NCBI GenBank assembly: GCA_948144175.1
Contig: CANXME010002107.1
Span: forward strand, 968,501 to 1,032,500
DNA from: Closterium sp. NIES-65
Taxonomy: Eukaryota; Streptophyta; Zygnematophyceae; Desmidiales; Closteriaceae
Reading direction: 5' to 3'
Length of the DNA: 64,000 nucleotides
Of the stretch, positions 1-64,000 are shown in pieces (the stretch's first letter is position 1; each line of letters starts with the position of its first letter). The notes below the pieces were generated by a model. That model was not told where the DNA came from. It searched no databases and saw only the letters and a list, made by a program, of their open reading frames with translations. The position numbers and the translations under genes were made by a program.

Positions 1-114
1 GCTCGGCTGGGTGGCGCGGCTCGGTTCTGGGCGCGCGGCTCGGGTCACGGCGGGGACGGGCCGCCCGATCTCCCTCGTGTGCTGCGGCGGGAACGGGTCG
101 CCCGAGGCCTCTAG

Positions 115-715
115 GTGGTGGGCACGGGGCCGATCGGGGCCTGAGCGGGACTAGCGCGGGGCCAAACGGGGCCTTGACGGGGCCTGAACGGGGCTAGCGC
201 GGGGCCGACGGGGCCTGAAACGGAGCCGACGGGGCCTGAAACGGGGCTAGTGCGGGCCCGATCGGGGCCTGAATGGGGCTAGCGCGGGGCCGACGGGGCC
301 TGAAACGGGGCTAGCGCGGGCCGACGGGGCCTGAGAGGGGCTAGCGCGGGGCCGACGGGGCTTGAAACGGGGCTAGCGCGGGCCGACGGGGCCTGAGAGG
401 GGCTAGCGCGGGGCCGACGGGGCCTAAGACGGGGCTAGCGCGGGCCGACGGGGCCTGATAGGGGCTAGCGCGGGGCCGACGAGGCCTGAAACGGGGCTAG
501 CGCGGGCCGACGGGGCCTAAGAGAGGCTAGCGCGGGGCCGGCGGGGCCTGAACGGGGCTAGCGCGGGGCCTGAACGCGGCCTTAAAGGGGCCGACGGGGC
601 CTAAACGGGGCCGCTAGGGAGAGCGGGCGTGGGGCCAACGGGGCCTGAACGGGGCTAGCGCGAGGCCGTCAAGAGGGGCCTCTAGGGGCGTGACACGTCG
701 AGGCGCCCTAGGGCA
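115..715. repeat. GC-rich tandem repeat leader of copia F
   Basis: About thirty-base units built from ggggctagcgcggggcc and gacggggcctgaaa, often alternating as pairs of roughly 60 bases. No open frame of interest. By position (between primer site and the off-window gag) this is the untranslated leader of F. A GGTA microsatellite follows at about 719-738. Confidence 0.75.
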
Positions 716-768
716 CTGGTAGGTAGGTAGGTAGGTAGTTACGTAGTGGTGGGCCCTTAGAAAATTTC

Positions 769-784
769 GGTCCTAGGAAGGACC
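769..784 (-). promoter_or_regulatory. Post-PBS hairpin of copia F
   Basis: GGTCC and GGACC arms with a six-base loop, directly downstream of the primer-binding site in element orientation. The same hairpin is found in A, B and D, and a variant in E; see findings. Confidence 0.6.
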
Positions 785-796
785 TGCTCTATACCA

Positions 797-928
797 TGTT
801 GGAATAACTGAACAGGAATGAATGAACTAGCAGTGAAATGAGTACAAGTATCTAACCCTAGAATTGTGTACCCCCTATAGGCTAACCCACTGTAGCCTAA
901 ACTAACAAAACATATATAATGTTTGACA
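797..928 (-). repeat. 5' LTR of copia F (132 bp)
   Basis: On the minus strand it begins TGTCAAAC and ends TTCCAACA, keeping TG...CA ends. It aligns along its length with the A and D LTRs (shared blocks: ctgtagt-ggg-tag, ggggtaca, cattcctgtt). Confidence 0.8.
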
Positions 929-3903
929 AGCCATAGTTTAGTTAATACTGCAACCGCACGAAAACGACGGCTGACACTTAGCCGTTGCTTACTGGAGATA
1001 GATGCACGCTTAGTCGACGGCACGCCGCTGGCCATATGGGAAAGGGTAGAGAGAGTCAAAGTCCGCTGCTCGGGAAATTTCGGGTTTACACAGGAAATGC
1101 TCGCAACGACACTGGATGGGCACGATATTTTACTGGGACGTGATTGGGTGCGACGGTATAACCCGCGAATTGACTGGACGACGGGTAATTGCACCGTGCG
1201 AAGTAGTGGTAATTGGGTCGAGCTACCTCGCTGGCAGTCGCCCGAGTCTTCAACGGTCCACGTCAACGCCATCACGATGAAACGGGTTGTCGCCGCTGGA
1301 GCTGACGTGTATGCAGTAGATATAGCATTAGTGGGAGAAGCGGAGCAGCCGAGCGATTTTCAGAAACTGTTGGCAGCAGTACATCAAGACGTGGTACGCC
1401 ATTCCCCGCGCCGACGAACTGATCGACCAACTGCGAACAGCACTGGTGTTTTCGAAAATTGACTTACGGGGGGGTTACCATCAGATTCGGGTCGAACCAT
1501 CGGACTGCGCCAAGACAGCATTTAGGACTAGGTACGGGTCGTTTGAGTACACAGTGATGCCTTTCGGGCTGACCAACGCGCCCGCAACTTTTCAGATGAC
1601 CATGAACGAGGCGTTTAGGCCATTCTTAGATAAATGCGTGATAGTTTACCTCGACGACATCCTCGTCTACAGTCGTGACAAGCAGCAGCACTTAGCAGAT
1701 ATCGAAGCAGTATTTAAAGTTTTCGAGGAACATCGGTTACTCACCAAGGGCTCTAAGTGCGAGTTTCTTCGGAACAGACTATAATTTTTGGGGCACGTTA
1801 TTTCGGAGGCTGGAGTTGAAATCGACCCAAAGAAGCTGGAAAAGGTAAAAGCGTGGCGTCCCCCGACAAATATCACGGAACTGCAGAGTTTTTTAGGGTT
1901 CGTTAATTATGTTCGTCGGTTCGTCCTCGACATGGCACGATTGACCGCCCGCTGACGGATTTACTGCGCAAGGGGGTCGTTTTTACGTGGGGGGAGAAAG
2001 AGCATGCTGCCTTCTCTGCCCTGAAAAATGTTCTCTGTTCACCGCCCGTCCTGCGCATCGCCGACCCACACCGCCCCTTCGAGGTTGTTACAGACGCAAG
2101 CGACATTGCCATTGGAGCTGTACTGCTACACGACTTCGGCAACGGCCTACAGCCCATCGCATACGAGTCACGAAAACTGCGAAATTACCCGATACACGAC
2201 CGCGAAATGCCCGCGATCGTACATGCGTTCAAAGTGTGGCGCTGCTACTTGATCGGCGCGGACGTGACAGTACGGACAGACCACCGATCACTACAGTACC
2301 TCCGTGCACAACCCCACCTCAACCCACGACAGATTCGGTGGCTCGATTTCCTCGAGTCAAACTTCCACTACACAGTCACCTATAAATAAGGAGCCTCGAA
2401 CATCGCCGACGCACTGACCCGCCCCACTGCCCAGATCCACGCGATACTACTCGCCCAGACCAGCCCGCTACTGACAGGACTATTTACCCACGGATATCAA
2501 ACGGACCCATTCTTCACATGAGGAAATTCGCAGCAGTTCGCAGCAGCCAAGGGAGTCTATTACGTAAAAGCCGGGACCGAGCGCATTTGGGTACCAGGGT
2601 ACACACTGCTACGGGAATTACTATTACAGGAGGCACATGACGGGGCTACCTCGGGACATTTCGGGGTAGAGAAAATACGGCAGCAGCTGCAACGGTATTA
2701 TTACTGGCCCGAAATGTTGACCGACGTGCAGCGACACGTGGCATCGTGTCCCACTTGCCAGATCATGAAGTCAACACGGAAGCGGCCGGCGGGACAATTG
2801 CAGCCAATCCCACCTCCAGAGTGTGCTTGGCAGCAGGTGACGATGGACTTCATCACGGGGTTACCGACCGGGGCAAGTGGAAATGACGCGATCCTGGTCG
2901 TCGTCGATCGACTGACGAAAATGGCACACTTCGCAGCCTGCAAAAAATCAATCACAGCCGAAGAAACAGCCCGCCTCTTCATCTCTACCGTCGTTCGACT
3001 ACACGGGATACCAGCATCAATCATCAGCGATAGAGACACGAAATTCACCAGCAACTTCTGGCGAAACCTGTGGCAGCAGTTCGGCACGCGACTACAGTTT
3101 AGTTCATCGTACCACCCCGAAACAGACGGACAGACAGAACGGACAAATCAGACCATGGAACAGCTCATCCGGGCCACGTGCGACGACCCAAACACGTGGG
3201 AACAGCAACTGCCACTCATCAAATTCGCATACAACAACGCCCCATCAGCCACGACCCAACAGTCACCGTTTTACCTGAATTACAGACAAGACCCAACAGT
3301 ACCCATGACCCCGAATCCCAACAACCCGGTTCCACGCGCGCAACAGTTCGCCGATATTTTTCAAGCAGCACGGACCAGGGCAGCAGACGCAATTAAAAAA
3401 GCTAACATCATCGCTAAACGCAACGCCGACCGCCACCGCAGACCTGTCACTTACCAGCCCGACGACTTAGTTTTACTCGACACCCAAAATCTCTGACTGC
3501 ACATCACCCCGAAACTCCGCCCCCGATACTGCGGGCCATTTCGCATAAGCCACATGATAACGCCCGTCACCGCCCACCTCCTCCTCCCTGCTTACTGGTA
3601 CGTCAGCCCCTCGTTCCACGTCAGCCTGCTTCGCCCCTACGTCCCGTCCACAAGCCAACTCCCACGCAATCGCCCAGCCAGCATGACACGACCGCGGACT
3701 GAACCAATCATCACCGTCGAAAAAATCCTGAGCCACAGAGTTCGTGACCCTTGAGGAGCCCGAAGGCTCGAGTTCCTACTCCGCTGGAAAGACCATACAC
3801 CCACCGAAGACAATTGGGTTCCCCTGGACAGAATCGAAAACCACCCCGTCCTCACCGAGTATTTGCGCAGCCGAAACTTCAGGGATGTACTCGCACTTTC
3901 ATA
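929..3903 (+). pseudogene. Gypsy 1 pol remnant (PR-RT-RH-IN-chromodomain)
   Basis: The aspartic protease remnant (frame at 923-1462) shows EIDARLVDGTPLA and LLGRDW, as in retropepsin-like gypsy proteases. An internal deletion near 1390-1400 joins it to the RT palm, with SKIDLRGGYHQI at about 1450 and the catalytic YLDD at about 1648. RNase H follows (TDHRSLQYL at about 2275-2300). Integrase (2714-3496) keeps the zinc-finger cysteines, the DFITGLP and ISDRD acidic residues, and the HPETDGQTER glutamate region. A degraded chromodomain ends near 3903. Breaks: stops at 1782 (TAA), 2386 (TAA), 2519 (TGA) and 3496 (TGA), a frameshift near 1935, and another between 3750 and 3770. No function is expected. 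Confidence 0.88.
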
Positions 3904-3945
3904 AGGAGGACCTCCTTAGGAGGGGGGGGGGGGGGGGGGGGGTAG

Positions 3946-4278
3946 TGTAAGGAAAATTCCCTTTCCTTACTTCGCATCCCTGCTCAACGCATACATCACT
4001 ATAGTACCACAGTCAGGACCGTTACCACTCGCAATCCTCGCATCGACAATCCGCCCGCCACCTTCGCACGTCGCACCCCGACCTCACGGCTCGGCGGGTA
4101 ACCCGCGCTCCGGGCCTCTGCTTTGACACATTTCCCAACCTCAGTCCCAGGCCCGTCGCGCGACAACCACAGTCGATTACCGTTAACACTCTATATATTC
4201 TTCGCTCATGCCTTTGCTCATTGTACTCTTGCTTCGATAGTGCAATTCTCGTTCGTTCACTCAATTGCACTCGTAACA
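3946..4278 (+). repeat. 3' LTR of gypsy 1 (333 bp)
   Basis: Starts TGTAAGG immediately after the poly-G tract and ends CGTAACA. The first bases form a 9-bp inverted repeat (GTAAGGAAA / TTTCCTTAC, six-base loop). A TATA-like ctatatattc lies at about 4190, a plausible core promoter. Confidence 0.75.
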
Positions 4279-5712
4279 ATATTAGAGTGAGGTTTTTTCA
4301 TCAGCCGCCCTACAGCCCTCTGTCTCGATGCAGGCACTGTAAACCAGCCTTCCAGCTCATCGGTCATGGTGAGCATCAACAGTGACGAGGCGCAGTTGGA
4401 ATGCCAGCCACCAATCAGCACAATTCGCGCTAACTCAAAGGTCTGTTTGTGTCAACCCTTGATAATCTTGGTAACTTCTCACAGTACATGTGCCGAAACC
4501 ATAAGCATGGCATGCTTCCGCACTTCCCACGTCAGGTACGTGGAACACAGTGTGCTACCGTGGCGGAATGAAGAAACCGTGTTTGGAGTTTATAGGGCAT
4601 AGAAGTGACCTAATAAGGAGAATTCAGCGGGTTACAGTTCCTCGAGTGTGGAAATCGAAGGGTACCAGCCTGGCGTACAAGCAAAGCGACGCTGCTTATC
4701 GCCAGATCGTGGGACGGCCGCAAGGCAAGCCTACAGTATTCCATGATCAAAGGCAACCCTGGAAAATCGCTCGACGAGTACGAAAACAGCCCAGGGTAGC
4801 GATCCGCCCAGGTCCATGGAAGCTTCAACAGCTGCGCGGCTGGGTCCGTCGTGATGCCGTGTCGCACCTTCTTATTCGCGATCCGTGCCGACGTGCGGTT
4901 TACGCACTGGAATGAAACGATTTCGTCCATTCACGCGATGCGACGTGGGTTCTCTTGGTTGGGATCATACCTTGGTTGACCAATTCGAAGTCGTAACAAC
5001 ACATTTCGCCAACGCTTTCACCCAATCCACGCCCTTCCGCTCCGCTACAGAACTGCTTCGCCGAACCTCATTCCCCAGTTTCGCAGCCGTACGAGGCATC
5101 GTGGCCAGGAAAAACTCCGCACATTCGTGTCCCAGCGTCGCCTGCTGTCATGTCATGCGCTGGAAGCAGCAATCCGCGCCGCTCCCCCATTTCGTCCCCC
5201 CTGATTATCCCGAAGTCCATGAACATCACAGCCAAGTTCAATGACAGCAAAGCCACATCCCAAACATCCTCCTCTGATCTTACATTCAATTCGAAGATCG
5301 CCATTCAGGAACTACCTGTGCAGAAACCAAGCGATTTCATCCCCTGATTTTCCGTTCTGACGCGATCAATCGAACGAGCTGCTTGCGACACTATTTTCCC
5401 CAAAAAGGAAAAACTCCGAAAGAGCTTTAATCGTCTGCAGCTTACAGCTACAACTTTGGTCAGTCGTAACCAGCCCCCGTAGCTCACGCGGTATCGTCTT
5501 GATAGGAGCTAGATCTGACCATTGTACGACTCCCAGCATGTGGGGGTCAGAACTTCACTGTCGCTCCCTATAGGCTGGTTACCATATCGTTCGCGGAACA
5601 AGTCGCAAGTCGCTCTGATCGCTTCGTCGGTCGCATCAATCCGTTATTAGCGTCAACAGCGACTGTGCGCCCGCCACGGCTGATCGCAAACTTTACCGTT
5701 CAGTCTCCGACT
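4279..5712. other. Intergenic / 5' flank of GT14 gene
   Basis: About 1.4 kb between the gypsy 1 LTR and the first ATG of the GT14 gene. Short open frames here resemble no family I recognise and show no splice-consistent conservation. It presumably holds the promoter and 5' UTR of the GT14 gene, but no clear TATA element could be assigned. Confidence 0.5.
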
Positions 5713-8700
5713 ATGGCAGCGTTTCTTCATGCAGTCAAGTCGCAGGGTCTCGCCACGCGAATGATAATTTTCGCCAGCCCTGTCGCCATCGTCGTCCTCA
5801 TCTTCCTCGCCTACCTCGCAGCGTCGCCCACCAGTAATCCTGCAGAGCTGGCGATCGGCGACGCGGACCTGCTGACGTCAATCGTCGGCGGAAAACCCGC
5901 GTCTCGCGTCATCATCGAATCCGACGGCATGGATGATTCCGAAGGTCTACGCGTCGCCGTGCAACCGATTAGCATTCTTCAACTGCGTGGTGCGAATCCA
6001 AATTCGATGTCTGCGGGGCCAGCTGTCGGCAGCAAAAGCAAGAAAAGCGATCTAAGCGATGGAAGGAGTTCCCAGAGCAGCAAGATTGACGGGAGAAGCA
6101 GATTGGCCGGGAGCGCGGCCGCGAGTAGCGAAACTGCCACGGGAAGCTTCCTCCCGCAGATGAACAAAGCGGCTCTCGCCATCAGATTGAGATTGGGCAC
6201 TGAGGAGACCCCTGCAGAGGCTACGTACGGTGCAAGTGGGCAGGGGTTAAAGGCAAAGACTGAGAAGGAAACGGGGGCAGGCGGGAAGAGCGACGGAGGT
6301 AATGCGGAGGCGAGCGCAGAGGCAGACGCGGAGGGGGACGCGGATGCGGAGGAGGAAGCGGAGGAGGTGGACGACGAGCAGCGGGGCCTGCCGGCGGAGG
6401 TGCTGGAGAAAGAGCGCAAGCTTGCGCGTTCGCGAAAGTCGAAATCTGCCACCTCGCGGAAGGCCGTTAAGGTCACTGGTGGTAACACAGTCGACGAGGT
6501 TGGCGAAGAGGACGACGAAGCCGAAACGGAGGAGGAGGCGGAAATGTTGAATGCGGAAAGTGATAAGGGATCCGATGCGACTGCCGCAGCCGACAAATCT
6601 AGCGAGGAGGAGGACGTGTTTCGCGAGCTGAAGCTTTCGCCGGAAGACGAGGCGATGCTTCGCGAGCTTCGCGAAACGCGCGTGGAGCGCGAGAAGGCGG
6701 CGAGCCGCGTGAAGCACAAGTACCGCAAAGTGGCGTTCATGTTCCTCACCAAGGGCCCCATCCCGCACGCCAAGCTGTGGGAGCGGTACTTCAAGGTGAG
6801 GATCAAGATGCCAGGTATTCCTCAAGGTAGAGTTCTAGCTCCCTCGTAGTTTTGTGGCTCCGCAAGTGGCGTTTGTGTTACTTTCCTATACGGGCTCACC
6901 CCGCGCGCCGAATATCTTTCCGCCGAAAGCATTCCGTAACTTGCTGTGCGCATTGGTTGCAGTTCCCTGCCTGTATTAGTAGGTCATTACCAGCCACATC
7001 ACTGCTCCCTCCCCCCTCCCCTTTTCCCCCTCTCAATCCTCCCCCACGCCATCACCCGCCCTCCCCCATCTCCTCGCCACCCCCTTCTTCCTCCCTCCTC
7101 ACCCTCACTGCTCCCCCGTTCAAATATTTTAATTCTCTTTCTCTCTCCCTGCCATCTACCGCAAATCTTCCCTGCGTTTGTGCCATTCTTTCGCCACGTG
7201 TCAATATCGAAGGGTCACGAGGGAAGCTACTCCATCTACGTGCACCCTGCGCCGGGCTACGTATTCCCCAAGAACGCCTCCGCGCTCTTCCGCAACAACA
7301 CCATCCGCAGCGAAGCGGTGAGTATCCAATTGCACCCTCCTCTAACCCACTCCACCGTGCGGCAAACCCTGGGATTTTCTAGCATGGCCAAACCCGTATT
7401 CTCACGCCACAAGTTCTGAGGTCTAGATCGACATCTTCGTATGTTTACCCTCAGCTGATCCAACCCGGTTCCTATCTCCGGGGTAAAGGCTCAGGGAAGA
7501 GAGAATTTGCCTTGCAACACGACTCGGTTGGTGAATTGAGATGTACCAACCTATCTCGTCTCCCGAAATCCTTACATCCATCCTCCCTCACGCAGGTGTC
7601 GTGGGGTTCGCCGACGATGATCGACGCCGAACGACGGCTGATTGCCGCTGCGCTCAAGGACCCAGCCAATCACAATTTCGTGCTACTCTCCGAATCGTAA
7701 GTACCAATGTTTGCTAGCTTTGCTTCGCGTTTACATAAGTGTTGCACCCTTATCGGAAATATCTCTTAACATCCCTTTGTTGAGAGCACCCATTCGTTTT
7801 ATGGGGATCCAACTTTCGCTGACGCTGGTCCTCTCTCCACATCCCTCTCTCGTGCCTTGCAGTTGTATTCCCGTAAAGAGCCTGAAGTTTACGTGGAGAT
7901 ATCTTCTCGGAACTGACTACAGCTTTGTTTCAAGGTAAGCTGGTCCACATGTTTTCATGCTAAGCATTTTAATATGGAGTCATAACTCATCCACACACTG
8001 TCTCTTGCGCATAAATTGATTTTTTTTTTTCCATGGTACAGCTTCACTACAGACAGATACGTGAATACGGGACGACATGATGAACGCATGGCTCCATTGA
8101 TTCCAATCGAAAAGTGGAGAAAAGCGTCGCAGGTGAACCTTGGACTGACTAGCATGCTTTGTTTGATTCATTGTTGGTTCCATGATAACAATGTCTTATG
8201 CGAATTTGCTGAAATAACTTGCAACACACAATTAACTCTCCCTCGTTTCTCCTCGTTATGCAGTGGTTCTCGGTTACACGCAAACACGCAAACATTATAA
8301 TCAATGACATCGATGTGCATAAGCTCTTCCAAATCTACTGCAGGGTGGGTATCATGGTTGACTATGGCTTTCCCTGTTTCAAGACTATGGTTGGTCTTGT
8401 ATCTTTCGTTTTTCATATTCCTCGTTCTGAATCTGCTGATGATTCTCCACATGCGGTTCTCATAGTCGTTTCCCATGTTGTGGTCGTTGTGTCTATTTAC
8501 TATACTCGGTACAGGGTGACATCCAACATCACGAGTGCTACTCAGACGAGCACTACATCCCAACTCTAATCAATGTGAGCATTGTGTCACAATTTTTCAA
8601 CCTCCCTGACAGATTCCGCACATCCACTCTTCCTCTTCCACGCTCTGACTTTCGCATTCTCTCCACTTACAAATTTCCACCAATCCCACCATCACAAATA

Positions 8701-9836
8701 CCTGCATAAACTCTGTACATCCTCTCTTCCTCAGCTGTCTGTTCGTCCCCTTGTTCTCCACAGTAAGGTCCCTGTCGAATTGCACCAATGTCGACCTCCT
8801 GATCACCACCATTTATATCCCTTTTTTTCTGCTGTCTCTTCGTCCCCTTTTTATCCCCCGTCCACAGTTGAAGGACCCCGGCAATCTGGCCAATCGCACC
8901 ATCACATACGTCGACTTCCCGCTCAATTCGCCGCACCCACGCACCTTTGATCCCTTCCTCACTCGACCCAGCCTCATTCGCTACATCACTGTATGTACAC
9001 ACCTCTCTTGCTTTATAACAACAGTGTAGACGTATATATCTATGTCTAAACATGTACATTGTTCCTGCAGCACAACTTCATAATCTTCTTCACATTCCAT
9101 TCCCTCATCGCTCTCTTTCTGCATCTCCCTCTTTTTGACTCGTACATCCTCTCCCTCTTTCAGAAGCCGCGCATGTACATGCATCGCAACGTTGTGGTGA
9201 GTTCCTCGATTGACCTATCCATGACCCACTTCAATCAATATACACGTTTCCACCCTACAAATCAGCACATTACATGTTTTGTTTCTGACTTGTTCATTTT
9301 TTGTTTTGTCCTCATGACCACATCCACCACAGCAGCACACCACCAGTGCAATAGCTGTGTCAAAAGCGTCCTGTGTATTTCTCTCCATGTTCTCATTACC
9401 ACCTCTCCCCCCTCTCTCTGACCTCTGCCTACGCAGGAACCTGATGATGAAACCCCACAAAGTGTGAGTAACCCTTCCTTTGCCCACATGCCCTTCGTCT
9501 GTTATCTTCTCACCTACACTCATTTCTGAGTCGTCTCAAAGATTCCCACTCGCCCGTGGTCCTCCACTCATCCATTTATCTTCTATATCACCTTTTTTTT
9601 CTCTGCTGTCACATCGTTTGCACATCGTTCACATCACAGCCTTCAGAACATGTAAAGCTTACCATGTCTCACTTCTCTCATCCCGTGCGTCCTCCCCATC
9701 CTCTCTCTTGCAGTCATACACTCTCCCTTGCGCCAAGGATGGAGAGAACCGCACCTGCTTCTTGTTTGCAAGAAAATTCCACCCGTCTGCCCTGCCGCAA
9801 CTTCTGAACCTGCCTACTAAGATTCTCGGCTACTAA
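5713..9836 (+). CDS. GT14 (Core-2/I-branching, BC10/DUF266-like) glycosyltransferase
   Basis: Predicted type II Golgi membrane glycosyltransferase of family GT14. Eleven coding exons with GT-AG borders and consistent phases: 5713-6795, 7213-7317, 7596-7696, 7863-7934, 8042-8132, 8264-8344, 8515-8574, 8868-8990, 9164-9196, 9437-9463, 9714-9836; about 632 aa. I start at the ATG at 5713 because the open frame further upstream has only a GTG. A hydrophobic anchor lies at residues 17-37. An unusually long, very acidic stem (Glu/Asp/Ala-rich, about residues 200-330) precedes the catalytic region. Family signatures: FMFLTKGPIPHAKLWERYF, EGSYSIYVHP, WGSPTMIDAERRL, LLSESCIP, WRKASQWFSVTRKHA, CYSDEHYIPTL, TCFLFARKFHPSAL. 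Plant members such as BC10 affect cell-wall glycans; the acceptor here is unknown. Intron 1 is C/T-rich, and open frames within it are not exons. Confidence 0.92.
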
Positions 9837-10357
9837 GAGCCATTATCCACCACAGATCCTCAGCATGGACAGTGTGTAATGAGTCTGCTTTTTAGTCGGC
9901 AGCTGCTGGGCCTCCCTATGACCGTATTCTCGGCTAAAAGTAACCAAAATCCACAGATCCTCAGCATGGACGTGTCTGCCTACCAACCCTGCTGAATAAT
10001 GGGTAAAGCATGGTGAGGGGAAAAGGATAGATTTTTAGATGACAGCTGGTCATCAAGTGGACCATACTGCCTTTCTGCACTGGTTTGGTTGTTGATTCGG
10101 TGATTGGAGTAATAAAAAATGTGTTTGGATTGGAGCTGGCAGCAGTGTGGAATGTTGAATCTGGCCATTGGCTGGATTTGAGAAGGGTACCGTATGTTCT
10201 TGGCCGGTGTCAAGTTATCTGACACAAGGCGATCTACACCTCCGATCGTTCTTCATCATCATCAATCGAATCCAAACCCTTCACAGCCTTGTGTCAGCCC
10301 TCAAGACACCGGCAGTTAACGTACTATAGGAACGATAACACTTGTGCAAAAACAAGT
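9837..10357. other. 3' flank of GT14 gene
   Basis: 3' UTR and intergenic DNA up to gypsy 2. It holds a partial direct repeat: ttctcggctac-aag followed by ccacagatcctcagcatgga at about 9822-9868 recurs at about 9930-9970. A TGTAA motif near 9875 could be a poly(A) signal of the green-algal type. No gene seen. Confidence 0.5.
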
Positions 10358-10362
10358 TGGTT

Positions 10363-10632
10363 TGTTATGAGTTGTAAAAGAGAGTGCGCAGGTAAACGAA
10401 TAACGAGGCTGTGACTGAATGAACTGAGAATACAATGAATGCACAGACATGGCTAGCCTAACCAGGAGGAAACCTCGGGAGGCGAGGCTGGGTGCAAGTT
10501 TGGCGATGGAAATGCCGAAGGCGACGCGAGGAGCCTCGGCAGCGTTGAAATCGGCCGAACGTGCGAACTCCGAAAATCGGGCTGTACGCGAAGCAGTCAA
10601 CCCCGATAAGGAATTCGGGGAAATTCCTTACA
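10363..10632 (-). repeat. 3' LTR of gypsy 2
   Basis: Reads TGTAAGGAATT...CATAACA on the minus strand. It begins with a 9-bp inverted repeat (TAAGGAATT / AATTCCTTA, six-base loop) matching in architecture the start of the gypsy 1 LTR. Confidence 0.93.
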
Positions 10633-10644
10633 CCACCCCCCCCT

Positions 10645-13600
10645 TTAAGTAAGGCGGTCAATATCCGCAGCACGCTTGCGCGCCAAGTAATCACCAACAA
10701 GTGGCGAGGCGTCGAGCGAGGCGGATGTCACCCACGTGTCGTCCTCACTGGTGCGATCAGTCCAGCGGATCAAAAAATCCACGTGTCGGCCAGCTGCGTC
10801 AAGTCGAACCCGATGAGCCAGGATTTTCGAAGGGTCGAGTGTCGGCTCCGGAACAGGTCGTGCTGTCGGGACAGCTTGCTGACGTGTGATGTCTGTCGTG
10901 GCTGGCACGAACCTGCGAAGAAGGCTGACGTGAAAGGCGTCATGAATTCGCCAATCGTCGGGTAGTAGCAGCTTCGCGGTGACAGGTGTCACCATCTTGA
11001 GAATCTTGAACGGTCCGCAAAATCGTGGCCGGAGTTTCGATGGACCGGGCAGGTTCAGGTTCTTCGTGTCGAGAAGCACTAGTTGCCCAGTTGTCAAGAC
11101 GAGTTCCCGTCGTAGGAGGTTGGTGTATTTGCGGGAAGTAATATTCGCCTTGCGAATTGCGTCGGCGGCTTTTTCACGGACTTCGTGGAGTTCTGTCACG
11201 AAAGTCTGGGAACGCGGGACCGGATTGGCGAGTGTAGTTGTCGTTGGAACTGCCGGGTCCATCCCATAATTCAGGAAAAATGGGGAGTGATTAGTCGTGC
11301 TGGATGGTGCGTTGTTGAAAGCGAATTCCAGCATTGCGAGCGAGTCTTCCCAGCGGGCGGGGTCGGGGCAGTTTGTCCTGATTAACTGCTCCATGGTCTG
11401 GTTGGTCCGCTCGGTTTGACCGTCGGTCTGCGGGTGGTAAGCCGATGAGAACTGTAGCTTCGTGCCGTATTGCGCCCATGTCTCCTTCCAGAACTTGGAT
11501 GTGAACTTTGGGTCGCGGTCGCTGATGATCGCCGAAGGGATGCCGTGCAGTCGCACGACCGTCGAGATGAAAAGTCGCGCTGTTTCTTCGGCTGTGATTG
11601 TCGTTCGGCATGGTGCGAAGTGCGCCATTTTCGTGAAGCGGTCGACGACGACGAGAACAGCGTCGTTGCCTGTCGGCCCAGCTGGCATCCCCGTGACAAA
11701 ATCCATCGTCACTTGTTGCCACGGTCGTCCGGGTGGCTCGAGGGGTTGCAGCAGTCCAGCTGGTCGCTGACGTGTCGACTTCATTGCTTGGCACACCCTG
11801 CATGAGGACACATAGCGCTGCACGTCGTTAGAGGAATCAGGCCAGTAATAGTGACGATGCAGTAGTTTCTGTGTCTTATCGACCCCGAAATGTCCGGAGA
11901 GGTTTGAATCGTGGGTCTCCTGGATGAGAAGCTCACGCAGCAGACGGTAAGCGGGAACCCAAATCCGGTCGGTTCCGGCTTTTAGATAATAGTCCCCTTT
12001 CTGCGTCGTAGCCTGCTGATGATTTCCCGTTGTGAAGAAGGGGTCTGTCGTGTAGCCGTGGGTAAATAGTCCGGTAAGTAGCGGGTTCGAGTGGGTGATG
12101 AGTACTGCAGCGGATTGTACTGTCGGTCGGGTCAGGGCGTCGGCGATGTTATTAGCCCCTTTTTTGTACATGATGCGGTAGGTGAAGTGGCTCTCCATGT
12201 AGTCGAGCCATCGAATCTGTCGTGGGTTGAGGTTGGGTTGGGCTCGCATGTACTGTAGGGATTTGTGGTCCGTGCGAACAGTGACGTCGGCGCCCACCAG
12301 GTAGCATCGCCATAGTTTAAATGCGTGTATGATGGCGAGCATCTCCTTGTCGTGGATCGGGTAGTTGCGTTCGGCTGCCTGCAGCTTGCGTGATTCGTAG
12401 GCTATCGGCTGCAACCCGTTTCCAAAGTCTTGGAGAAGCACAGCTCCGATGGCGAAATCTGAGGTGTCGGTTACAACTTTGAACGACTTCGATGGATCGG
12501 CGATGCGCAGCACAGGAGGGGAAACGAGACAATTCTTGAGTTCCTGGAAAGCCGCTTCTGCCTCCTCCCCCCATACAAAATTCTTGTCCTTGTGCAGTAG
12601 GTCGGTCAGCGGTTCGGTTATCCCCGCCATATTCGGGATAAACCTCCTGACGTAATTTACGAATCCGAGGAAACTCTGAAGCTCCGTGACGTTCGTCGGG
12701 GACTTCCACTCCTGTATGGTCTTGATTTTCGCCGGGTCGATTTTAATGCCGTCGCGCGAGATGTCGTGCCCCAAAAACTCCAACTCCTGCTTAAAAAACT
12801 CGCACTTAGAGCCCTTGGTGATGAGTCGGTTCTCCTGCAGCCGCTTAAACAGTGCGTCCAGGTCACGGAGGTGCTGCTCCCTTGTCTTGCTAAAAATGAG
12901 GATATCGTCCAAGTAGACGATGACGCACCGGTCTAGAAGATCCCGAAAAACCCTGTTCATGGTCAGCTGAAAAGTTGAGGGCGCGTTCGTGAGGCCGAAA
13001 GGCATCACTGTAAATTCGTAACTCCCGTAGCGTGTACGAAACGCAGTCTTGTGACAATCGACGGCGAAGACTCGAATTTGATGGTAACCGCCACGCAAGT
13101 CAATCTTCGAGAAATAGCGAGCGCCACGAAGTTGGTCGAGGAGGTCGTCGGTGCGTGGGATTGGGTAGCGAGACTTGATGGTGACCCTGTTCAGCGCGCG
13201 ATAGTCGATACACATGCGAAGCCCGCCGTCTTTCTTCGGAGTGAACAGAATCGGTGCTGCAAAGGGAGATGTGCTGGCCCGAATGAACCCTTTCTCCAAC
13301 AGTGCGTCGATTTGTCGTCGCAGCTCCTCGAGTTCCGGCTGGGTCAACCGCCACTGTGTCCGAACGGGTGGTTGTGCTCCAGGTTCCAGCTGGATTTTGT
13401 GGTCCTCAGGTCTCTCCGGTGGCAGTCCAGGTGGCAGATCGTCGGGGAAGATTTCCGGGTACCTCCGAATCAGCTCCGCTAAACCCGGTGGTACAACTGC
13501 ACACAGCTTCTCGATGTCTTTTCCTTCGGTGTCGACTGCCAACTCGCGTAAACAAACGGCGAACAGCTGCGCACCCCTGTTGAAGTGGCGAGCTATAGTG

Positions 13601-14235
13601 ATGGCTTTGACGCACGGGGCTTGGATGTAGTCAGGTGTCCATGCAGGGAGCTGAATTAGCCCCTCGTGCTTGTTGATGCTGCACGTTCCCGTTGTCTAGT
13701 CGATGACGGGGTTGTGCCGTCGCAGCCAATCGCGTCCCAGCAGTACGTCGCAGCCGTCCAATGTTGTCGCGAGGAACTTCATGCTGAAGCCGAAATCGTC
13801 GCCGCATTCGATCCTGACCGTCCGTGTTTCTTCCGTTATCGCCAGAGGCGTCCCATCCACGAGGCGGGCGTCGATTTCGGGCAGACACCTGTCAAGTTGC
13901 AGCTTGCATTTTTTTGCGCTCGCCAAATTGAAGAGGCTATGACTGGCCCCTCCATCGATGAACATTTTCAAGTTATTTTTTAACACCTTACCAGCGACCA
14001 GCACAGGGTGATCCACGTGATTATCCCTGTTATTCGGCCGAGTGCGATCGATTGCATGAATCGGAACCACGACTCGGTGGGGATGGTGGGGTTCGGGCGA
14101 CGGAGCACAGTCAGTAAAGGGCCCGCTAATTACTGACTCTTCCCATTTCCCTGCTCCTTCCTGTCGTTCCCCGTCAGCGGCGTTTTCTCGTGGCAGTCTT
14201 TCATGTAGTGACCCGTCTTCCCACACCGGTAACAC
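10645..14235 (-). CDS. Gypsy 2 Pol polyprotein (PR-RT-RNaseH-IN-CHD), one internal TAG
   Basis: Single frame interrupted only by TAG at 13696-13698. Order: protease (FIDGGASHSLF, LLGRDWL), RT with SKIDLRGGYHQI and catalytic YLDD near 12913, RNase H (TDHKSLQYM), integrase with an HHCC finger (HFGVDKTQKLL to CRVCQ), DDE residues in VTMDFVTG, ISDRDPKF and HPQTDGQTER, then a C-terminal chromodomain ending at TAA 10645. In gypsy 1 the residue at the TAG position is Trp (NPRIDWTTG), so TGG to TAG is the likely change; readthrough is possible but unproven. The frame overlaps gag by 106 bases in the -1 phase, implying ribosomal frameshifting. The chromodomain usually directs integration to marked chromatin. 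Confidence 0.93.
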
Positions 14236-15173
14236 GGTCCCTTAGGAGGGCGGTCGGGTGTATGGACGGCGTTGATCGTGGTCCGATGGGTCTGGCCACG
14301 AAAACGGTTTCCCTCCTGGGAAGCTGCTCTCGCGTACTGCATCAGCGCATCTGTGGACTCCGCCAACTGTACTGCTGCAAGGAATGACGTCGGATGGCCC
14401 CTGTGAACCTCGTATTGTATCTCGTATTTGAGGCCGCTGATGTATTTATCCAGCCGTTCAGCTTTCGACATGTCATCGACTTGGTCGGCGAGGCTCATAA
14501 ATGACGCCGTGTAGTCTTGGACAGAAGCCATCTGCGACCATGCACGCAGCCTCATGCGAGCTTGCTCCGAGGCGGATACGTGCTCGAAGCGACCTCGTAA
14601 GGCTGCGCCCCACTCCTTCCACGTGCGTATCGTGGTCACTCCAAAGATCGACGTTGCCACTTGATTAGTCACTGTTGAGGTCCCGTCTGCCGCATGTGTC
14701 ACACCTGTCGGCGTCCCTGTTTCCAAGGTTCGGCGCCACCACTCAAGCGCTGCACCTCGAAGAAGCGAAACTGCGTAATTAATACGCGTGGCATCGTCAT
14801 TAACTCCGGTTGCAGTAAAAAAGACTTCGACCCCGAACAGCCACCCTTTTACCGTAACCGTCTTGTCCGTAGGATTAAACGGGGGTGGGTTGACGGGCTT
14901 GATCTTGATCGTTGTCACTGCAACTGGCGCTGCTGCTGCTCGCTGCCTATCTTCTTCTTCAAAGTCACGTGTGAGAGCATCCAGTGGGTTGCTCATCGCC
15001 TGACTGTTGCCCTCGCCTTCGTCCACAGGTGACTCCTGACGCGCTTCACCTTGCGTCTGGCGTAGCTCGGCGTTTTCCTCTCGTAGTGTTGTCACTTTCG
15101 CCATTAATGTCTTCATGCTCTCCTGCATCTCTGCCACTTGCGCCATCATCCGGTTAACAACCTCCTGATCCAT
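14130..15173 (-). CDS. Gypsy 2 Gag
   Basis: Structural protein of the retrotransposon particle. It starts at the first true ATG of the frame (15173); the longer frame upstream begins with a non-ATG codon. An N-terminal coiled-coil-like stretch rich in M/E/Q (MMAQVAEMQESMKTL) precedes a retrotrans_gag capsid region, with GWLFGVEVFF and SLLRGAALEWWR near residues 110-160. A canonical CCHC knuckle (CYRCGKTGHYMKDC, spacing C-x2-C-x4-H-x4-C) lies near the C-terminus. It ends with TAA at 14130-14132, just after a candidate slippery heptamer. Confidence 0.9.
   Translation of the reverse strand: MDQEVVNRMMAQVAEMQESMKTLMAKVTTLREENAELRQTQGEARQESPVDEGEGNSQAMSNPLDALTRDFEEEDRQRAAAAPVAVTTIKIKPVNPPPFNPTDKTVTVKGWLFGVEVFFTATGVNDDATRINYAVSLLRGAALEWWRRTLETGTPTGVTHAADGTSTVTNQVATSIFGVTTIRTWKEWGAALRGRFEHVSASEQARMRLRAWSQMASVQDYTASFMSLADQVDDMSKAERLDKYISGLKYEIQYEVHRGHPTSFLAAVQLAESTDALMQYARAASQEGNRFRGQTHRTTINAVHTPDRPPKGPCYRCGKTGHYMKDCHEKTPLTGNDRKEQGNGKSQ
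14145..14151 (-). other. Candidate -1 frameshift site GGGAAAT
   Basis: On the minus strand the gag frame reads CAG GGA AAT, giving the X-XXY-YYZ heptamer G-GGA-AAT in the zero frame, four codons before the gag stop. The -1 frame leads directly into the protease-RT frame. Family practice (gag-pol frameshifting) and placement support it; no downstream pseudoknot was modelled. Confidence 0.5.
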
Positions 15174-15374
15174 GTGCCTAGCACTACGTCTGGTGGGCAG
15201 TCGGGTCTCCGTGGCCTTCAGGCAAGTGAAAACATGAACTATCGGAGTCGGGCAGGATTGAATTAACAATCCCTGCAGCCAACCGTCGTGTAGTCACTAA
15301 ACCAGCCACACCCTATGCCACCAAACTACCCTCGGAAAAGCGGGGTGAACTAGGAAAGTAGCTCTGATACCAGG

Positions 15375-15650
15375 TGTTATGAGTTGTAAAAGAGAGTGCG
15401 CAGGTAAACGAATAACGAGGCTGTGACTGAATGAACTGAGAATACAATGAATGCACAGACTAATGTAGGGCTAGCCTAACCAGGAGGAAACCTCGGGAGG
15501 CGAGGTTGGGTGCAAGTTTGGCGATGGAAATGCCGAAGGCGACGCGAGGAGCCTCGGCAGCGTTGAAATCGGCCGAACGTGCGAACTCCGAAAATCGGGC
15601 TGTACGCGAAGCAGTCAACCCCGATAAGGAATTCGGGGAAATTCCTTACA
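15375..15650 (-). repeat. 5' LTR of gypsy 2
   Basis: Matches the 3' LTR except for cagacatggc versus cagactaatgtagggc and one C/T change. The primer-binding site is adjacent, at about 15361-15372. Confidence 0.93.
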
Positions 15651-15661
15651 TGGTTGGTGGG

Positions 15662-15849
15662 TGCTAGAATATATCTGTAACTGTTTGTAGCTGTAGTTTA
15701 GTGTAGTTATTATAAACTGTTGGTGGTGCACCTTCTTTGCATGTTTGTTCTCTATTTGTACCTTTTGCTCAATAGTGAAGCCCCTCTTTTGGCTTCTCTC
15801 TCGTCATCTTGCTTTCACCCTAGGCTCCTAAGCCTAATGATTCTTAACA
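15662..15849 (+). repeat. 5' LTR of element E
   Basis: TGCTAGAA...CTTAACA, 188 bp. It shares long blocks with 16899-17078, for example tgtagctgtagtttagtg and ctgttggtggtgcacc. Confidence 0.75.
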
Positions 15850-16317
15850 TGGTATTAAGAGCTAGGTCATCCTAAGACCTACTTTTCTTTTCCCCCATGG
15901 GCCCACCACGTATCCCCCCGTTGATGGCGCTCGTCACGCCCCACGTCGCGGTCGTAGTTACGACGGTTGCAACGGTTGTGACCGTTGAAACGGTCTCGGC
16001 AGCGAGCTGCGCGATGGCGTCAGATGCGGCCTCGTTTCGGCCCCCCGTCAGCGCCCTGTGCCCTGCTCGTCCCGTCCGTGGCACCCTCCCCGTCGCGCCC
16101 ATTGCGCCCTGCTCGTCGCGCGCATCGCGTGCTCCGCCCCGTTCTGTCACGAACACAGAGCAGCCGCGCGCAGCTGCGTACGGCTGCGCATTGCTGCCCG
16201 CAGCCGCGTACGACCGTGCGCACCCGCGCACGGTCGTGTGCTGGCGTTTCTGCCTCCACCTGGTGTTTCTTCTGCTGTCTTCTGCTGTTGAGCAGCATGT
16301 GCTGCCGTTGAGCCCTG

Positions 16318-16664
16318 TGTCAGAAGTCCACTGGTGATCCCCGATTGATCCTAGGGAAGCGTTACAGGCACATCAGCCTGGGGGGTTATGGGTGCACTCA
16401 CCCGCTATACAAACAAGCCCTTTTATCCCAGTGGTCCAGTGGCTGGGATTCTGACATGGTATCAGAGCGAAGGTCTCGGGTTCGAATCCCGGTGTGTGCA
16501 CTTCGGGCATCCCAGTGCGGGGGGGTGTTAGAAGTCCACTAGTGATCCTCGATTGATCCTAGGGAAGGGTTACAGGCACATCAGCCTAGGGGGTTATGGG
16601 CGCACTCACCCGCTATACAAACAAGCCCTTTTATCCCAGTGGTCTAGTGGTTGGGATTCTGACA
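16318..16664 (+). mobile_element. TRIM with tRNA-like A and B boxes
   Basis: Terminal-repeat retrotransposon in miniature: LTRs 16318-16456 and 16526-16664 (139 bp each) separated by 69 bp. The interior begins with the primer site TGGTATCAGAGC and ends in a G-rich polypurine tract. Flanks CCCTG (16313-16317) and CCTTG (16665-16669) are a one-mismatch target duplication. The LTR end contains an A-box match (TGGTCCAGTGG, 16432-16442) and the interior a B-box match inside a T-arm-like hairpin (GTTCGAATC, 16480-16488). It sits inside element E. It cannot encode proteins and would need enzymes from an autonomous copia or gypsy element. Confidence 0.85.
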
Positions 16665-16898
16665 CCTTGCTGTGCCGCCGCACGTTGCCGCCGCACGCAC
16701 CCGCTCTCCAGGCGACCTCTCGCCACATGCACCTTTGTCTGTTGCTTCTACCTTGGCCGAGGGGTTGTGTAGCTGAATATGCCACCACTGCACCGGTTGC
16801 CACTGCTCTTGGCTGCTGATGTTGTTTTCTCTGTTTGTGGTGTACCCATCCAGGATGTGTTGTTGCACAAACTCCTGCTGCACGCAGTTATAGGGGAG

Positions 16899-17078
16899 TG
16901 TTAGAATATTTCTATAACTGCCTGTAGCTGTAGTTTAGTGTAGTTATTATAAACTGTTGGTGGTGCACCTTCTTTGCATGTTTTGTTTGCTATTTGTACC
17001 TCGCTCAATAGTGAATTCATCCTCTTTGGCAATTTGTCTCGACATGTTCCTCTCCCAAGCCTCTTCCTACCCCAAACA
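16899..17078 (+). repeat. 3' LTR of element E
   Basis: Begins TGTTAGAATATT after a purine-rich run. It aligns well to the 5' LTR for the first 130 bases and then diverges; the end near 17078 (ccaaaca) is approximate. Confidence 0.65.
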
Positions 17079-17519
17079 TGAATTTTTTTAAAGTGTGTAA
17101 CATTTTCCAAAAATGCGTATTGTGAAAGCGCAGCTGACTGTAACGCAGCAAGGCAACGGCAAATTACAATTTGCCGAGTACATAACGAGGGTTGAAGGCC
17201 ATTTGGCCTCCACCCACGTCTTCATTTGGAACTTGCAGTTCCACTCCATTCTCGTCCAACTACTCAGGTGACATTTCTCTCTCAATTTCCGTTGGCACTA
17301 GAGCCTCGCATAGTAGGCACTAATTTCTGATAAGTTGTTTTTAGTCATTCATCACGTTTAAGCCACGCGATTTCACGTCGACGGCGAGAGTTGCGACTAC
17401 ACCCGTGGGTAAGAAATCGGAGCCAAACCCGCATCAAATGAGCGCGCGACCGAGGGCGAACCCGCCACTAGCGAGCCTAAGGCGAACTCGCCCCTGGTGC
17501 ACCTGGCGGCACCAACGTC

Positions 17520-17765
17520 AGTCGCGCGACTGACGCAAGCGTCAGGCTCGCTGCTGACGCAATCGCCAGGGGCTCGAGCGACTGACGCAACCACCAAGGG
17601 CGCGGCTGACGCAATCGCCAGGGCGCGACTGACGCAATCGCCAGTGGCGCGACTTACGCAATCGCCAGTGGCGCGACTGGCGCAATCGCCAGTGGCGCTA
17701 CTGACGCAATCGCCAGTGGCGCTACTGACGCAATCGCCAGTGGCGCTACTGACACAATCGCCAGA
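17520..17765. repeat. 24-bp tandem repeat (gacgcaatcgccagtggcg)
   Basis: About ten units related to cgactgacgcaatcgccagtggcg, most regular between 17625 and 17765. All frames across it are low-complexity and I do not call a gene. Confidence 0.8.
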
Positions 17766-18004
17766 GACCCGCTTGTGATCTTGCATTAACTGGTTCGACA
17801 CCAACATTGCCATGCAACTAACTCCTACTATCTCAAGCTAACTTGTTTTTTGTTGCAATCTGGATTCTCTTCCCGTTCATTCGATAAATCTTTTATTCAA
17901 TCATTCCTCAGCCTTCAAATTTTCCTGGTGCAATGCATAATTATTGGTAGGAGGCCAAGCGTAACAATTTGGGGCAACGACGGCTACATCAACTCTTGGT
18001 GCAC

Positions 18005-18172
18005 CCGCGCATGGTCCTTCTCTTGGGGAAGGGGACCGAGGGTTCCGTGCTGGCCAGAGGGCCGTTCCCCAAGGGGGGGAGGGGACCGAGGGTCCCGTGC
18101 TGGCCAGAGGGCCGTTCCCCAAGGGGGGAAGGGGACCGAGGGTCCCGTGCTGGCCAGAGGCCAGAGGGCCCA
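18005..18172. repeat. ~56-bp tandem repeat
   Basis: Three units containing ggggaccgagggtcccgtg, ctggccagagg and gccgttccccaagg. Each unit is itself rich in short inverted repeats (gggacc / ggtccc). Confidence 0.8.
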
Positions 18173-19343
18173 TCGTCGCCCGATGGAAGGTGGACAGTTC
18201 GGGTTGATATGGTTACAACATACGGCACATTGTTGTGGAGGTGTATCGTATGGATATAGATTGCATAATGTATATTGCCATATCATTTAAAACACAAAAT
18301 TTGTCATAAACATCCCCTTTCATATGAGCCAACGACGCCAACAACTACGAGCGGGGACGCCCATATTTAGAGAACAAGCAACCCCGCACTAACAACGGTC
18401 CTAATCCTTTCAATATGGCACCAGGTTGGTGCCACCAACGCAACGCCACCTCTGTGCACTTCGACAACTTCGTCAGGCGCAGCGGCACTCAACAAGTCTT
18501 CAGCGGCCCCAACTGCACATGTCTCAGAAGACGCAATTATAATGAAGCACGATGCCTTTGCAAGAACAAAAAGCAAGCTTTCTCAATCCTAGTGTTCACT
18601 TAACATTATAATTTTTAAACACACATTGTGTTTTTTAAAATTGTGTGTTGTGAAAGCGAAGCTGCTTGTACTGCACAATTGGCATCGTCGAAGCGCGCTA
18701 AACGCCCTTCTCCAACTACAAAAACAGTGGGTTGGAGTTCATTTCCCTCCACCCACGCTTCTCGATTTTCAAACGGCTCACTCAACATTCCCACCACCCA
18801 CCCCAGAGTAAACCGCCTTGCTAATGCCACTTGGATAGGGTACATCTTAGCTAGTGTTATTCCCTTGCACTAGCTTGTGTTCAACGTTGATGCAAATGTT
18901 GTAATAAGCCATTTGTAATGAGAACGATGCCAATTGATAAGAATAAGAAAGCAAGCTTTCTCAGTCTACTATCTTGACAGTGGGGCAGGGAGATCGCGGC
19001 AGATACACTTATCTTGGAATGCGGCAATGTGACAATGTAGTATCCACAGTTCACCCAGTGCAGTTCTGATTGAAGAGTCACCTCCTCCTCACTTAAAACC
19101 TGCGGGCCAAGAACTTCAACTGTAGGAAGCTTGGTTGGATGGCAACACAATTGGCCAAGATTTTGGGTGTGAGAGCCAAACTCAACCAAGGTTAGGAAGG
19201 TTGAGGCAATTTGGCCCTTCTTAGCCCTCCAGTTTTAACGGTAAAGATTTGCTAGTTGGTATGGTATTGTGTTTTGCCAGCATTGTAAAATCAACATTTT
19301 CAGAAGTCGGGATCCTAGGGGCTAGTGGGTAAGCAGTGCAAGT

Positions 19344-19476
19344 TGTCAAATTATATATATGCTATATATGTTTAGGCTGTAGTGGGGTAGCCAATATGGT
19401 ATACAGCCCCTTCTAGGGTTTCATATTTGTACCCAACACTTTCCTAGTTCATTCATTCCTGCCTAGCATTCTGACA
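19344..19476 (+). repeat. 5' LTR of copia B (133 bp)
   Basis: TGTCAAATT...CTGACA, followed at once by the primer site TGGTATTTAGAGC. CAAGT precedes it. Confidence 0.9.
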
Positions 19477-19499
19477 TGGTATTTAGAGCAGTAGGTCCG

Positions 19500-19630
19500 T
19501 GTGAAACTAACAGAACAGGAATGAATTGACTAAGTCAGAGTTGGGTACAAATACAACCCTAGCAAACTGTACCCCATATGTGCTACCCCACTATAGCCTA
19601 CAAACATGCATCAGCCATAATAATCTGACA
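19500..19630 (-). repeat. 3' LTR of copia A
   Basis: 131 bp, minus-strand TGTCAGATT...TTTCACA, identical to 26903-27033. Confidence 0.96.
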
Positions 19631-19807
19631 CACCCCCATAGGCAAAGTGGGGGAGAACAAGGGGTCACAAGACCAGTCAAGCAAAGCAAAGCAAAGCAAG
19701 CTCAGGGTGGATCACAAAGTCACCACACAGTCCGAGCACAAGAGCAGGGCCAGAGGCCAGTTCACATGCAGGAGTACAGACATATATATAACAAAGTACA
19801 AGTAAAG

Positions 19808-22800
19808 TCAAGAAGAGAGCAAGTGAGGCAAGACAGGTACAAGACCCAGCTGGGTACAAAAGCGCTGATGGTCACAAGGCGCAAGTGCCTTGGTGAACAC
19901 ATCAGCAGTGTTGGCCTCAGAGGCCACGTAAGCAAGTCGCAACTGACCACGCTGCTGCAGCTCACGAGCAAGGAAGTAGCGGAGAGCAATGTGCTTCGTT
20001 CTGTGCTCCAAGCGCTGCTCTCGACACAAGGCCAGCATGGCCTTGTTGTCTACGTACAGCACTGGAGGAGAACGAGGCGGCTCTCCAAGGTCGGTCAGCA
20101 GGTAGGTGAGCCAGCGAAGCTCCTGTGCAGCCATGGCCCCGGCGTAGATCTCAGCCTCACAACTGGAGCCGAGAACTGAAGACGAGCGAGTAGACCGCCA
20201 CGAGACAGAACCGGAACCAAGGCTGAAGGTGTAACCCTGTGACGACCGCTGCGTAGCCTGGTCGTCAGCCCAAGAAGCGTCCGCGTGGCCGGTAAGGACC
20301 ACTGGACTCCGCCCTCCAAGCACTAGCCCCATGCCCGACGTACTGCACAGGTAGCGCAATACCCTCTTCGCTGCAGCCATGTGCTCCGGTCTGTGTCTCC
20401 CAGGAGCAACATAGCGTGCAAGAATGCTCAGAGGGTATGCAAGGTCAGGTCGTGTGCAGGTCATCAGGTACATGAGGCAGCCAACAAGCTCTGCATACGG
20501 ACCACTCGACTCTACGGACTCATCCGAAGGCAGAGCTGAGAGTGAGTGGCGAGTAGGCAGAGGAGTGGCCTGAGGCGAGGAGTACGTGAAGCCGAAGCGC
20601 TGAAGGACCTGCTGCACCATGTGTGACTGAGTCAGGGTAATGGTGCGACGTGCTCTGTCCCGAGTGATCTGCAAGCCAAGGTAGCTGCGCAGTTCACCCA
20701 GGTCTGTGCACGTGTGTCTCTTCAGCAGCCCGGACTTCACGTAGGCGAGTCCAGCAGTGTCCGCTGTGGCAAAGACCAAGTCGTCGACGTACACGAGGAT
20801 GTAGAACGGCGGCAGGGAAGTGTCGGTGCGAAGAAACAGCGACGGGTCAGCAGTAGAAGGAGCAAACCCAAGAGCCGCAAGCGTAGTCCTCAGTGTGTCG
20901 TGCCACTCACGCGGTGCCTGGCGGAGACCGTAGACTGGCCGTCGGAGGCTCCACTGGGTGCCAGGAGGGAAAGTCCCAGTGAAGCCAGGCGGACGGCGCA
21001 GCCAGATCTCCTCGTGCAGGCTACCCTGCAGGAACGCAGTGCTGAAGTCGAGAGAGTGAAGCTCGTAGTCGCGCTGAGCGGCAATGTGCAGCAACACCCG
21101 AAGAGTGGTCATCTTCGGGGTGGGAGAGAAGGTCTGAAAGTAGTCAACTCCCTGCCGCTGACTGAAGCCACGAGCCACGTAACGCGCCTTGAAGACAGGC
21201 GGGGAGCCCGGCGGCCGCTTCACCCTGAAGATCCACATGCCACTGACGATGTTCGCCCCAGGAGGGGGAACCGCGTCAACGTAGGTGCCTGTGGACTTCC
21301 AGGAAGCCATCTCTGCATCCATAGCTGCCTGCCACTGAGAGGAGTAGGGACCCTCTACGGCCTCCGCGTAAGAACGCGGAGTCGGGATGTCTAGTGCATC
21401 CGGGTCTCCCTCAGGGGCAAGCAGTACAGACGCGAGATGAGGTGAAGCAGCCGCTAGACACTGTAACTCCTCCTGCCTGTCCTCTAGGACGTCCGTGCCA
21501 AGGGCACACTCACCCCCGACGGACGGAGGACAGGCGGACTCAGACTCAGCGACAAGACGAGCAGCGTAGTCTAGACGACAGCGCGCAGCAAAGTCGACAA
21601 GCTCAGTGACAAGGGCAGACGCAGCAGACGACTCGAAGGAAGGGTCAGTGACAGCAGTAGCAAGGAGACGCGTGACAGTAGGACTGGCAGCACGAAGAGA
21701 GTCCGACTCCGGGTCGGCAAGAGCAGGAAGAGAGGAAGGAGGAGGAGAAGGCAAAGGGGCACGCAGAGGAGCAGTGGACGGACGCAGTGACATCCGGTGC
21801 GTGCCAGGGACAGGAGGAGGACGCTGACGCGACCCGCGACCACTAGCGCGCTCAGTACGAACAGGCGACGCAGGACGAGACGCAGGCTCACGACGCTCAG
21901 TAAGACCTCCAGTCGGACCAGCGTAGGGAGAAGGAGCAGGCAAAGGGGAGGCAGGCTGTAGCTGTGGCTGTGACCGAACAGGCTGTGGACCCTCTAAGGG
22001 AGCAGGAGGAGGTGCAAGACTAAGAACCTGCTGCAGGAGCGGAACGAAGTACGGTCGGGGCCGCACGGCGACACCAGAAACAGCAGGAACAGCACCAGCC
22101 CCCCCGTCAGGAGCACCCACGCCAGCAGCACCTCCAGCAGCACCTCCAGAAGCTCCAGAACCCCCAGTAGCAGCACCAGGAGCACTGTCAGTCGGACCAC
22201 CAGCGGCAGGCTCAGCGCCAACACCCTCAGCAGCACCAGCTCCAGGAGAACCCTCAGACCGAGCAGCTCCAGCACCCACAGTACGAGCACCGTCGGGACG
22301 CGCGGCAGCAGTACCTATTGCAGGCGAAGAACCACCAGCACCAGCAGCACGCCTCCAGCGCCTGGTAAACCACTCACGCAGCTCCTGTGGGGAGAGTGGC
22401 TCCCGGCGAGACGAAGCACCCCCAGGCACAGTACCCCCAGGCTCAGCACCCCCAGGCTCAGCACCCCCAGGCTCAGCACCCCCAGGCTCAGCACCCCTAG
22501 GCTCAGCACCCCCAGGCTCAGCACCCCCAGGCTCAGCACCCCCAGGCACAGCACCCCCAGGCTCAGCACCCCCAGACTCAGCACCCCCAGGCACAGCACC
22601 CCCAGGCTCAGCACCCCCAGACTCCGCACCTCCAGGCTCAGCTCCCGCAGCAGCACCAGAGTCACCAGTGACCTCGACAGGCTCGACCGCGTCTACCTGG
22701 GACACACCTGAAGGGGCAGGACCCTGAGGGGGGAGGGGGACTACCGGGGGGGGACCTGGTACCAAGAAGAGCGGGGGAGGGGGGAGGGACGGAGTGCGGT

Positions 22801-24439
22801 AGGGGAAGAGGCGGTAGTAGGGTACCGACTCGTCGAACGTGACGTCCTGGGAGGACAGAACACGTCGAGAGGTGGGGTGGTAAAACTGCCACCCAGGGGC
22901 GTCGGGGGGGAACCCCAGGAAGACGCAGGGAGAAGCACGAGGGGACAGCTTGTCCGCAGTCAGGTCGCGAACAAACGCCCGAGATCCCCAGACCCGGAAC
23001 GCCGACGCATCGCCAACCTTCCCCGTCCACAGCAAGGCTGGGGAGGTCTCCGGTCGAGAGACCCTGGGGTGGAGGTTGATCTGGTGCGCAGCGTACCTGA
23101 CCGCAAACGGCCACAAAAAATGGGGAGCAGCCGCATGCATCATGGACGTACGAGCGACGTCCATGACCATGCCAATGCGGCGCTCAGCAATCCCATTCTG
23201 CTGTGGTGAGTCCGGAAGCGTGAAGGTCTGACGGATGCCTCGCGCACGACAGTAGGCACTCAGGAGGCCAGAGGAGAACTCTCCGCCTCTGTCCGAGTGC
23301 AGACGCAAAACAGGGAAGTCAGAGCCAAAGCTCCTCCGAAGCTGGAGACGAGCTGCGCGGATCCAGTCGATCAACACCGCAGTGACCTCACCCTTGCTGC
23401 GCAAAGGGAAGACTGTGGTGTAACGCGAGTAGTCGTCAACCACCAGCAGGAAGTAGCGCTCCTGACCCTGTCCACGGACGCGGGCTGGGCCCCACACGTC
23501 CATGTGAAGCGTCTGCAACGGGGCCTCTGTCGGAGGAAACTGGGAGGAGTGAGGGGCAGCACGCTGGCGCCCCTCGACACAGGGGACACAGGGAGGGCCA
23601 GGGCCCGGAGGAAAGGGAGGGAGGGACTGGGGAAGACCAGACACAAGTACCCGCGAGGCCATGCCTCTGAGCCGGAGCAGAGAGGGGTGGCCAAGGCGGT
23701 GGTGCCAGAGGAGGGTCTCGTGAGACAGACGACGACACGAACAGGGGGCAGACTCAGGACCAGACCTGGACGCTGCAGCAAACACCTGACCAGACGAGGG
23801 GACCCTACCAGACGCAGTACCTGGAGGAGAAGCAGTGGTCAGTGTGTACAGGCTCGACCCTGGCCGACGTGTAAACGTAGCCAGGTGACGACCTGTATCC
23901 GCCTCCGTACAGTGGGTCACCCGCTGACGAGCAGGGGTGAACTGGTGGACACCTGCATCCTGGAGGTCAGCACCACTCACCAAGTTCGTCGAGAACGAGG
24001 GGAGGTAGAGACCAGTCAGGGTGCAAGAGGGGGCCGCCGGACACGGGAGGACAGTGGAGAAGCGAGACAGGACAGGTCCCCCAGAGGGGTCAGCCAGGGA
24101 CACCGCAACCGGTCGACTCAGCGGCGTGAGAGTGGTGCGGTCCCTAAAGAAGGAGCGAGACGCTCCAGAGTCAAGGGTGAAGGTGTGAGAGGCCGAAGCC
24201 GACACAGTACCTGAGAGGGCGGACTCACCAGCACCTGAGAGCACAGACGTACTGGCACCTAGAGCAGCAGCCTCACTAGTACCTGACGCGGCAGTACCAA
24301 TGCCCGGGTCGGGCGGGAAACACCGGTAACAGTCATCCTTATCACTACCAGTCAGAGCATACATAGCAGAGAGAATAGCATCAAAGTCAAGATCATAAAT
24401 AGCTACTCCAGCCCTAGACAGCTCTCCCCAGCGGGGGAT
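19808..24439 (-). CDS. Copia A Pol (PR-IN-RT-RNaseH)
   Basis: Open from the codon after the gag TAG to TGA near 19808, about 1540 codons; the first Met is at 24364. Counting from that Met: aspartic protease at about residue 65 (FTLDSGASRSFF); GAG-pre-integrase HHCC finger (LLWHHRLGHPS to CVPCVEG); integrase catalytic D, D, E in DVWGP (~287), SDRGGEF (~355) and NGIAERR (~390). A low-complexity spacer built from GGAEP repeats follows (15-bp DNA units, about 22425-22640). Copia-type RT has FSTAFLQGSLHEEIWL and catalytic YVDD (~1191). RNase H begins GHADASWADD (~1361) and ends near NTADVFTKAL. No internal stop, so this is potentially functional. Expression needs readthrough of, or restart after, the TAG at 24440-24442. 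Confidence 0.95.
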   Translation of the reverse strand: MPRWGELSRAGVAIYDLDFDAILSAMYALTGSDKDDCYRCFPPDPGIGTAASGTSEAAALGASTSVLSGAGESALSGTVSASASHTFTLDSGASRSFFRDRTTLTPLSRPVAVSLADPSGGPVLSRFSTVLPCPAAPSCTLTGLYLPSFSTNLVSGADLQDAGVHQFTPARQRVTHCTEADTGRHLATFTRRPGSSLYTLTTASPPGTASGRVPSSGQVFAAASRSGPESAPCSCRRLSHETLLWHHRLGHPSLLRLRGMASRVLVSGLPQSLPPFPPGPGPPCVPCVEGRQRAAPHSSQFPPTEAPLQTLHMDVWGPARVRGQGQERYFLLVVDDYSRYTTVFPLRSKGEVTAVLIDWIRAARLQLRRSFGSDFPVLRLHSDRGGEFSSGLLSAYCRARGIRQTFTLPDSPQQNGIAERRIGMVMDVARTSMMHAAAPHFLWPFAVRYAAHQINLHPRVSRPETSPALLWTGKVGDASAFRVWGSRAFVRDLTADKLSPRASPCVFLGFPPDAPGWQFYHPTSRRVLSSQDVTFDESVPYYRLFPYRTPSLPPPPLFLVPGPPPVVPLPPQGPAPSGVSQVDAVEPVEVTGDSGAAAGAEPGGAESGGAEPGGAVPGGAESGGAEPGGAVPGGAEPGGAEPGGAEPRGAEPGGAEPGGAEPGGAEPGGTVPGGASSRREPLSPQELREWFTRRWRRAAGAGGSSPAIGTAAARPDGARTVGAGAARSEGSPGAGAAEGVGAEPAAGGPTDSAPGAATGGSGASGGAAGGAAGVGAPDGGAGAVPAVSGVAVRPRPYFVPLLQQVLSLAPPPAPLEGPQPVRSQPQLQPASPLPAPSPYAGPTGGLTERREPASRPASPVRTERASGRGSRQRPPPVPGTHRMSLRPSTAPLRAPLPSPPPSSLPALADPESDSLRAASPTVTRLLATAVTDPSFESSAASALVTELVDFAARCRLDYAARLVAESESACPPSVGGECALGTDVLEDRQEELQCLAAASPHLASVLLAPEGDPDALDIPTPRSYAEAVEGPYSSQWQAAMDAEMASWKSTGTYVDAVPPPGANIVSGMWIFRVKRPPGSPPVFKARYVARGFSQRQGVDYFQTFSPTPKMTTLRVLLHIAAQRDYELHSLDFSTAFLQGSLHEEIWLRRPPGFTGTFPPGTQWSLRRPVYGLRQAPREWHDTLRTTLAALGFAPSTADPSLFLRTDTSLPPFYILVYVDDLVFATADTAGLAYVKSGLLKRHTCTDLGELRSYLGLQITRDRARRTITLTQSHMVQQVLQRFGFTYSSPQATPLPTRHSLSALPSDESVESSGPYAELVGCLMYLMTCTRPDLAYPLSILARYVAPGRHRPEHMAAAKRVLRYLCSTSGMGLVLGGRSPVVLTGHADASWADDQATQRSSQGYTFSLGSGSVSWRSTRSSSVLGSSCEAEIYAGAMAAQELRWLTYLLTDLGEPPRSPPVLYVDNKAMLALCREQRLEHRTKHIALRYFLARELQQRGQLRLAYVASEANTADVFTKALAPCDHQRFCTQLGLVPVLPHLLSS

Positions 24440-24442
24440 CTA
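24440..24442 (-). other. Single in-frame TAG between copia A gag and pol
   Basis: Gag and Pol are in the same phase on both sides of this codon, and nothing else interrupts either. Either suppression yields a Gag-Pol fusion or the element carries one inactivating change. Confidence 0.7.
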
Positions 24443-24662
24443 AGCGGCCTCCGGAAACTGCTGACGCCAGGCGTCGGTCAGGCGGCCAAAGCAGCGACGG
24501 GCTGTGTGGGCGCCTCCACACCTCTCCCCTGCACGGTCACCGGTGCGAAGAACGTAGGGGCAGGGACCAAGCGCACCACCGCGCTGACGCTGCAAGTACC
24601 ACTCACGGAGCTGCTGAGGGCCGGGGACGGTGCGAGAGCGCTGCTGCTGCTGCGGCTGCTGG

Positions 24663-24697
<35 letters not shown>

Positions 24698-25750
24698 CTG
24701 ACCACCCCCAGAGCTGCTCCGCTGGGACGAGCCACTCCGACCCCCGCCTCCACCGCCACCCCCGCCTCCACCGCCACCCCCGTCTCCACCGCCACCTCCC
24801 CCACCAGGACCGTCGCTCCCACCGCTCCCACCGCCTCCTCCGCTACCACCTCCACCGCCACCAGTACCTCCACTCCCGCCACCACCCCCACCGCCACCCC
24901 CACTCCCCCCTCCACCCCCACCGCCTCCTCCACCGCCCCCTCTAGCTCCACCCGCTCCCTTGCCCCCCTTGCCCTTGCCAGAGCGGCGTCTGCCGCTGGG
25001 GGCAGACGCCGCGCCGACCGACTCAAAACCAGCGAGGTCGGCCGCAGCGGCAGAGGCTACAGAGGGCAGCAGGGGGGAAGGACCACACCCCTCAAAGATG
25101 GGGGTGCGAGGGTCACCCCGAGAGGCCCCTACAGCGACAATACTCTTCTCAGCCGCTAGCAGGGACTCCTCAAGGAGGTCGACAGTGAGAGTGGTGGGAC
25201 AGACAGAGAGAAACTGGTCCCTAACGACACGAAGGGACTCAGGGAGACGGGTGACGAGAAAGTAGAGAGTGATGTACATGGGAGGAGGGTTGGCAGCACG
25301 GAACTCAGCAGGAAGGGCAGCGCGGTAGCGGGTGTCACTAGCGCGGAGGTGGGTAACGAGGTCAGCAACAGTGGGAAAGGAAGCGAGGTCAGGGAAGAGA
25401 AACGGTAGCATGAGGCGGCTAAGGGTAGCGGAGGAAGGGGAGGAGTAGCGTGCAACTACAGCGTCGTACAAGGCCTGAGCGGTCTTGCACTGACTAAAGT
25501 GGGCACGCTCAGAGGAAGGGAGGTGGCGACGCACAGCAAGACGTGCAGCAGCATCGCGGGTCGCCCACTTGGAGCGAGCAGCAGAGTCAGCATCAGCAGG
25601 CGGGGCAGGGACAGCGCCAGAGACAAAGTCAAAGAGAGAGACCTCATCTATCGCATCACACAGTAAGTACAGCTGCAGGTCTTCAATCCAGACGGCAAAG
25701 TCAATGGCCCTCCCCTCAGCGTCAAAAGTAAGAACATTGGGGGTGGCCAT
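24440..25750 (-). CDS. Copia A Gag with polyglycine tract and atypical CCHC
   Basis: Particle protein. I start at the ATG at 25750 because the MATP-VL-FDA opening is shared with C and D; an in-frame ATG lies seven codons upstream. Residues 1-230 are a UBN2/copia-type gag region (AIDFAVWIEDLQLYL, HFSQCKTAQALYDAVVARYSS, PMYITLYFLVTRLPESL). A roughly 90-residue Gly-rich tract and a polyglutamine tract follow. A putative metal-binding motif C-x13-C-x3-H-x4-C comes just before the end, replacing the usual knuckle. It ends with TAG, directly followed in frame by pol (IPRWGEL); in D the residue at that spot is Glu. Confidence 0.9.
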
Positions 25751-25789
25751 GGCAGCAGCTGAAAGTCTCACCGGGCTAGGAGAGTCGGG

Positions 25790-26870
25790 TAGGACAGCAG
25801 CAGGCAGCTCGGGCTGGGTCGGGCGGCTCGGGCGGCTCGGGCGGCTCGGGCGGCTCGGGTAGCTCGGGTACCGGGCGGCTCGGCTGCTGCTGGGCGGCTC
25901 GGCTGCTGCTGTGCGGCTCAGCTGCTGCTGGGCGGCTCGGCTGCGGCTGGGCGGCTCGGCTGCTGCTGGGCGGCTCGGCTGCGGCTGGGCGGCTCGGCTG
26001 CTGCTGGGCGGCGCGGCTGCTGCTGGGCGGCTCAGCTGCTGCTGGGCGGCTCGGCTGCGGCTGGGCGGCTCGGCTGCTGCTGGGCGGCTCGGCGGGGCCG
26101 TCAGGGTGCAGCTGCGGGGCCGGGACAGGGGACGGCGGAGCCGTCAGGTGGCGGGCCAGCAGGTGAGGTGGCGAGCCGTCGGGTGAGGCGGCGGGGCCGT
26201 CAGGTCAGGTGGCGGGCCAGCAGGTGAGGCGGCGGGGCCGTCAGGTCAGGTGGCGGGCCAGCGGGTGAGGCGGCGGGCCGTCAGGTGAGGTGGCGGGCCA
26301 GCAGGTCAGGCGGCGGGCCGTCAGGTGAGGCGGCGGGGCCGTCAGGTCAGGTGGCGGGCCAGTAGGTGAGGCGGCGGGCCGTCAAGTGAGGCGGCGGGGC
26401 CGTCAGGTAAGGTGGCGGCGGGCCGTCAGGTGAGGCGGCGGGGCCGTCAGGTAAGGTGGCGGGCCAGCAGGTGAGACGGTGGGCCGTCAGGTGAGGCGGC
26501 AGGGCCGTGTGGTGAGGTGGCGGGCCAGAAGTCGAGGCGGCGGGCCGTCAGGTGAGGCGGCGGCCGTCAGGTAAGGCGGCTGCGGGGCCGTCAGAGGTGC
26601 AGCGGGGGGGGGGGGCCTGCTGCAGCGACGAAGAGGCCGCGCGGCCGTCTGGAGGGCGGCGCGGCGCGGCAGAGCAGAGAGGGCGGCGCGGCGCGGCTGT
26701 AAGGGCCGCGCGAAGTGGGGCCTGGGCCGCGCGCGCGAAAAAAAATTGAGTCGCGCGCGCGCGACTCTCGGGGCGCCACAAGGGCAGCTCGACGCGCACT
26801 AGGGGGAGCGCGCCTCGGGGAGAATAGGGCGCGCTCCGGGCAGGAAAAAAAATCGTGGGTGGGCCCAAAG
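25790..26870 (-). repeat. GC-rich tandem repeat leader of copia A
   Basis: Between primer site and gag. One block (25870-26090) repeats ggctcggctgctgctgggc-type units. A second (26130-26580) repeats ~42-base units containing gcggggccgtcaggt and ggtggcgggccagcagg. Not coding. Confidence 0.8.
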
Positions 26871-26873
26871 AAC

Positions 26874-26890
26874 GGTCCTTAGGAGGGACC
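26874..26890 (-). promoter_or_regulatory. Post-PBS hairpin of copia A
   Basis: GGTCC / GGACC arms, seven-base loop, directly after the primer site in element orientation, followed by a T-rich stretch and GGGCCCAC. Confidence 0.6.
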
Positions 26891-26902
26891 CGCTCTATAC
26901 CA

Positions 26903-27033
26903 TGTGAAACTAACAGAACAGGAATGAATTGACTAAGTCAGAGTTGGGTACAAATACAACCCTAGCAAACTGTACCCCATATGTGCTACCCCACTATAGC
27001 CTACAAACATGCATCAGCCATAATAATCTGACA
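26903..27033 (-). repeat. 5' LTR of copia A
   Basis: 131 bp, identical to 19500-19630. The primer site on its left in plus coordinates reads ctctatacca. Confidence 0.96.
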
Positions 27034-27039
27034 GTCCGT

Positions 27040-27730
27040 AGGACCGATTTTTTTAGGGCCCACCTACCGTTGCGGTTACTGCGCTGCCCCACGTCGTGCC
27101 TGCGCTGCGCTGCCCGCGCGCGCCCTGCCTTGCCTGCTCTGTGCTGCCCGCGCACGCCTCTGCCTTGCCTACGCGCGCTGCCCTAGTCCCGAGCGCGCCG
27201 ACTGGTCCTGCCCCACGCGCCGCCTTAGGAGCCCGCGCGCGGCCCGCTACTACCCCGCGCGCCGCCTTAGGAGCCCGCGCGCGGCTCGCTGCTGCCCCGC
27301 GCGCCGCGTCCGCCACCCATGCAGCCCGCTGCTGCCCCGCGCGCCGCGTCCGCCGCCCATGCAGCCCGCTGCTGCCCCGCGCGCCGCGTCCGCCGCCCAT
27401 GCAGCCCGCTGCTGCCCCGCGCGCCGCGTCCGCCGCTCGCGCAGCCCGCTGCTGCCCCGCGCGCCACGTCCGCCGCCCACGCAGCCCGGTGCTGCCCAGC
27501 GCGCCGCGTCTGCCACCCTAGCGCGGCCCGCTCCTGCCTCGCGTGCTGCCTTACCCACCCGCGCGCCGCTTCAGCAGCCTGCGCACGTTTTGCCGCTGCT
27601 CTGCGCACCGCCCTAGCCACGTGCGTGCCGCCTCAGCAGCCTGTTCGCCGCCACTGCCGCCCTGTGCGTAGCTTCTCCTGTCTGTGCTCTGCCTTGCCAC
27701 CTACGCGCTACTCTCACCTGCGTTGCACTC
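27040..27730 (+). repeat. GC-rich tandem repeat leader of copia B
   Basis: Starts taggaccgatttttttagggcccacc, the right half of B's leader hairpin split by A. It then shows ~42-bp units around cccgctgctgccccgcgcg and ccgcgtccgccgcccatgcag (about 27270-27520). Ends at the B gag ATG. Confidence 0.8.
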
Positions 27731-29176
27731 ATGGTGACTCTCAATGTCCTAGCTTTCGATTCGGATGGTTGCCCTATAGAGTTTGCCACTTGGCTCGACG
27801 ACCTGCAACTGTTCCTTCTGACTGATGCCAAAGACGGAGTTTCACTGTTTGATTACGTGACTGGCACTTCCGTTGCTCCTTCTGACACTGCTATCGCTCT
27901 TGACTGCTCGCAGTGGCAGACTCGCGATGCTGTTGCGCGCCCTGCTATTCGCAACCATCTGCCGATCACTTAGCGCGCGCACTTTAGTCAGCACAAGACT
28001 ACTAAGGCACTGTATGAGGCTGTAGTTGCCCGCTACTCTTCCCCAGCCACTGCAGCCGTAGGCCGTCTCATGCTACCCTACCTGTTCCCCGACCTGTCCT
28101 CGTTTACCACCGCTGAGGACCTCATCTGTCACCTTCGCGCTAGTAACGCTCGCTTTCGTGCCACCCTTTCAAACGAGTTCCTCGCCGAGAATCACCCCCC
28201 GATGTACTTTACTCTCTACTTCCTCATCACCCGCCTCCTTGACACTCTTTGCTCAGTCAAGGACCACTTTCTCGCCCTAGACCCGACCACTCTCACTGTC
28301 GCCAACTTCGAGACGCACCTCCTAGTAGCTGAAAAGAACATTCTCGCTGTAGGTGCTGCTCGTGGCACTCCTCACACTCCCCTCTTTGAGGGGTTCTCCT
28401 CCTCCCCTCTTGCCCCCTCCTACGCCTCTGCTGCAGCTGCTCTCGACTACCTTGGTGCTGAGGAGGTCGGGGCTGCTTCCGCTCCTAGTGGGAAGCGCCG
28501 CAGCACCAGGGGCAGCAGGGGTGGCAGAGGAGGTGGAGGTGGCGGTGGAGGGGGCGGTGGTGGAGGTGGCGGGGGTGGTGGAGGTGGTGGGGGTGGTCGT
28601 GGGGGTGGAGGTGGTGGTGGGGGCGGCGGGGGTACCGGGGGCAGTGGAGGTGGCAGCGGCGGAAGTGGGGGAGGAGGGAGCGGTGATGGCAGCGGTGGTG
28701 GGAGCTGGAGTGGAGCCGGCCAGAAGGGGAGCTCCAGTGGTGGCCACGGTCAGCAGCAGCAGCATCAGCAGCAGCAGCAGCAGTGGTGTCAGCGTCAGAC
28801 CCCCACGCCACAGCAGCTTCATGACTGGTACGCTCAACGTGGGGCGTCTGGGGGGCCTGTTCACTGCACCTATACCATTCGCACAGGTCCCCGCGCTGGT
28901 CGCCCATGCAACGGCTTTCACACGGAGTACCGCTGCTTCTCTCGGCTCAGCGACGCCTGGCACGTCAAGATTTATGAGGCTACTGAGTTTCCCCCTTGGG
29001 CAGATCTGCTTAGGCGTGATGTTCCTATCTTTGATCTTGACCATAATGTTATTCTTGCTGCCATGTATGCATTGACTGTTAGTGCTGAGGGTGACTGCTA
29101 CTTGTGTGTACCGCCTGACCCAAGTATAGCCCCAGGTATATCGGGTTTCCCCCCCACCTGCAGCCCTAAGTGCTAG
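27731..29176 (+). pseudogene. Copia B gag, broken
   Basis: Starts MVTLNVLAFDSDG, homologous to the A and D gags. TAG at 27971-27973 replaces the Glu of the HLP-(S/T)-E-RAHFS block. The frame then continues in phase through PMYFTLYFLITRLLDTL, a polyglycine tract, a glutamine tract and the C-x13-C-x3-H-x4-C motif (CTYTIRTGP to CF). It ends at TAG 29174-29176 after a frameshift. Non-functional. Confidence 0.85.
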
Positions 29177-32100
29177 TGAGTCTGTTCTCCCTGGTATTGT
29201 ATCCGCTCAGGCCTTGCACACCTTTACACTTGACTCTGGTGCTTCCCGCTGTTTCTTTTGCGACAGCACCACAGTCACTCCCCTCCCTGCACCTCTCCTT
29301 GTCTCACTCGTTGACCCCTCTGAGGGCACAGTGCTAGCATGGTCCACCACTGTGCTTCCGTGTCCGGCGGTCCCGTCTAGTGAGCTGTCTGGTCTCCACC
29401 TCCCCACGTTCTCTACGAACCTGGTGAGCAACGACGTCCTTCAAGATCATTGGGTTGACACCTTTACTCCTGGAGGACAGCGTGTGGCGATCTGCACGTG
29501 CTCTCGGACTGGCCGCCACCTGGCCCCGTTCACACGTGCGCCTGGGTCCAATCTGTACACCCTCACCACTACGACGCGCTACACCCCTTTGTCTCCTCAC
29601 TTGTATGCGTCCGCTCAGGTAGCTACCCAGTGTGAGTGTCGCCGCCTGTCGCAATAGACTCTCCTTTGGCACCACCGCCTTGGTCACCCCTCCTTGCCTC
29701 GCCTTTGTGGCATGCACTCTCGCCTACTGGTCTTTGGTCTTCCCAGGTCTCTGCCCTCCCTCCCTCCCTAGCTTGCGCCGCCTTGCATTCCTTGCGTCGA
29801 GGGGCGGCAGCGTGCCGCTCCTCACTCCTCCTCGTTCCCTCCCACAGAGGCTCCATTGCAGACTCTCCACCTGGACGTGTGGGGCCCAGCCCGCGTCCGT
29901 GGACACGGCCACGAGCGGTACTTCCTGCTGGTAGTCGAGGATTACACGCGTTACACCACGGTCTTCCCCTTGGAGCGCAAGGGGGATGTCCCTGCTGTTT
30001 TGATCCTTTGGATCTGCGCTGTTCATCTCCAGCTCCGCGAGTGGTTCGAGTCGGACTTTCTTGTCCTGCGTCTGCACCCTGATAGAGGTCTTAAGTTCTC
30101 CTCTGACCTCTTGTGAGCCTACTGTGAGGAGCACGGCATCCGCCAGACGTTCACTCTCCCGGCCTCTCCGCACCAGAATGGGGTTGCTGAGCGCCGCATT
30201 GGCTTAGTCATAGAGGTCGCTCGTACCTCCATGATCCATGCGGCTGCCCCCCATTTTCTGTGGTCGTTTGCGGTCCAGTACACCACGCATCAGCTCAACC
30301 TCTGGCCCCGTGTCTCTGTTCCGGAGACTTCGCCCACACTACGTTGGACGGGGGAGGTTGGCGATGCGTCGCGGTTCCGGGTCTGGGGTGCTCGTGCCTT
30401 TGTCCGCGATACCACTGCGAACAAGCCCTCCCCTCACGCCATTCCCTGCGTCTTCCTTGGTTTCCCCCCTGTCGCTCCTCCTCGCTCCAGGTCCTCCCCA
30501 GGTAGACCCCTTCCCCGCTCTCGGTCCTGCTCCTTCAGGTGTGTCTTAGGTAGACCCTCCTCCCTTGACTGAGCCGGTTGAGGTTACTGGTGACTCAGGT
30601 CCTGCTGGGGGTGGTCCTGCCTGGGGTGCTGCTTCTGGGGGTGCTGAGCTTGGGGGTGCGGAGCCTGGGGGTGCTGCGCCTGGGGGTGCGGACCCTGGGG
30701 GTGCTAAGCCTGGGGGTGCGGGGCTTGGGGGTGCTGAGCCTGAGGGTGCGGAGCCTGGAGGTGCTGAGCCTGGGCGTGAGGAGTCTGGAGGTGCTGAGCC
30801 TGAGGGTACTGAGTTTGGGGGTGCTACGCCTAGGGGCACTGAGGCGCCTGGTGAGCAGTCTCCTTGGAGTGGCCGCCTTCGTAGTCGCTCCGCAGGTGCC
30901 TCGCCGCAGCGCTCTCGTAGGCGTGTCCCTCTCTCCACACAGCAGCTGCGTGAGTGGTATGTTAGCTGTTAGGGTCCCGCTACTGGAGCTGGGGGCCCTG
31001 CTTTGGGAGGCGCTGGCGTTGGAGGCACTGGAGTTGGCGCTGTCCCTCTCTCCCTACAGCAGCTGCGTGAGTGGTACGTTAGCCGTCAGGGTCGCGCTGC
31101 TGGACCTGGGAGCCCTGCTGCAGGAGGCGTTGGAGCTGGTGACTCTGCTACTGGAGGTGTTTCTACTAGGGTTCCAGGAGCCGCTGGTCCCAGAGGTGCT
31201 CGTACTGGAGGTACTGGAGCTGCTGGGGCTAAAGGTACTGCTGGACCTGGAGGTGCTGCTGTCGACTCTGAGGTTGGAGGTCCTCGAGCTAGAGGTGCCG
31301 GTTCTGGGGGTGCTACTGTTAGAGACACTGAGACTGGAGATTCTGGGACTGGAGGTGCCGGTTCTGGGGGTGCTGCTGCTGGTGGTACTGGTACTGGAGG
31401 TGCTGGCTTTGGAGGCGCTGGAGCTGGAGAATCTGGAGCTGGTGGAGGTGCTGGCGCTGGAGGTTTTGGAGCTGCTGGAGGTGCTGGTACTGGAGGTGCT
31501 GGCGCTGGAGGTTCTAAAGCTGGTGGAGGTGCTGGCGCTGGAGGCACTGGAGCTGGAGGTTCTAGAGCTGCTGGAGTTACTGGAGGTACTGGTGCTGATG
31601 GCCCTGCACAGCTGCGACTGTTCTTCGCTCCGCCGTCGCCTTCGTCCCTGCCACCGCCTGACTCCATGCTTTGCCAGGTTCTTAGCCTCCCGTCTTCTAC
31701 TGGTCTTGCTTTATAGCCTGGCTCACCGCTGCCCGCTCCTTCTCCTTACACTGAGCAGATAGGGGGTCTTTCTGAGCGTCGTGAGCCTGCGTCTCGTCCT
31801 ATCTCGCCTGTTCGCACTGTCCGGACTGGTCGTATTGGTCGTCGTGTTCCTCGTGAGCGTCCGCCGTCTGTCCCCGGCACACACCTCATGGCTCAGCGTC
31901 CTTCCTCTGCTCCGCAGCGTGTTCCCCTGCCGTCCCCTCTTGCGTCCTCCCTGCCTGGCGTTCCAGACCCTGAGTCTGACCGCGCTCGTGCTACTCACCC
32001 TACTGTCACGCGTCTGCTAGCCACTGTTGTCACTGACCCATCGTTTGAGTCTGCTGCTGCGTCTGCCTTCGTCGCTGAGCTTGTTGACTTTGATGCTTCT

Positions 32101-34516
32101 TATCGTCTAGACTACGCCGCTAGTCTTGTTGGTGAGTCTGAGTCTGTCTGTCCTCCGTCCGTCGAGGGTGAGTGTGCTCTAGGCACAGACGTCCTTGAGG
32201 ACAGGCAGGAGGACCTTGAGTGTCTTGCAGGCGCTGCGCCTCATCTCGTGGCCATAGTGCTTGCCCCTGAGGGAGACCCGGATGCTCCAGACATCCCGAC
32301 CCTGCGCTCTTACGCTGAGGCGATCGCGGGTGAGTACTCTCAGTGGCAGACAACCATGGATGCAGAGATGGCATCTTGGAAGTCCACAGGCACTTACGTC
32401 GACAAGGTTCCCTCTCCTAGGGCGATCGTCAGTGGCATGTGAATTTTCAGGGTGAAGCGGCCGCCGGGTTCTCCGCCTGTCTTCAAGGCTCATTACATTG
32501 CTCAAGGCTTCAATCAGCGGGAGGGAGTAGACTTCTTCTAGATCTTTTCCCCCTCATCGAAGATGACCACTCTTTGGGTGTTGCTGCACGTTGCCGCTCA
32601 GCGTGACTACGAGCTTCACTCTCTTGACTTCAGCACATCTTTCTTACAGGGCAGCCTGCACGAGGAGATCTGGCTGCGCCGCCCACCTGGCTTGACTGGG
32701 TCGTTCCCTCCTGGTACCGAGTGGAGCCTCCGGCGGCCAGTCTACGGTCCCCGCCAGGCGCCGCGTGAGTGGCAAGACACACTGAGGACGACACTTGCGG
32801 CTCTTGGGTTTGCTCCTTCCACTGCTAACCCGTTGTTGTTTCTGCGCACCGACACTTCGCTGCCGCCGTTCTACATCCTCGTGTACGTCAATGACTTGGT
32901 CTTTGCCACTGCTGACACTGAGGCTCTCGCCCTGATGAAGTCAGAGCTGCAGTAGAGACACACGTGCACAGACCTGGGTGAGCTATGCAGTTACCTTGGC
33001 TTGCAAATTACCCGGGACAGAGCATGTTGCACCATCACACTGACTCAGTCACACATGGTGCAGCAGGTCATTCAACGCTTCGACTTCACCTGGTCCTCGC
33101 CACAGGCCACTCCTCTGGCTACAGGTCACTCGCTCTCAGCTCCACGTTCGGACGAGTACGTAGAGCCGAGTGGTCCTTACCCAGAGCTAGTAGGCTGCCT
33201 CATGTACCTGATGACCTGCACTCGACCTGACCTTGCGTACCCTCTTGGCCTTCTGGCTCGTTATGTGGCTCCTGGTCAGCACCGAAAGGTGCACATGGAT
33301 GCTGCTAAGAGGGTGTTACAATCCCAAGTTGGACTTAGCAAAGGATCGCTCAGGGTTGATCGCGGAGTAGTGTTGTAGCGGAAGTTTTGAATCTCAGGTC
33401 AGAGTGAATGTAAATGACTGAGTTGATAATAGCATGCATACATCGAGTTTATACAAGAGTACAAGGGAATACGAAAGGACCTAGACTAGCCATGTACTCT
33501 AAGGGGTACATTCCCATTGTGAAAGTGTACTTAGGCTGACTGGCAAAGGCAGCGTTATCATTTCATATGGGTTTAGGGTTATCATCCAATTAGAACGTGA
33601 TTATCATCCAATTAGAACTACAATTTTGAAAATGAAAACGTGGGTGGGGACGAATGTCCCCACGTCCCTCTTTTGTAGGCAAAAGAGGGTGAGTAGCGCT
33701 TCGGCGCTACCTTTGCTGTGTTGGCCACGTACCCCTTTTCACAATACAAAATTTTAGAAAGTGTTACATTTCATTACACTTTCAAAAATTATCATTTATT
33801 ATAATTGAATTCAAAACCGTGCGGCGCGGGAACCCGTTCAAAACCTGTTCCCGCTCTTTTCACTTCAAATGTTTCTGCCTGCATCGGTCTTGGTCTGACG
33901 GTTGCTGCGTCGCTTCGGCTCTTCTGACTCCTCAACTTTGTACTCCGTAGAGTCGGCTCCTACAGCATACAGGAATGCCTTCCATAAAACATCACATCGT
34001 AACAGAGGGTACTGTGCTACTTGTGCAGTACGTCGGGCATGGGGCTCGTGCTTGGAGGACGGAGCGACGTTGTCCTCACTGGGCACTTGGACGCTTCTTC
34101 GGTTGACGACCTGGCTACGCAGTGGTCGTCACAGGGTTACACCTTCAGTCTTGGCTCTGGCTCTGTTTCTTGGCGGTCTACACGCTCGTCTTCTGTTCTC
34201 AACTCCAGATGTGAGGCTGAGATCTACGCCACAGCCATGGCTGCACAGGAGTTACGTTGGCTCACCTACCTGCTGACCGACTTGGGAGAGCGGCCTCGTT
34301 CTCCTCCAGTCCTGTACGTAGACAACAAGGCCGCCATTGCCTTGTATCAGGAGCACAGACTGGAGCACAGAACGAAGCACATCGCTCTGCGTTACTTCCT
34401 TGCCCGAGAGTTGCAGCAGCGTGGTCTGCTTTGTCTTGCTCACGTGGCCACTTGAGCCAACACTGCTGATATATTCACCAAGGCACTTCCACTTGGTGAT
34501 CATCAGCGCTTTTGTA
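29177..34516 (+). pseudogene. Copia B pol, broken, interrupted by a solo LTR
   Basis: Protease frame 29214-29657 (TFTLDSGASRCFF); TAG before TLLWHH; integrase with DVWGP near 29876 and LHPDRGL near 30075 (the usual SDRGGEF changed); TGA near 30115; NGVAERR near 30180. TAG at 30547-30549 after SGVS, matching the stop in copia C. A long Gly/Ala/Glu/Pro-repeat spacer carries further TAGs near 30970 and 31714. RT frames run 31888-32442 and 32563-32955, with YVNDL in place of the catalytic YVDDL and stops near 32440 (TGA), 32540 (TAG) and 32953 (TAG). RNase H is split at 33313/34005 and ends near 34500, where the pogo element enters. Confidence 0.87.
33314..34004. repeat. Solo LTR (691 bp) inside copia B RNase H
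   Basis: Begins TGTTAC and ends GTAACA. Flanked by GAGGG at 33309-33313 and 34005-34009. Removing it joins the B RNase H frame (codons for KRVL / YLCSTSGMG). LTR-like ends, a 5-bp duplication and no coding content make a solo LTR the best reading. Its family matches no other LTR here. It holds four strong hairpins at 33644-33783. Confidence 0.82.
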
Positions 34517-37500
34517 CCGTATGGCCCCGGATATAGGCGCCGGCCTATTACAGGCGCCGGCGCTTCTATCTGGAGCATGGCGCTTATGGCCGATCCTCGA
34601 TTATAAGCGCCACCCCTTTTGTGCCCTTCCTTATTATAAGCGCCACCCTCAATATTAACACTTTTTTTACCACCACAACAAAAGCAAACAACAACTATAA
34701 CATCGTTCGCTTCAACGAATACTACAAGTTAGTACACAATTTTAGACTTAATCTGCTATTCTACCTAGGTACACAATTTTAGACTTAATCTGCTATTCTA
34801 CAAGAACTACTCCTCGTCAGACTCGGGCTCCTGGCAGTTGTTGCCGAAAAATCCGTCGGCGATGATGCCGTCGTCTGCATCCACTTCCGCCGTCAGTTGG
34901 CTCCGCCTGTGCGCCATGGAGAGGTGGTCCTCACTGCCGTCAAGCGCGTTGCTAATGCCACAGGTGAGGAAGGCGCGCTTGACGAGGTCGGAGGGTACTG
35001 CTTTCCAGGCTTGTGAAATCCATCGAAGGACCACTTCTGGGGGGGGCTTCTTCAGATTCCCTGCACCGCAACAGAGACACCCGGGAAAGCCATGTCAGTG
35101 ACCAAGGGTGAAAGGGGGATAAACATGCGTGTTTAACGGAAACAACGTACCTGCAGGTGTCAGTTGCTCTTGGCCCTCCTCCTGAAACCACTTCTGGTAC
35201 TGCTGACGAACAGATGCTTTGAAGCTCTTGTTGATGGAGACGTCGAGTGGCTGAACCTCACCCGTACAACCCGACGGGATGACAGCAGGCACGCAGTTGA
35301 TCTCGCGGAGCTTCTCCTTCACCCCCTCGGTAAGGTGGTCGCGGTAGGAATCCAGCACGAGCATAGAGCTCTTCGCACACCTGCCAAATCGGGGCTGCAA
35401 GAAGGGCTTGACACACTCGTCAAGCCAGCGGATGACGCCTTCTGCGTTCATCCACCCGTTCTCGTGGCAAGCCACGACCACATTTGCACACATAAATGGC
35501 ACTTAAACTGTTAGCGCGGCATGAGAAACGATACGGTAAGACAGCGGCAGTTGCTACTTATTACCAGGAGGAAAGTTGCCCTTCGGCAGCGTCTTCCGCT
35601 TGAAAAATACCCACGGCTTGAGCTTCGCCCCGTCCGGCGTGCACGCCAGCATCACGGTCACACGCTCCTTCTGGTAACCTGCACTCCGGATGGGCACCGA
35701 CCGTACGCCCGTCTGATCCACGGTCGTGGTGGCGGGCATCTCCAGCTAGAGCGGCGTCTGGTCAGCGTTGAGGATCCAGCATGGCTCGATGCCGCGCGCG
35801 CGACGCATGTGTCGGACAAAACGCCAGAATTTCTGGCACTGCTCCGCAAGATCTGTGAGACGGGGGAAAGCGGGCGGGATAGACGGCAGTTTAGTAAGTG
35901 AATCTGAAACTTAGACATAAAAACAAGGGGCGTAATCTTACGAGCGGCTATTTTCTGAGCAACCCGCGTCTTCATGCGGACGCTCAGATTCCACCGCTTC
36001 CGAAACCGCTCCGACCATCTCTGACTCGCGCTCCACTTGACGTCCGGGTAGAGGATCTTCATGAACTCCCTCGACCACTCCCGCAGACGGCCGACCGACA
36101 CGGCGGTTCCTTTGCGGCGCCAGTCCAGGAGCCGCTCGTACACCTTCAACTCCATGGAGCGGTACCACGAGGCCCGCCCGCGACCGTGCATGCGCTTCCG
36201 CCCGGAGTGTGCTTCTTTGAGAAACCCCGCTGCCACCTTCTAGTTGGCGAGACACTTCCGGTGAATCCCACACTCCCGAGCTAGTGCGCGCACCGACTTC
36301 GCCACATCCAGCATCGCGACGTACTTCAACTTCTCCGCAGCGGTGTAGCCTTTGCGCTTGTGATCGCCGATCTTGTGCCTGGGAGAGGGGGGGCGGGCAT
36401 CACGGTTCTGGGTAGACGGGTGGGGTCGCTTGCGGTTAGCTGGTGGAAAGGAAGGTATCGGCAGTTCCTCGGGGAGCCCGTCACGTGACCAGTACTCGAC
36501 ACCGTCGTCGTCGTCGCCACCAGGTACGCCCTCAGGAAATACATCCTCAGCGGTGCCGCCCTGCGCGCCACCTTCCTCAGCCTCGTCGCCGTCAGCACGG
36601 CTCGCTTCCTTGTCGCCGTCAGCACGGCTCGCTTCCTCGTCCTCAGCCACGTCGTCGTCAGCTCCGAGTGCAGATTCGTCCCACGTGGTGCAATCATCGG
36701 GCCGGCCCCAACGTGGTCCAGGGTAAGGTGCGCCGGGTACCTCAACATCTTGGGCCTTGTTGGTTTCCGGTTCCTCCAGCCACTCGTCGAACGCAGTCGG
36801 GAGCAGGAGCGTGAGCACGGGTGGATCCCCTGTGTTGTGAGGACATCCCAGAATCGGAGGAGACGGAGGAACAGGAGGAGCAGGAGGCGCAGGCGGCAAA
36901 GGAGGAGCAGGAGGAGCAGGCGGCGCAGGAGGCGATGGAGGCTGTGGTGGCTCTGGTGGTTCAGGTGGGACATGGGAGTACCATCCGTCGGCGTCGACTA
37001 CGAAGGCGGGCCTACGCGCGGGCTTCTTTTTGAACAAGAAATGAGTGCCAGCGAATTCCGCCATGGCTTCCGCAGCATGGCGGGCGAGACCAAGAATCTG
37101 AATGATAAAAGTGAAAGAGAAGGCGAAGAAATGAGGGTTTGGAGGGGACCCCTTCTGGTGTGCGGCTCGAGTTCCTCTTCAGGCATAGTCAGATCCCCCC
37201 CTGCCTAAACCCGCAGAGGAGGGAATCGCGGCACGTATCTGCTGCGCTGGCAGGAATATGCCACCCCCTTCTCGAAAGTTCGGGTGAAATGTGGCACCCT
37301 GGCAGCGCATGTAAACCCTATTGGGCCGCACGCAGGATGCACGTCATCCCTGGCAGGTGCGTTGCTCTAGGACAGGTTCTGTGCGGTGGGAAATCGAGTC
37401 GCGGCAGTTTTCGCCGGAATTTCATGCACGATCCCATGCGCAACGTTCACAGTTGTGTTCGCCTTATTGTGGGCTTCACTTTAATATTTAGAAAACCAAA

Positions 37501-37620
37501 ATTGGAATTTGACATTTTATAAGCGCCGGCGCTTATGGCCGTTCCTCAATTACAAGCGCCACCCCTAAAAAACCATTACTTATTATAAGCGCATATGCGC
37601 TTATATCCGGGGCCAAACGG
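34517..37620 (-). mobile_element. Pogo-like (Tc1/mariner superfamily) DNA transposon
   Basis: 3104 bp flanked by TA (34515-34516 and 37621-37622). Inverted ends read CCGTATGGCCCCGGATATA on the left and CCGTTTGGCCCCGGATATA on the complement of the right. A ~39-bp subterminal block is repeated in direct orientation at 34579-34617 and 37528-37567. It carries a four-exon transposase on the minus strand with DDE_1/CENP-B-type domains. It sits in the last codons of copia B pol. Confidence 0.9.
34807..37064 (-). pseudogene. Pogo-like transposase, four exons, two in-frame TAG
   Basis: Exons in reading order 37064-35942, 35852-35565, 35501-35151, 35060-34807; GT-AG borders and phases agree, 672 codons including the stop. 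Domains: long Pro-rich N-terminal region (~35-80), acidic stretch, Psq/Brinker-type HTH (KGYTAAEKLKYVAML near 255), CENP-B-type HTH (RWSERFRKRWNLSVR), then DDE_1 with catalytic aspartates in NADQTP, LVLDSYRDHL and QPLDVSINKSFK, and a typical tail (WKAVPSDLVKRAFLTCGIS). TAG at 36240-36242 (after CLAN) and 35746-35748 (after NADQTPL) both fall where relatives usually have Trp. Otherwise it is intact, so inactivation is recent or readthrough occurs. Called a pseudogene with that caveat. Confidence 0.83.
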
Positions 37621-37897
37621 TACTTTGTTAGGCCTTGTGCCCACGTTCCTTCACTTGCTGTAGACTTTGCTTGTAGAGTGATATACGGTGTGTGTTTATT
37701 TACCTGCATGCTTGCCCTTGCTAAGTTGCGATCGCTGTGTTGCTGTTGTTGCATATATACCTCTGCATGTAAACAGGCCTTGTGGCCCTTTGCTTGTGCT
37801 CAGTGTGTGTCGAGATGTTGTGATTCAACCTGAGCTTGCTTTGCTACACTTGACTAGTTTTGTGACCTCTTTCTCTTCCCCACTTTACCTATAGGTG

Positions 37898-37960
37898 TGT
37901 CAAATTATATATTTGTTATATATGTTTGGGCTGTAGTGGGATGGCCAATATGGAGGACAG
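37898..37960 (+). repeat. Copia B 3' LTR, left part
   Basis: TGTCAAATTATATATTTG..., matching the first ~63 bases of 19344-19476, then cut by copia C at 37961. Confidence 0.85.
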
Positions 37961-38070
37961 TGTCAAATGTTGTAGCCTGTAGTGAGGTTTGTCTTAGGGG
38001 GTACAGAAGTTAGGGTTTGTCATATGTACCCCAACCAACATCAATGGAACACTCATTCCTCATTCTGACA
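37961..38070 (+). repeat. 5' LTR of copia C (110 bp)
   Basis: TGTCAAATG...ATTCTGACA, followed by the primer site. Diverged from the A, B and D LTRs but of the same layout. Confidence 0.83.
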
Positions 38071-38103
38071 TGGTATCAGCTAGGTTAGGATCCTGTGGGA
38101 TCC

Positions 38104-38740
38104 CGTTCCTCCGTTCTCCGTTCGTACCTCCCGAGCCTGATCCTACCTCTCGTTCGTACCAGTTTCGTTGTTACCGCGCCTAGTACCGAGCCTAGCGCCA
38201 TCTCCCCCGTCGCGTCACGCCCGTTCCCCCCCGTCGTGTCGCGCCCGTTCCCCCCGTCGCGTCGCGCCCGTTCCCCCCGTCGCGTCGCGCCCGTTCCCCC
38301 TGTCGCGTCGCGCCCGTTCCCCCCGTCGCGTCGCGCCCGTTCCCCCCCGTCGCGTCGCGCCCGTTCCCCCCGTCGCGTCGCACCCGCCTGTTACCTCCCC
38401 CGTCCCGTCGCCCTGTCCCGTAGCGTCGCCCTGCCCTGTCCCGTCGCCCTGTCCCGTCGCGTCGCCCTACCCCGTCGCGTCGCCCTGCCCTGTCCCGTCG
38501 CCCTGCTCCGTCGCGCCGCCCTGCCCCGTCGCGTCGCCCTGTCCTGTCGCGTCGCCCTGCCCCGTCGCGTCGCTCCCGCCCTTTCCCCCGTCGCGTCGCC
38601 CTCCCTAGGCCCTGGCCCGTCGCCCTCCCTAGGCCCTGGCCCGTCGCCCTCCCTAGGCCCTGGCCCGTCGCCCTTCCTAGGCCCTGGCCCGTCGCCCTCC
38701 CTAGGCTCTGGCCCGTTGCCCTACCCTACGTCTTGGCCCG
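38104..38740 (+). repeat. GC-rich tandem repeat leader of copia C
   Basis: Three arrays: ~23-base gtcgcgtcgcgcccgttcc units (38205-38390); ~18-base gccctgtcccgtcgcgtc units (38400-38580); 24-base ccctaggccctggcccgtcg units (38590-38720). No similarity to the leaders of A, B, D or F beyond GC richness. Confidence 0.8.
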
Positions 38741-38824
38741 TCGCCCTAGCCCGCTCTTCCGCTGCGACTGAGTCCTCTTCCCCCCCGGTTGTTACTCGCC
38801 TGTTCGTTCGCGTTGGTTCTCACT

Positions 38825-40755
38825 ATGGCGACTCCGCGAGTTCTTCGTTTCGACGCCGACGGTAGACCCCTTGACTTTTCCGTCTGGCTTCTTTGCGCTC
38901 GTCGTCTGTTAGAGAGTCAGGTCCAGGGGGGCGAGACCCTCTGGTCACACGCTACTGGTGACCTCCCCGAGCCCCCCGAGCCTACAGCTTTAGGCCCTGC
39001 TCCTGACGACGCTGCTACGGCTCGCTTTGCCCGTCAGCGCGCTGACCGGACGGCTTGGACGTCGCGTGACGCTGCGGCCTGCATCGCACTCAGCAGCCTC
39101 CTCCCTGAGTCCGAGGAGGTCCACTTTACTCAGGTTCGCACCGCTGCTGCGTACCTCACTGCGATTAAGGCCCGCTACTCTACTCCCGCTACTGTCTCTC
39201 TCGGCCGTCTTTTCCTCCCGTTCCTGTTTCCTGATCTTGCCTCGTTTGAGCGCTCTGCTGACTTGATCGCTCACCTCCGCTCGCTCGACGCTAGTTACCG
39301 CGCTGCTTGCTCTGAGGCACAGCTTGCACTGCTTCCTCCCCCCATGCCGATTACTGTCTATTTCATCGCCACTAGCCTCCCTGACCGCCTTGCCTCCGTT
39401 CGTGACGCGCTTCTGCTGAAGCACCCTAGTGAGCTGACTATCGAGGTCCTTGAGTCTGCACTCAAGGACGTCGAGAGCAACCTTCGTTCGGTAGCTGCCG
39501 CCTCTGGTACTGTGTCCCCCCCACTCTTCCACGGGTGCACAGTCCCGCAGTTACCCACCTTCACTGCCTCTCTTGCCACTGCCGCTACTGACGCGACTGC
39601 GGCTGCTGTTACGACTGCGTCGCGGTCCCGCGGCAGGGGGGGCAAGAAAGGTGGTTCTGGTGGAGGTGGAGGCGGAGGTAGCGGAGGTAGTGGGGGTGCT
39701 GTTGCGACTGGCGGTGGTGGGAGTGCAGCGTCTGGAGAGACCCCTCGTGCAGCGGCTGGTGACTCCACTGCACCTGCTGGTGGCGGCGACCCTCGAGCTC
39801 GTCAGTCGCCTCCTGTACTGCCGGCCCCGCTAGGTGGAGCAGCGACGTGGTACCAGGCTCAGCGTCAGCAGCACCTTCACCAGCAGCAGCAGCCCCTTTC
39901 CTCCCAGCAGCCTCAGCAGCAGCAGCGTCAGCAGCTGGCTCCGGGGTCGGGGCTGCGTCAGCCCCAGCGCGGTGCTGCTTACCCTCCCTGCCCCTACCAG
40001 GTTCAGACAGGTCCTCGTCGGGGCCACCCTTGTGGCCGCTTTCACCCCCCTGGTCAGTGCTTTGCTCAGCTCACTGACACGGTCCGGTTGACCTACGGGG
40101 TTGGCGGTCTAGCTCCTGACTGGCTTCCTCTGGTTCAGCGCTATGGCTCCGCTCTGTGGGGCATGTCTGCTGAGCAGTTAGTTGATCTGATTAGTGCTCC
40201 TCATGCTATGTATGCTGTTGTTGACTCTAGTGTTTCTGACTCTGTTTACTCTGGTGTTGTTAGCTTAGGTGCTAGTCTTGCTCAGTTGCCTGTTGCTAGT
40301 GTAGGTACTTGTGTAGACTCTAGACCAGCGACTACCTCAGAGGACGCTTCGCTGTCGTTCACACTGGACTCTGGAGCCTCCCACTGCTTCTTTCGGGACA
40401 GCACGACAATTACACCACTTCCTGCGCCTGTTTCTGTAGCGTTGGCTGATCCCACTACGGGACCAGTCACTGCACGTCACACTACCACTTTACCGTGTCC
40501 TGCTGCTCCCTCCGGGTCTCTCACTGGGTTTCACGTCCCCTCGTTCTCCCGGAACTTGGTGGGCGTGCGACCCCTCGTGAGTCAGCACGTGGGTGTGTGG
40601 TTTGAGCCTTCTGGAGAGACTGCGGTGTGTGTTGACGGAGACTCTTACCAGCCTCTTGCTACCTTTACTGCTGAGCCGGGCTCGGGTCTCTACACTCTTC
40701 ACACTGGCCCGCGTGCGCCGCAGCAGCAGCCGCAGCAGCAGCAGCAGCCGCAGCC

Positions 40756-40797
<42 letters not shown>

Positions 40798-41977
40798 CCA
40801 GCGGCCGCACCAGCAGCCCCCCCTACTGCCACTGCCCCCGGTTCCCCCCCCCGTTCGGGTCCCCGCGTCTCACCAGGTTGCTACGTCCCCCCAGGTGTCT
40901 GTGTCGTGTCAGGTTCCTACGTCTGTTCCAGTCGCTGCGTCGTGCTCCTGCCGGTCGCTTGCCCACCCCACCGTTCTGTGGCACCACCGGATGGGGCACC
41001 CGTCCCTTCCACGTCTGCGCGCTATGTCTAGTCAGCGTCTTGTCCTAGGCCTCCCACGTGTCTTGCCGTCGCTGCCGCCTTCGCCTGCGCCGCCGTGTCG
41101 TCCCTGCGTCGAGGGTAGGCTGCGCGCCACCCCTCACTCCTCCTCCCTTCGTCCGGCCACCGAGCCTTTTGAGACGCTTCACTTGGACGTCTGGGGCCCA
41201 GCCCCTCGTCTAGGCCCTGAGCGTGAGCGTTACTTTCTGGTGGTCGTTGACGACTTCTCCCGCTACACCACAGTGTTCCCTCTGGCGAAGAAGTCTGAGG
41301 TGACTTCTACGCTGATCAGGTGGTTGCTCACCACTGAGGACACTCGTGGTCGTCGTGTCAGCTGTCTTCACTCCGACCGTGGGGGTGAGTTTCGCTCCGG
41401 CATTCTCGCTGGATTCTGTCGCGAGCAGGGCATTCGTCAGTCCTGGACGCTTCCAGAGTCCCCACAGCAGAATGGGGTTGCTGAGCGCCGCATAGGCCTG
41501 GTCATGGAGATCGCCCGCACCTCCCTGACTCACGCCTGTGCCCCCCATTTTCTGTGGCCCTACGCGGTCAGGTACGCCGCGCACCAGCTGAACCTCTGGC
41601 CACGTGTCTCTCGACCAGAGGTTTCACCGACCAGTCTTTGGACAGGGTCCCCTGGTGTTGCGTCGCGGTTTCGTGTCTGGGGGTGCTTGGCTCTTGTCCG
41701 CGACACCTCCGCGGACAAGCTCTCGCCTCGTGCCGTCCCCTGTGTCTTCCTTGGTTTCCCTGAGGACTCCTCTGACTTCACCTTTTACCACCCTCCCTCT
41801 CACCGGTTCTTTGACTCCCGTGACGTCCGTTTCGAGGATTCCACTCCGTACTACGTCAGGTACCCCAGTCGAGGTCTCCCGGTTCCTCCTCCCCCCCTCT
41901 TCTTGACTGCCGTTCCCCCTCCTGCTCCCCCGGTACAGCCTCCCCCCCCTGGTCCAGCCCCGTCGGGTGTGTCCTAG
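38825..41977 (+). CDS. Copia C Gag-PR-IN polyprotein
   Basis: One frame from the MATP start (ATG 38825) to TAG 41975-41977, about 1050 aa. Here gag runs into protease without a stop, unlike A and D. Gag region ~1-440 with Gly-rich and Gln-rich tracts and the C-x13-C-x3-H-x4-C motif (CPYQVQTGP to CF). Protease FTLDSGASHCFF ~514. A pure Gln run encoded by CAG (about 40722-40797). HHCC finger from VLWHHRMGHPS ~717. Integrase D-D-E in LDVWGP ~789, SDRGGEF ~849, NGVAERR ~882. It ends at GVS followed by TAG, where A and D have Gln and continue. The downstream part stays in the same frame. Confidence 0.92.
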
Positions 41978-44267
41978 GCTACCCCTCCTCCTTCGGTAGC
42001 CTCTCCGGTACAGCCTCCCTCCCCACAGTCCTCCTCGCAGCGTGCCGCAGGTGCTAGCTCTCGAGAGGTTGGTGCTGCGCCTGTTCCTGTACCGGTTTCT
42101 GGTTCTGGGGGTGGTGGAGTTGGAGTTGGAGTTGGAGCTGGAGTTGGAGCTGGAGTTGGCACTGGAGTTTCTGGTTCTGGGGGTGCTGGGGTTGGAGCTG
42201 GAGTTGGAGCTGGAGTTTCTGGTTCTGGAGTTGGAGCTGACCCGGTGGGTGCAGAGGACTCTTGTTGTCCGGGAGCTGGTGCTGGTCGCGCGGACACTGG
42301 GGGTGAGAGTGCGCCTCCTTCGGGTTCTGGCGAGCCTGGGTCTGGAGCTGGTGTTAGTGCTGCCTCTGGGGGTGGTGCGCCTGGTTCTTCGGGGGTGGAC
42401 TCTGGAGCTACCGCTGCTTCGGACACTACTCCGCCCCCCCACCCCTACCCGACTAGGCACCAGGCTCGTGTTCGCCGTGCCCGTGACGAGCAGCTGGCGT
42501 TGGAGAGAGAGGAGAGGGAGTTACAGCGGCTGGAGGAGCAGCAGCAGCAGCTGGAGCCGCAGGAGCAGCAGCAGCAGCAGCAACAGCTGGACCCGCAGGA
42601 GCAGCAGTCCCAGCAGCAGCCGCTTCCGCAGCAGCAGCAGTCGCAGCAGCAGCAGCAGCAGCCACTTCCTCCTCCTGTCTCGGGTCTTCGGACCCTTGGT
42701 CTCCCCTCCCCTTCTCCTCCCTCCTCCGCCTCTCCTCCTGTCTACGGTCCCACGTTTCCTCCTCCTGACTCCTCCCCCGCTGTTTTCCCCAGTTCTCCGC
42801 CTTTGTCCTCTCCTCCTCCGTCTCGTTCTTGGGCTACTCGTCGCTCCCCTCGTGCTCGTCCCTCGTCTCCTGTTCCCTTCACTGACCTTCGTACTGCCTT
42901 CCTTCTTTCTAGTCCACCTCGTCCGTCTCAGTCTGTGCTTCCGTCTCCTCCTGAGTCGGCCCTCACTGTGTCGCTCCCTACTCCTGTCACTGACTACTAC
43001 CGCACGTACCGTCTAGTTCTCTCTCGTGTTCTCGCCTCTCTTGTTACTCACCCTCGTGCCTCTGTGTCCTCTGTGTCCGCTCTTACTGCCGCAGTTACTG
43101 ACTTTGCCTCTACCCGCCGCCTTGACTACGCCACCACGCTTGTGGCTGCTCCTCCTACCAGTCCTCTGGCCGTCGGGGGTGTGTCTGCCCTTGGCTGTGA
43201 CGCCCTAGAGGACAGGCAGTTTGAGCTAGAGTTCCTGGCGGCCGCTTCCCCTCATCTCTGTGCCATGCTCCTCGCCCCTGAGGGTGACCCCGACGCCCTT
43301 GACATTCCGACTCCTCGCACTTACGCTGAGGCAGTGTCAGGGCCTTGGGCCTCTCAGTGGAGAGCTGCCATGGACGCAGAGATGGCCTCCTACAGATCCA
43401 CAGGCACCTACGTCGATGAGGTTCCCCCCCCTGGGGCGAACGTAGTCGACGGCATGTGGATCTACAGGGTGAAGCGGCCACCGGGATCTCCCCCGGTCTT
43501 CAAGGCGCGCTACGTGGCTAGAGGTTTCAGTCAGCGTGAGGGAGTTGACTTCTTTCAGACCTTCGCACCTACCCCGAAGATGACCACTCTTCGGGTGTTA
43601 CTACACGTAGCAGCACAGAGAGACTACGAGTTACACTCTCTCGACTTCTCCACTGCTTTCCTTCAGGGCAGCCTACACGAGGAGGTCTGGTTGCGTCGTC
43701 CCTCGGCCTTCACTGGCACCTTCCCTCCTGGGACCCAGTGGAGGCTGAGGCGACCTGTTTACGGTCTTCGCCAGGCCCCTCGTGAGTGGCACGACACTCT
43801 GCGTTCTACCCTCTCTAACCTTGGGTTCCAGCCGTCTTCTGCCGACCCGTCGCTGTTCGTTCGTCGTGGCTCCACACCGTTCTTTGTTCTGGTTTACGTC
43901 GACGACCTCGTTTTCGCCACTCCGGACAGGGTTGCTTTGGCAGACGTGAAGTCCGAACTGCAGAAGAGACACACGTGCACTGATCTTGGTGAGCTGCGCC
44001 ACTACCTTGGCCTGCAGATCACCAGGGACAGAGCCGCTCGCACCATTACACTCTCACAGTCACACATGGTGCAGCAGGTCCTTCAGCGGTTCGGGCTTCA
44101 GCACTCCACCGTACAGCGCACACCTCTAGCTGTTGACCACAGACTCACTGGTCCCTTTCCTGACGAGCCGTTTGAGCCTAGTGGTCCCTACGCAGAGCTT
44201 GTGGGTTGCCTCATGTACCTGATGACTTGTACTCGCCCGGACCTCGCCTTCCCTCTCAGCATCCTTG
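41978..44267 (+). CDS. Copia C spacer-RT, in frame after TAG, truncated
   Basis: Continues the polyprotein frame. First comes a low-complexity spacer with GVGVGAG-type and Gln repeats (to ~42680), then Ser/Pro-rich sequence, then copia RT with FSTAFLQGSLHEEVWL and catalytic YVDDL near 43895. The frame enters the LTR of element D at 44268 in the RT-RNase H connection (RPDLAFPLSIL). RNase H is missing. The element cannot be autonomous as it stands. Confidence 0.9.
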
Positions 44268-44401
44268 TGTCGGATTATTATAACTGATGCATGTTTGTAG
44301 GCTGTAGTGGGGGGTAGCACATATGGGGTACAGCTTTCTAGGGTTGTATTTGTACCCAACTCTGACTTAGTCATTCTCATTCCTGTTTTCCTTGCTTCAC
44401 A
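44268..44401 (+). repeat. 5' LTR of copia D (134 bp)
   Basis: TGTCGGATT...GCTTCACA, closely similar to the A LTR with a few substitutions and small indels. Confidence 0.9.
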
Positions 44402-44413
44402 TGGTATAGAGCG

Positions 44414-44430
44414 GGTCCTGCCTTAGGACC
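44414..44430 (+). promoter_or_regulatory. Post-PBS hairpin of copia D
   Basis: GGTCC / GGACC arms and seven-base loop, then a run of T and GGGCCCACC. Confidence 0.6.
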
Positions 44431-44499
44431 GTTTTTTTAGGGCCCACCGAAGCGCGCCCCGAGGCGCGCCCTTTTTTTTTTTAGCGACCCCTCGGGTCG

Positions 44500-45425
44500 C
44501 CTTTTCCCTCGCGGCCCCGCTGTCCCTCAGACGCGGCCCCGCCACCTCTCCTGATCGCGGCCCCGCCGCCTGCTTGACGCGGCCCCGCCGCCTCCCCTGA
44601 CGCGGCCCCGCCGCCTCCCCTGAAGCGGCCCCGCCGCCTCCCCTGACGCGGCCCCGCCGCCTCCCCTGACGCGGCCCTGCCTCTACTGCCGCGGCCCAGC
44701 CGCCGCCTCTGACGGCCCCGCCGCTGCACCCTACGGCCCGCCGCTGCACCCTACGGCCCGCCGCCTCTGACGGCCCCGCCGCTGCACCCTACGGCCCGCC
44801 GCTGCTCCTGCCGGCCCGCAGCCTCACCTGACGGCCCCGCCGCTGCTCCTGCCGGCCCGCCGCTGCTCCTGCCGGCCCGCCGCCTCACCTGACGGCCCCG
44901 CCGTTGCTCCTGCCGGCCCGCCGCTGCTCCTGCCGGCCCGCCGCTGCACCCAGCGGCCCGCCGCTTCACCTGACGGCCCCGCCGCTGCACCTGCCGGCCC
45001 GCCGCTGCACCCTACGGCCCGCCGCTGCACCCTACGGCCCGCCGCCTGCACCTGCAGGCCCACCGCTGCACCTGCCGGCCCGCCGCTGCACCTGCCGGCC
45101 CGCCGCTGCACCTGCCGGCCCGCCACTGCACCGGTCGACCCGCCGCTGCACCTGACGGCCCCGCCCCTGCATCTCCCGGCCGAGCCGCCCCAGCAGCCGA
45201 ACCGCCCGGGAGCCGAGCCGCCCAACGCCGAGCCGCCCGGGACCCGAGCCGCCCTGCCGCCGAGCCGCCCGGGAGCCGAGCCGCCCTGCACCCGAGCCGC
45301 CCAGCCGCCGAGCCGCCCGGGAGCCGAGCCGCCCTGCGCCCGAGCCGCCCAGCCGCCGAGCCGCCCGGGAGCCGAGCCGCTGTGCACCCGAGCCGCCCGG
45401 TCGCTGAGCCGCCTCTCTGCATAGC
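44500..45425 (+). repeat. GC-rich tandem repeat leader of copia D
   Basis: Array 1 (44520-44690): ~23-base cgcggccccgccgcctccc units. Array 2 (44710-45170): ~20-base cggcccgccgctgcacct units. Array 3 (45180-45420): cgagccgcccgggagccgagc units. Long open frames over these arrays exist in several phases only because stop codons cannot occur in the repeats. Confidence 0.8.
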
Positions 45426-45512
45426 TGCACGACCTGCCCTGCCTGGTGAGCACAGTCCCACTGACACTGCGAGCTCTTTCCCTACTGCTTGCACTGCGTC
45501 GCTGTCGTCGCC

Positions 45513-46778
45513 ATGGCTACCCCTAGTGTCCTAGCTTTTGACGCTGAGGGTCGCGCCATTGATTTTGAGGTCTGGTTAGACGACCTGCAGCTGTTCTTAC
45601 AGTGCGACAGGGCTGACGACCTTTCTCTCTTTGACCTCACCTCTGGCGCCTCTCCTGCCCCTGCTGCTGATGCTGATCCCGCTGTCCGCTCTAAGTGGGC
45701 CACCCGCGATGCTGCTGCACGTCTTGCTGTGCGTCGCCACCTCCCTACCTCTGAGCGTGCGCACTTTAGTCAGTACAAGAGTGCTCAGACCTTGTACGAC
45801 GCTGTAGTTGCGCGCTACTCCTCCCCTGCCACTGCTGCACTGAGCCGTCTCATGCTTCCCTACCTCTTTCTTGACCTCTCTGCCTTTCCCACTGTCGCTG
45901 ACCTCATTACACACCTCCGCACTAGTGACACTCGCTACCGCGCCGCCCTTCCTGCTGAGTTCTGCGCTAAGAACCCCCCCCCCATGTACATCACTCTCTA
46001 CTACGTAGTCGCGCGCCTCCCTGACTCCCTTCGCGTCGTCAGGGACCACTTTCTCGCAGTCTGTCCCACCACCCTCACCGTCGACCTCCTCGAGAAGGCC
46101 CTCCTCGCAGCGGAGAAGAGCATAGTCGCTGTAGGTGCTTCTCGTGGTGACCCTCGCACCCCCATCTTTGAGGGGTGCTCTCCTTCCCCCTTGCTGCCCT
46201 CTGTTGCCTCTGCTGCTGCTGCCGACCTGCTTGGTCTTGAGTCGGTCGGCGCGGCGTCTGCCCCTAGTGGGAGACGTCGCTCCAGCAAGGGCAAGGGGGG
46301 CAAGGGCGCGGGTGGAGCTGGAGGGGGCGGTGGCGGTGGCGGCGGTGGCGGCGGAGGGAGTGGGGGTGGCGGCGGGACTAGTGGCGGAGGTGGTGGTGGT
46401 GGTGGCAGCAGTGGCGGAGACGGTGGTGGTGGTGCCAGCGGTGGTGGTGGAGGCAGCGGCGGTGGTGGAGGCGGCGGAGGTGGAGGCGGTGGAGGCGGCA
46501 GCGGAGGAGGAGGTGGTGGTGGTGGAGGTGGAGCTGGTCGAGGTGGTACCCAGCAGCGTAGCGGCGGTGGTGGTGGCCAGCGCTCGCAGCGGCAGCAGCA
46601 GCAGCGCTCGCGGGACATCCCTCCGCCTCAGCAGCTTCGTGAGTGGTATGCTGGGCGTCAGAGGGGTGGGGGTACTGGTCCCTGCACCTACGTTCTTCGT
46701 TCCGGCGACCGCGCGGGTGAGCAGTGTGGGGGTGCCCACGCCACCCAGCGCTGCTTTGGCCGCCTGACGGACGCTTAG
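45513..46778 (+). CDS. Copia D Gag
   Basis: Starts at the ATG 45513 (MATPSVLAFDAEG), matching A. UBN2-type gag region (VWLDDLQLFL, HFSQYKSAQTLYDAVVARYSS, PMYITLYYVVARL), about 90 residues of nearly pure glycine, then C-x13-C-x3-H-x4-C (CTYVLRSGD to CF). It ends at TAG 46776-46778 (RLTDA then stop), where A reads Trp. Pol follows in the same frame. Minus-strand proline-rich frames opposite the glycine tract are shadows. Confidence 0.9.
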   Translation: MATPSVLAFDAEGRAIDFEVWLDDLQLFLQCDRADDLSLFDLTSGASPAPAADADPAVRSKWATRDAAARLAVRRHLPTSERAHFSQYKSAQTLYDAVVARYSSPATAALSRLMLPYLFLDLSAFPTVADLITHLRTSDTRYRAALPAEFCAKNPPPMYITLYYVVARLPDSLRVVRDHFLAVCPTTLTVDLLEKALLAAEKSIVAVGASRGDPRTPIFEGCSPSPLLPSVASAAAADLLGLESVGAASAPSGRRRSSKGKGGKGAGGAGGGGGGGGGGGGGSGGGGGTSGGGGGGGGSSGGDGGGGASGGGGGSGGGGGGGGGGGGGGSGGGGGGGGGGAGRGGTQQRSGGGGGQRSQRQQQQRSRDIPPPQQLREWYAGRQRGGGTGPCTYVLRSGDRAGEQCGGAHATQRCFGRLTDA

Positions 46779-49700
46779 CGTCAGCAGTTCCCTGGGGCTA
46801 GTGAGATCCCTCGCTGGGATGAGCTTCTCAGGGCTGGTGTAGCGATCTTCGATCTTGATTTTGATGCTATCCTTGCTGCTATGTATGTTGTGGATTATAG
46901 TGAGGAGAATGAGGGTTACCGTTGTTTCCAGCCCGACCCGGGCATTGGTACTGCTGCGCTAGGTGCTTGTGAGGCTGCTGCTCTAGGTGCCAGTGCGTCT
47001 GTGCTCTCAGGTACTGGTGAGACTGCGCTCTCAGGTACTGCGTCGTCCTCGTCCTCCCTCACTTTCACACTTGACTCCGGAGCTTCTCGCTCCTTCTTTC
47101 GAGACCGCACTACCCTTACGCCGCTCGGCCGGCCGGTTACGGTCTCCCTTGCTGACCCCTCTGGGGGTCCTGTCCTGTCTCACTTCTCCACTGTCCTCCC
47201 GTGTCCGGCTGCCCCTTCGGGCACCCTGTCGGGTCTGTACCTTCCCTTGTTCTCTACGAACTTGGTGAGTGGAGCGGACCTGCAGGATGTGGGGGTTCAC
47301 CAGTTCACTCCTGCGAGTCAGCGGGTGACCCACTGCACGGAGGCACGCACAGGCCGACACCTGGCCACGTTCTCGCGTCGGCCGGGGTCGAGTCTCTACA
47401 CCCTGACCGTTGAGTCTCCTCCTGTCTCTGCGTCTGGTCAGGTGGCTGCGTCGGGTCAGGTGCTTGCTGCTGCGTCCCGGTCAGGTCCTGAGTCTGCCCC
47501 ATGTTCTTGTCGCCTCCTGACTCACGAGACTCTCCTGTGGCACCACCGTCTTGGCCACCCCTCCTTGCCCCGTCTTCGGAGCATGGCTTCCCGTGTCCTT
47601 GTCTCTGGTCTTCCCCAGTCTCTCCCTCCTCTCCCCTCCGGGCCAGGACCTTCCTGTGTCCCCTGTGTCGAGGGTCGCCTCCGGGCTACTCCTCACTCCT
47701 CCCACTTCCCCCCGACAGAGGCTCCCCTGCAGACGCTTCACATGGATGTGTGGGGCCCAGCCCCCGTCCGTGGGCAGGGTTACGAGCGCTACTTCCTGTT
47801 GGTGGTTGACGACTACTCGCGTTACACCACAGTCCTCCCCTTGCGCAGCAAGGGTGCGGTCACTGAGGTACTGATCGACTGGATCCGCGAGGCTCGTCTC
47901 CAGCTCAGGAAGAGCTTCGGCTCGGACTTTCCTGTTCTGCGTCTGCACTCTGACAGAGGCGGAGAGTTCTCTTCTCGCCTTCTGCGGGACTACTGTCGTG
48001 CACGGGGGATCCGCCAGACCTTCACGCTTCCGGACTCACCACAGCAAAATGGGATTGCTGAGCGCCGCATTGGAATGGTCATGGATGTCGCTCGTACGTC
48101 CATGATGCATGCGGCTGCCCCCCATTTTCTGTGGCCGTTTGCGGTGAGGTACGCGGCGCATCAGCTCAACCTTCACCCCCGGGTCTCTCGGCCTGCGATG
48201 TCCCCAGCCTTGCTGTGGACGGGGAAGGTTGGCGATGCGTCTGTGTTCCGTGTCTGGGGATCTCGGGCGTTTGTCCGCGACTTGTCTGCGGACAAGCTGT
48301 CCCCTCGTGCTGCTCCCTGTGTCTTCCTTGGCTTCCCCACTGACGCCCCAGGGTGGCAGTTTTACCACCCCTCCTCTCGTCGTGTTCTGTCCTCCCAGGA
48401 CGTCACGTTCGACGAGTCAGTCCCCTTCTACCGTCTCTTCCCCTACCGCACTCCTTCCATCCCCCCTCCCCCGGACTTCCTTGTGCCGGTTCCCCCCCCG
48501 GTAGACCCCCTCCCCCCTCAGGTTCCTGCCCCCTCAGGTGTGTCCCAGGTAGACGCCGTTGACCCGGTCGAGGTTACTGGTGACTCTGGTGCTGCTGCGG
48601 GTGCTGAGCCTGGGGGTGCTGACTCTGGGGGTGCTGTGCGCGGGGGTGCTGAGCCTGGGGGTGCTACTGCTGGGGGTGCTGGGCCTGAGGGTGCTACTGC
48701 GGAGGGTGCGGAGCCTGGGGGTGCTGAGCCGGGGGGTGCTGTGCCTGGAGGTGCTGGGTCTGGGGGTGCTGGGTCGGGAGCTGCTGAGCCTGGGGGTGGT
48801 GAGCTGGGAGCTGCAAAGCCTGGGGGTGCTGCGTCTGGAGCTGCTGAGCCTGGGGTTTCTTCTGCTGCTGCGTCTCGCTGGGAGCCCCTCTCTCCACAGG
48901 AGCTGCGCGAGTGGTTCGCTCGCCGCTGGAGGCGTGCTGCTGAGTCTGGAGGTGCTGCTGGAGCTGGAGCTGGAGCTTCTTCGACCGTCGAGGGTGCGGG
49001 TGCTGCCGGTCCCGGAGCTGCTGGACCTGCGGATCCTCCTGGAGCTGGAGCTGCTGGAGGCGCTGGTGCTGAGCCTACTGCTGTTGGTCCTGCCGCTGGA
49101 GGTGTGGGTGGCGCTGGTGCTGTCGCTGAGGGTGCTGGTGCTGTCCCTGCTGCGTCTGGAGCTGCCGCGCGGCCTCGGCCGTACTTCGTTCCCCTCCTGC
49201 AGCAGGTTCTTGGTCTTTCTCCTCCAGTAGAGGGTCCACCGCCTGTCCAGTCGCAGTCCCTGCTGGAGCCTTCCTCTCCACTGCCTGCTCCCTCTCCTTA
49301 CACTGGTCCTACTGGAGGTCTTGCTGAGCGTCGTGAGCCTGCGTCTCGTCCCGCGTCGCCTGTTCGCACTGCTCGCGCTAGTGGTCGCAGTTGGCGTCAG
49401 CGTCCTCCTCCTGTCCCTGGCACGCACCGGATGTCTTTGCGTCCGTCCACTGCTCCTCTGCGTGCCCCTTTGCCTTCTCCTCCTGAGTCCTCTCTTCCTG
49501 CGCTTGCCGACCCTGGGTCGGACTCTCTTCGTGCTGCCAGTCCTACTGTCACGCGTCTGCTTGCTACTGTCGTCACTGACCCCTCTTTTGAGTCCACTGC
49601 TGCGTCTGCTCTAGTCGCTGAGCTCGTCGACTTTGCTGCTCGCTGTCGTCTCGGCTACGCTGCTAGTCTTGTTGCTGAGTCTGCGTCTGTCTGTCCTCCG

Positions 49701-50657
49701 TCCGTCGGGGGTGAGTGTGCTCTTGGCACGGACGTCCTAGAGGACAGGCAGGAGGAGTTACAGTGTCTAGCGGCTGCTTCACCTCATCTCGCGTCTGTAC
49801 TGCTTGCCCCTGAGGGAGACCCGGATGCACTAGACATCCCGACTCCGCGTTCTTACGCGGAGGCCGTAGAGGGTCCCTACTCCTCTCAGTGGCAGGCAGC
49901 TATGGATGCAGAGATGGCTTCCTGGAAGTCCACAGGCACCTACGTTGACGCGGTTCCCCCTCCTGGGGCGAACATCGTCAGTGGCATGTGGATCTTCAGG
50001 GTGAAGCGGCCGCCGGGCTCTCCACCTGTCTTCAAGGCACGGTACGTTGCTCGTGGCTTCAGTCAGCGGCAGGGAGTTGACTACTTTCAGACCTTCTCTC
50101 CCACCCCGAAGATGACTACTCTTCGGGTGCTGCTGCACATAGCCGCTCAGCGCGACTACGAGCTTCACTCTCTCGACTTCAGCACTGCGTTCTTGCAGGG
50201 TAGCCTGCACGAGGAGATCTGGCTTCGCCGTCCACCTGGCTTCACTGGGACTTTCCCTCCTGGCACCCAGTGGAGCCTCCGACGGCCAGTCTACGGTCTC
50301 CGCCAGGCACCGCGTGAGTGGCACGACACACTGAGGACTACGCTTGCGGCTCTTGGGTTTGCTCCTTCTACTGCTGACCCGTCGCTGTTTCTTCGCACCG
50401 ACACTTCCCTGCCGCCGTTCTACATCCTCGTGTACGTCGACGACTTGGTCTTTGCCACAGCTGACACTGCTAGACTCGCCTACGTGAAGTCCGAGCTGCT
50501 GAAGAGACACACGTGCACAGACCTGGGTGAACTGCGCAGCTACCTTGGCTTGCAGATCACTCGGGACAGAGCACGCCGCACCATTACCTTGACTCAGTCA
50601 CACATGGTGCAGCAGGTCCTTCAGCGCTTCGGCTTCGGCTTCAGAGCTACACTGTGA
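46779..50657 (+). CDS. Copia D Pol (PR-IN-RT, truncated)
   Basis: Open from the codon after the gag TAG, first Met at 46881. Protease FTLDSGASRSFF near 47070. HHCC finger (LLWHHRLGHPS to CVPCVEG). Integrase D-D-E: DVWGP near 47747, SDRGGEF near 47950, NGIAERR near 48050. GGAEP-type repeat spacer (about 48595-48860). RT with FSTAFLQGSLHEEIWL and YVDDL near 50436. Ends in unrelated residues at 50657. RNase H is absent, so no active product is expected without help. Confidence 0.92.
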   Translation, partial: RQQFPGASEIPRWDELLRAGVAIFDLDFDAILAAMYVVDYSEENEGYRCFQPDPGIGTAALGACEAAALGASASVLSGTGETALSGTASSSSSLTFTLDSGASRSFFRDRTTLTPLGRPVTVSLADPSGGPVLSHFSTVLPCPAAPSGTLSGLYLPLFSTNLVSGADLQDVGVHQFTPASQRVTHCTEARTGRHLATFSRRPGSSLYTLTVESPPVSASGQVAASGQVLAAASRSGPESAPCSCRLLTHETLLWHHRLGHPSLPRLRSMASRVLVSGLPQSLPPLPSGPGPSCVPCVEGRLRATPHSSHFPPTEAPLQTLHMDVWGPAPVRGQGYERYFLLVVDDYSRYTTVLPLRSKGAVTEVLIDWIREARLQLRKSFGSDFPVLRLHSDRGGEFSSRLLRDYCRARGIRQTFTLPDSPQQNGIAERRIGMVMDVARTSMMHAAAPHFLWPFAVRYAAHQLNLHPRVSRPAMSPALLWTGKVGDASVFRVWGSRAFVRDLSADKLSPRAAPCVFLGFPTDAPGWQFYHPSSRRVLSSQDVTFDESVPFYRLFPYRTPSIPPPPDFLVPVPPPVDPLPPQVPAPSGVSQVDAVDPVEVTGDSGAAAGAEPGGADSGGAVRGGAEPGGATAGGAGPEGATAEGAEPGGAEPGGAVPGGAGSGGAGSGAAEPGGGELGAAKPGGAASGAAEPGVSSAAASRWEPLSPQELREWFARRWRRAAESGGAAGAGAGASSTVEGAGAAGPGAAGPADPPGAGAAGGAGAEPTAVGPAAGGVGGAGAVAEGAGAVPAASGAAARPRPYFVPLLQQVLGLSPPVEGPPPVQSQSLLEPSSPLPAPSPYTGPTGGLAERREPASRPASPVRTARASGRSWRQRPPPVPGTHRMSLRPSTAPLRAPLPSPPESSLPALADPGSDSLRAASPTVTRLLATVVTDPSFESTAASALVAELVDFAARCRLGYAASLVAESASVCPPSVGGECALGTDVLEDRQEELQCLAAASPHLASVLLAPEGDPDALDIPTPRSYAEAVEGPYSSQWQAAMDAEMASWKSTGTYVDAVPPPGANIVSGMWIFRVKRPPGSPPVFKARYVARGFSQRQGVDYFQTFSPTPKMTTLRVLLHIAAQRDYELHSLDFSTAFLQGSLHEEIWLRRPPGFTGTFPPGTQWSLRRPVYGLRQAPREWHDTLRTTLAALGFAPSTADPSLFLRTDTSLPPFYILVYVDDLVFATADTARLAYVKSELLKRHTCTDLGELRSYLGLQITRDRARRTITLTQSHMVQQVLQRFGFGFRATL

Positions 50658-50777
50658 GGTATCCGAGCGATGCTAGGGGGGGTTACAGGCACGTTTGCCT
50701 AGGGGGTTATGGGTGCACTGCACCACACTGAAACAAGCTCTTTTATCCTAATGGTCTAGTGGTTAGGAATTCTGACA
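50653..50777 (+). repeat. TRIM-family solo LTR at the stack's right junction
   Basis: TGTGAGGTATCC...TTCTGACA, about 125 bp, diverged relative of the 16318 TRIM LTR (shared ggttacaggcac, agggggttatgggtgcact, aacaagc-cttttatcc). Contains the same A-box match TGGTCTAGTGG at 50752-50762. No target duplication, so it may be part of the rearrangement that removed the D and C right ends. Confidence 0.72.
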
Positions 50778-50818
50778 ACATTGTCATATTTCATTCATTC
50801 CTGCCTAGATTTCTGACA
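50778..50818 (+). repeat. Copia B 3' LTR, terminal piece
   Basis: Ends ttcattcattcctgcctag-atttctgaca, matching the last ~30 bases of B's 5' LTR (19447-19476). Followed immediately by CAAGT, the partner of the CAAGT before 19344. Confidence 0.82.
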
Positions 50819-50823
50819 CAAGT

Positions 50824-51136
50824 AACATAATTTTGCTAGATTAACCTGTAATTTTTGCTTTGCCTGCAAGTGCACCAATCAAGCATTAACAAAAAACCAA
50901 ACGGCGGTGTATCCACAACTTGCCTATACTCAACATATGTAGCAGCGTGACAAAAACTAAACACCACCTTGATACATTAATCAATGTTCCCAGCAGGTGT
51001 GTCACTTCACTGTTTAGTGTAATGCGACGTCTCCTACTGCTTCACTAATCTAGCTTACCAAGCCAAATCCACCGAACTTCCCTCCGATCTGTTCACTTGA
51101 AAACCCCAAGTTATACCTCCACTCCCATCCGTAGTT
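50824..51136. other. Intergenic / 3' flank of PSB28
   Basis: AT-richer DNA between the nested stack and the PSB28 stop codon. Probably holds the PSB28 3' UTR; no other feature seen. Confidence 0.5.
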
Positions 51137-53294
51137 TCACTTCTTGACGAAGCCCAGGTTGTTGGCCTCAGCGTACCGCTCCATGAAGCGCATGAAGCGG
51201 TCCCATTCCCTCTCTGTGCGCATGATGTATTTCGCCTCGATGCCAGCTGGCTTGCCATTGATAAACTTGGCACTCACGTCCACCGTCTGCCATGACAGTG
51301 GGGGAAAGAGGGGTGGGGGAAGAGCAGTGGAGTTGATTTCAGCAGTGCGTATTGCCGCCAGCTCGCACGCTTCTAGCTGGACTCAGGAAGGACACAAGGG
51401 GAGGATGCACAGAAATGTGTGGGGTGGCTGGCAGGTGCTCCATGAGGCGGCAAGCGGATTTCAAGGGTTTGTTGCAACGAAGCAGCAGAGGAGTAGTTAA
51501 TGTGTGGTGGGATGACGAATGTGCAAAATCAGACAGGGAGACCAGTACTCGCTGGGCGTCTCAGGTGACTGATTCAATTGCTAAGAGTACGAGCAAGACG
51601 AACGCTAAGAGAGCGGTATTCACCTGCAAGTCGCCCTCATCGTCGATGATGAAGAGCCCCGTGATGCCACCCAGGTCGCTGGGCATCTCAAGGGACTAAA
51701 CAAGGGCGTATGATACAACCGTAAGCACGGAGGATGAGAGAAAGAGTTTGTACCTGCAGGTCGCCCTCCTCGTCGATCATGAAGAGCCCCGTGATGTCGC
51801 CCAGGTCGCTGGGCTGGTCGAACACTGACGGCTGCTCGAACACAAACGTCGCCGTGCCGCTGGTGCCGTCCCTGCAAGGGAAGGGAGCGGACGGAGCGGC
51901 CACGAGGGAGACACGGAGGGGAAAATATCAGTGTGATGCCAGAAGACCGCAGAGCAGGCCGAATACGAAGCTATGAAGCAGGACGCCAGTAACAAGACAG
52001 AGATGTGGTGGGGGGCGGCGAAACAGGAGTGAACGGGAAACGCTGAGGTTGGCTGGGCGAACAAGAACGAGAAGGTGCTACTAAGGGAGAAAAAGAAGGC
52101 GAAGCGACTGATGTCGGTTCGACACAACTTGAGGTGAAGTAGGCTACTGATTCATCGTGCCGTGCGGGTCGCAATGCGTACCGAGAAATGAGAAGTTGCT
52201 ATTCAGCGCAACCGCGGGGCGTAGACGCTACATAACACTGAACATCACTGACTCGTGACCTGATTAACGCCTAGCACCCGATTCCGTGTGACACACGTCG
52301 ACATTGAGCTTCATCACATCGTTAACGCACCTAGATCGCGTGAGTCGGACTTCGGGAATGGTTTGCTCGTTGACGCCGCGGATGAACTGCACGACGGCCT
52401 CGTCCACCACCACGAGCCTGAATGACACACAAAAGAGATTAAAGGAGAGGAGGGAAGAGAGAGATCGGAGAGGAAGGGGGTTGAGGAATGTGCGCGCGTG
52501 TGCGTGCCTCAACAATGGTTTGCTCGTTGACGCCGCAGATGAACTGCACGACGGGTTCGTCCAACACGAGCCTGAGGGTCGCATTACGGTGGTGAGAAAA
52601 CCAGGGGTGCGGGGAGAAGATTGGTCAGGTTACAAAACAAACCAAGTTTGCTCGTGGTAGCCGTGCATGAACTGCACGACTGCCGCATCCGCGGAAACAA
52701 GAATGAGAATCTATAAAAAATAATGAAACTTAGAGTTGCATGGCCATTAATATTGGACGAGCGCAGTTGAAGGGGGAGACACAAAGAAGACGGGGGAGAG
52801 AAAGAGAGGAAAGAGAGAGGGCGGAGTGAAGGATGGAGAATGGGACAAGGGACACGAATGGGGTCAGGTAAAGAGAATGAAAGGAAGACGGGAGGGAAGG
52901 CGGGGGAGGGGATGAGAAGGTTGCGAGTATGGAGGGTGAGATAGGTGAAGGGACGGAGGATTGGATAAGCAAGGGGAAACTGGAGAAAAGAAGGTCAACT
53001 ATACGATGATGAGAAAATCACTTTGAGAAGAATGGGAAATGACATCTCATATAAACCGTCATACCTCTCGGAGGATCGCTTGCTGACAGCGCGAACTGGA
53101 AGAGCCACAAGAGCATCGCCCTTGAACGACGATTGCAGGCTCAAGCGTGATCGGAGGGATGCGGATGCCTCGACGCCTGAGCATCTGCACGACACCAGTT
53201 GGCTGGTTTGTCGCTTCTGCTGGGCAGAGACCGCCTTAGCGCCAGCTCCAGCGGGCGCTGACAGGACAGAGCGTGAAATGCAAGTGGTCGCCAT
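51137..53294 (-). CDS. PSB28: Photosystem II assembly protein Psb28, plastid-targeted
   Basis: Psb28 binds assembling photosystem II (CP47 side) in the chloroplast. Exons in reading order: 53294-53065, 52417-52331, 51871-51754, 51286-51137; GT-AG borders, matching phases, 194 aa. Residues 1 to ~75 look like a transit peptide (Ser/Ala/Arg-rich, few acids). The mature part shows family blocks [60 protein letters not shown] and the strongly conserved [13 protein letters not shown] near the C-terminus. Extra copies of exon 2 (about 52509-52571 and 52655-52713) and part of exon 3 (51624-51686) lie in the introns. I excluded them because the exon 2 copies lack the conserved end and a proper donor, and including the 51624 copy would repeat a core strand. 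Confidence 0.92.
51624..51686 (-). other. Duplicate of PSB28 exon 3 end, possible alternative exon
   Basis: A 63-base (21-codon) phase-0 segment with AG acceptor (CTTGAG) and GT donor (CAG/GTGAAT), encoding [18 protein letters not shown] and three more residues. Being symmetrical it could be spliced in without frame change. The repeated core strand argues for a relic or a rare isoform. Confidence 0.6.
52509..52571 (-). pseudogene. Duplicate of PSB28 exon 2 (copy b)
   Basis: Has an acceptor (CTCAG) and the frame [19 protein letters not shown]. One codon is deleted relative to the used exon, and the EVRLTR end and donor are lost. Confidence 0.8.
52655..52713 (-). pseudogene. Duplicate of PSB28 exon 2 (copy c)
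   Basis: More diverged copy after an acceptor-like TTTTATAG; reads [14 protein letters not shown] in frame. No donor at the expected position. Confidence 0.75.
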
Positions 53295-54220
53295 TGTATT
53301 CTCTCGCTACAATTGTGTCTGCAAAGCGAAATGATCAAGGGAAAGGCTAAGCAGGAACAAGAGGAACTTGTGAGAAAATGGTTGATCTTGAAACAAGAAC
53401 TGTTGGACCAGTTGTATTGTATATCCGTTTGTGGGGAGGGATTTGTCAGGAGGGTTGGCTTTGCAAGATTTTGAAATGCCAAGACAAGGATCCGTTCTAG
53501 TCGCCAAACCCTTGGAATTGCCACCGTGCGACTGTGCGATGTGCGAGTGGGTGGAATTGCCAGGGTCGCAATCTTGGTACTGGAACGTCGCACAAGCAGC
53601 TCAGTTGTCTGATGCATGGGCTGACGATACGACCTTGATGAGCTGGCCAACGGTTCTTGGTGACTGTGACTGAACCACGTCAGAAGGCATGTGCGCTCCG
53701 TGGGATGGGGGCAGATCAAGAGAGTGACGCGTGGACAGGCGCGTGGCCCCATTCAGTTGTTTCCTCGGTGCGTGTGCGAGGCTCCACCACAGTTCGGCAA
53801 AAGGATCACCGAGATAATCCTAATGGGTCGACATGGTGGTTCTCCAATCTCCGAGATGTGCCACCACAGCACCGCGCCTTGCCAACAAGGCAGAACGGTT
53901 CGTGGAGGGTCGATGCCCACGAAGTTTCTCCAATCAGCTTGTCGCGTGGCTTGCGTTAGAAAGTTCGCTTGCTTAGGTGCAGGTATTCAACACCCGAAGT
54001 GAAGTACGAGCTGATCAATATAGATACGAATTGTTACAACCACCACATGGAATTATTAGTACCAGTTGCAGGAAAATAATTTAGCCTATGGTATGTCCCT
54101 GGTTGGGATTTTTGTGCTGGAATAAATCTCAAGAAACTTTTGGAGACTCAATGTTGAAGGGTTTCTTCCAACAGACTTTCTCAATGACAAAATACAAACA
54201 TCACAACGAACAAGCGCTTG
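53295..54220. other. Intergenic between PSB28 and ISCA2-like genes
   Basis: Contains the promoter side of PSB28 and the 3' end of the ISCA2-like gene. Open frames on the plus strand (53431-53673, 53691-54002) resemble no family I know, and no splice-coherent gene was found. Confidence 0.45.
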
Positions 54221-55350
54221 TTACTGTTTTGCTGTGAACGAGGCACCACAGCCACACGATGAAGCAGAGTTGGGATTGCTGATCACCTGCAAACCAGGAT
54301 AGGAGGACATAACAGCGTTACATACCACATGCATGGAATGCAATCTGGTGGAAAGCACGTACTCCCAATGTACTCACCTGAAAGGAAGAACGAATGAGTT
54401 CGTCAGTATAGTCCACAGTGGCGCCGTCCACAAAAAGCAGAGATACGTTGTCTACCACCAGCCTTACTCCGTCACGCTCGAAAATGCTGCACAGGAAATT
54501 GATGAGGGCAACTCAGCACAGGGGATTAGCAACAACTAGTCCGCCTCATCGAAGGGAAGAAAGAGATCATGGGGGTATTCTAAAGATGGGCTAACACTAC
54601 ACGCCCAGATTCCCCAGAAAAGGCCATTGCTTGAGAGGAACTTACCTATCCTCAGCAGTGACCTTGTCATCCAGAGTGAAGATGTACTGGAACCCAGAAC
54701 AGCCACCTCCTTCCACGGTCAGTCTTAAACACACGTCACGCCCTTCCTCTTTAATAATCTCAGCCAGTCTCTGCTCAGAAAGCAAACAGACAAAAGGTCC
54801 ATCCAACACTCATCGCTTGGACTTCTCTTCGCCTGAGCTTAAACACAAAAAGCGACCTGAACTACTCAAAGACGTTGGTACTCATATGGTCACAAGACGA
54901 GCAGAGCATGAAAATACTCACTTCCGCGCATCTGTCGCTGAGGATCACCGTTTCCTGTGGCTTTTGCGTCTGTCGCACCACCTCACTGCTCATACGCCTC
55001 ATCCCGCTAACTACCATCATCGTGCCCGTTTCCTGGCGGACGCTCTGTACATTACAGGGTGGCGGGTGGTTCTGGCGTCCCAACAACGAAAAGGAAGGTA
55101 CGTGATAACGTCGTTGCAAGCACCCCACCGCAATCGAGCTGAGAGCTGGCAATTCTGCAGATCGGACGAAAGGCGACCGCGTATAATGTTCCCTTAGGGG
55201 TGCTGCGGCTGCTGCGGATCCTGCTGCGAGTGATGCACGCGCGGATTCCGCTACAATTGGTGCTGCTGCAAGCGACGTGCTATCCAGCGCTGCGCCTGAT
55301 GCAGCTGCGAGCAATCTACGTGAGGCGGAAAGGACCCGCACGCTCCTCAT
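54221..55350 (-). CDS. ISCA2: A-type iron-sulfur carrier, ISCA2-like (HesB/IscA family)
   Basis: Late-acting mitochondrial 4Fe-4S assembly protein. Exons in reading order: 55350-54922, 54770-54646, 54486-54378, 54286-54221; GT-AG and phases agree, 242 aa. Exon 1 encodes an Arg/Ala/Ser-rich N-terminus ([19 protein letters not shown]), a plausible mitochondrial presequence, and a long 143-residue pre-domain. The HesB/IscA domain has [25 protein letters not shown] and [13 protein letters not shown], then [14 protein letters not shown] with the cluster cysteines (one in GGGCSG, two in CGC). The DELIRSSFQ block favours ISCA2 over ISCA1 or plastid CpIscA. The gene is transcribed away from the 56262 gene. 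Confidence 0.9.
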
Positions 55351-56261
55351 TTCTAGCGCACTATGGATTGTACGGAAAGCAAAGAATTCGGAAAAAGACG
55401 CCACAGGAGCAAGAAGCGCACCCTCGGGCTCTTGCCGGGCTGCAGACAGAGACCACACCCCACGCGACGAACAGTTCGTGACGAGTTGCTTGCATACCTT
55501 CGATTCTTGAATGCCTGCACTGGGATGGAATGAAAGTGGGTTATGTTCGTGTATATACGAGTCTTCCTGCAAAAGTGGTGCCCAAAGTACTGTCTGCTCC
55601 GAGACAGGTCGATACCCGTTAAGAGAGTATATGAACTGGAGAACACTTATGGTATGCATACAGAATATATTAAATGGAACCATGTATTTACTGTCAATGA
55701 CTGAAATATGTGACTAAATAAGGAGGTTGCACCCTTCCATAGTCACGAAACAGCTATGGCTATAGGTTGTTTGCTTCGGAAATTCATACCTCCGGTCATT
55801 GGTCAAATGCCTTGAGATGTGGTCTGGAAGCCCAACAATAGGCAGTTCGTTTTGACAGACCTGGTTCGGCACCCTACACGAACCTGAGCTGAACTTGACG
55901 CTTTGCGATGCGAACTTCAGCTGCAACTCCCTGCTGGAGTGCTCATCCAGTCCACAGCAGCCAATGAGCAGCCAGTCTCATCCACAACAAATTCCGTTGC
56001 CATGCCATTCCATTCCATACACATTTCATGTCTCCCATTTCAGCAGCAGCCATGGCCAAAACCGTCTCATGGTTCCTCCAGATTTCATAAATTAGTGGTC
56101 GTATTTGTTATCTAGATTTTTGCAATCCGCTGTTTCCCTGAACTTGGTAAAGTCTGCTCTTTTTCTATGTAGGTTAGATCATATTTGCTGCCTAGGATGT
56201 AGGGGTAGGTCTCGCTGCGTTCTTGCTGAGATCTGGCCGTTGCACACTTTAGCTTTCAACT
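55351..56261. promoter_or_regulatory. Shared upstream region of divergent ISCA2-like and 56262 genes
   Basis: About 0.9 kb between two divergent start codons, so it probably contains both promoters and 5' UTRs. No TATA box could be assigned with confidence and no other coding feature was recognised. Confidence 0.5.

Positions 56262-64000
<7,739 letters not shown>

What the first reader, a model, noticed from the sequence alone, without database searches (positions are those of the whole stretch)
19339..50823. One 31.5-kb nested transposon stack closed by matching CAAGT target duplications
CAAGT precedes the B 5' LTR (19344) and follows a 41-base LTR tail at 50778-50818. Between them lie two younger copia elements in B itself (A, C), a fourth (D) in C, a solo LTR of another family and a pogo element, each with its own diagnostic ends. 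The order of events follows directly: B, then C in its 3' LTR, D in C, and A, pogo and the solo LTR at other points of B.
Basis: partly seen in the sequence, partly recalled or inferred. Interest (0 to 1): 0.72.

Follow-up and report, generated by a model that had tools for sequence, protein, structure and literature searches.

The report
Nested retrotransposon stack with empty site
One old jumping gene, in what is probably an algal genome, was hit by several younger ones and then lost a piece, and a duplicate of the same locus elsewhere in the genome still shows the spot without any of it; the kind of event is ordinary.

Summary
The stack is real and its borders are right. B is a copia element with a 133-bp LTR at 19344, flanked by CAAGT at 19339-19343 and 50819-50823. 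The 41 bases 50778-50818 are the end of B's 3' LTR: 35 of 41 match ungapped, and the next-best of the four other families tried scores 22 against 52. Contig C1165 carries a diverged, collinear duplicate of this locus where the two flanks meet at a single CAAGT with nothing between. So a net 31,480 bp was gained after the two loci diverged.

- C and D have no 3' ends. By analogy about 1.0 kb of C and 1.1 kb of D were deleted, plus 29 bp of B's LTR.
A repeated GGCTTC at 50637-50642 marks the break.
- The "solo LTR" is a 411-bp LTR interrupted by a 280-bp repeat.

Likely order: B, TRIM in its 3' LTR, C, D in C, then the deletion. A has identical LTRs. Nesting of this kind is well known. The TRIM family, with pol III-like boxes on either side of its primer-binding site, is the more unusual by-product.

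The parts
19339..19343 (+). CAAGT, left target-site duplication of B
   Evidence: sequence; single CAAGT at the empty site in L081
19344..19476 (+). B 5' LTR, 133 bp, TG...CA
   Evidence: LTR matches genome-wide (40 of 3867 candidates scored)
19477..19499 (+). B primer-binding-site region (TGGTAT...) with GTCCG target site of A at 19495-19499
19500..27033 (-). A, copia element with both LTRs (26903-27033 and 19500-19630, no mismatch over 131 aligned bases); TSD GTCCG 19495-19499 / 27034-27038
27039..33313 (+). B leader, gag and most of pol
   Evidence: collinear with L031/L032 at 84-91%
33314..33515 (-). LTR of another copia family, bases 1-202 of the query piece (TSD GAGGG 33309-33313 / 34005-34009)
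   Evidence: family assigned through L065 gag
33516..33795 (.). 280-bp repeat inserted in that LTR; class not assigned
   Evidence: missing between the LTR pieces at 18 of 18 other scored places; its bases 297-482 of the query occur elsewhere at 98-100%, longer stretches at 85-86%
33796..34004 (-). remaining part of the same 411-bp LTR
34010..34516 (+). B RNase H part of pol (named by position and kin; not scanned with a domain model)
34517..37620 (-). pogo-type DNA transposon, TA target 34515-34516 / 37621-37622, DDE_1 transposase pieces
37623..37897 (+). B 3' untranslated part
37898..37960 (+). B 3' LTR, positions 1-63
   Evidence: 55 of 63 match the 5' LTR
37961..44267 (+). C, copia element, 5' part only (LTR 37961-38070; pol cut by D)
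44268..50636 (+). D, copia element of A's kin, 5' part only (LTR 44268-44401)
   Evidence: 82% to A over 6.5 kb, homology ends at 50636
50637..50642 (.). GGCTTC filler repeating the last six bases of D; deletion joint
50643..50777 (+). TRIM LTR positions 8-142 (first 7 bases lost)
50778..50818 (+). B 3' LTR, positions 93-133
   Evidence: 35 of 41 ungapped
50819..50823 (+). CAAGT, right target-site duplication of B

Best explanation
A copia LTR retrotransposon (B) integrated at CAAGT in one of two diverged duplicate copies of this locus. It then served as a landing site: an early TRIM in its 3' LTR; a copia LTR (with a 280-bp repeat in it), a pogo-type transposon and copia A in its body; copia C in its 3' LTR; and copia D in C. 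A deletion then fused D to the old TRIM LTR. It removed D's 3' end, C's 3' part and positions 64-92 of B's LTR, and left a six-base filler at the joint. The ends, the TSDs of A, B, the solo LTR and pogo, and the empty site are shown. The order TRIM before C, the deletion coming last, and the repair route are inferred.
For: Empty site: the right flank 50824-51300 gave 2 matches in the genome, itself and C1165:611489-611957 at 91% (2 of 2 candidates scored). L081 there reads the left flank (19276-19343, 90%) and right flank (50819-50920, 88%) through one CAAGT. C1165 is collinear on the right: window 59900-60900 at C1165:620589-621553, 95%; and on the left 18966-19250 matches C1165 at 93%. B pieces are collinear with two full-length copies, L031 and L032. 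Deletion: A and L018 continue past the point where D stops. The other hits to 50637-50823 end at query bases 139-146, i.e. at or near the TRIM end. Order: C's first 240 bases are 98-100% identical to the 39 other scored copies (40 of 2088 candidates scored), while the TRIM fragment is 121 of 136 (89%) to the nearest of four copies compared and at most 89% to the scored genome hits. So it was probably there before C.
Against: B's two LTRs differ at 14 of 104 sites, against 33 of 443 in the flanks compared with C1165 (Fisher p 0.08). B should be younger than the duplicate split, so the LTRs look, if anything, too diverged, and nearly all the excess sits in the 3' LTR. C and D have no right ends, so their TSDs cannot be tested. 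On C1165 only about 68 bases of left flank stand next to the empty CAAGT; further left that locus has its own insertions. No reads were available to check the assembly.
Confidence: 0.93

Rival explanations
1. The right end is a misassembly: an unrelated B LTR tail joined to D through collapsed TRIM repeats.
For: The joint runs through a TRIM LTR of a very common family (1387 first-look candidates, 40 scored), the kind of sequence at which assemblies break.
Against: The tail is followed by the same CAAGT as the left end and by the flank that on C1165 continues directly from the left flank. The TRIM copy differs by about 11% from its nearest compared kin, so long reads should tell it apart.
Confidence: 0.04
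2. The TRIM LTR was not old but was captured at a break, or integrated with only one good end, and itself caused the deletion.
For: The fragment keeps its 3' terminus exactly and lacks only 7 bases at its 5' end, directly at the joint.
Against: A newly copied TRIM should be near-identical to others; three complete copies have identical LTRs (L037, L038, L045), yet this one is 89% to its nearest compared kin.
Confidence: 0.12
3. B was ancestral at both loci and was lost precisely from C1165.
For: LTR divergence (14 of 104) is numerically above flank divergence (33 of 443).
Against: LTR retrotransposons do not excise precisely (established knowledge); C1165 has one CAAGT and no LTR bases. The difference is not significant (p 0.08).
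Confidence: 0.02
4. 50778-50818 is the tail of another LTR family.
For: It is short and 15% different from B's 5' LTR; several families here share LTR ends such as TTCTGACA. No genome search with the tail alone was possible (60-base minimum), and in the search with 50637-50823 the TRIM part dominates.
Against: Local scores: B 52, A 22, D 19, C 18, TRIM 16. The CAAGT and the empty site fit B's left end.
Confidence: 0.02

Closest known systems
Nested LTR-retrotransposon clusters of plants (e.g. PMC6911290: 1491 nested pairs in 12 plant genomes; start of the abstract seen in a search listing)
   Same: Younger LTR elements inside older ones, recognised by LTRs and TSDs.
   Different: Probably an algal host; the outer TSD pair is proven by an empty duplicate locus; the right end was rebuilt by a deletion ending in a TRIM LTR.
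Ty1/copia LTR retrotransposons
   Same: Integrase before RVT_2 reverse transcriptase (A, C, D), short TG...CA LTRs, 5-bp TSD, TGGTAT... primer-binding site.
   Different: Short LTRs (110-134 bp) and Gly-rich or repeat-rich stretches in gag and pol.
TRIM / Helenus (PMC4717578, PMC10886601; passages read)
   Same: Two short LTRs, PBS, G-rich polypurine tract, no protein, 5-bp TSD; pol III-like boxes.
   Different: Helenus carries the tRNA-like sequence within its LTRs; here the A-box-like motif is in the LTR end and the B-box-like motif in the internal part, with the PBS between.

Membership tests
Ty1/copia (A, B, C, D) | integrase upstream of RVT_2 reverse transcriptase | tested here: met
   A and D carry gag_pre-integrs, rve, SH3 and RVT_2 in that order; C carries them over two ORFs. 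B was not tested this way: one gag piece, scanned twice, gave no hit; B is filed by DNA identity to A/D and to L031/L032
Ty1/copia (A, B, C, D) | paired LTRs with 5-bp TSD | tested here: met
   A: GTCCG; B: CAAGT with empty site. Not testable for C and D, which lack 3' LTRs
pogo-type DNA transposon | DDE_1 transposase, TIRs, TA target | tested here: met
   DDE_1 E 2.7e-16 for window 35098-35502 minus; TA both sides; 22 of the 30 terminal bases match between the two inverted ends. Which DDE_1 family it is was not tested
TRIM (50643-50777 and 16318-16664) | short element with two LTRs, PBS, no protein, copies with different TSDs | tested here: met
   14 distinct complete copies of 344-380 bp; 10 of the 11 rows listed have an exact 5-bp TSD. 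The window fragment at 50643 is one LTR only; its left TSD is gone
Helenus | tRNA-like sequence contained within the LTR | tested here: not met
   B-box-like GGTTCGAATCC lies in the internal part, not in the LTR; ARAGORN finds no tRNA in 7 of 7 loci given
solo LTR of a copia family (33314-34004) | one LTR with TSD, family with internal gag/pol elsewhere | tested here: met
   TSD GAGGG. L065 carries two matches to the LTR, one truncated, around Retrotran_gag_2 and Pol_BBD above their cut-offs and rve below its cut-off. The LTR is interrupted by a 280-bp repeat

The most novel reading that the evidence does not exclude
The TRIM family whose old LTR closes the stack is transcribed by RNA polymerase III from a promoter split across the LTR end (A box), primer-binding site and internal region (B box), with a T-run just upstream serving as terminator in the 3' LTR. 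That would make a kind of TRIM in which the solo LTR is promoterless and the reverse-transcription primer site sits inside the promoter.
Probability: 0.25. Interest if true: 0.5.

Novelty: new member of a known kind. Interest (0 to 1): 0.3.

Why it matters
The locus gives a nearly base-resolved history with its own control: a duplicate locus in the same genome that lacks the insertion. It allows the age inferred from LTR divergence to be compared with the divergence of the flanks. It also shows how a deletion ending in an old miniature element can trim a nested stack. The split-box TRIM, if transcribed as its motifs suggest, would extend the small group of pol III-type TRIMs to what is probably an algal genome.

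Tried and rejected
Rfam gave 0 matches in the window at gathering thresholds and ARAGORN 0 tRNAs, so the TRIM is not an annotated tRNA. C1165:580422-580708 was first read as the left half of an empty site. A gypsy-type insertion follows it there, and 30 kb of C1165 (565501-595500) held no right-flank match above 80 bits. The true junction was found only through the right flank, at 611489. The left flank is partly repetitive (40 of 721 candidates scored), so the weight rests on the right flank and on L081. The LTR asymmetry (3' LTR 9-12 private changes, 5' LTR 0-2, against each of 29 copies) was considered as a sign that B is a hybrid of two elements. It was not adopted because the TSD and empty site bind both ends together, and because the copies were picked for likeness to the 5' LTR, which biases the test. 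The class of the 280-bp repeat was not settled.

Paper searches: 'Closterium, genome assembly, Copia', 'Closterium psl, genome size' (29), 'nested insertion, LTR retrotransposon, TSD, green alga' (43), 'Closterium, NIES-65, transposable element' (52), 'nested TE, LTR retrotransposon, empty site, homoeolog' (129). No listed title or abstract start describes this stack; that is no proof it is unpublished. The host name is inferred, not shown: 874.08 Mb here against 876 Mb for Closterium psl. NIES-65 in PMC10407611, which also reports genome-wide gene duplication (outline with abstract, some passages and section 7 read).

Full report
What was checked. The window is G000:C1809:968501-1032500 of an 874-Mb, 2400-contig genome. 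CAAGT stands at 19339-19343 and 50819-50823. B's 5' LTR is 19344-19476, TG...CA, 133 bp. In the whole window, both strands, the next-best place scores 24 of 41; in 100 mononucleotide shuffles the best was 26. Local alignment scores of the tail were B 52, A 22, D 19, C 18 and TRIM 16. A genome search with the tail alone was not possible (60-base minimum).

The empty site. The search with the right flank 50824-51300 gave two matches: itself and C1165:611489-611957 at 91% (2 of 2 candidates scored). A 701-base stretch there (L081) reads left flank, one CAAGT, right flank with nothing between. It covers window 19276-19343 at 90% and 50819-50920 at 88%. The duplicate is collinear to the right: window 59900-60900 lies at C1165:620589-621553, 95%, 9,100 bases after the flank match against 9,076 in the window. 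Part of the left flank, 18966-19250, is also on C1165 at 93%, separated there from the junction by about 30.8 kb. The part of this that was read includes a gypsy-type element like the one in the window. A left-side gene search (5506-6500) did not complete. The 31,480 bases 19344-50823 are therefore a net insertion in one of two diverged duplicate loci.

B itself. LTR hits 7.1 kb apart led to two full-length copies, L031 and L032. Without removing anything, the window's B pieces match L031 in order: 19344-19500 (95%), 27034-27464 (84%), 27401-30479 (90%), 30464-33314 (88%), 34004-34505 (92%), 37630-37960 (86%) and 50776-50818 (86%); L032 gives the same order. Missing from B are LTR positions 64-92. 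The best other matches to B's 3' end are 86% identical (40 of 3789 candidates scored).

The guests. A (19500-27033, minus) has GTCCG on both sides and LTRs without a mismatch over 131 aligned bases. The LTR insert 33314-34004 has GAGGG on both sides. It is not one LTR: all 18 other scored places that match its bases 1-202 continue with base 483 or close to it, 16 directly and 2 after gaps of 2 and 9 bases; a 34-base stub at C1133 was not counted (40 of 2249 candidates scored). Bases 203-482 (33516-33795) are a separate repeat: its bases 297-482 occur elsewhere at 98-100%, longer stretches at 85-86%. A locus of the LTR's family (L065) carries copia-type gag and Pol_BBD, and an integrase match below the curated cut-off, on the strand opposite to its match with the window's LTR. 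The pogo-type element 34517-37620 lies between TA and TA and has DDE_1 (E 2.7e-16). C begins at 37961; its first 240 bases are 98-100% identical to the 39 other scored copies (of 2088 candidates). D begins at 44268 and is 82% identical to A over 6.5 kb. In A, C and D the gag-pol frame is split by an in-frame stop into two adjacent ORFs.

The right end. D's homology stops at 50636, where A and L018 continue. Then come GGCTTC, a repeat of D's last six bases, and 50643-50777, which is positions 8-142 of a TRIM LTR. By analogy with A and B, about 1,088 bp of D and 972 bp of C are gone. The TRIM fragment is 121 of 136 identical to the nearest of four copies compared and 82-89% to the scored genome hits (40 of 1387 candidates), while C is nearly identical to its scored kin. 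The simplest order is B, TRIM in B's 3' LTR, C, D in C, then one deletion from D to the TRIM. The six-base repeat would fit end-joining with slippage (established knowledge; not shown here).

The TRIM family. Fourteen distinct complete copies, found by a pattern that demanded the LTR ends and the PBS, were aligned: 344-380 bp, LTRs about 138-142 bp. In a stricter scan, 10 of 11 listed rows have exact 5-bp TSDs and 3 have identical LTRs. TGGTCTAGTGG in the LTR end is exact in 13 of 14, GGTTCGAATCC in the internal part in 12 of 14, and TTTTAT upstream in 14 of 14. Between the longer (11) and shorter (3) subfamilies the block from the T-run to the B-box-like motif is 92.5% identical, against 81.3% for the LTR before it and 50.1% for the 60 bases after it; the block contains the PBS and LTR end required by the search, which inflates it. 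The A-box and B-box consensus are recalled. No tRNA is called in 7 of 7 loci given to ARAGORN. Helenus, the nearest published kind, has its tRNA-like sequence inside the LTR (PMC10886601, passages).

Ages. Flank divergence between the two loci is 33 of 443 sites (three stretches) and B's LTRs differ at 14 of 104; Fisher p 0.08. Against each of 29 compared LTRs, 9-12 of the differences are private to the 3' LTR and 0-2 to the 5' LTR. The compared copies were chosen for likeness to the 5' LTR, so this asymmetry is only suggestive and remains unexplained.

Verdict. The structure is a well-documented but ordinary nested cluster. The host is probably the green alga Closterium psl.

Noticed in passing
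window 16318-16664: A complete TRIM (LTR 139, internal 69 bp, imperfect 5-bp TSD CCCTG/CCTTG) with A-box-like and B-box-like motifs on either side of the PBS; related to the fragment at 50643-50777.
   Followed up: partly
L031 and L032 (C1662, C1523): Two full-length B copies share the same left flank (498 of 508 identical) and the same target bases CGACC, so B was duplicated along with the sequence it sits in.
   Followed up: partly
C1165:580708-611489: Between the same two flank points the duplicate locus carries about 30.8 kb of its own insertions, close to the 31.5 kb of the window's stack; content only partly read.
   Followed up: partly
window 33516-33795; L069: 280-bp repeat of unassigned class; in L069 a longer copy is followed directly by a second copy of about its first 56 bases.
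   Followed up: partly
window 19344-19476 against 37898-37960 and 50778-50818: The 3' LTR remnant carries nearly all differences between B's LTRs, and 8 of 14 are transversions.
   Followed up: partly
window 10363-15650: Gypsy element on the minus strand with reverse transcriptase, integrase and a chromodomain match below the cut-off (E 0.0015), and LTR pieces 97% identical.
   Followed up: no
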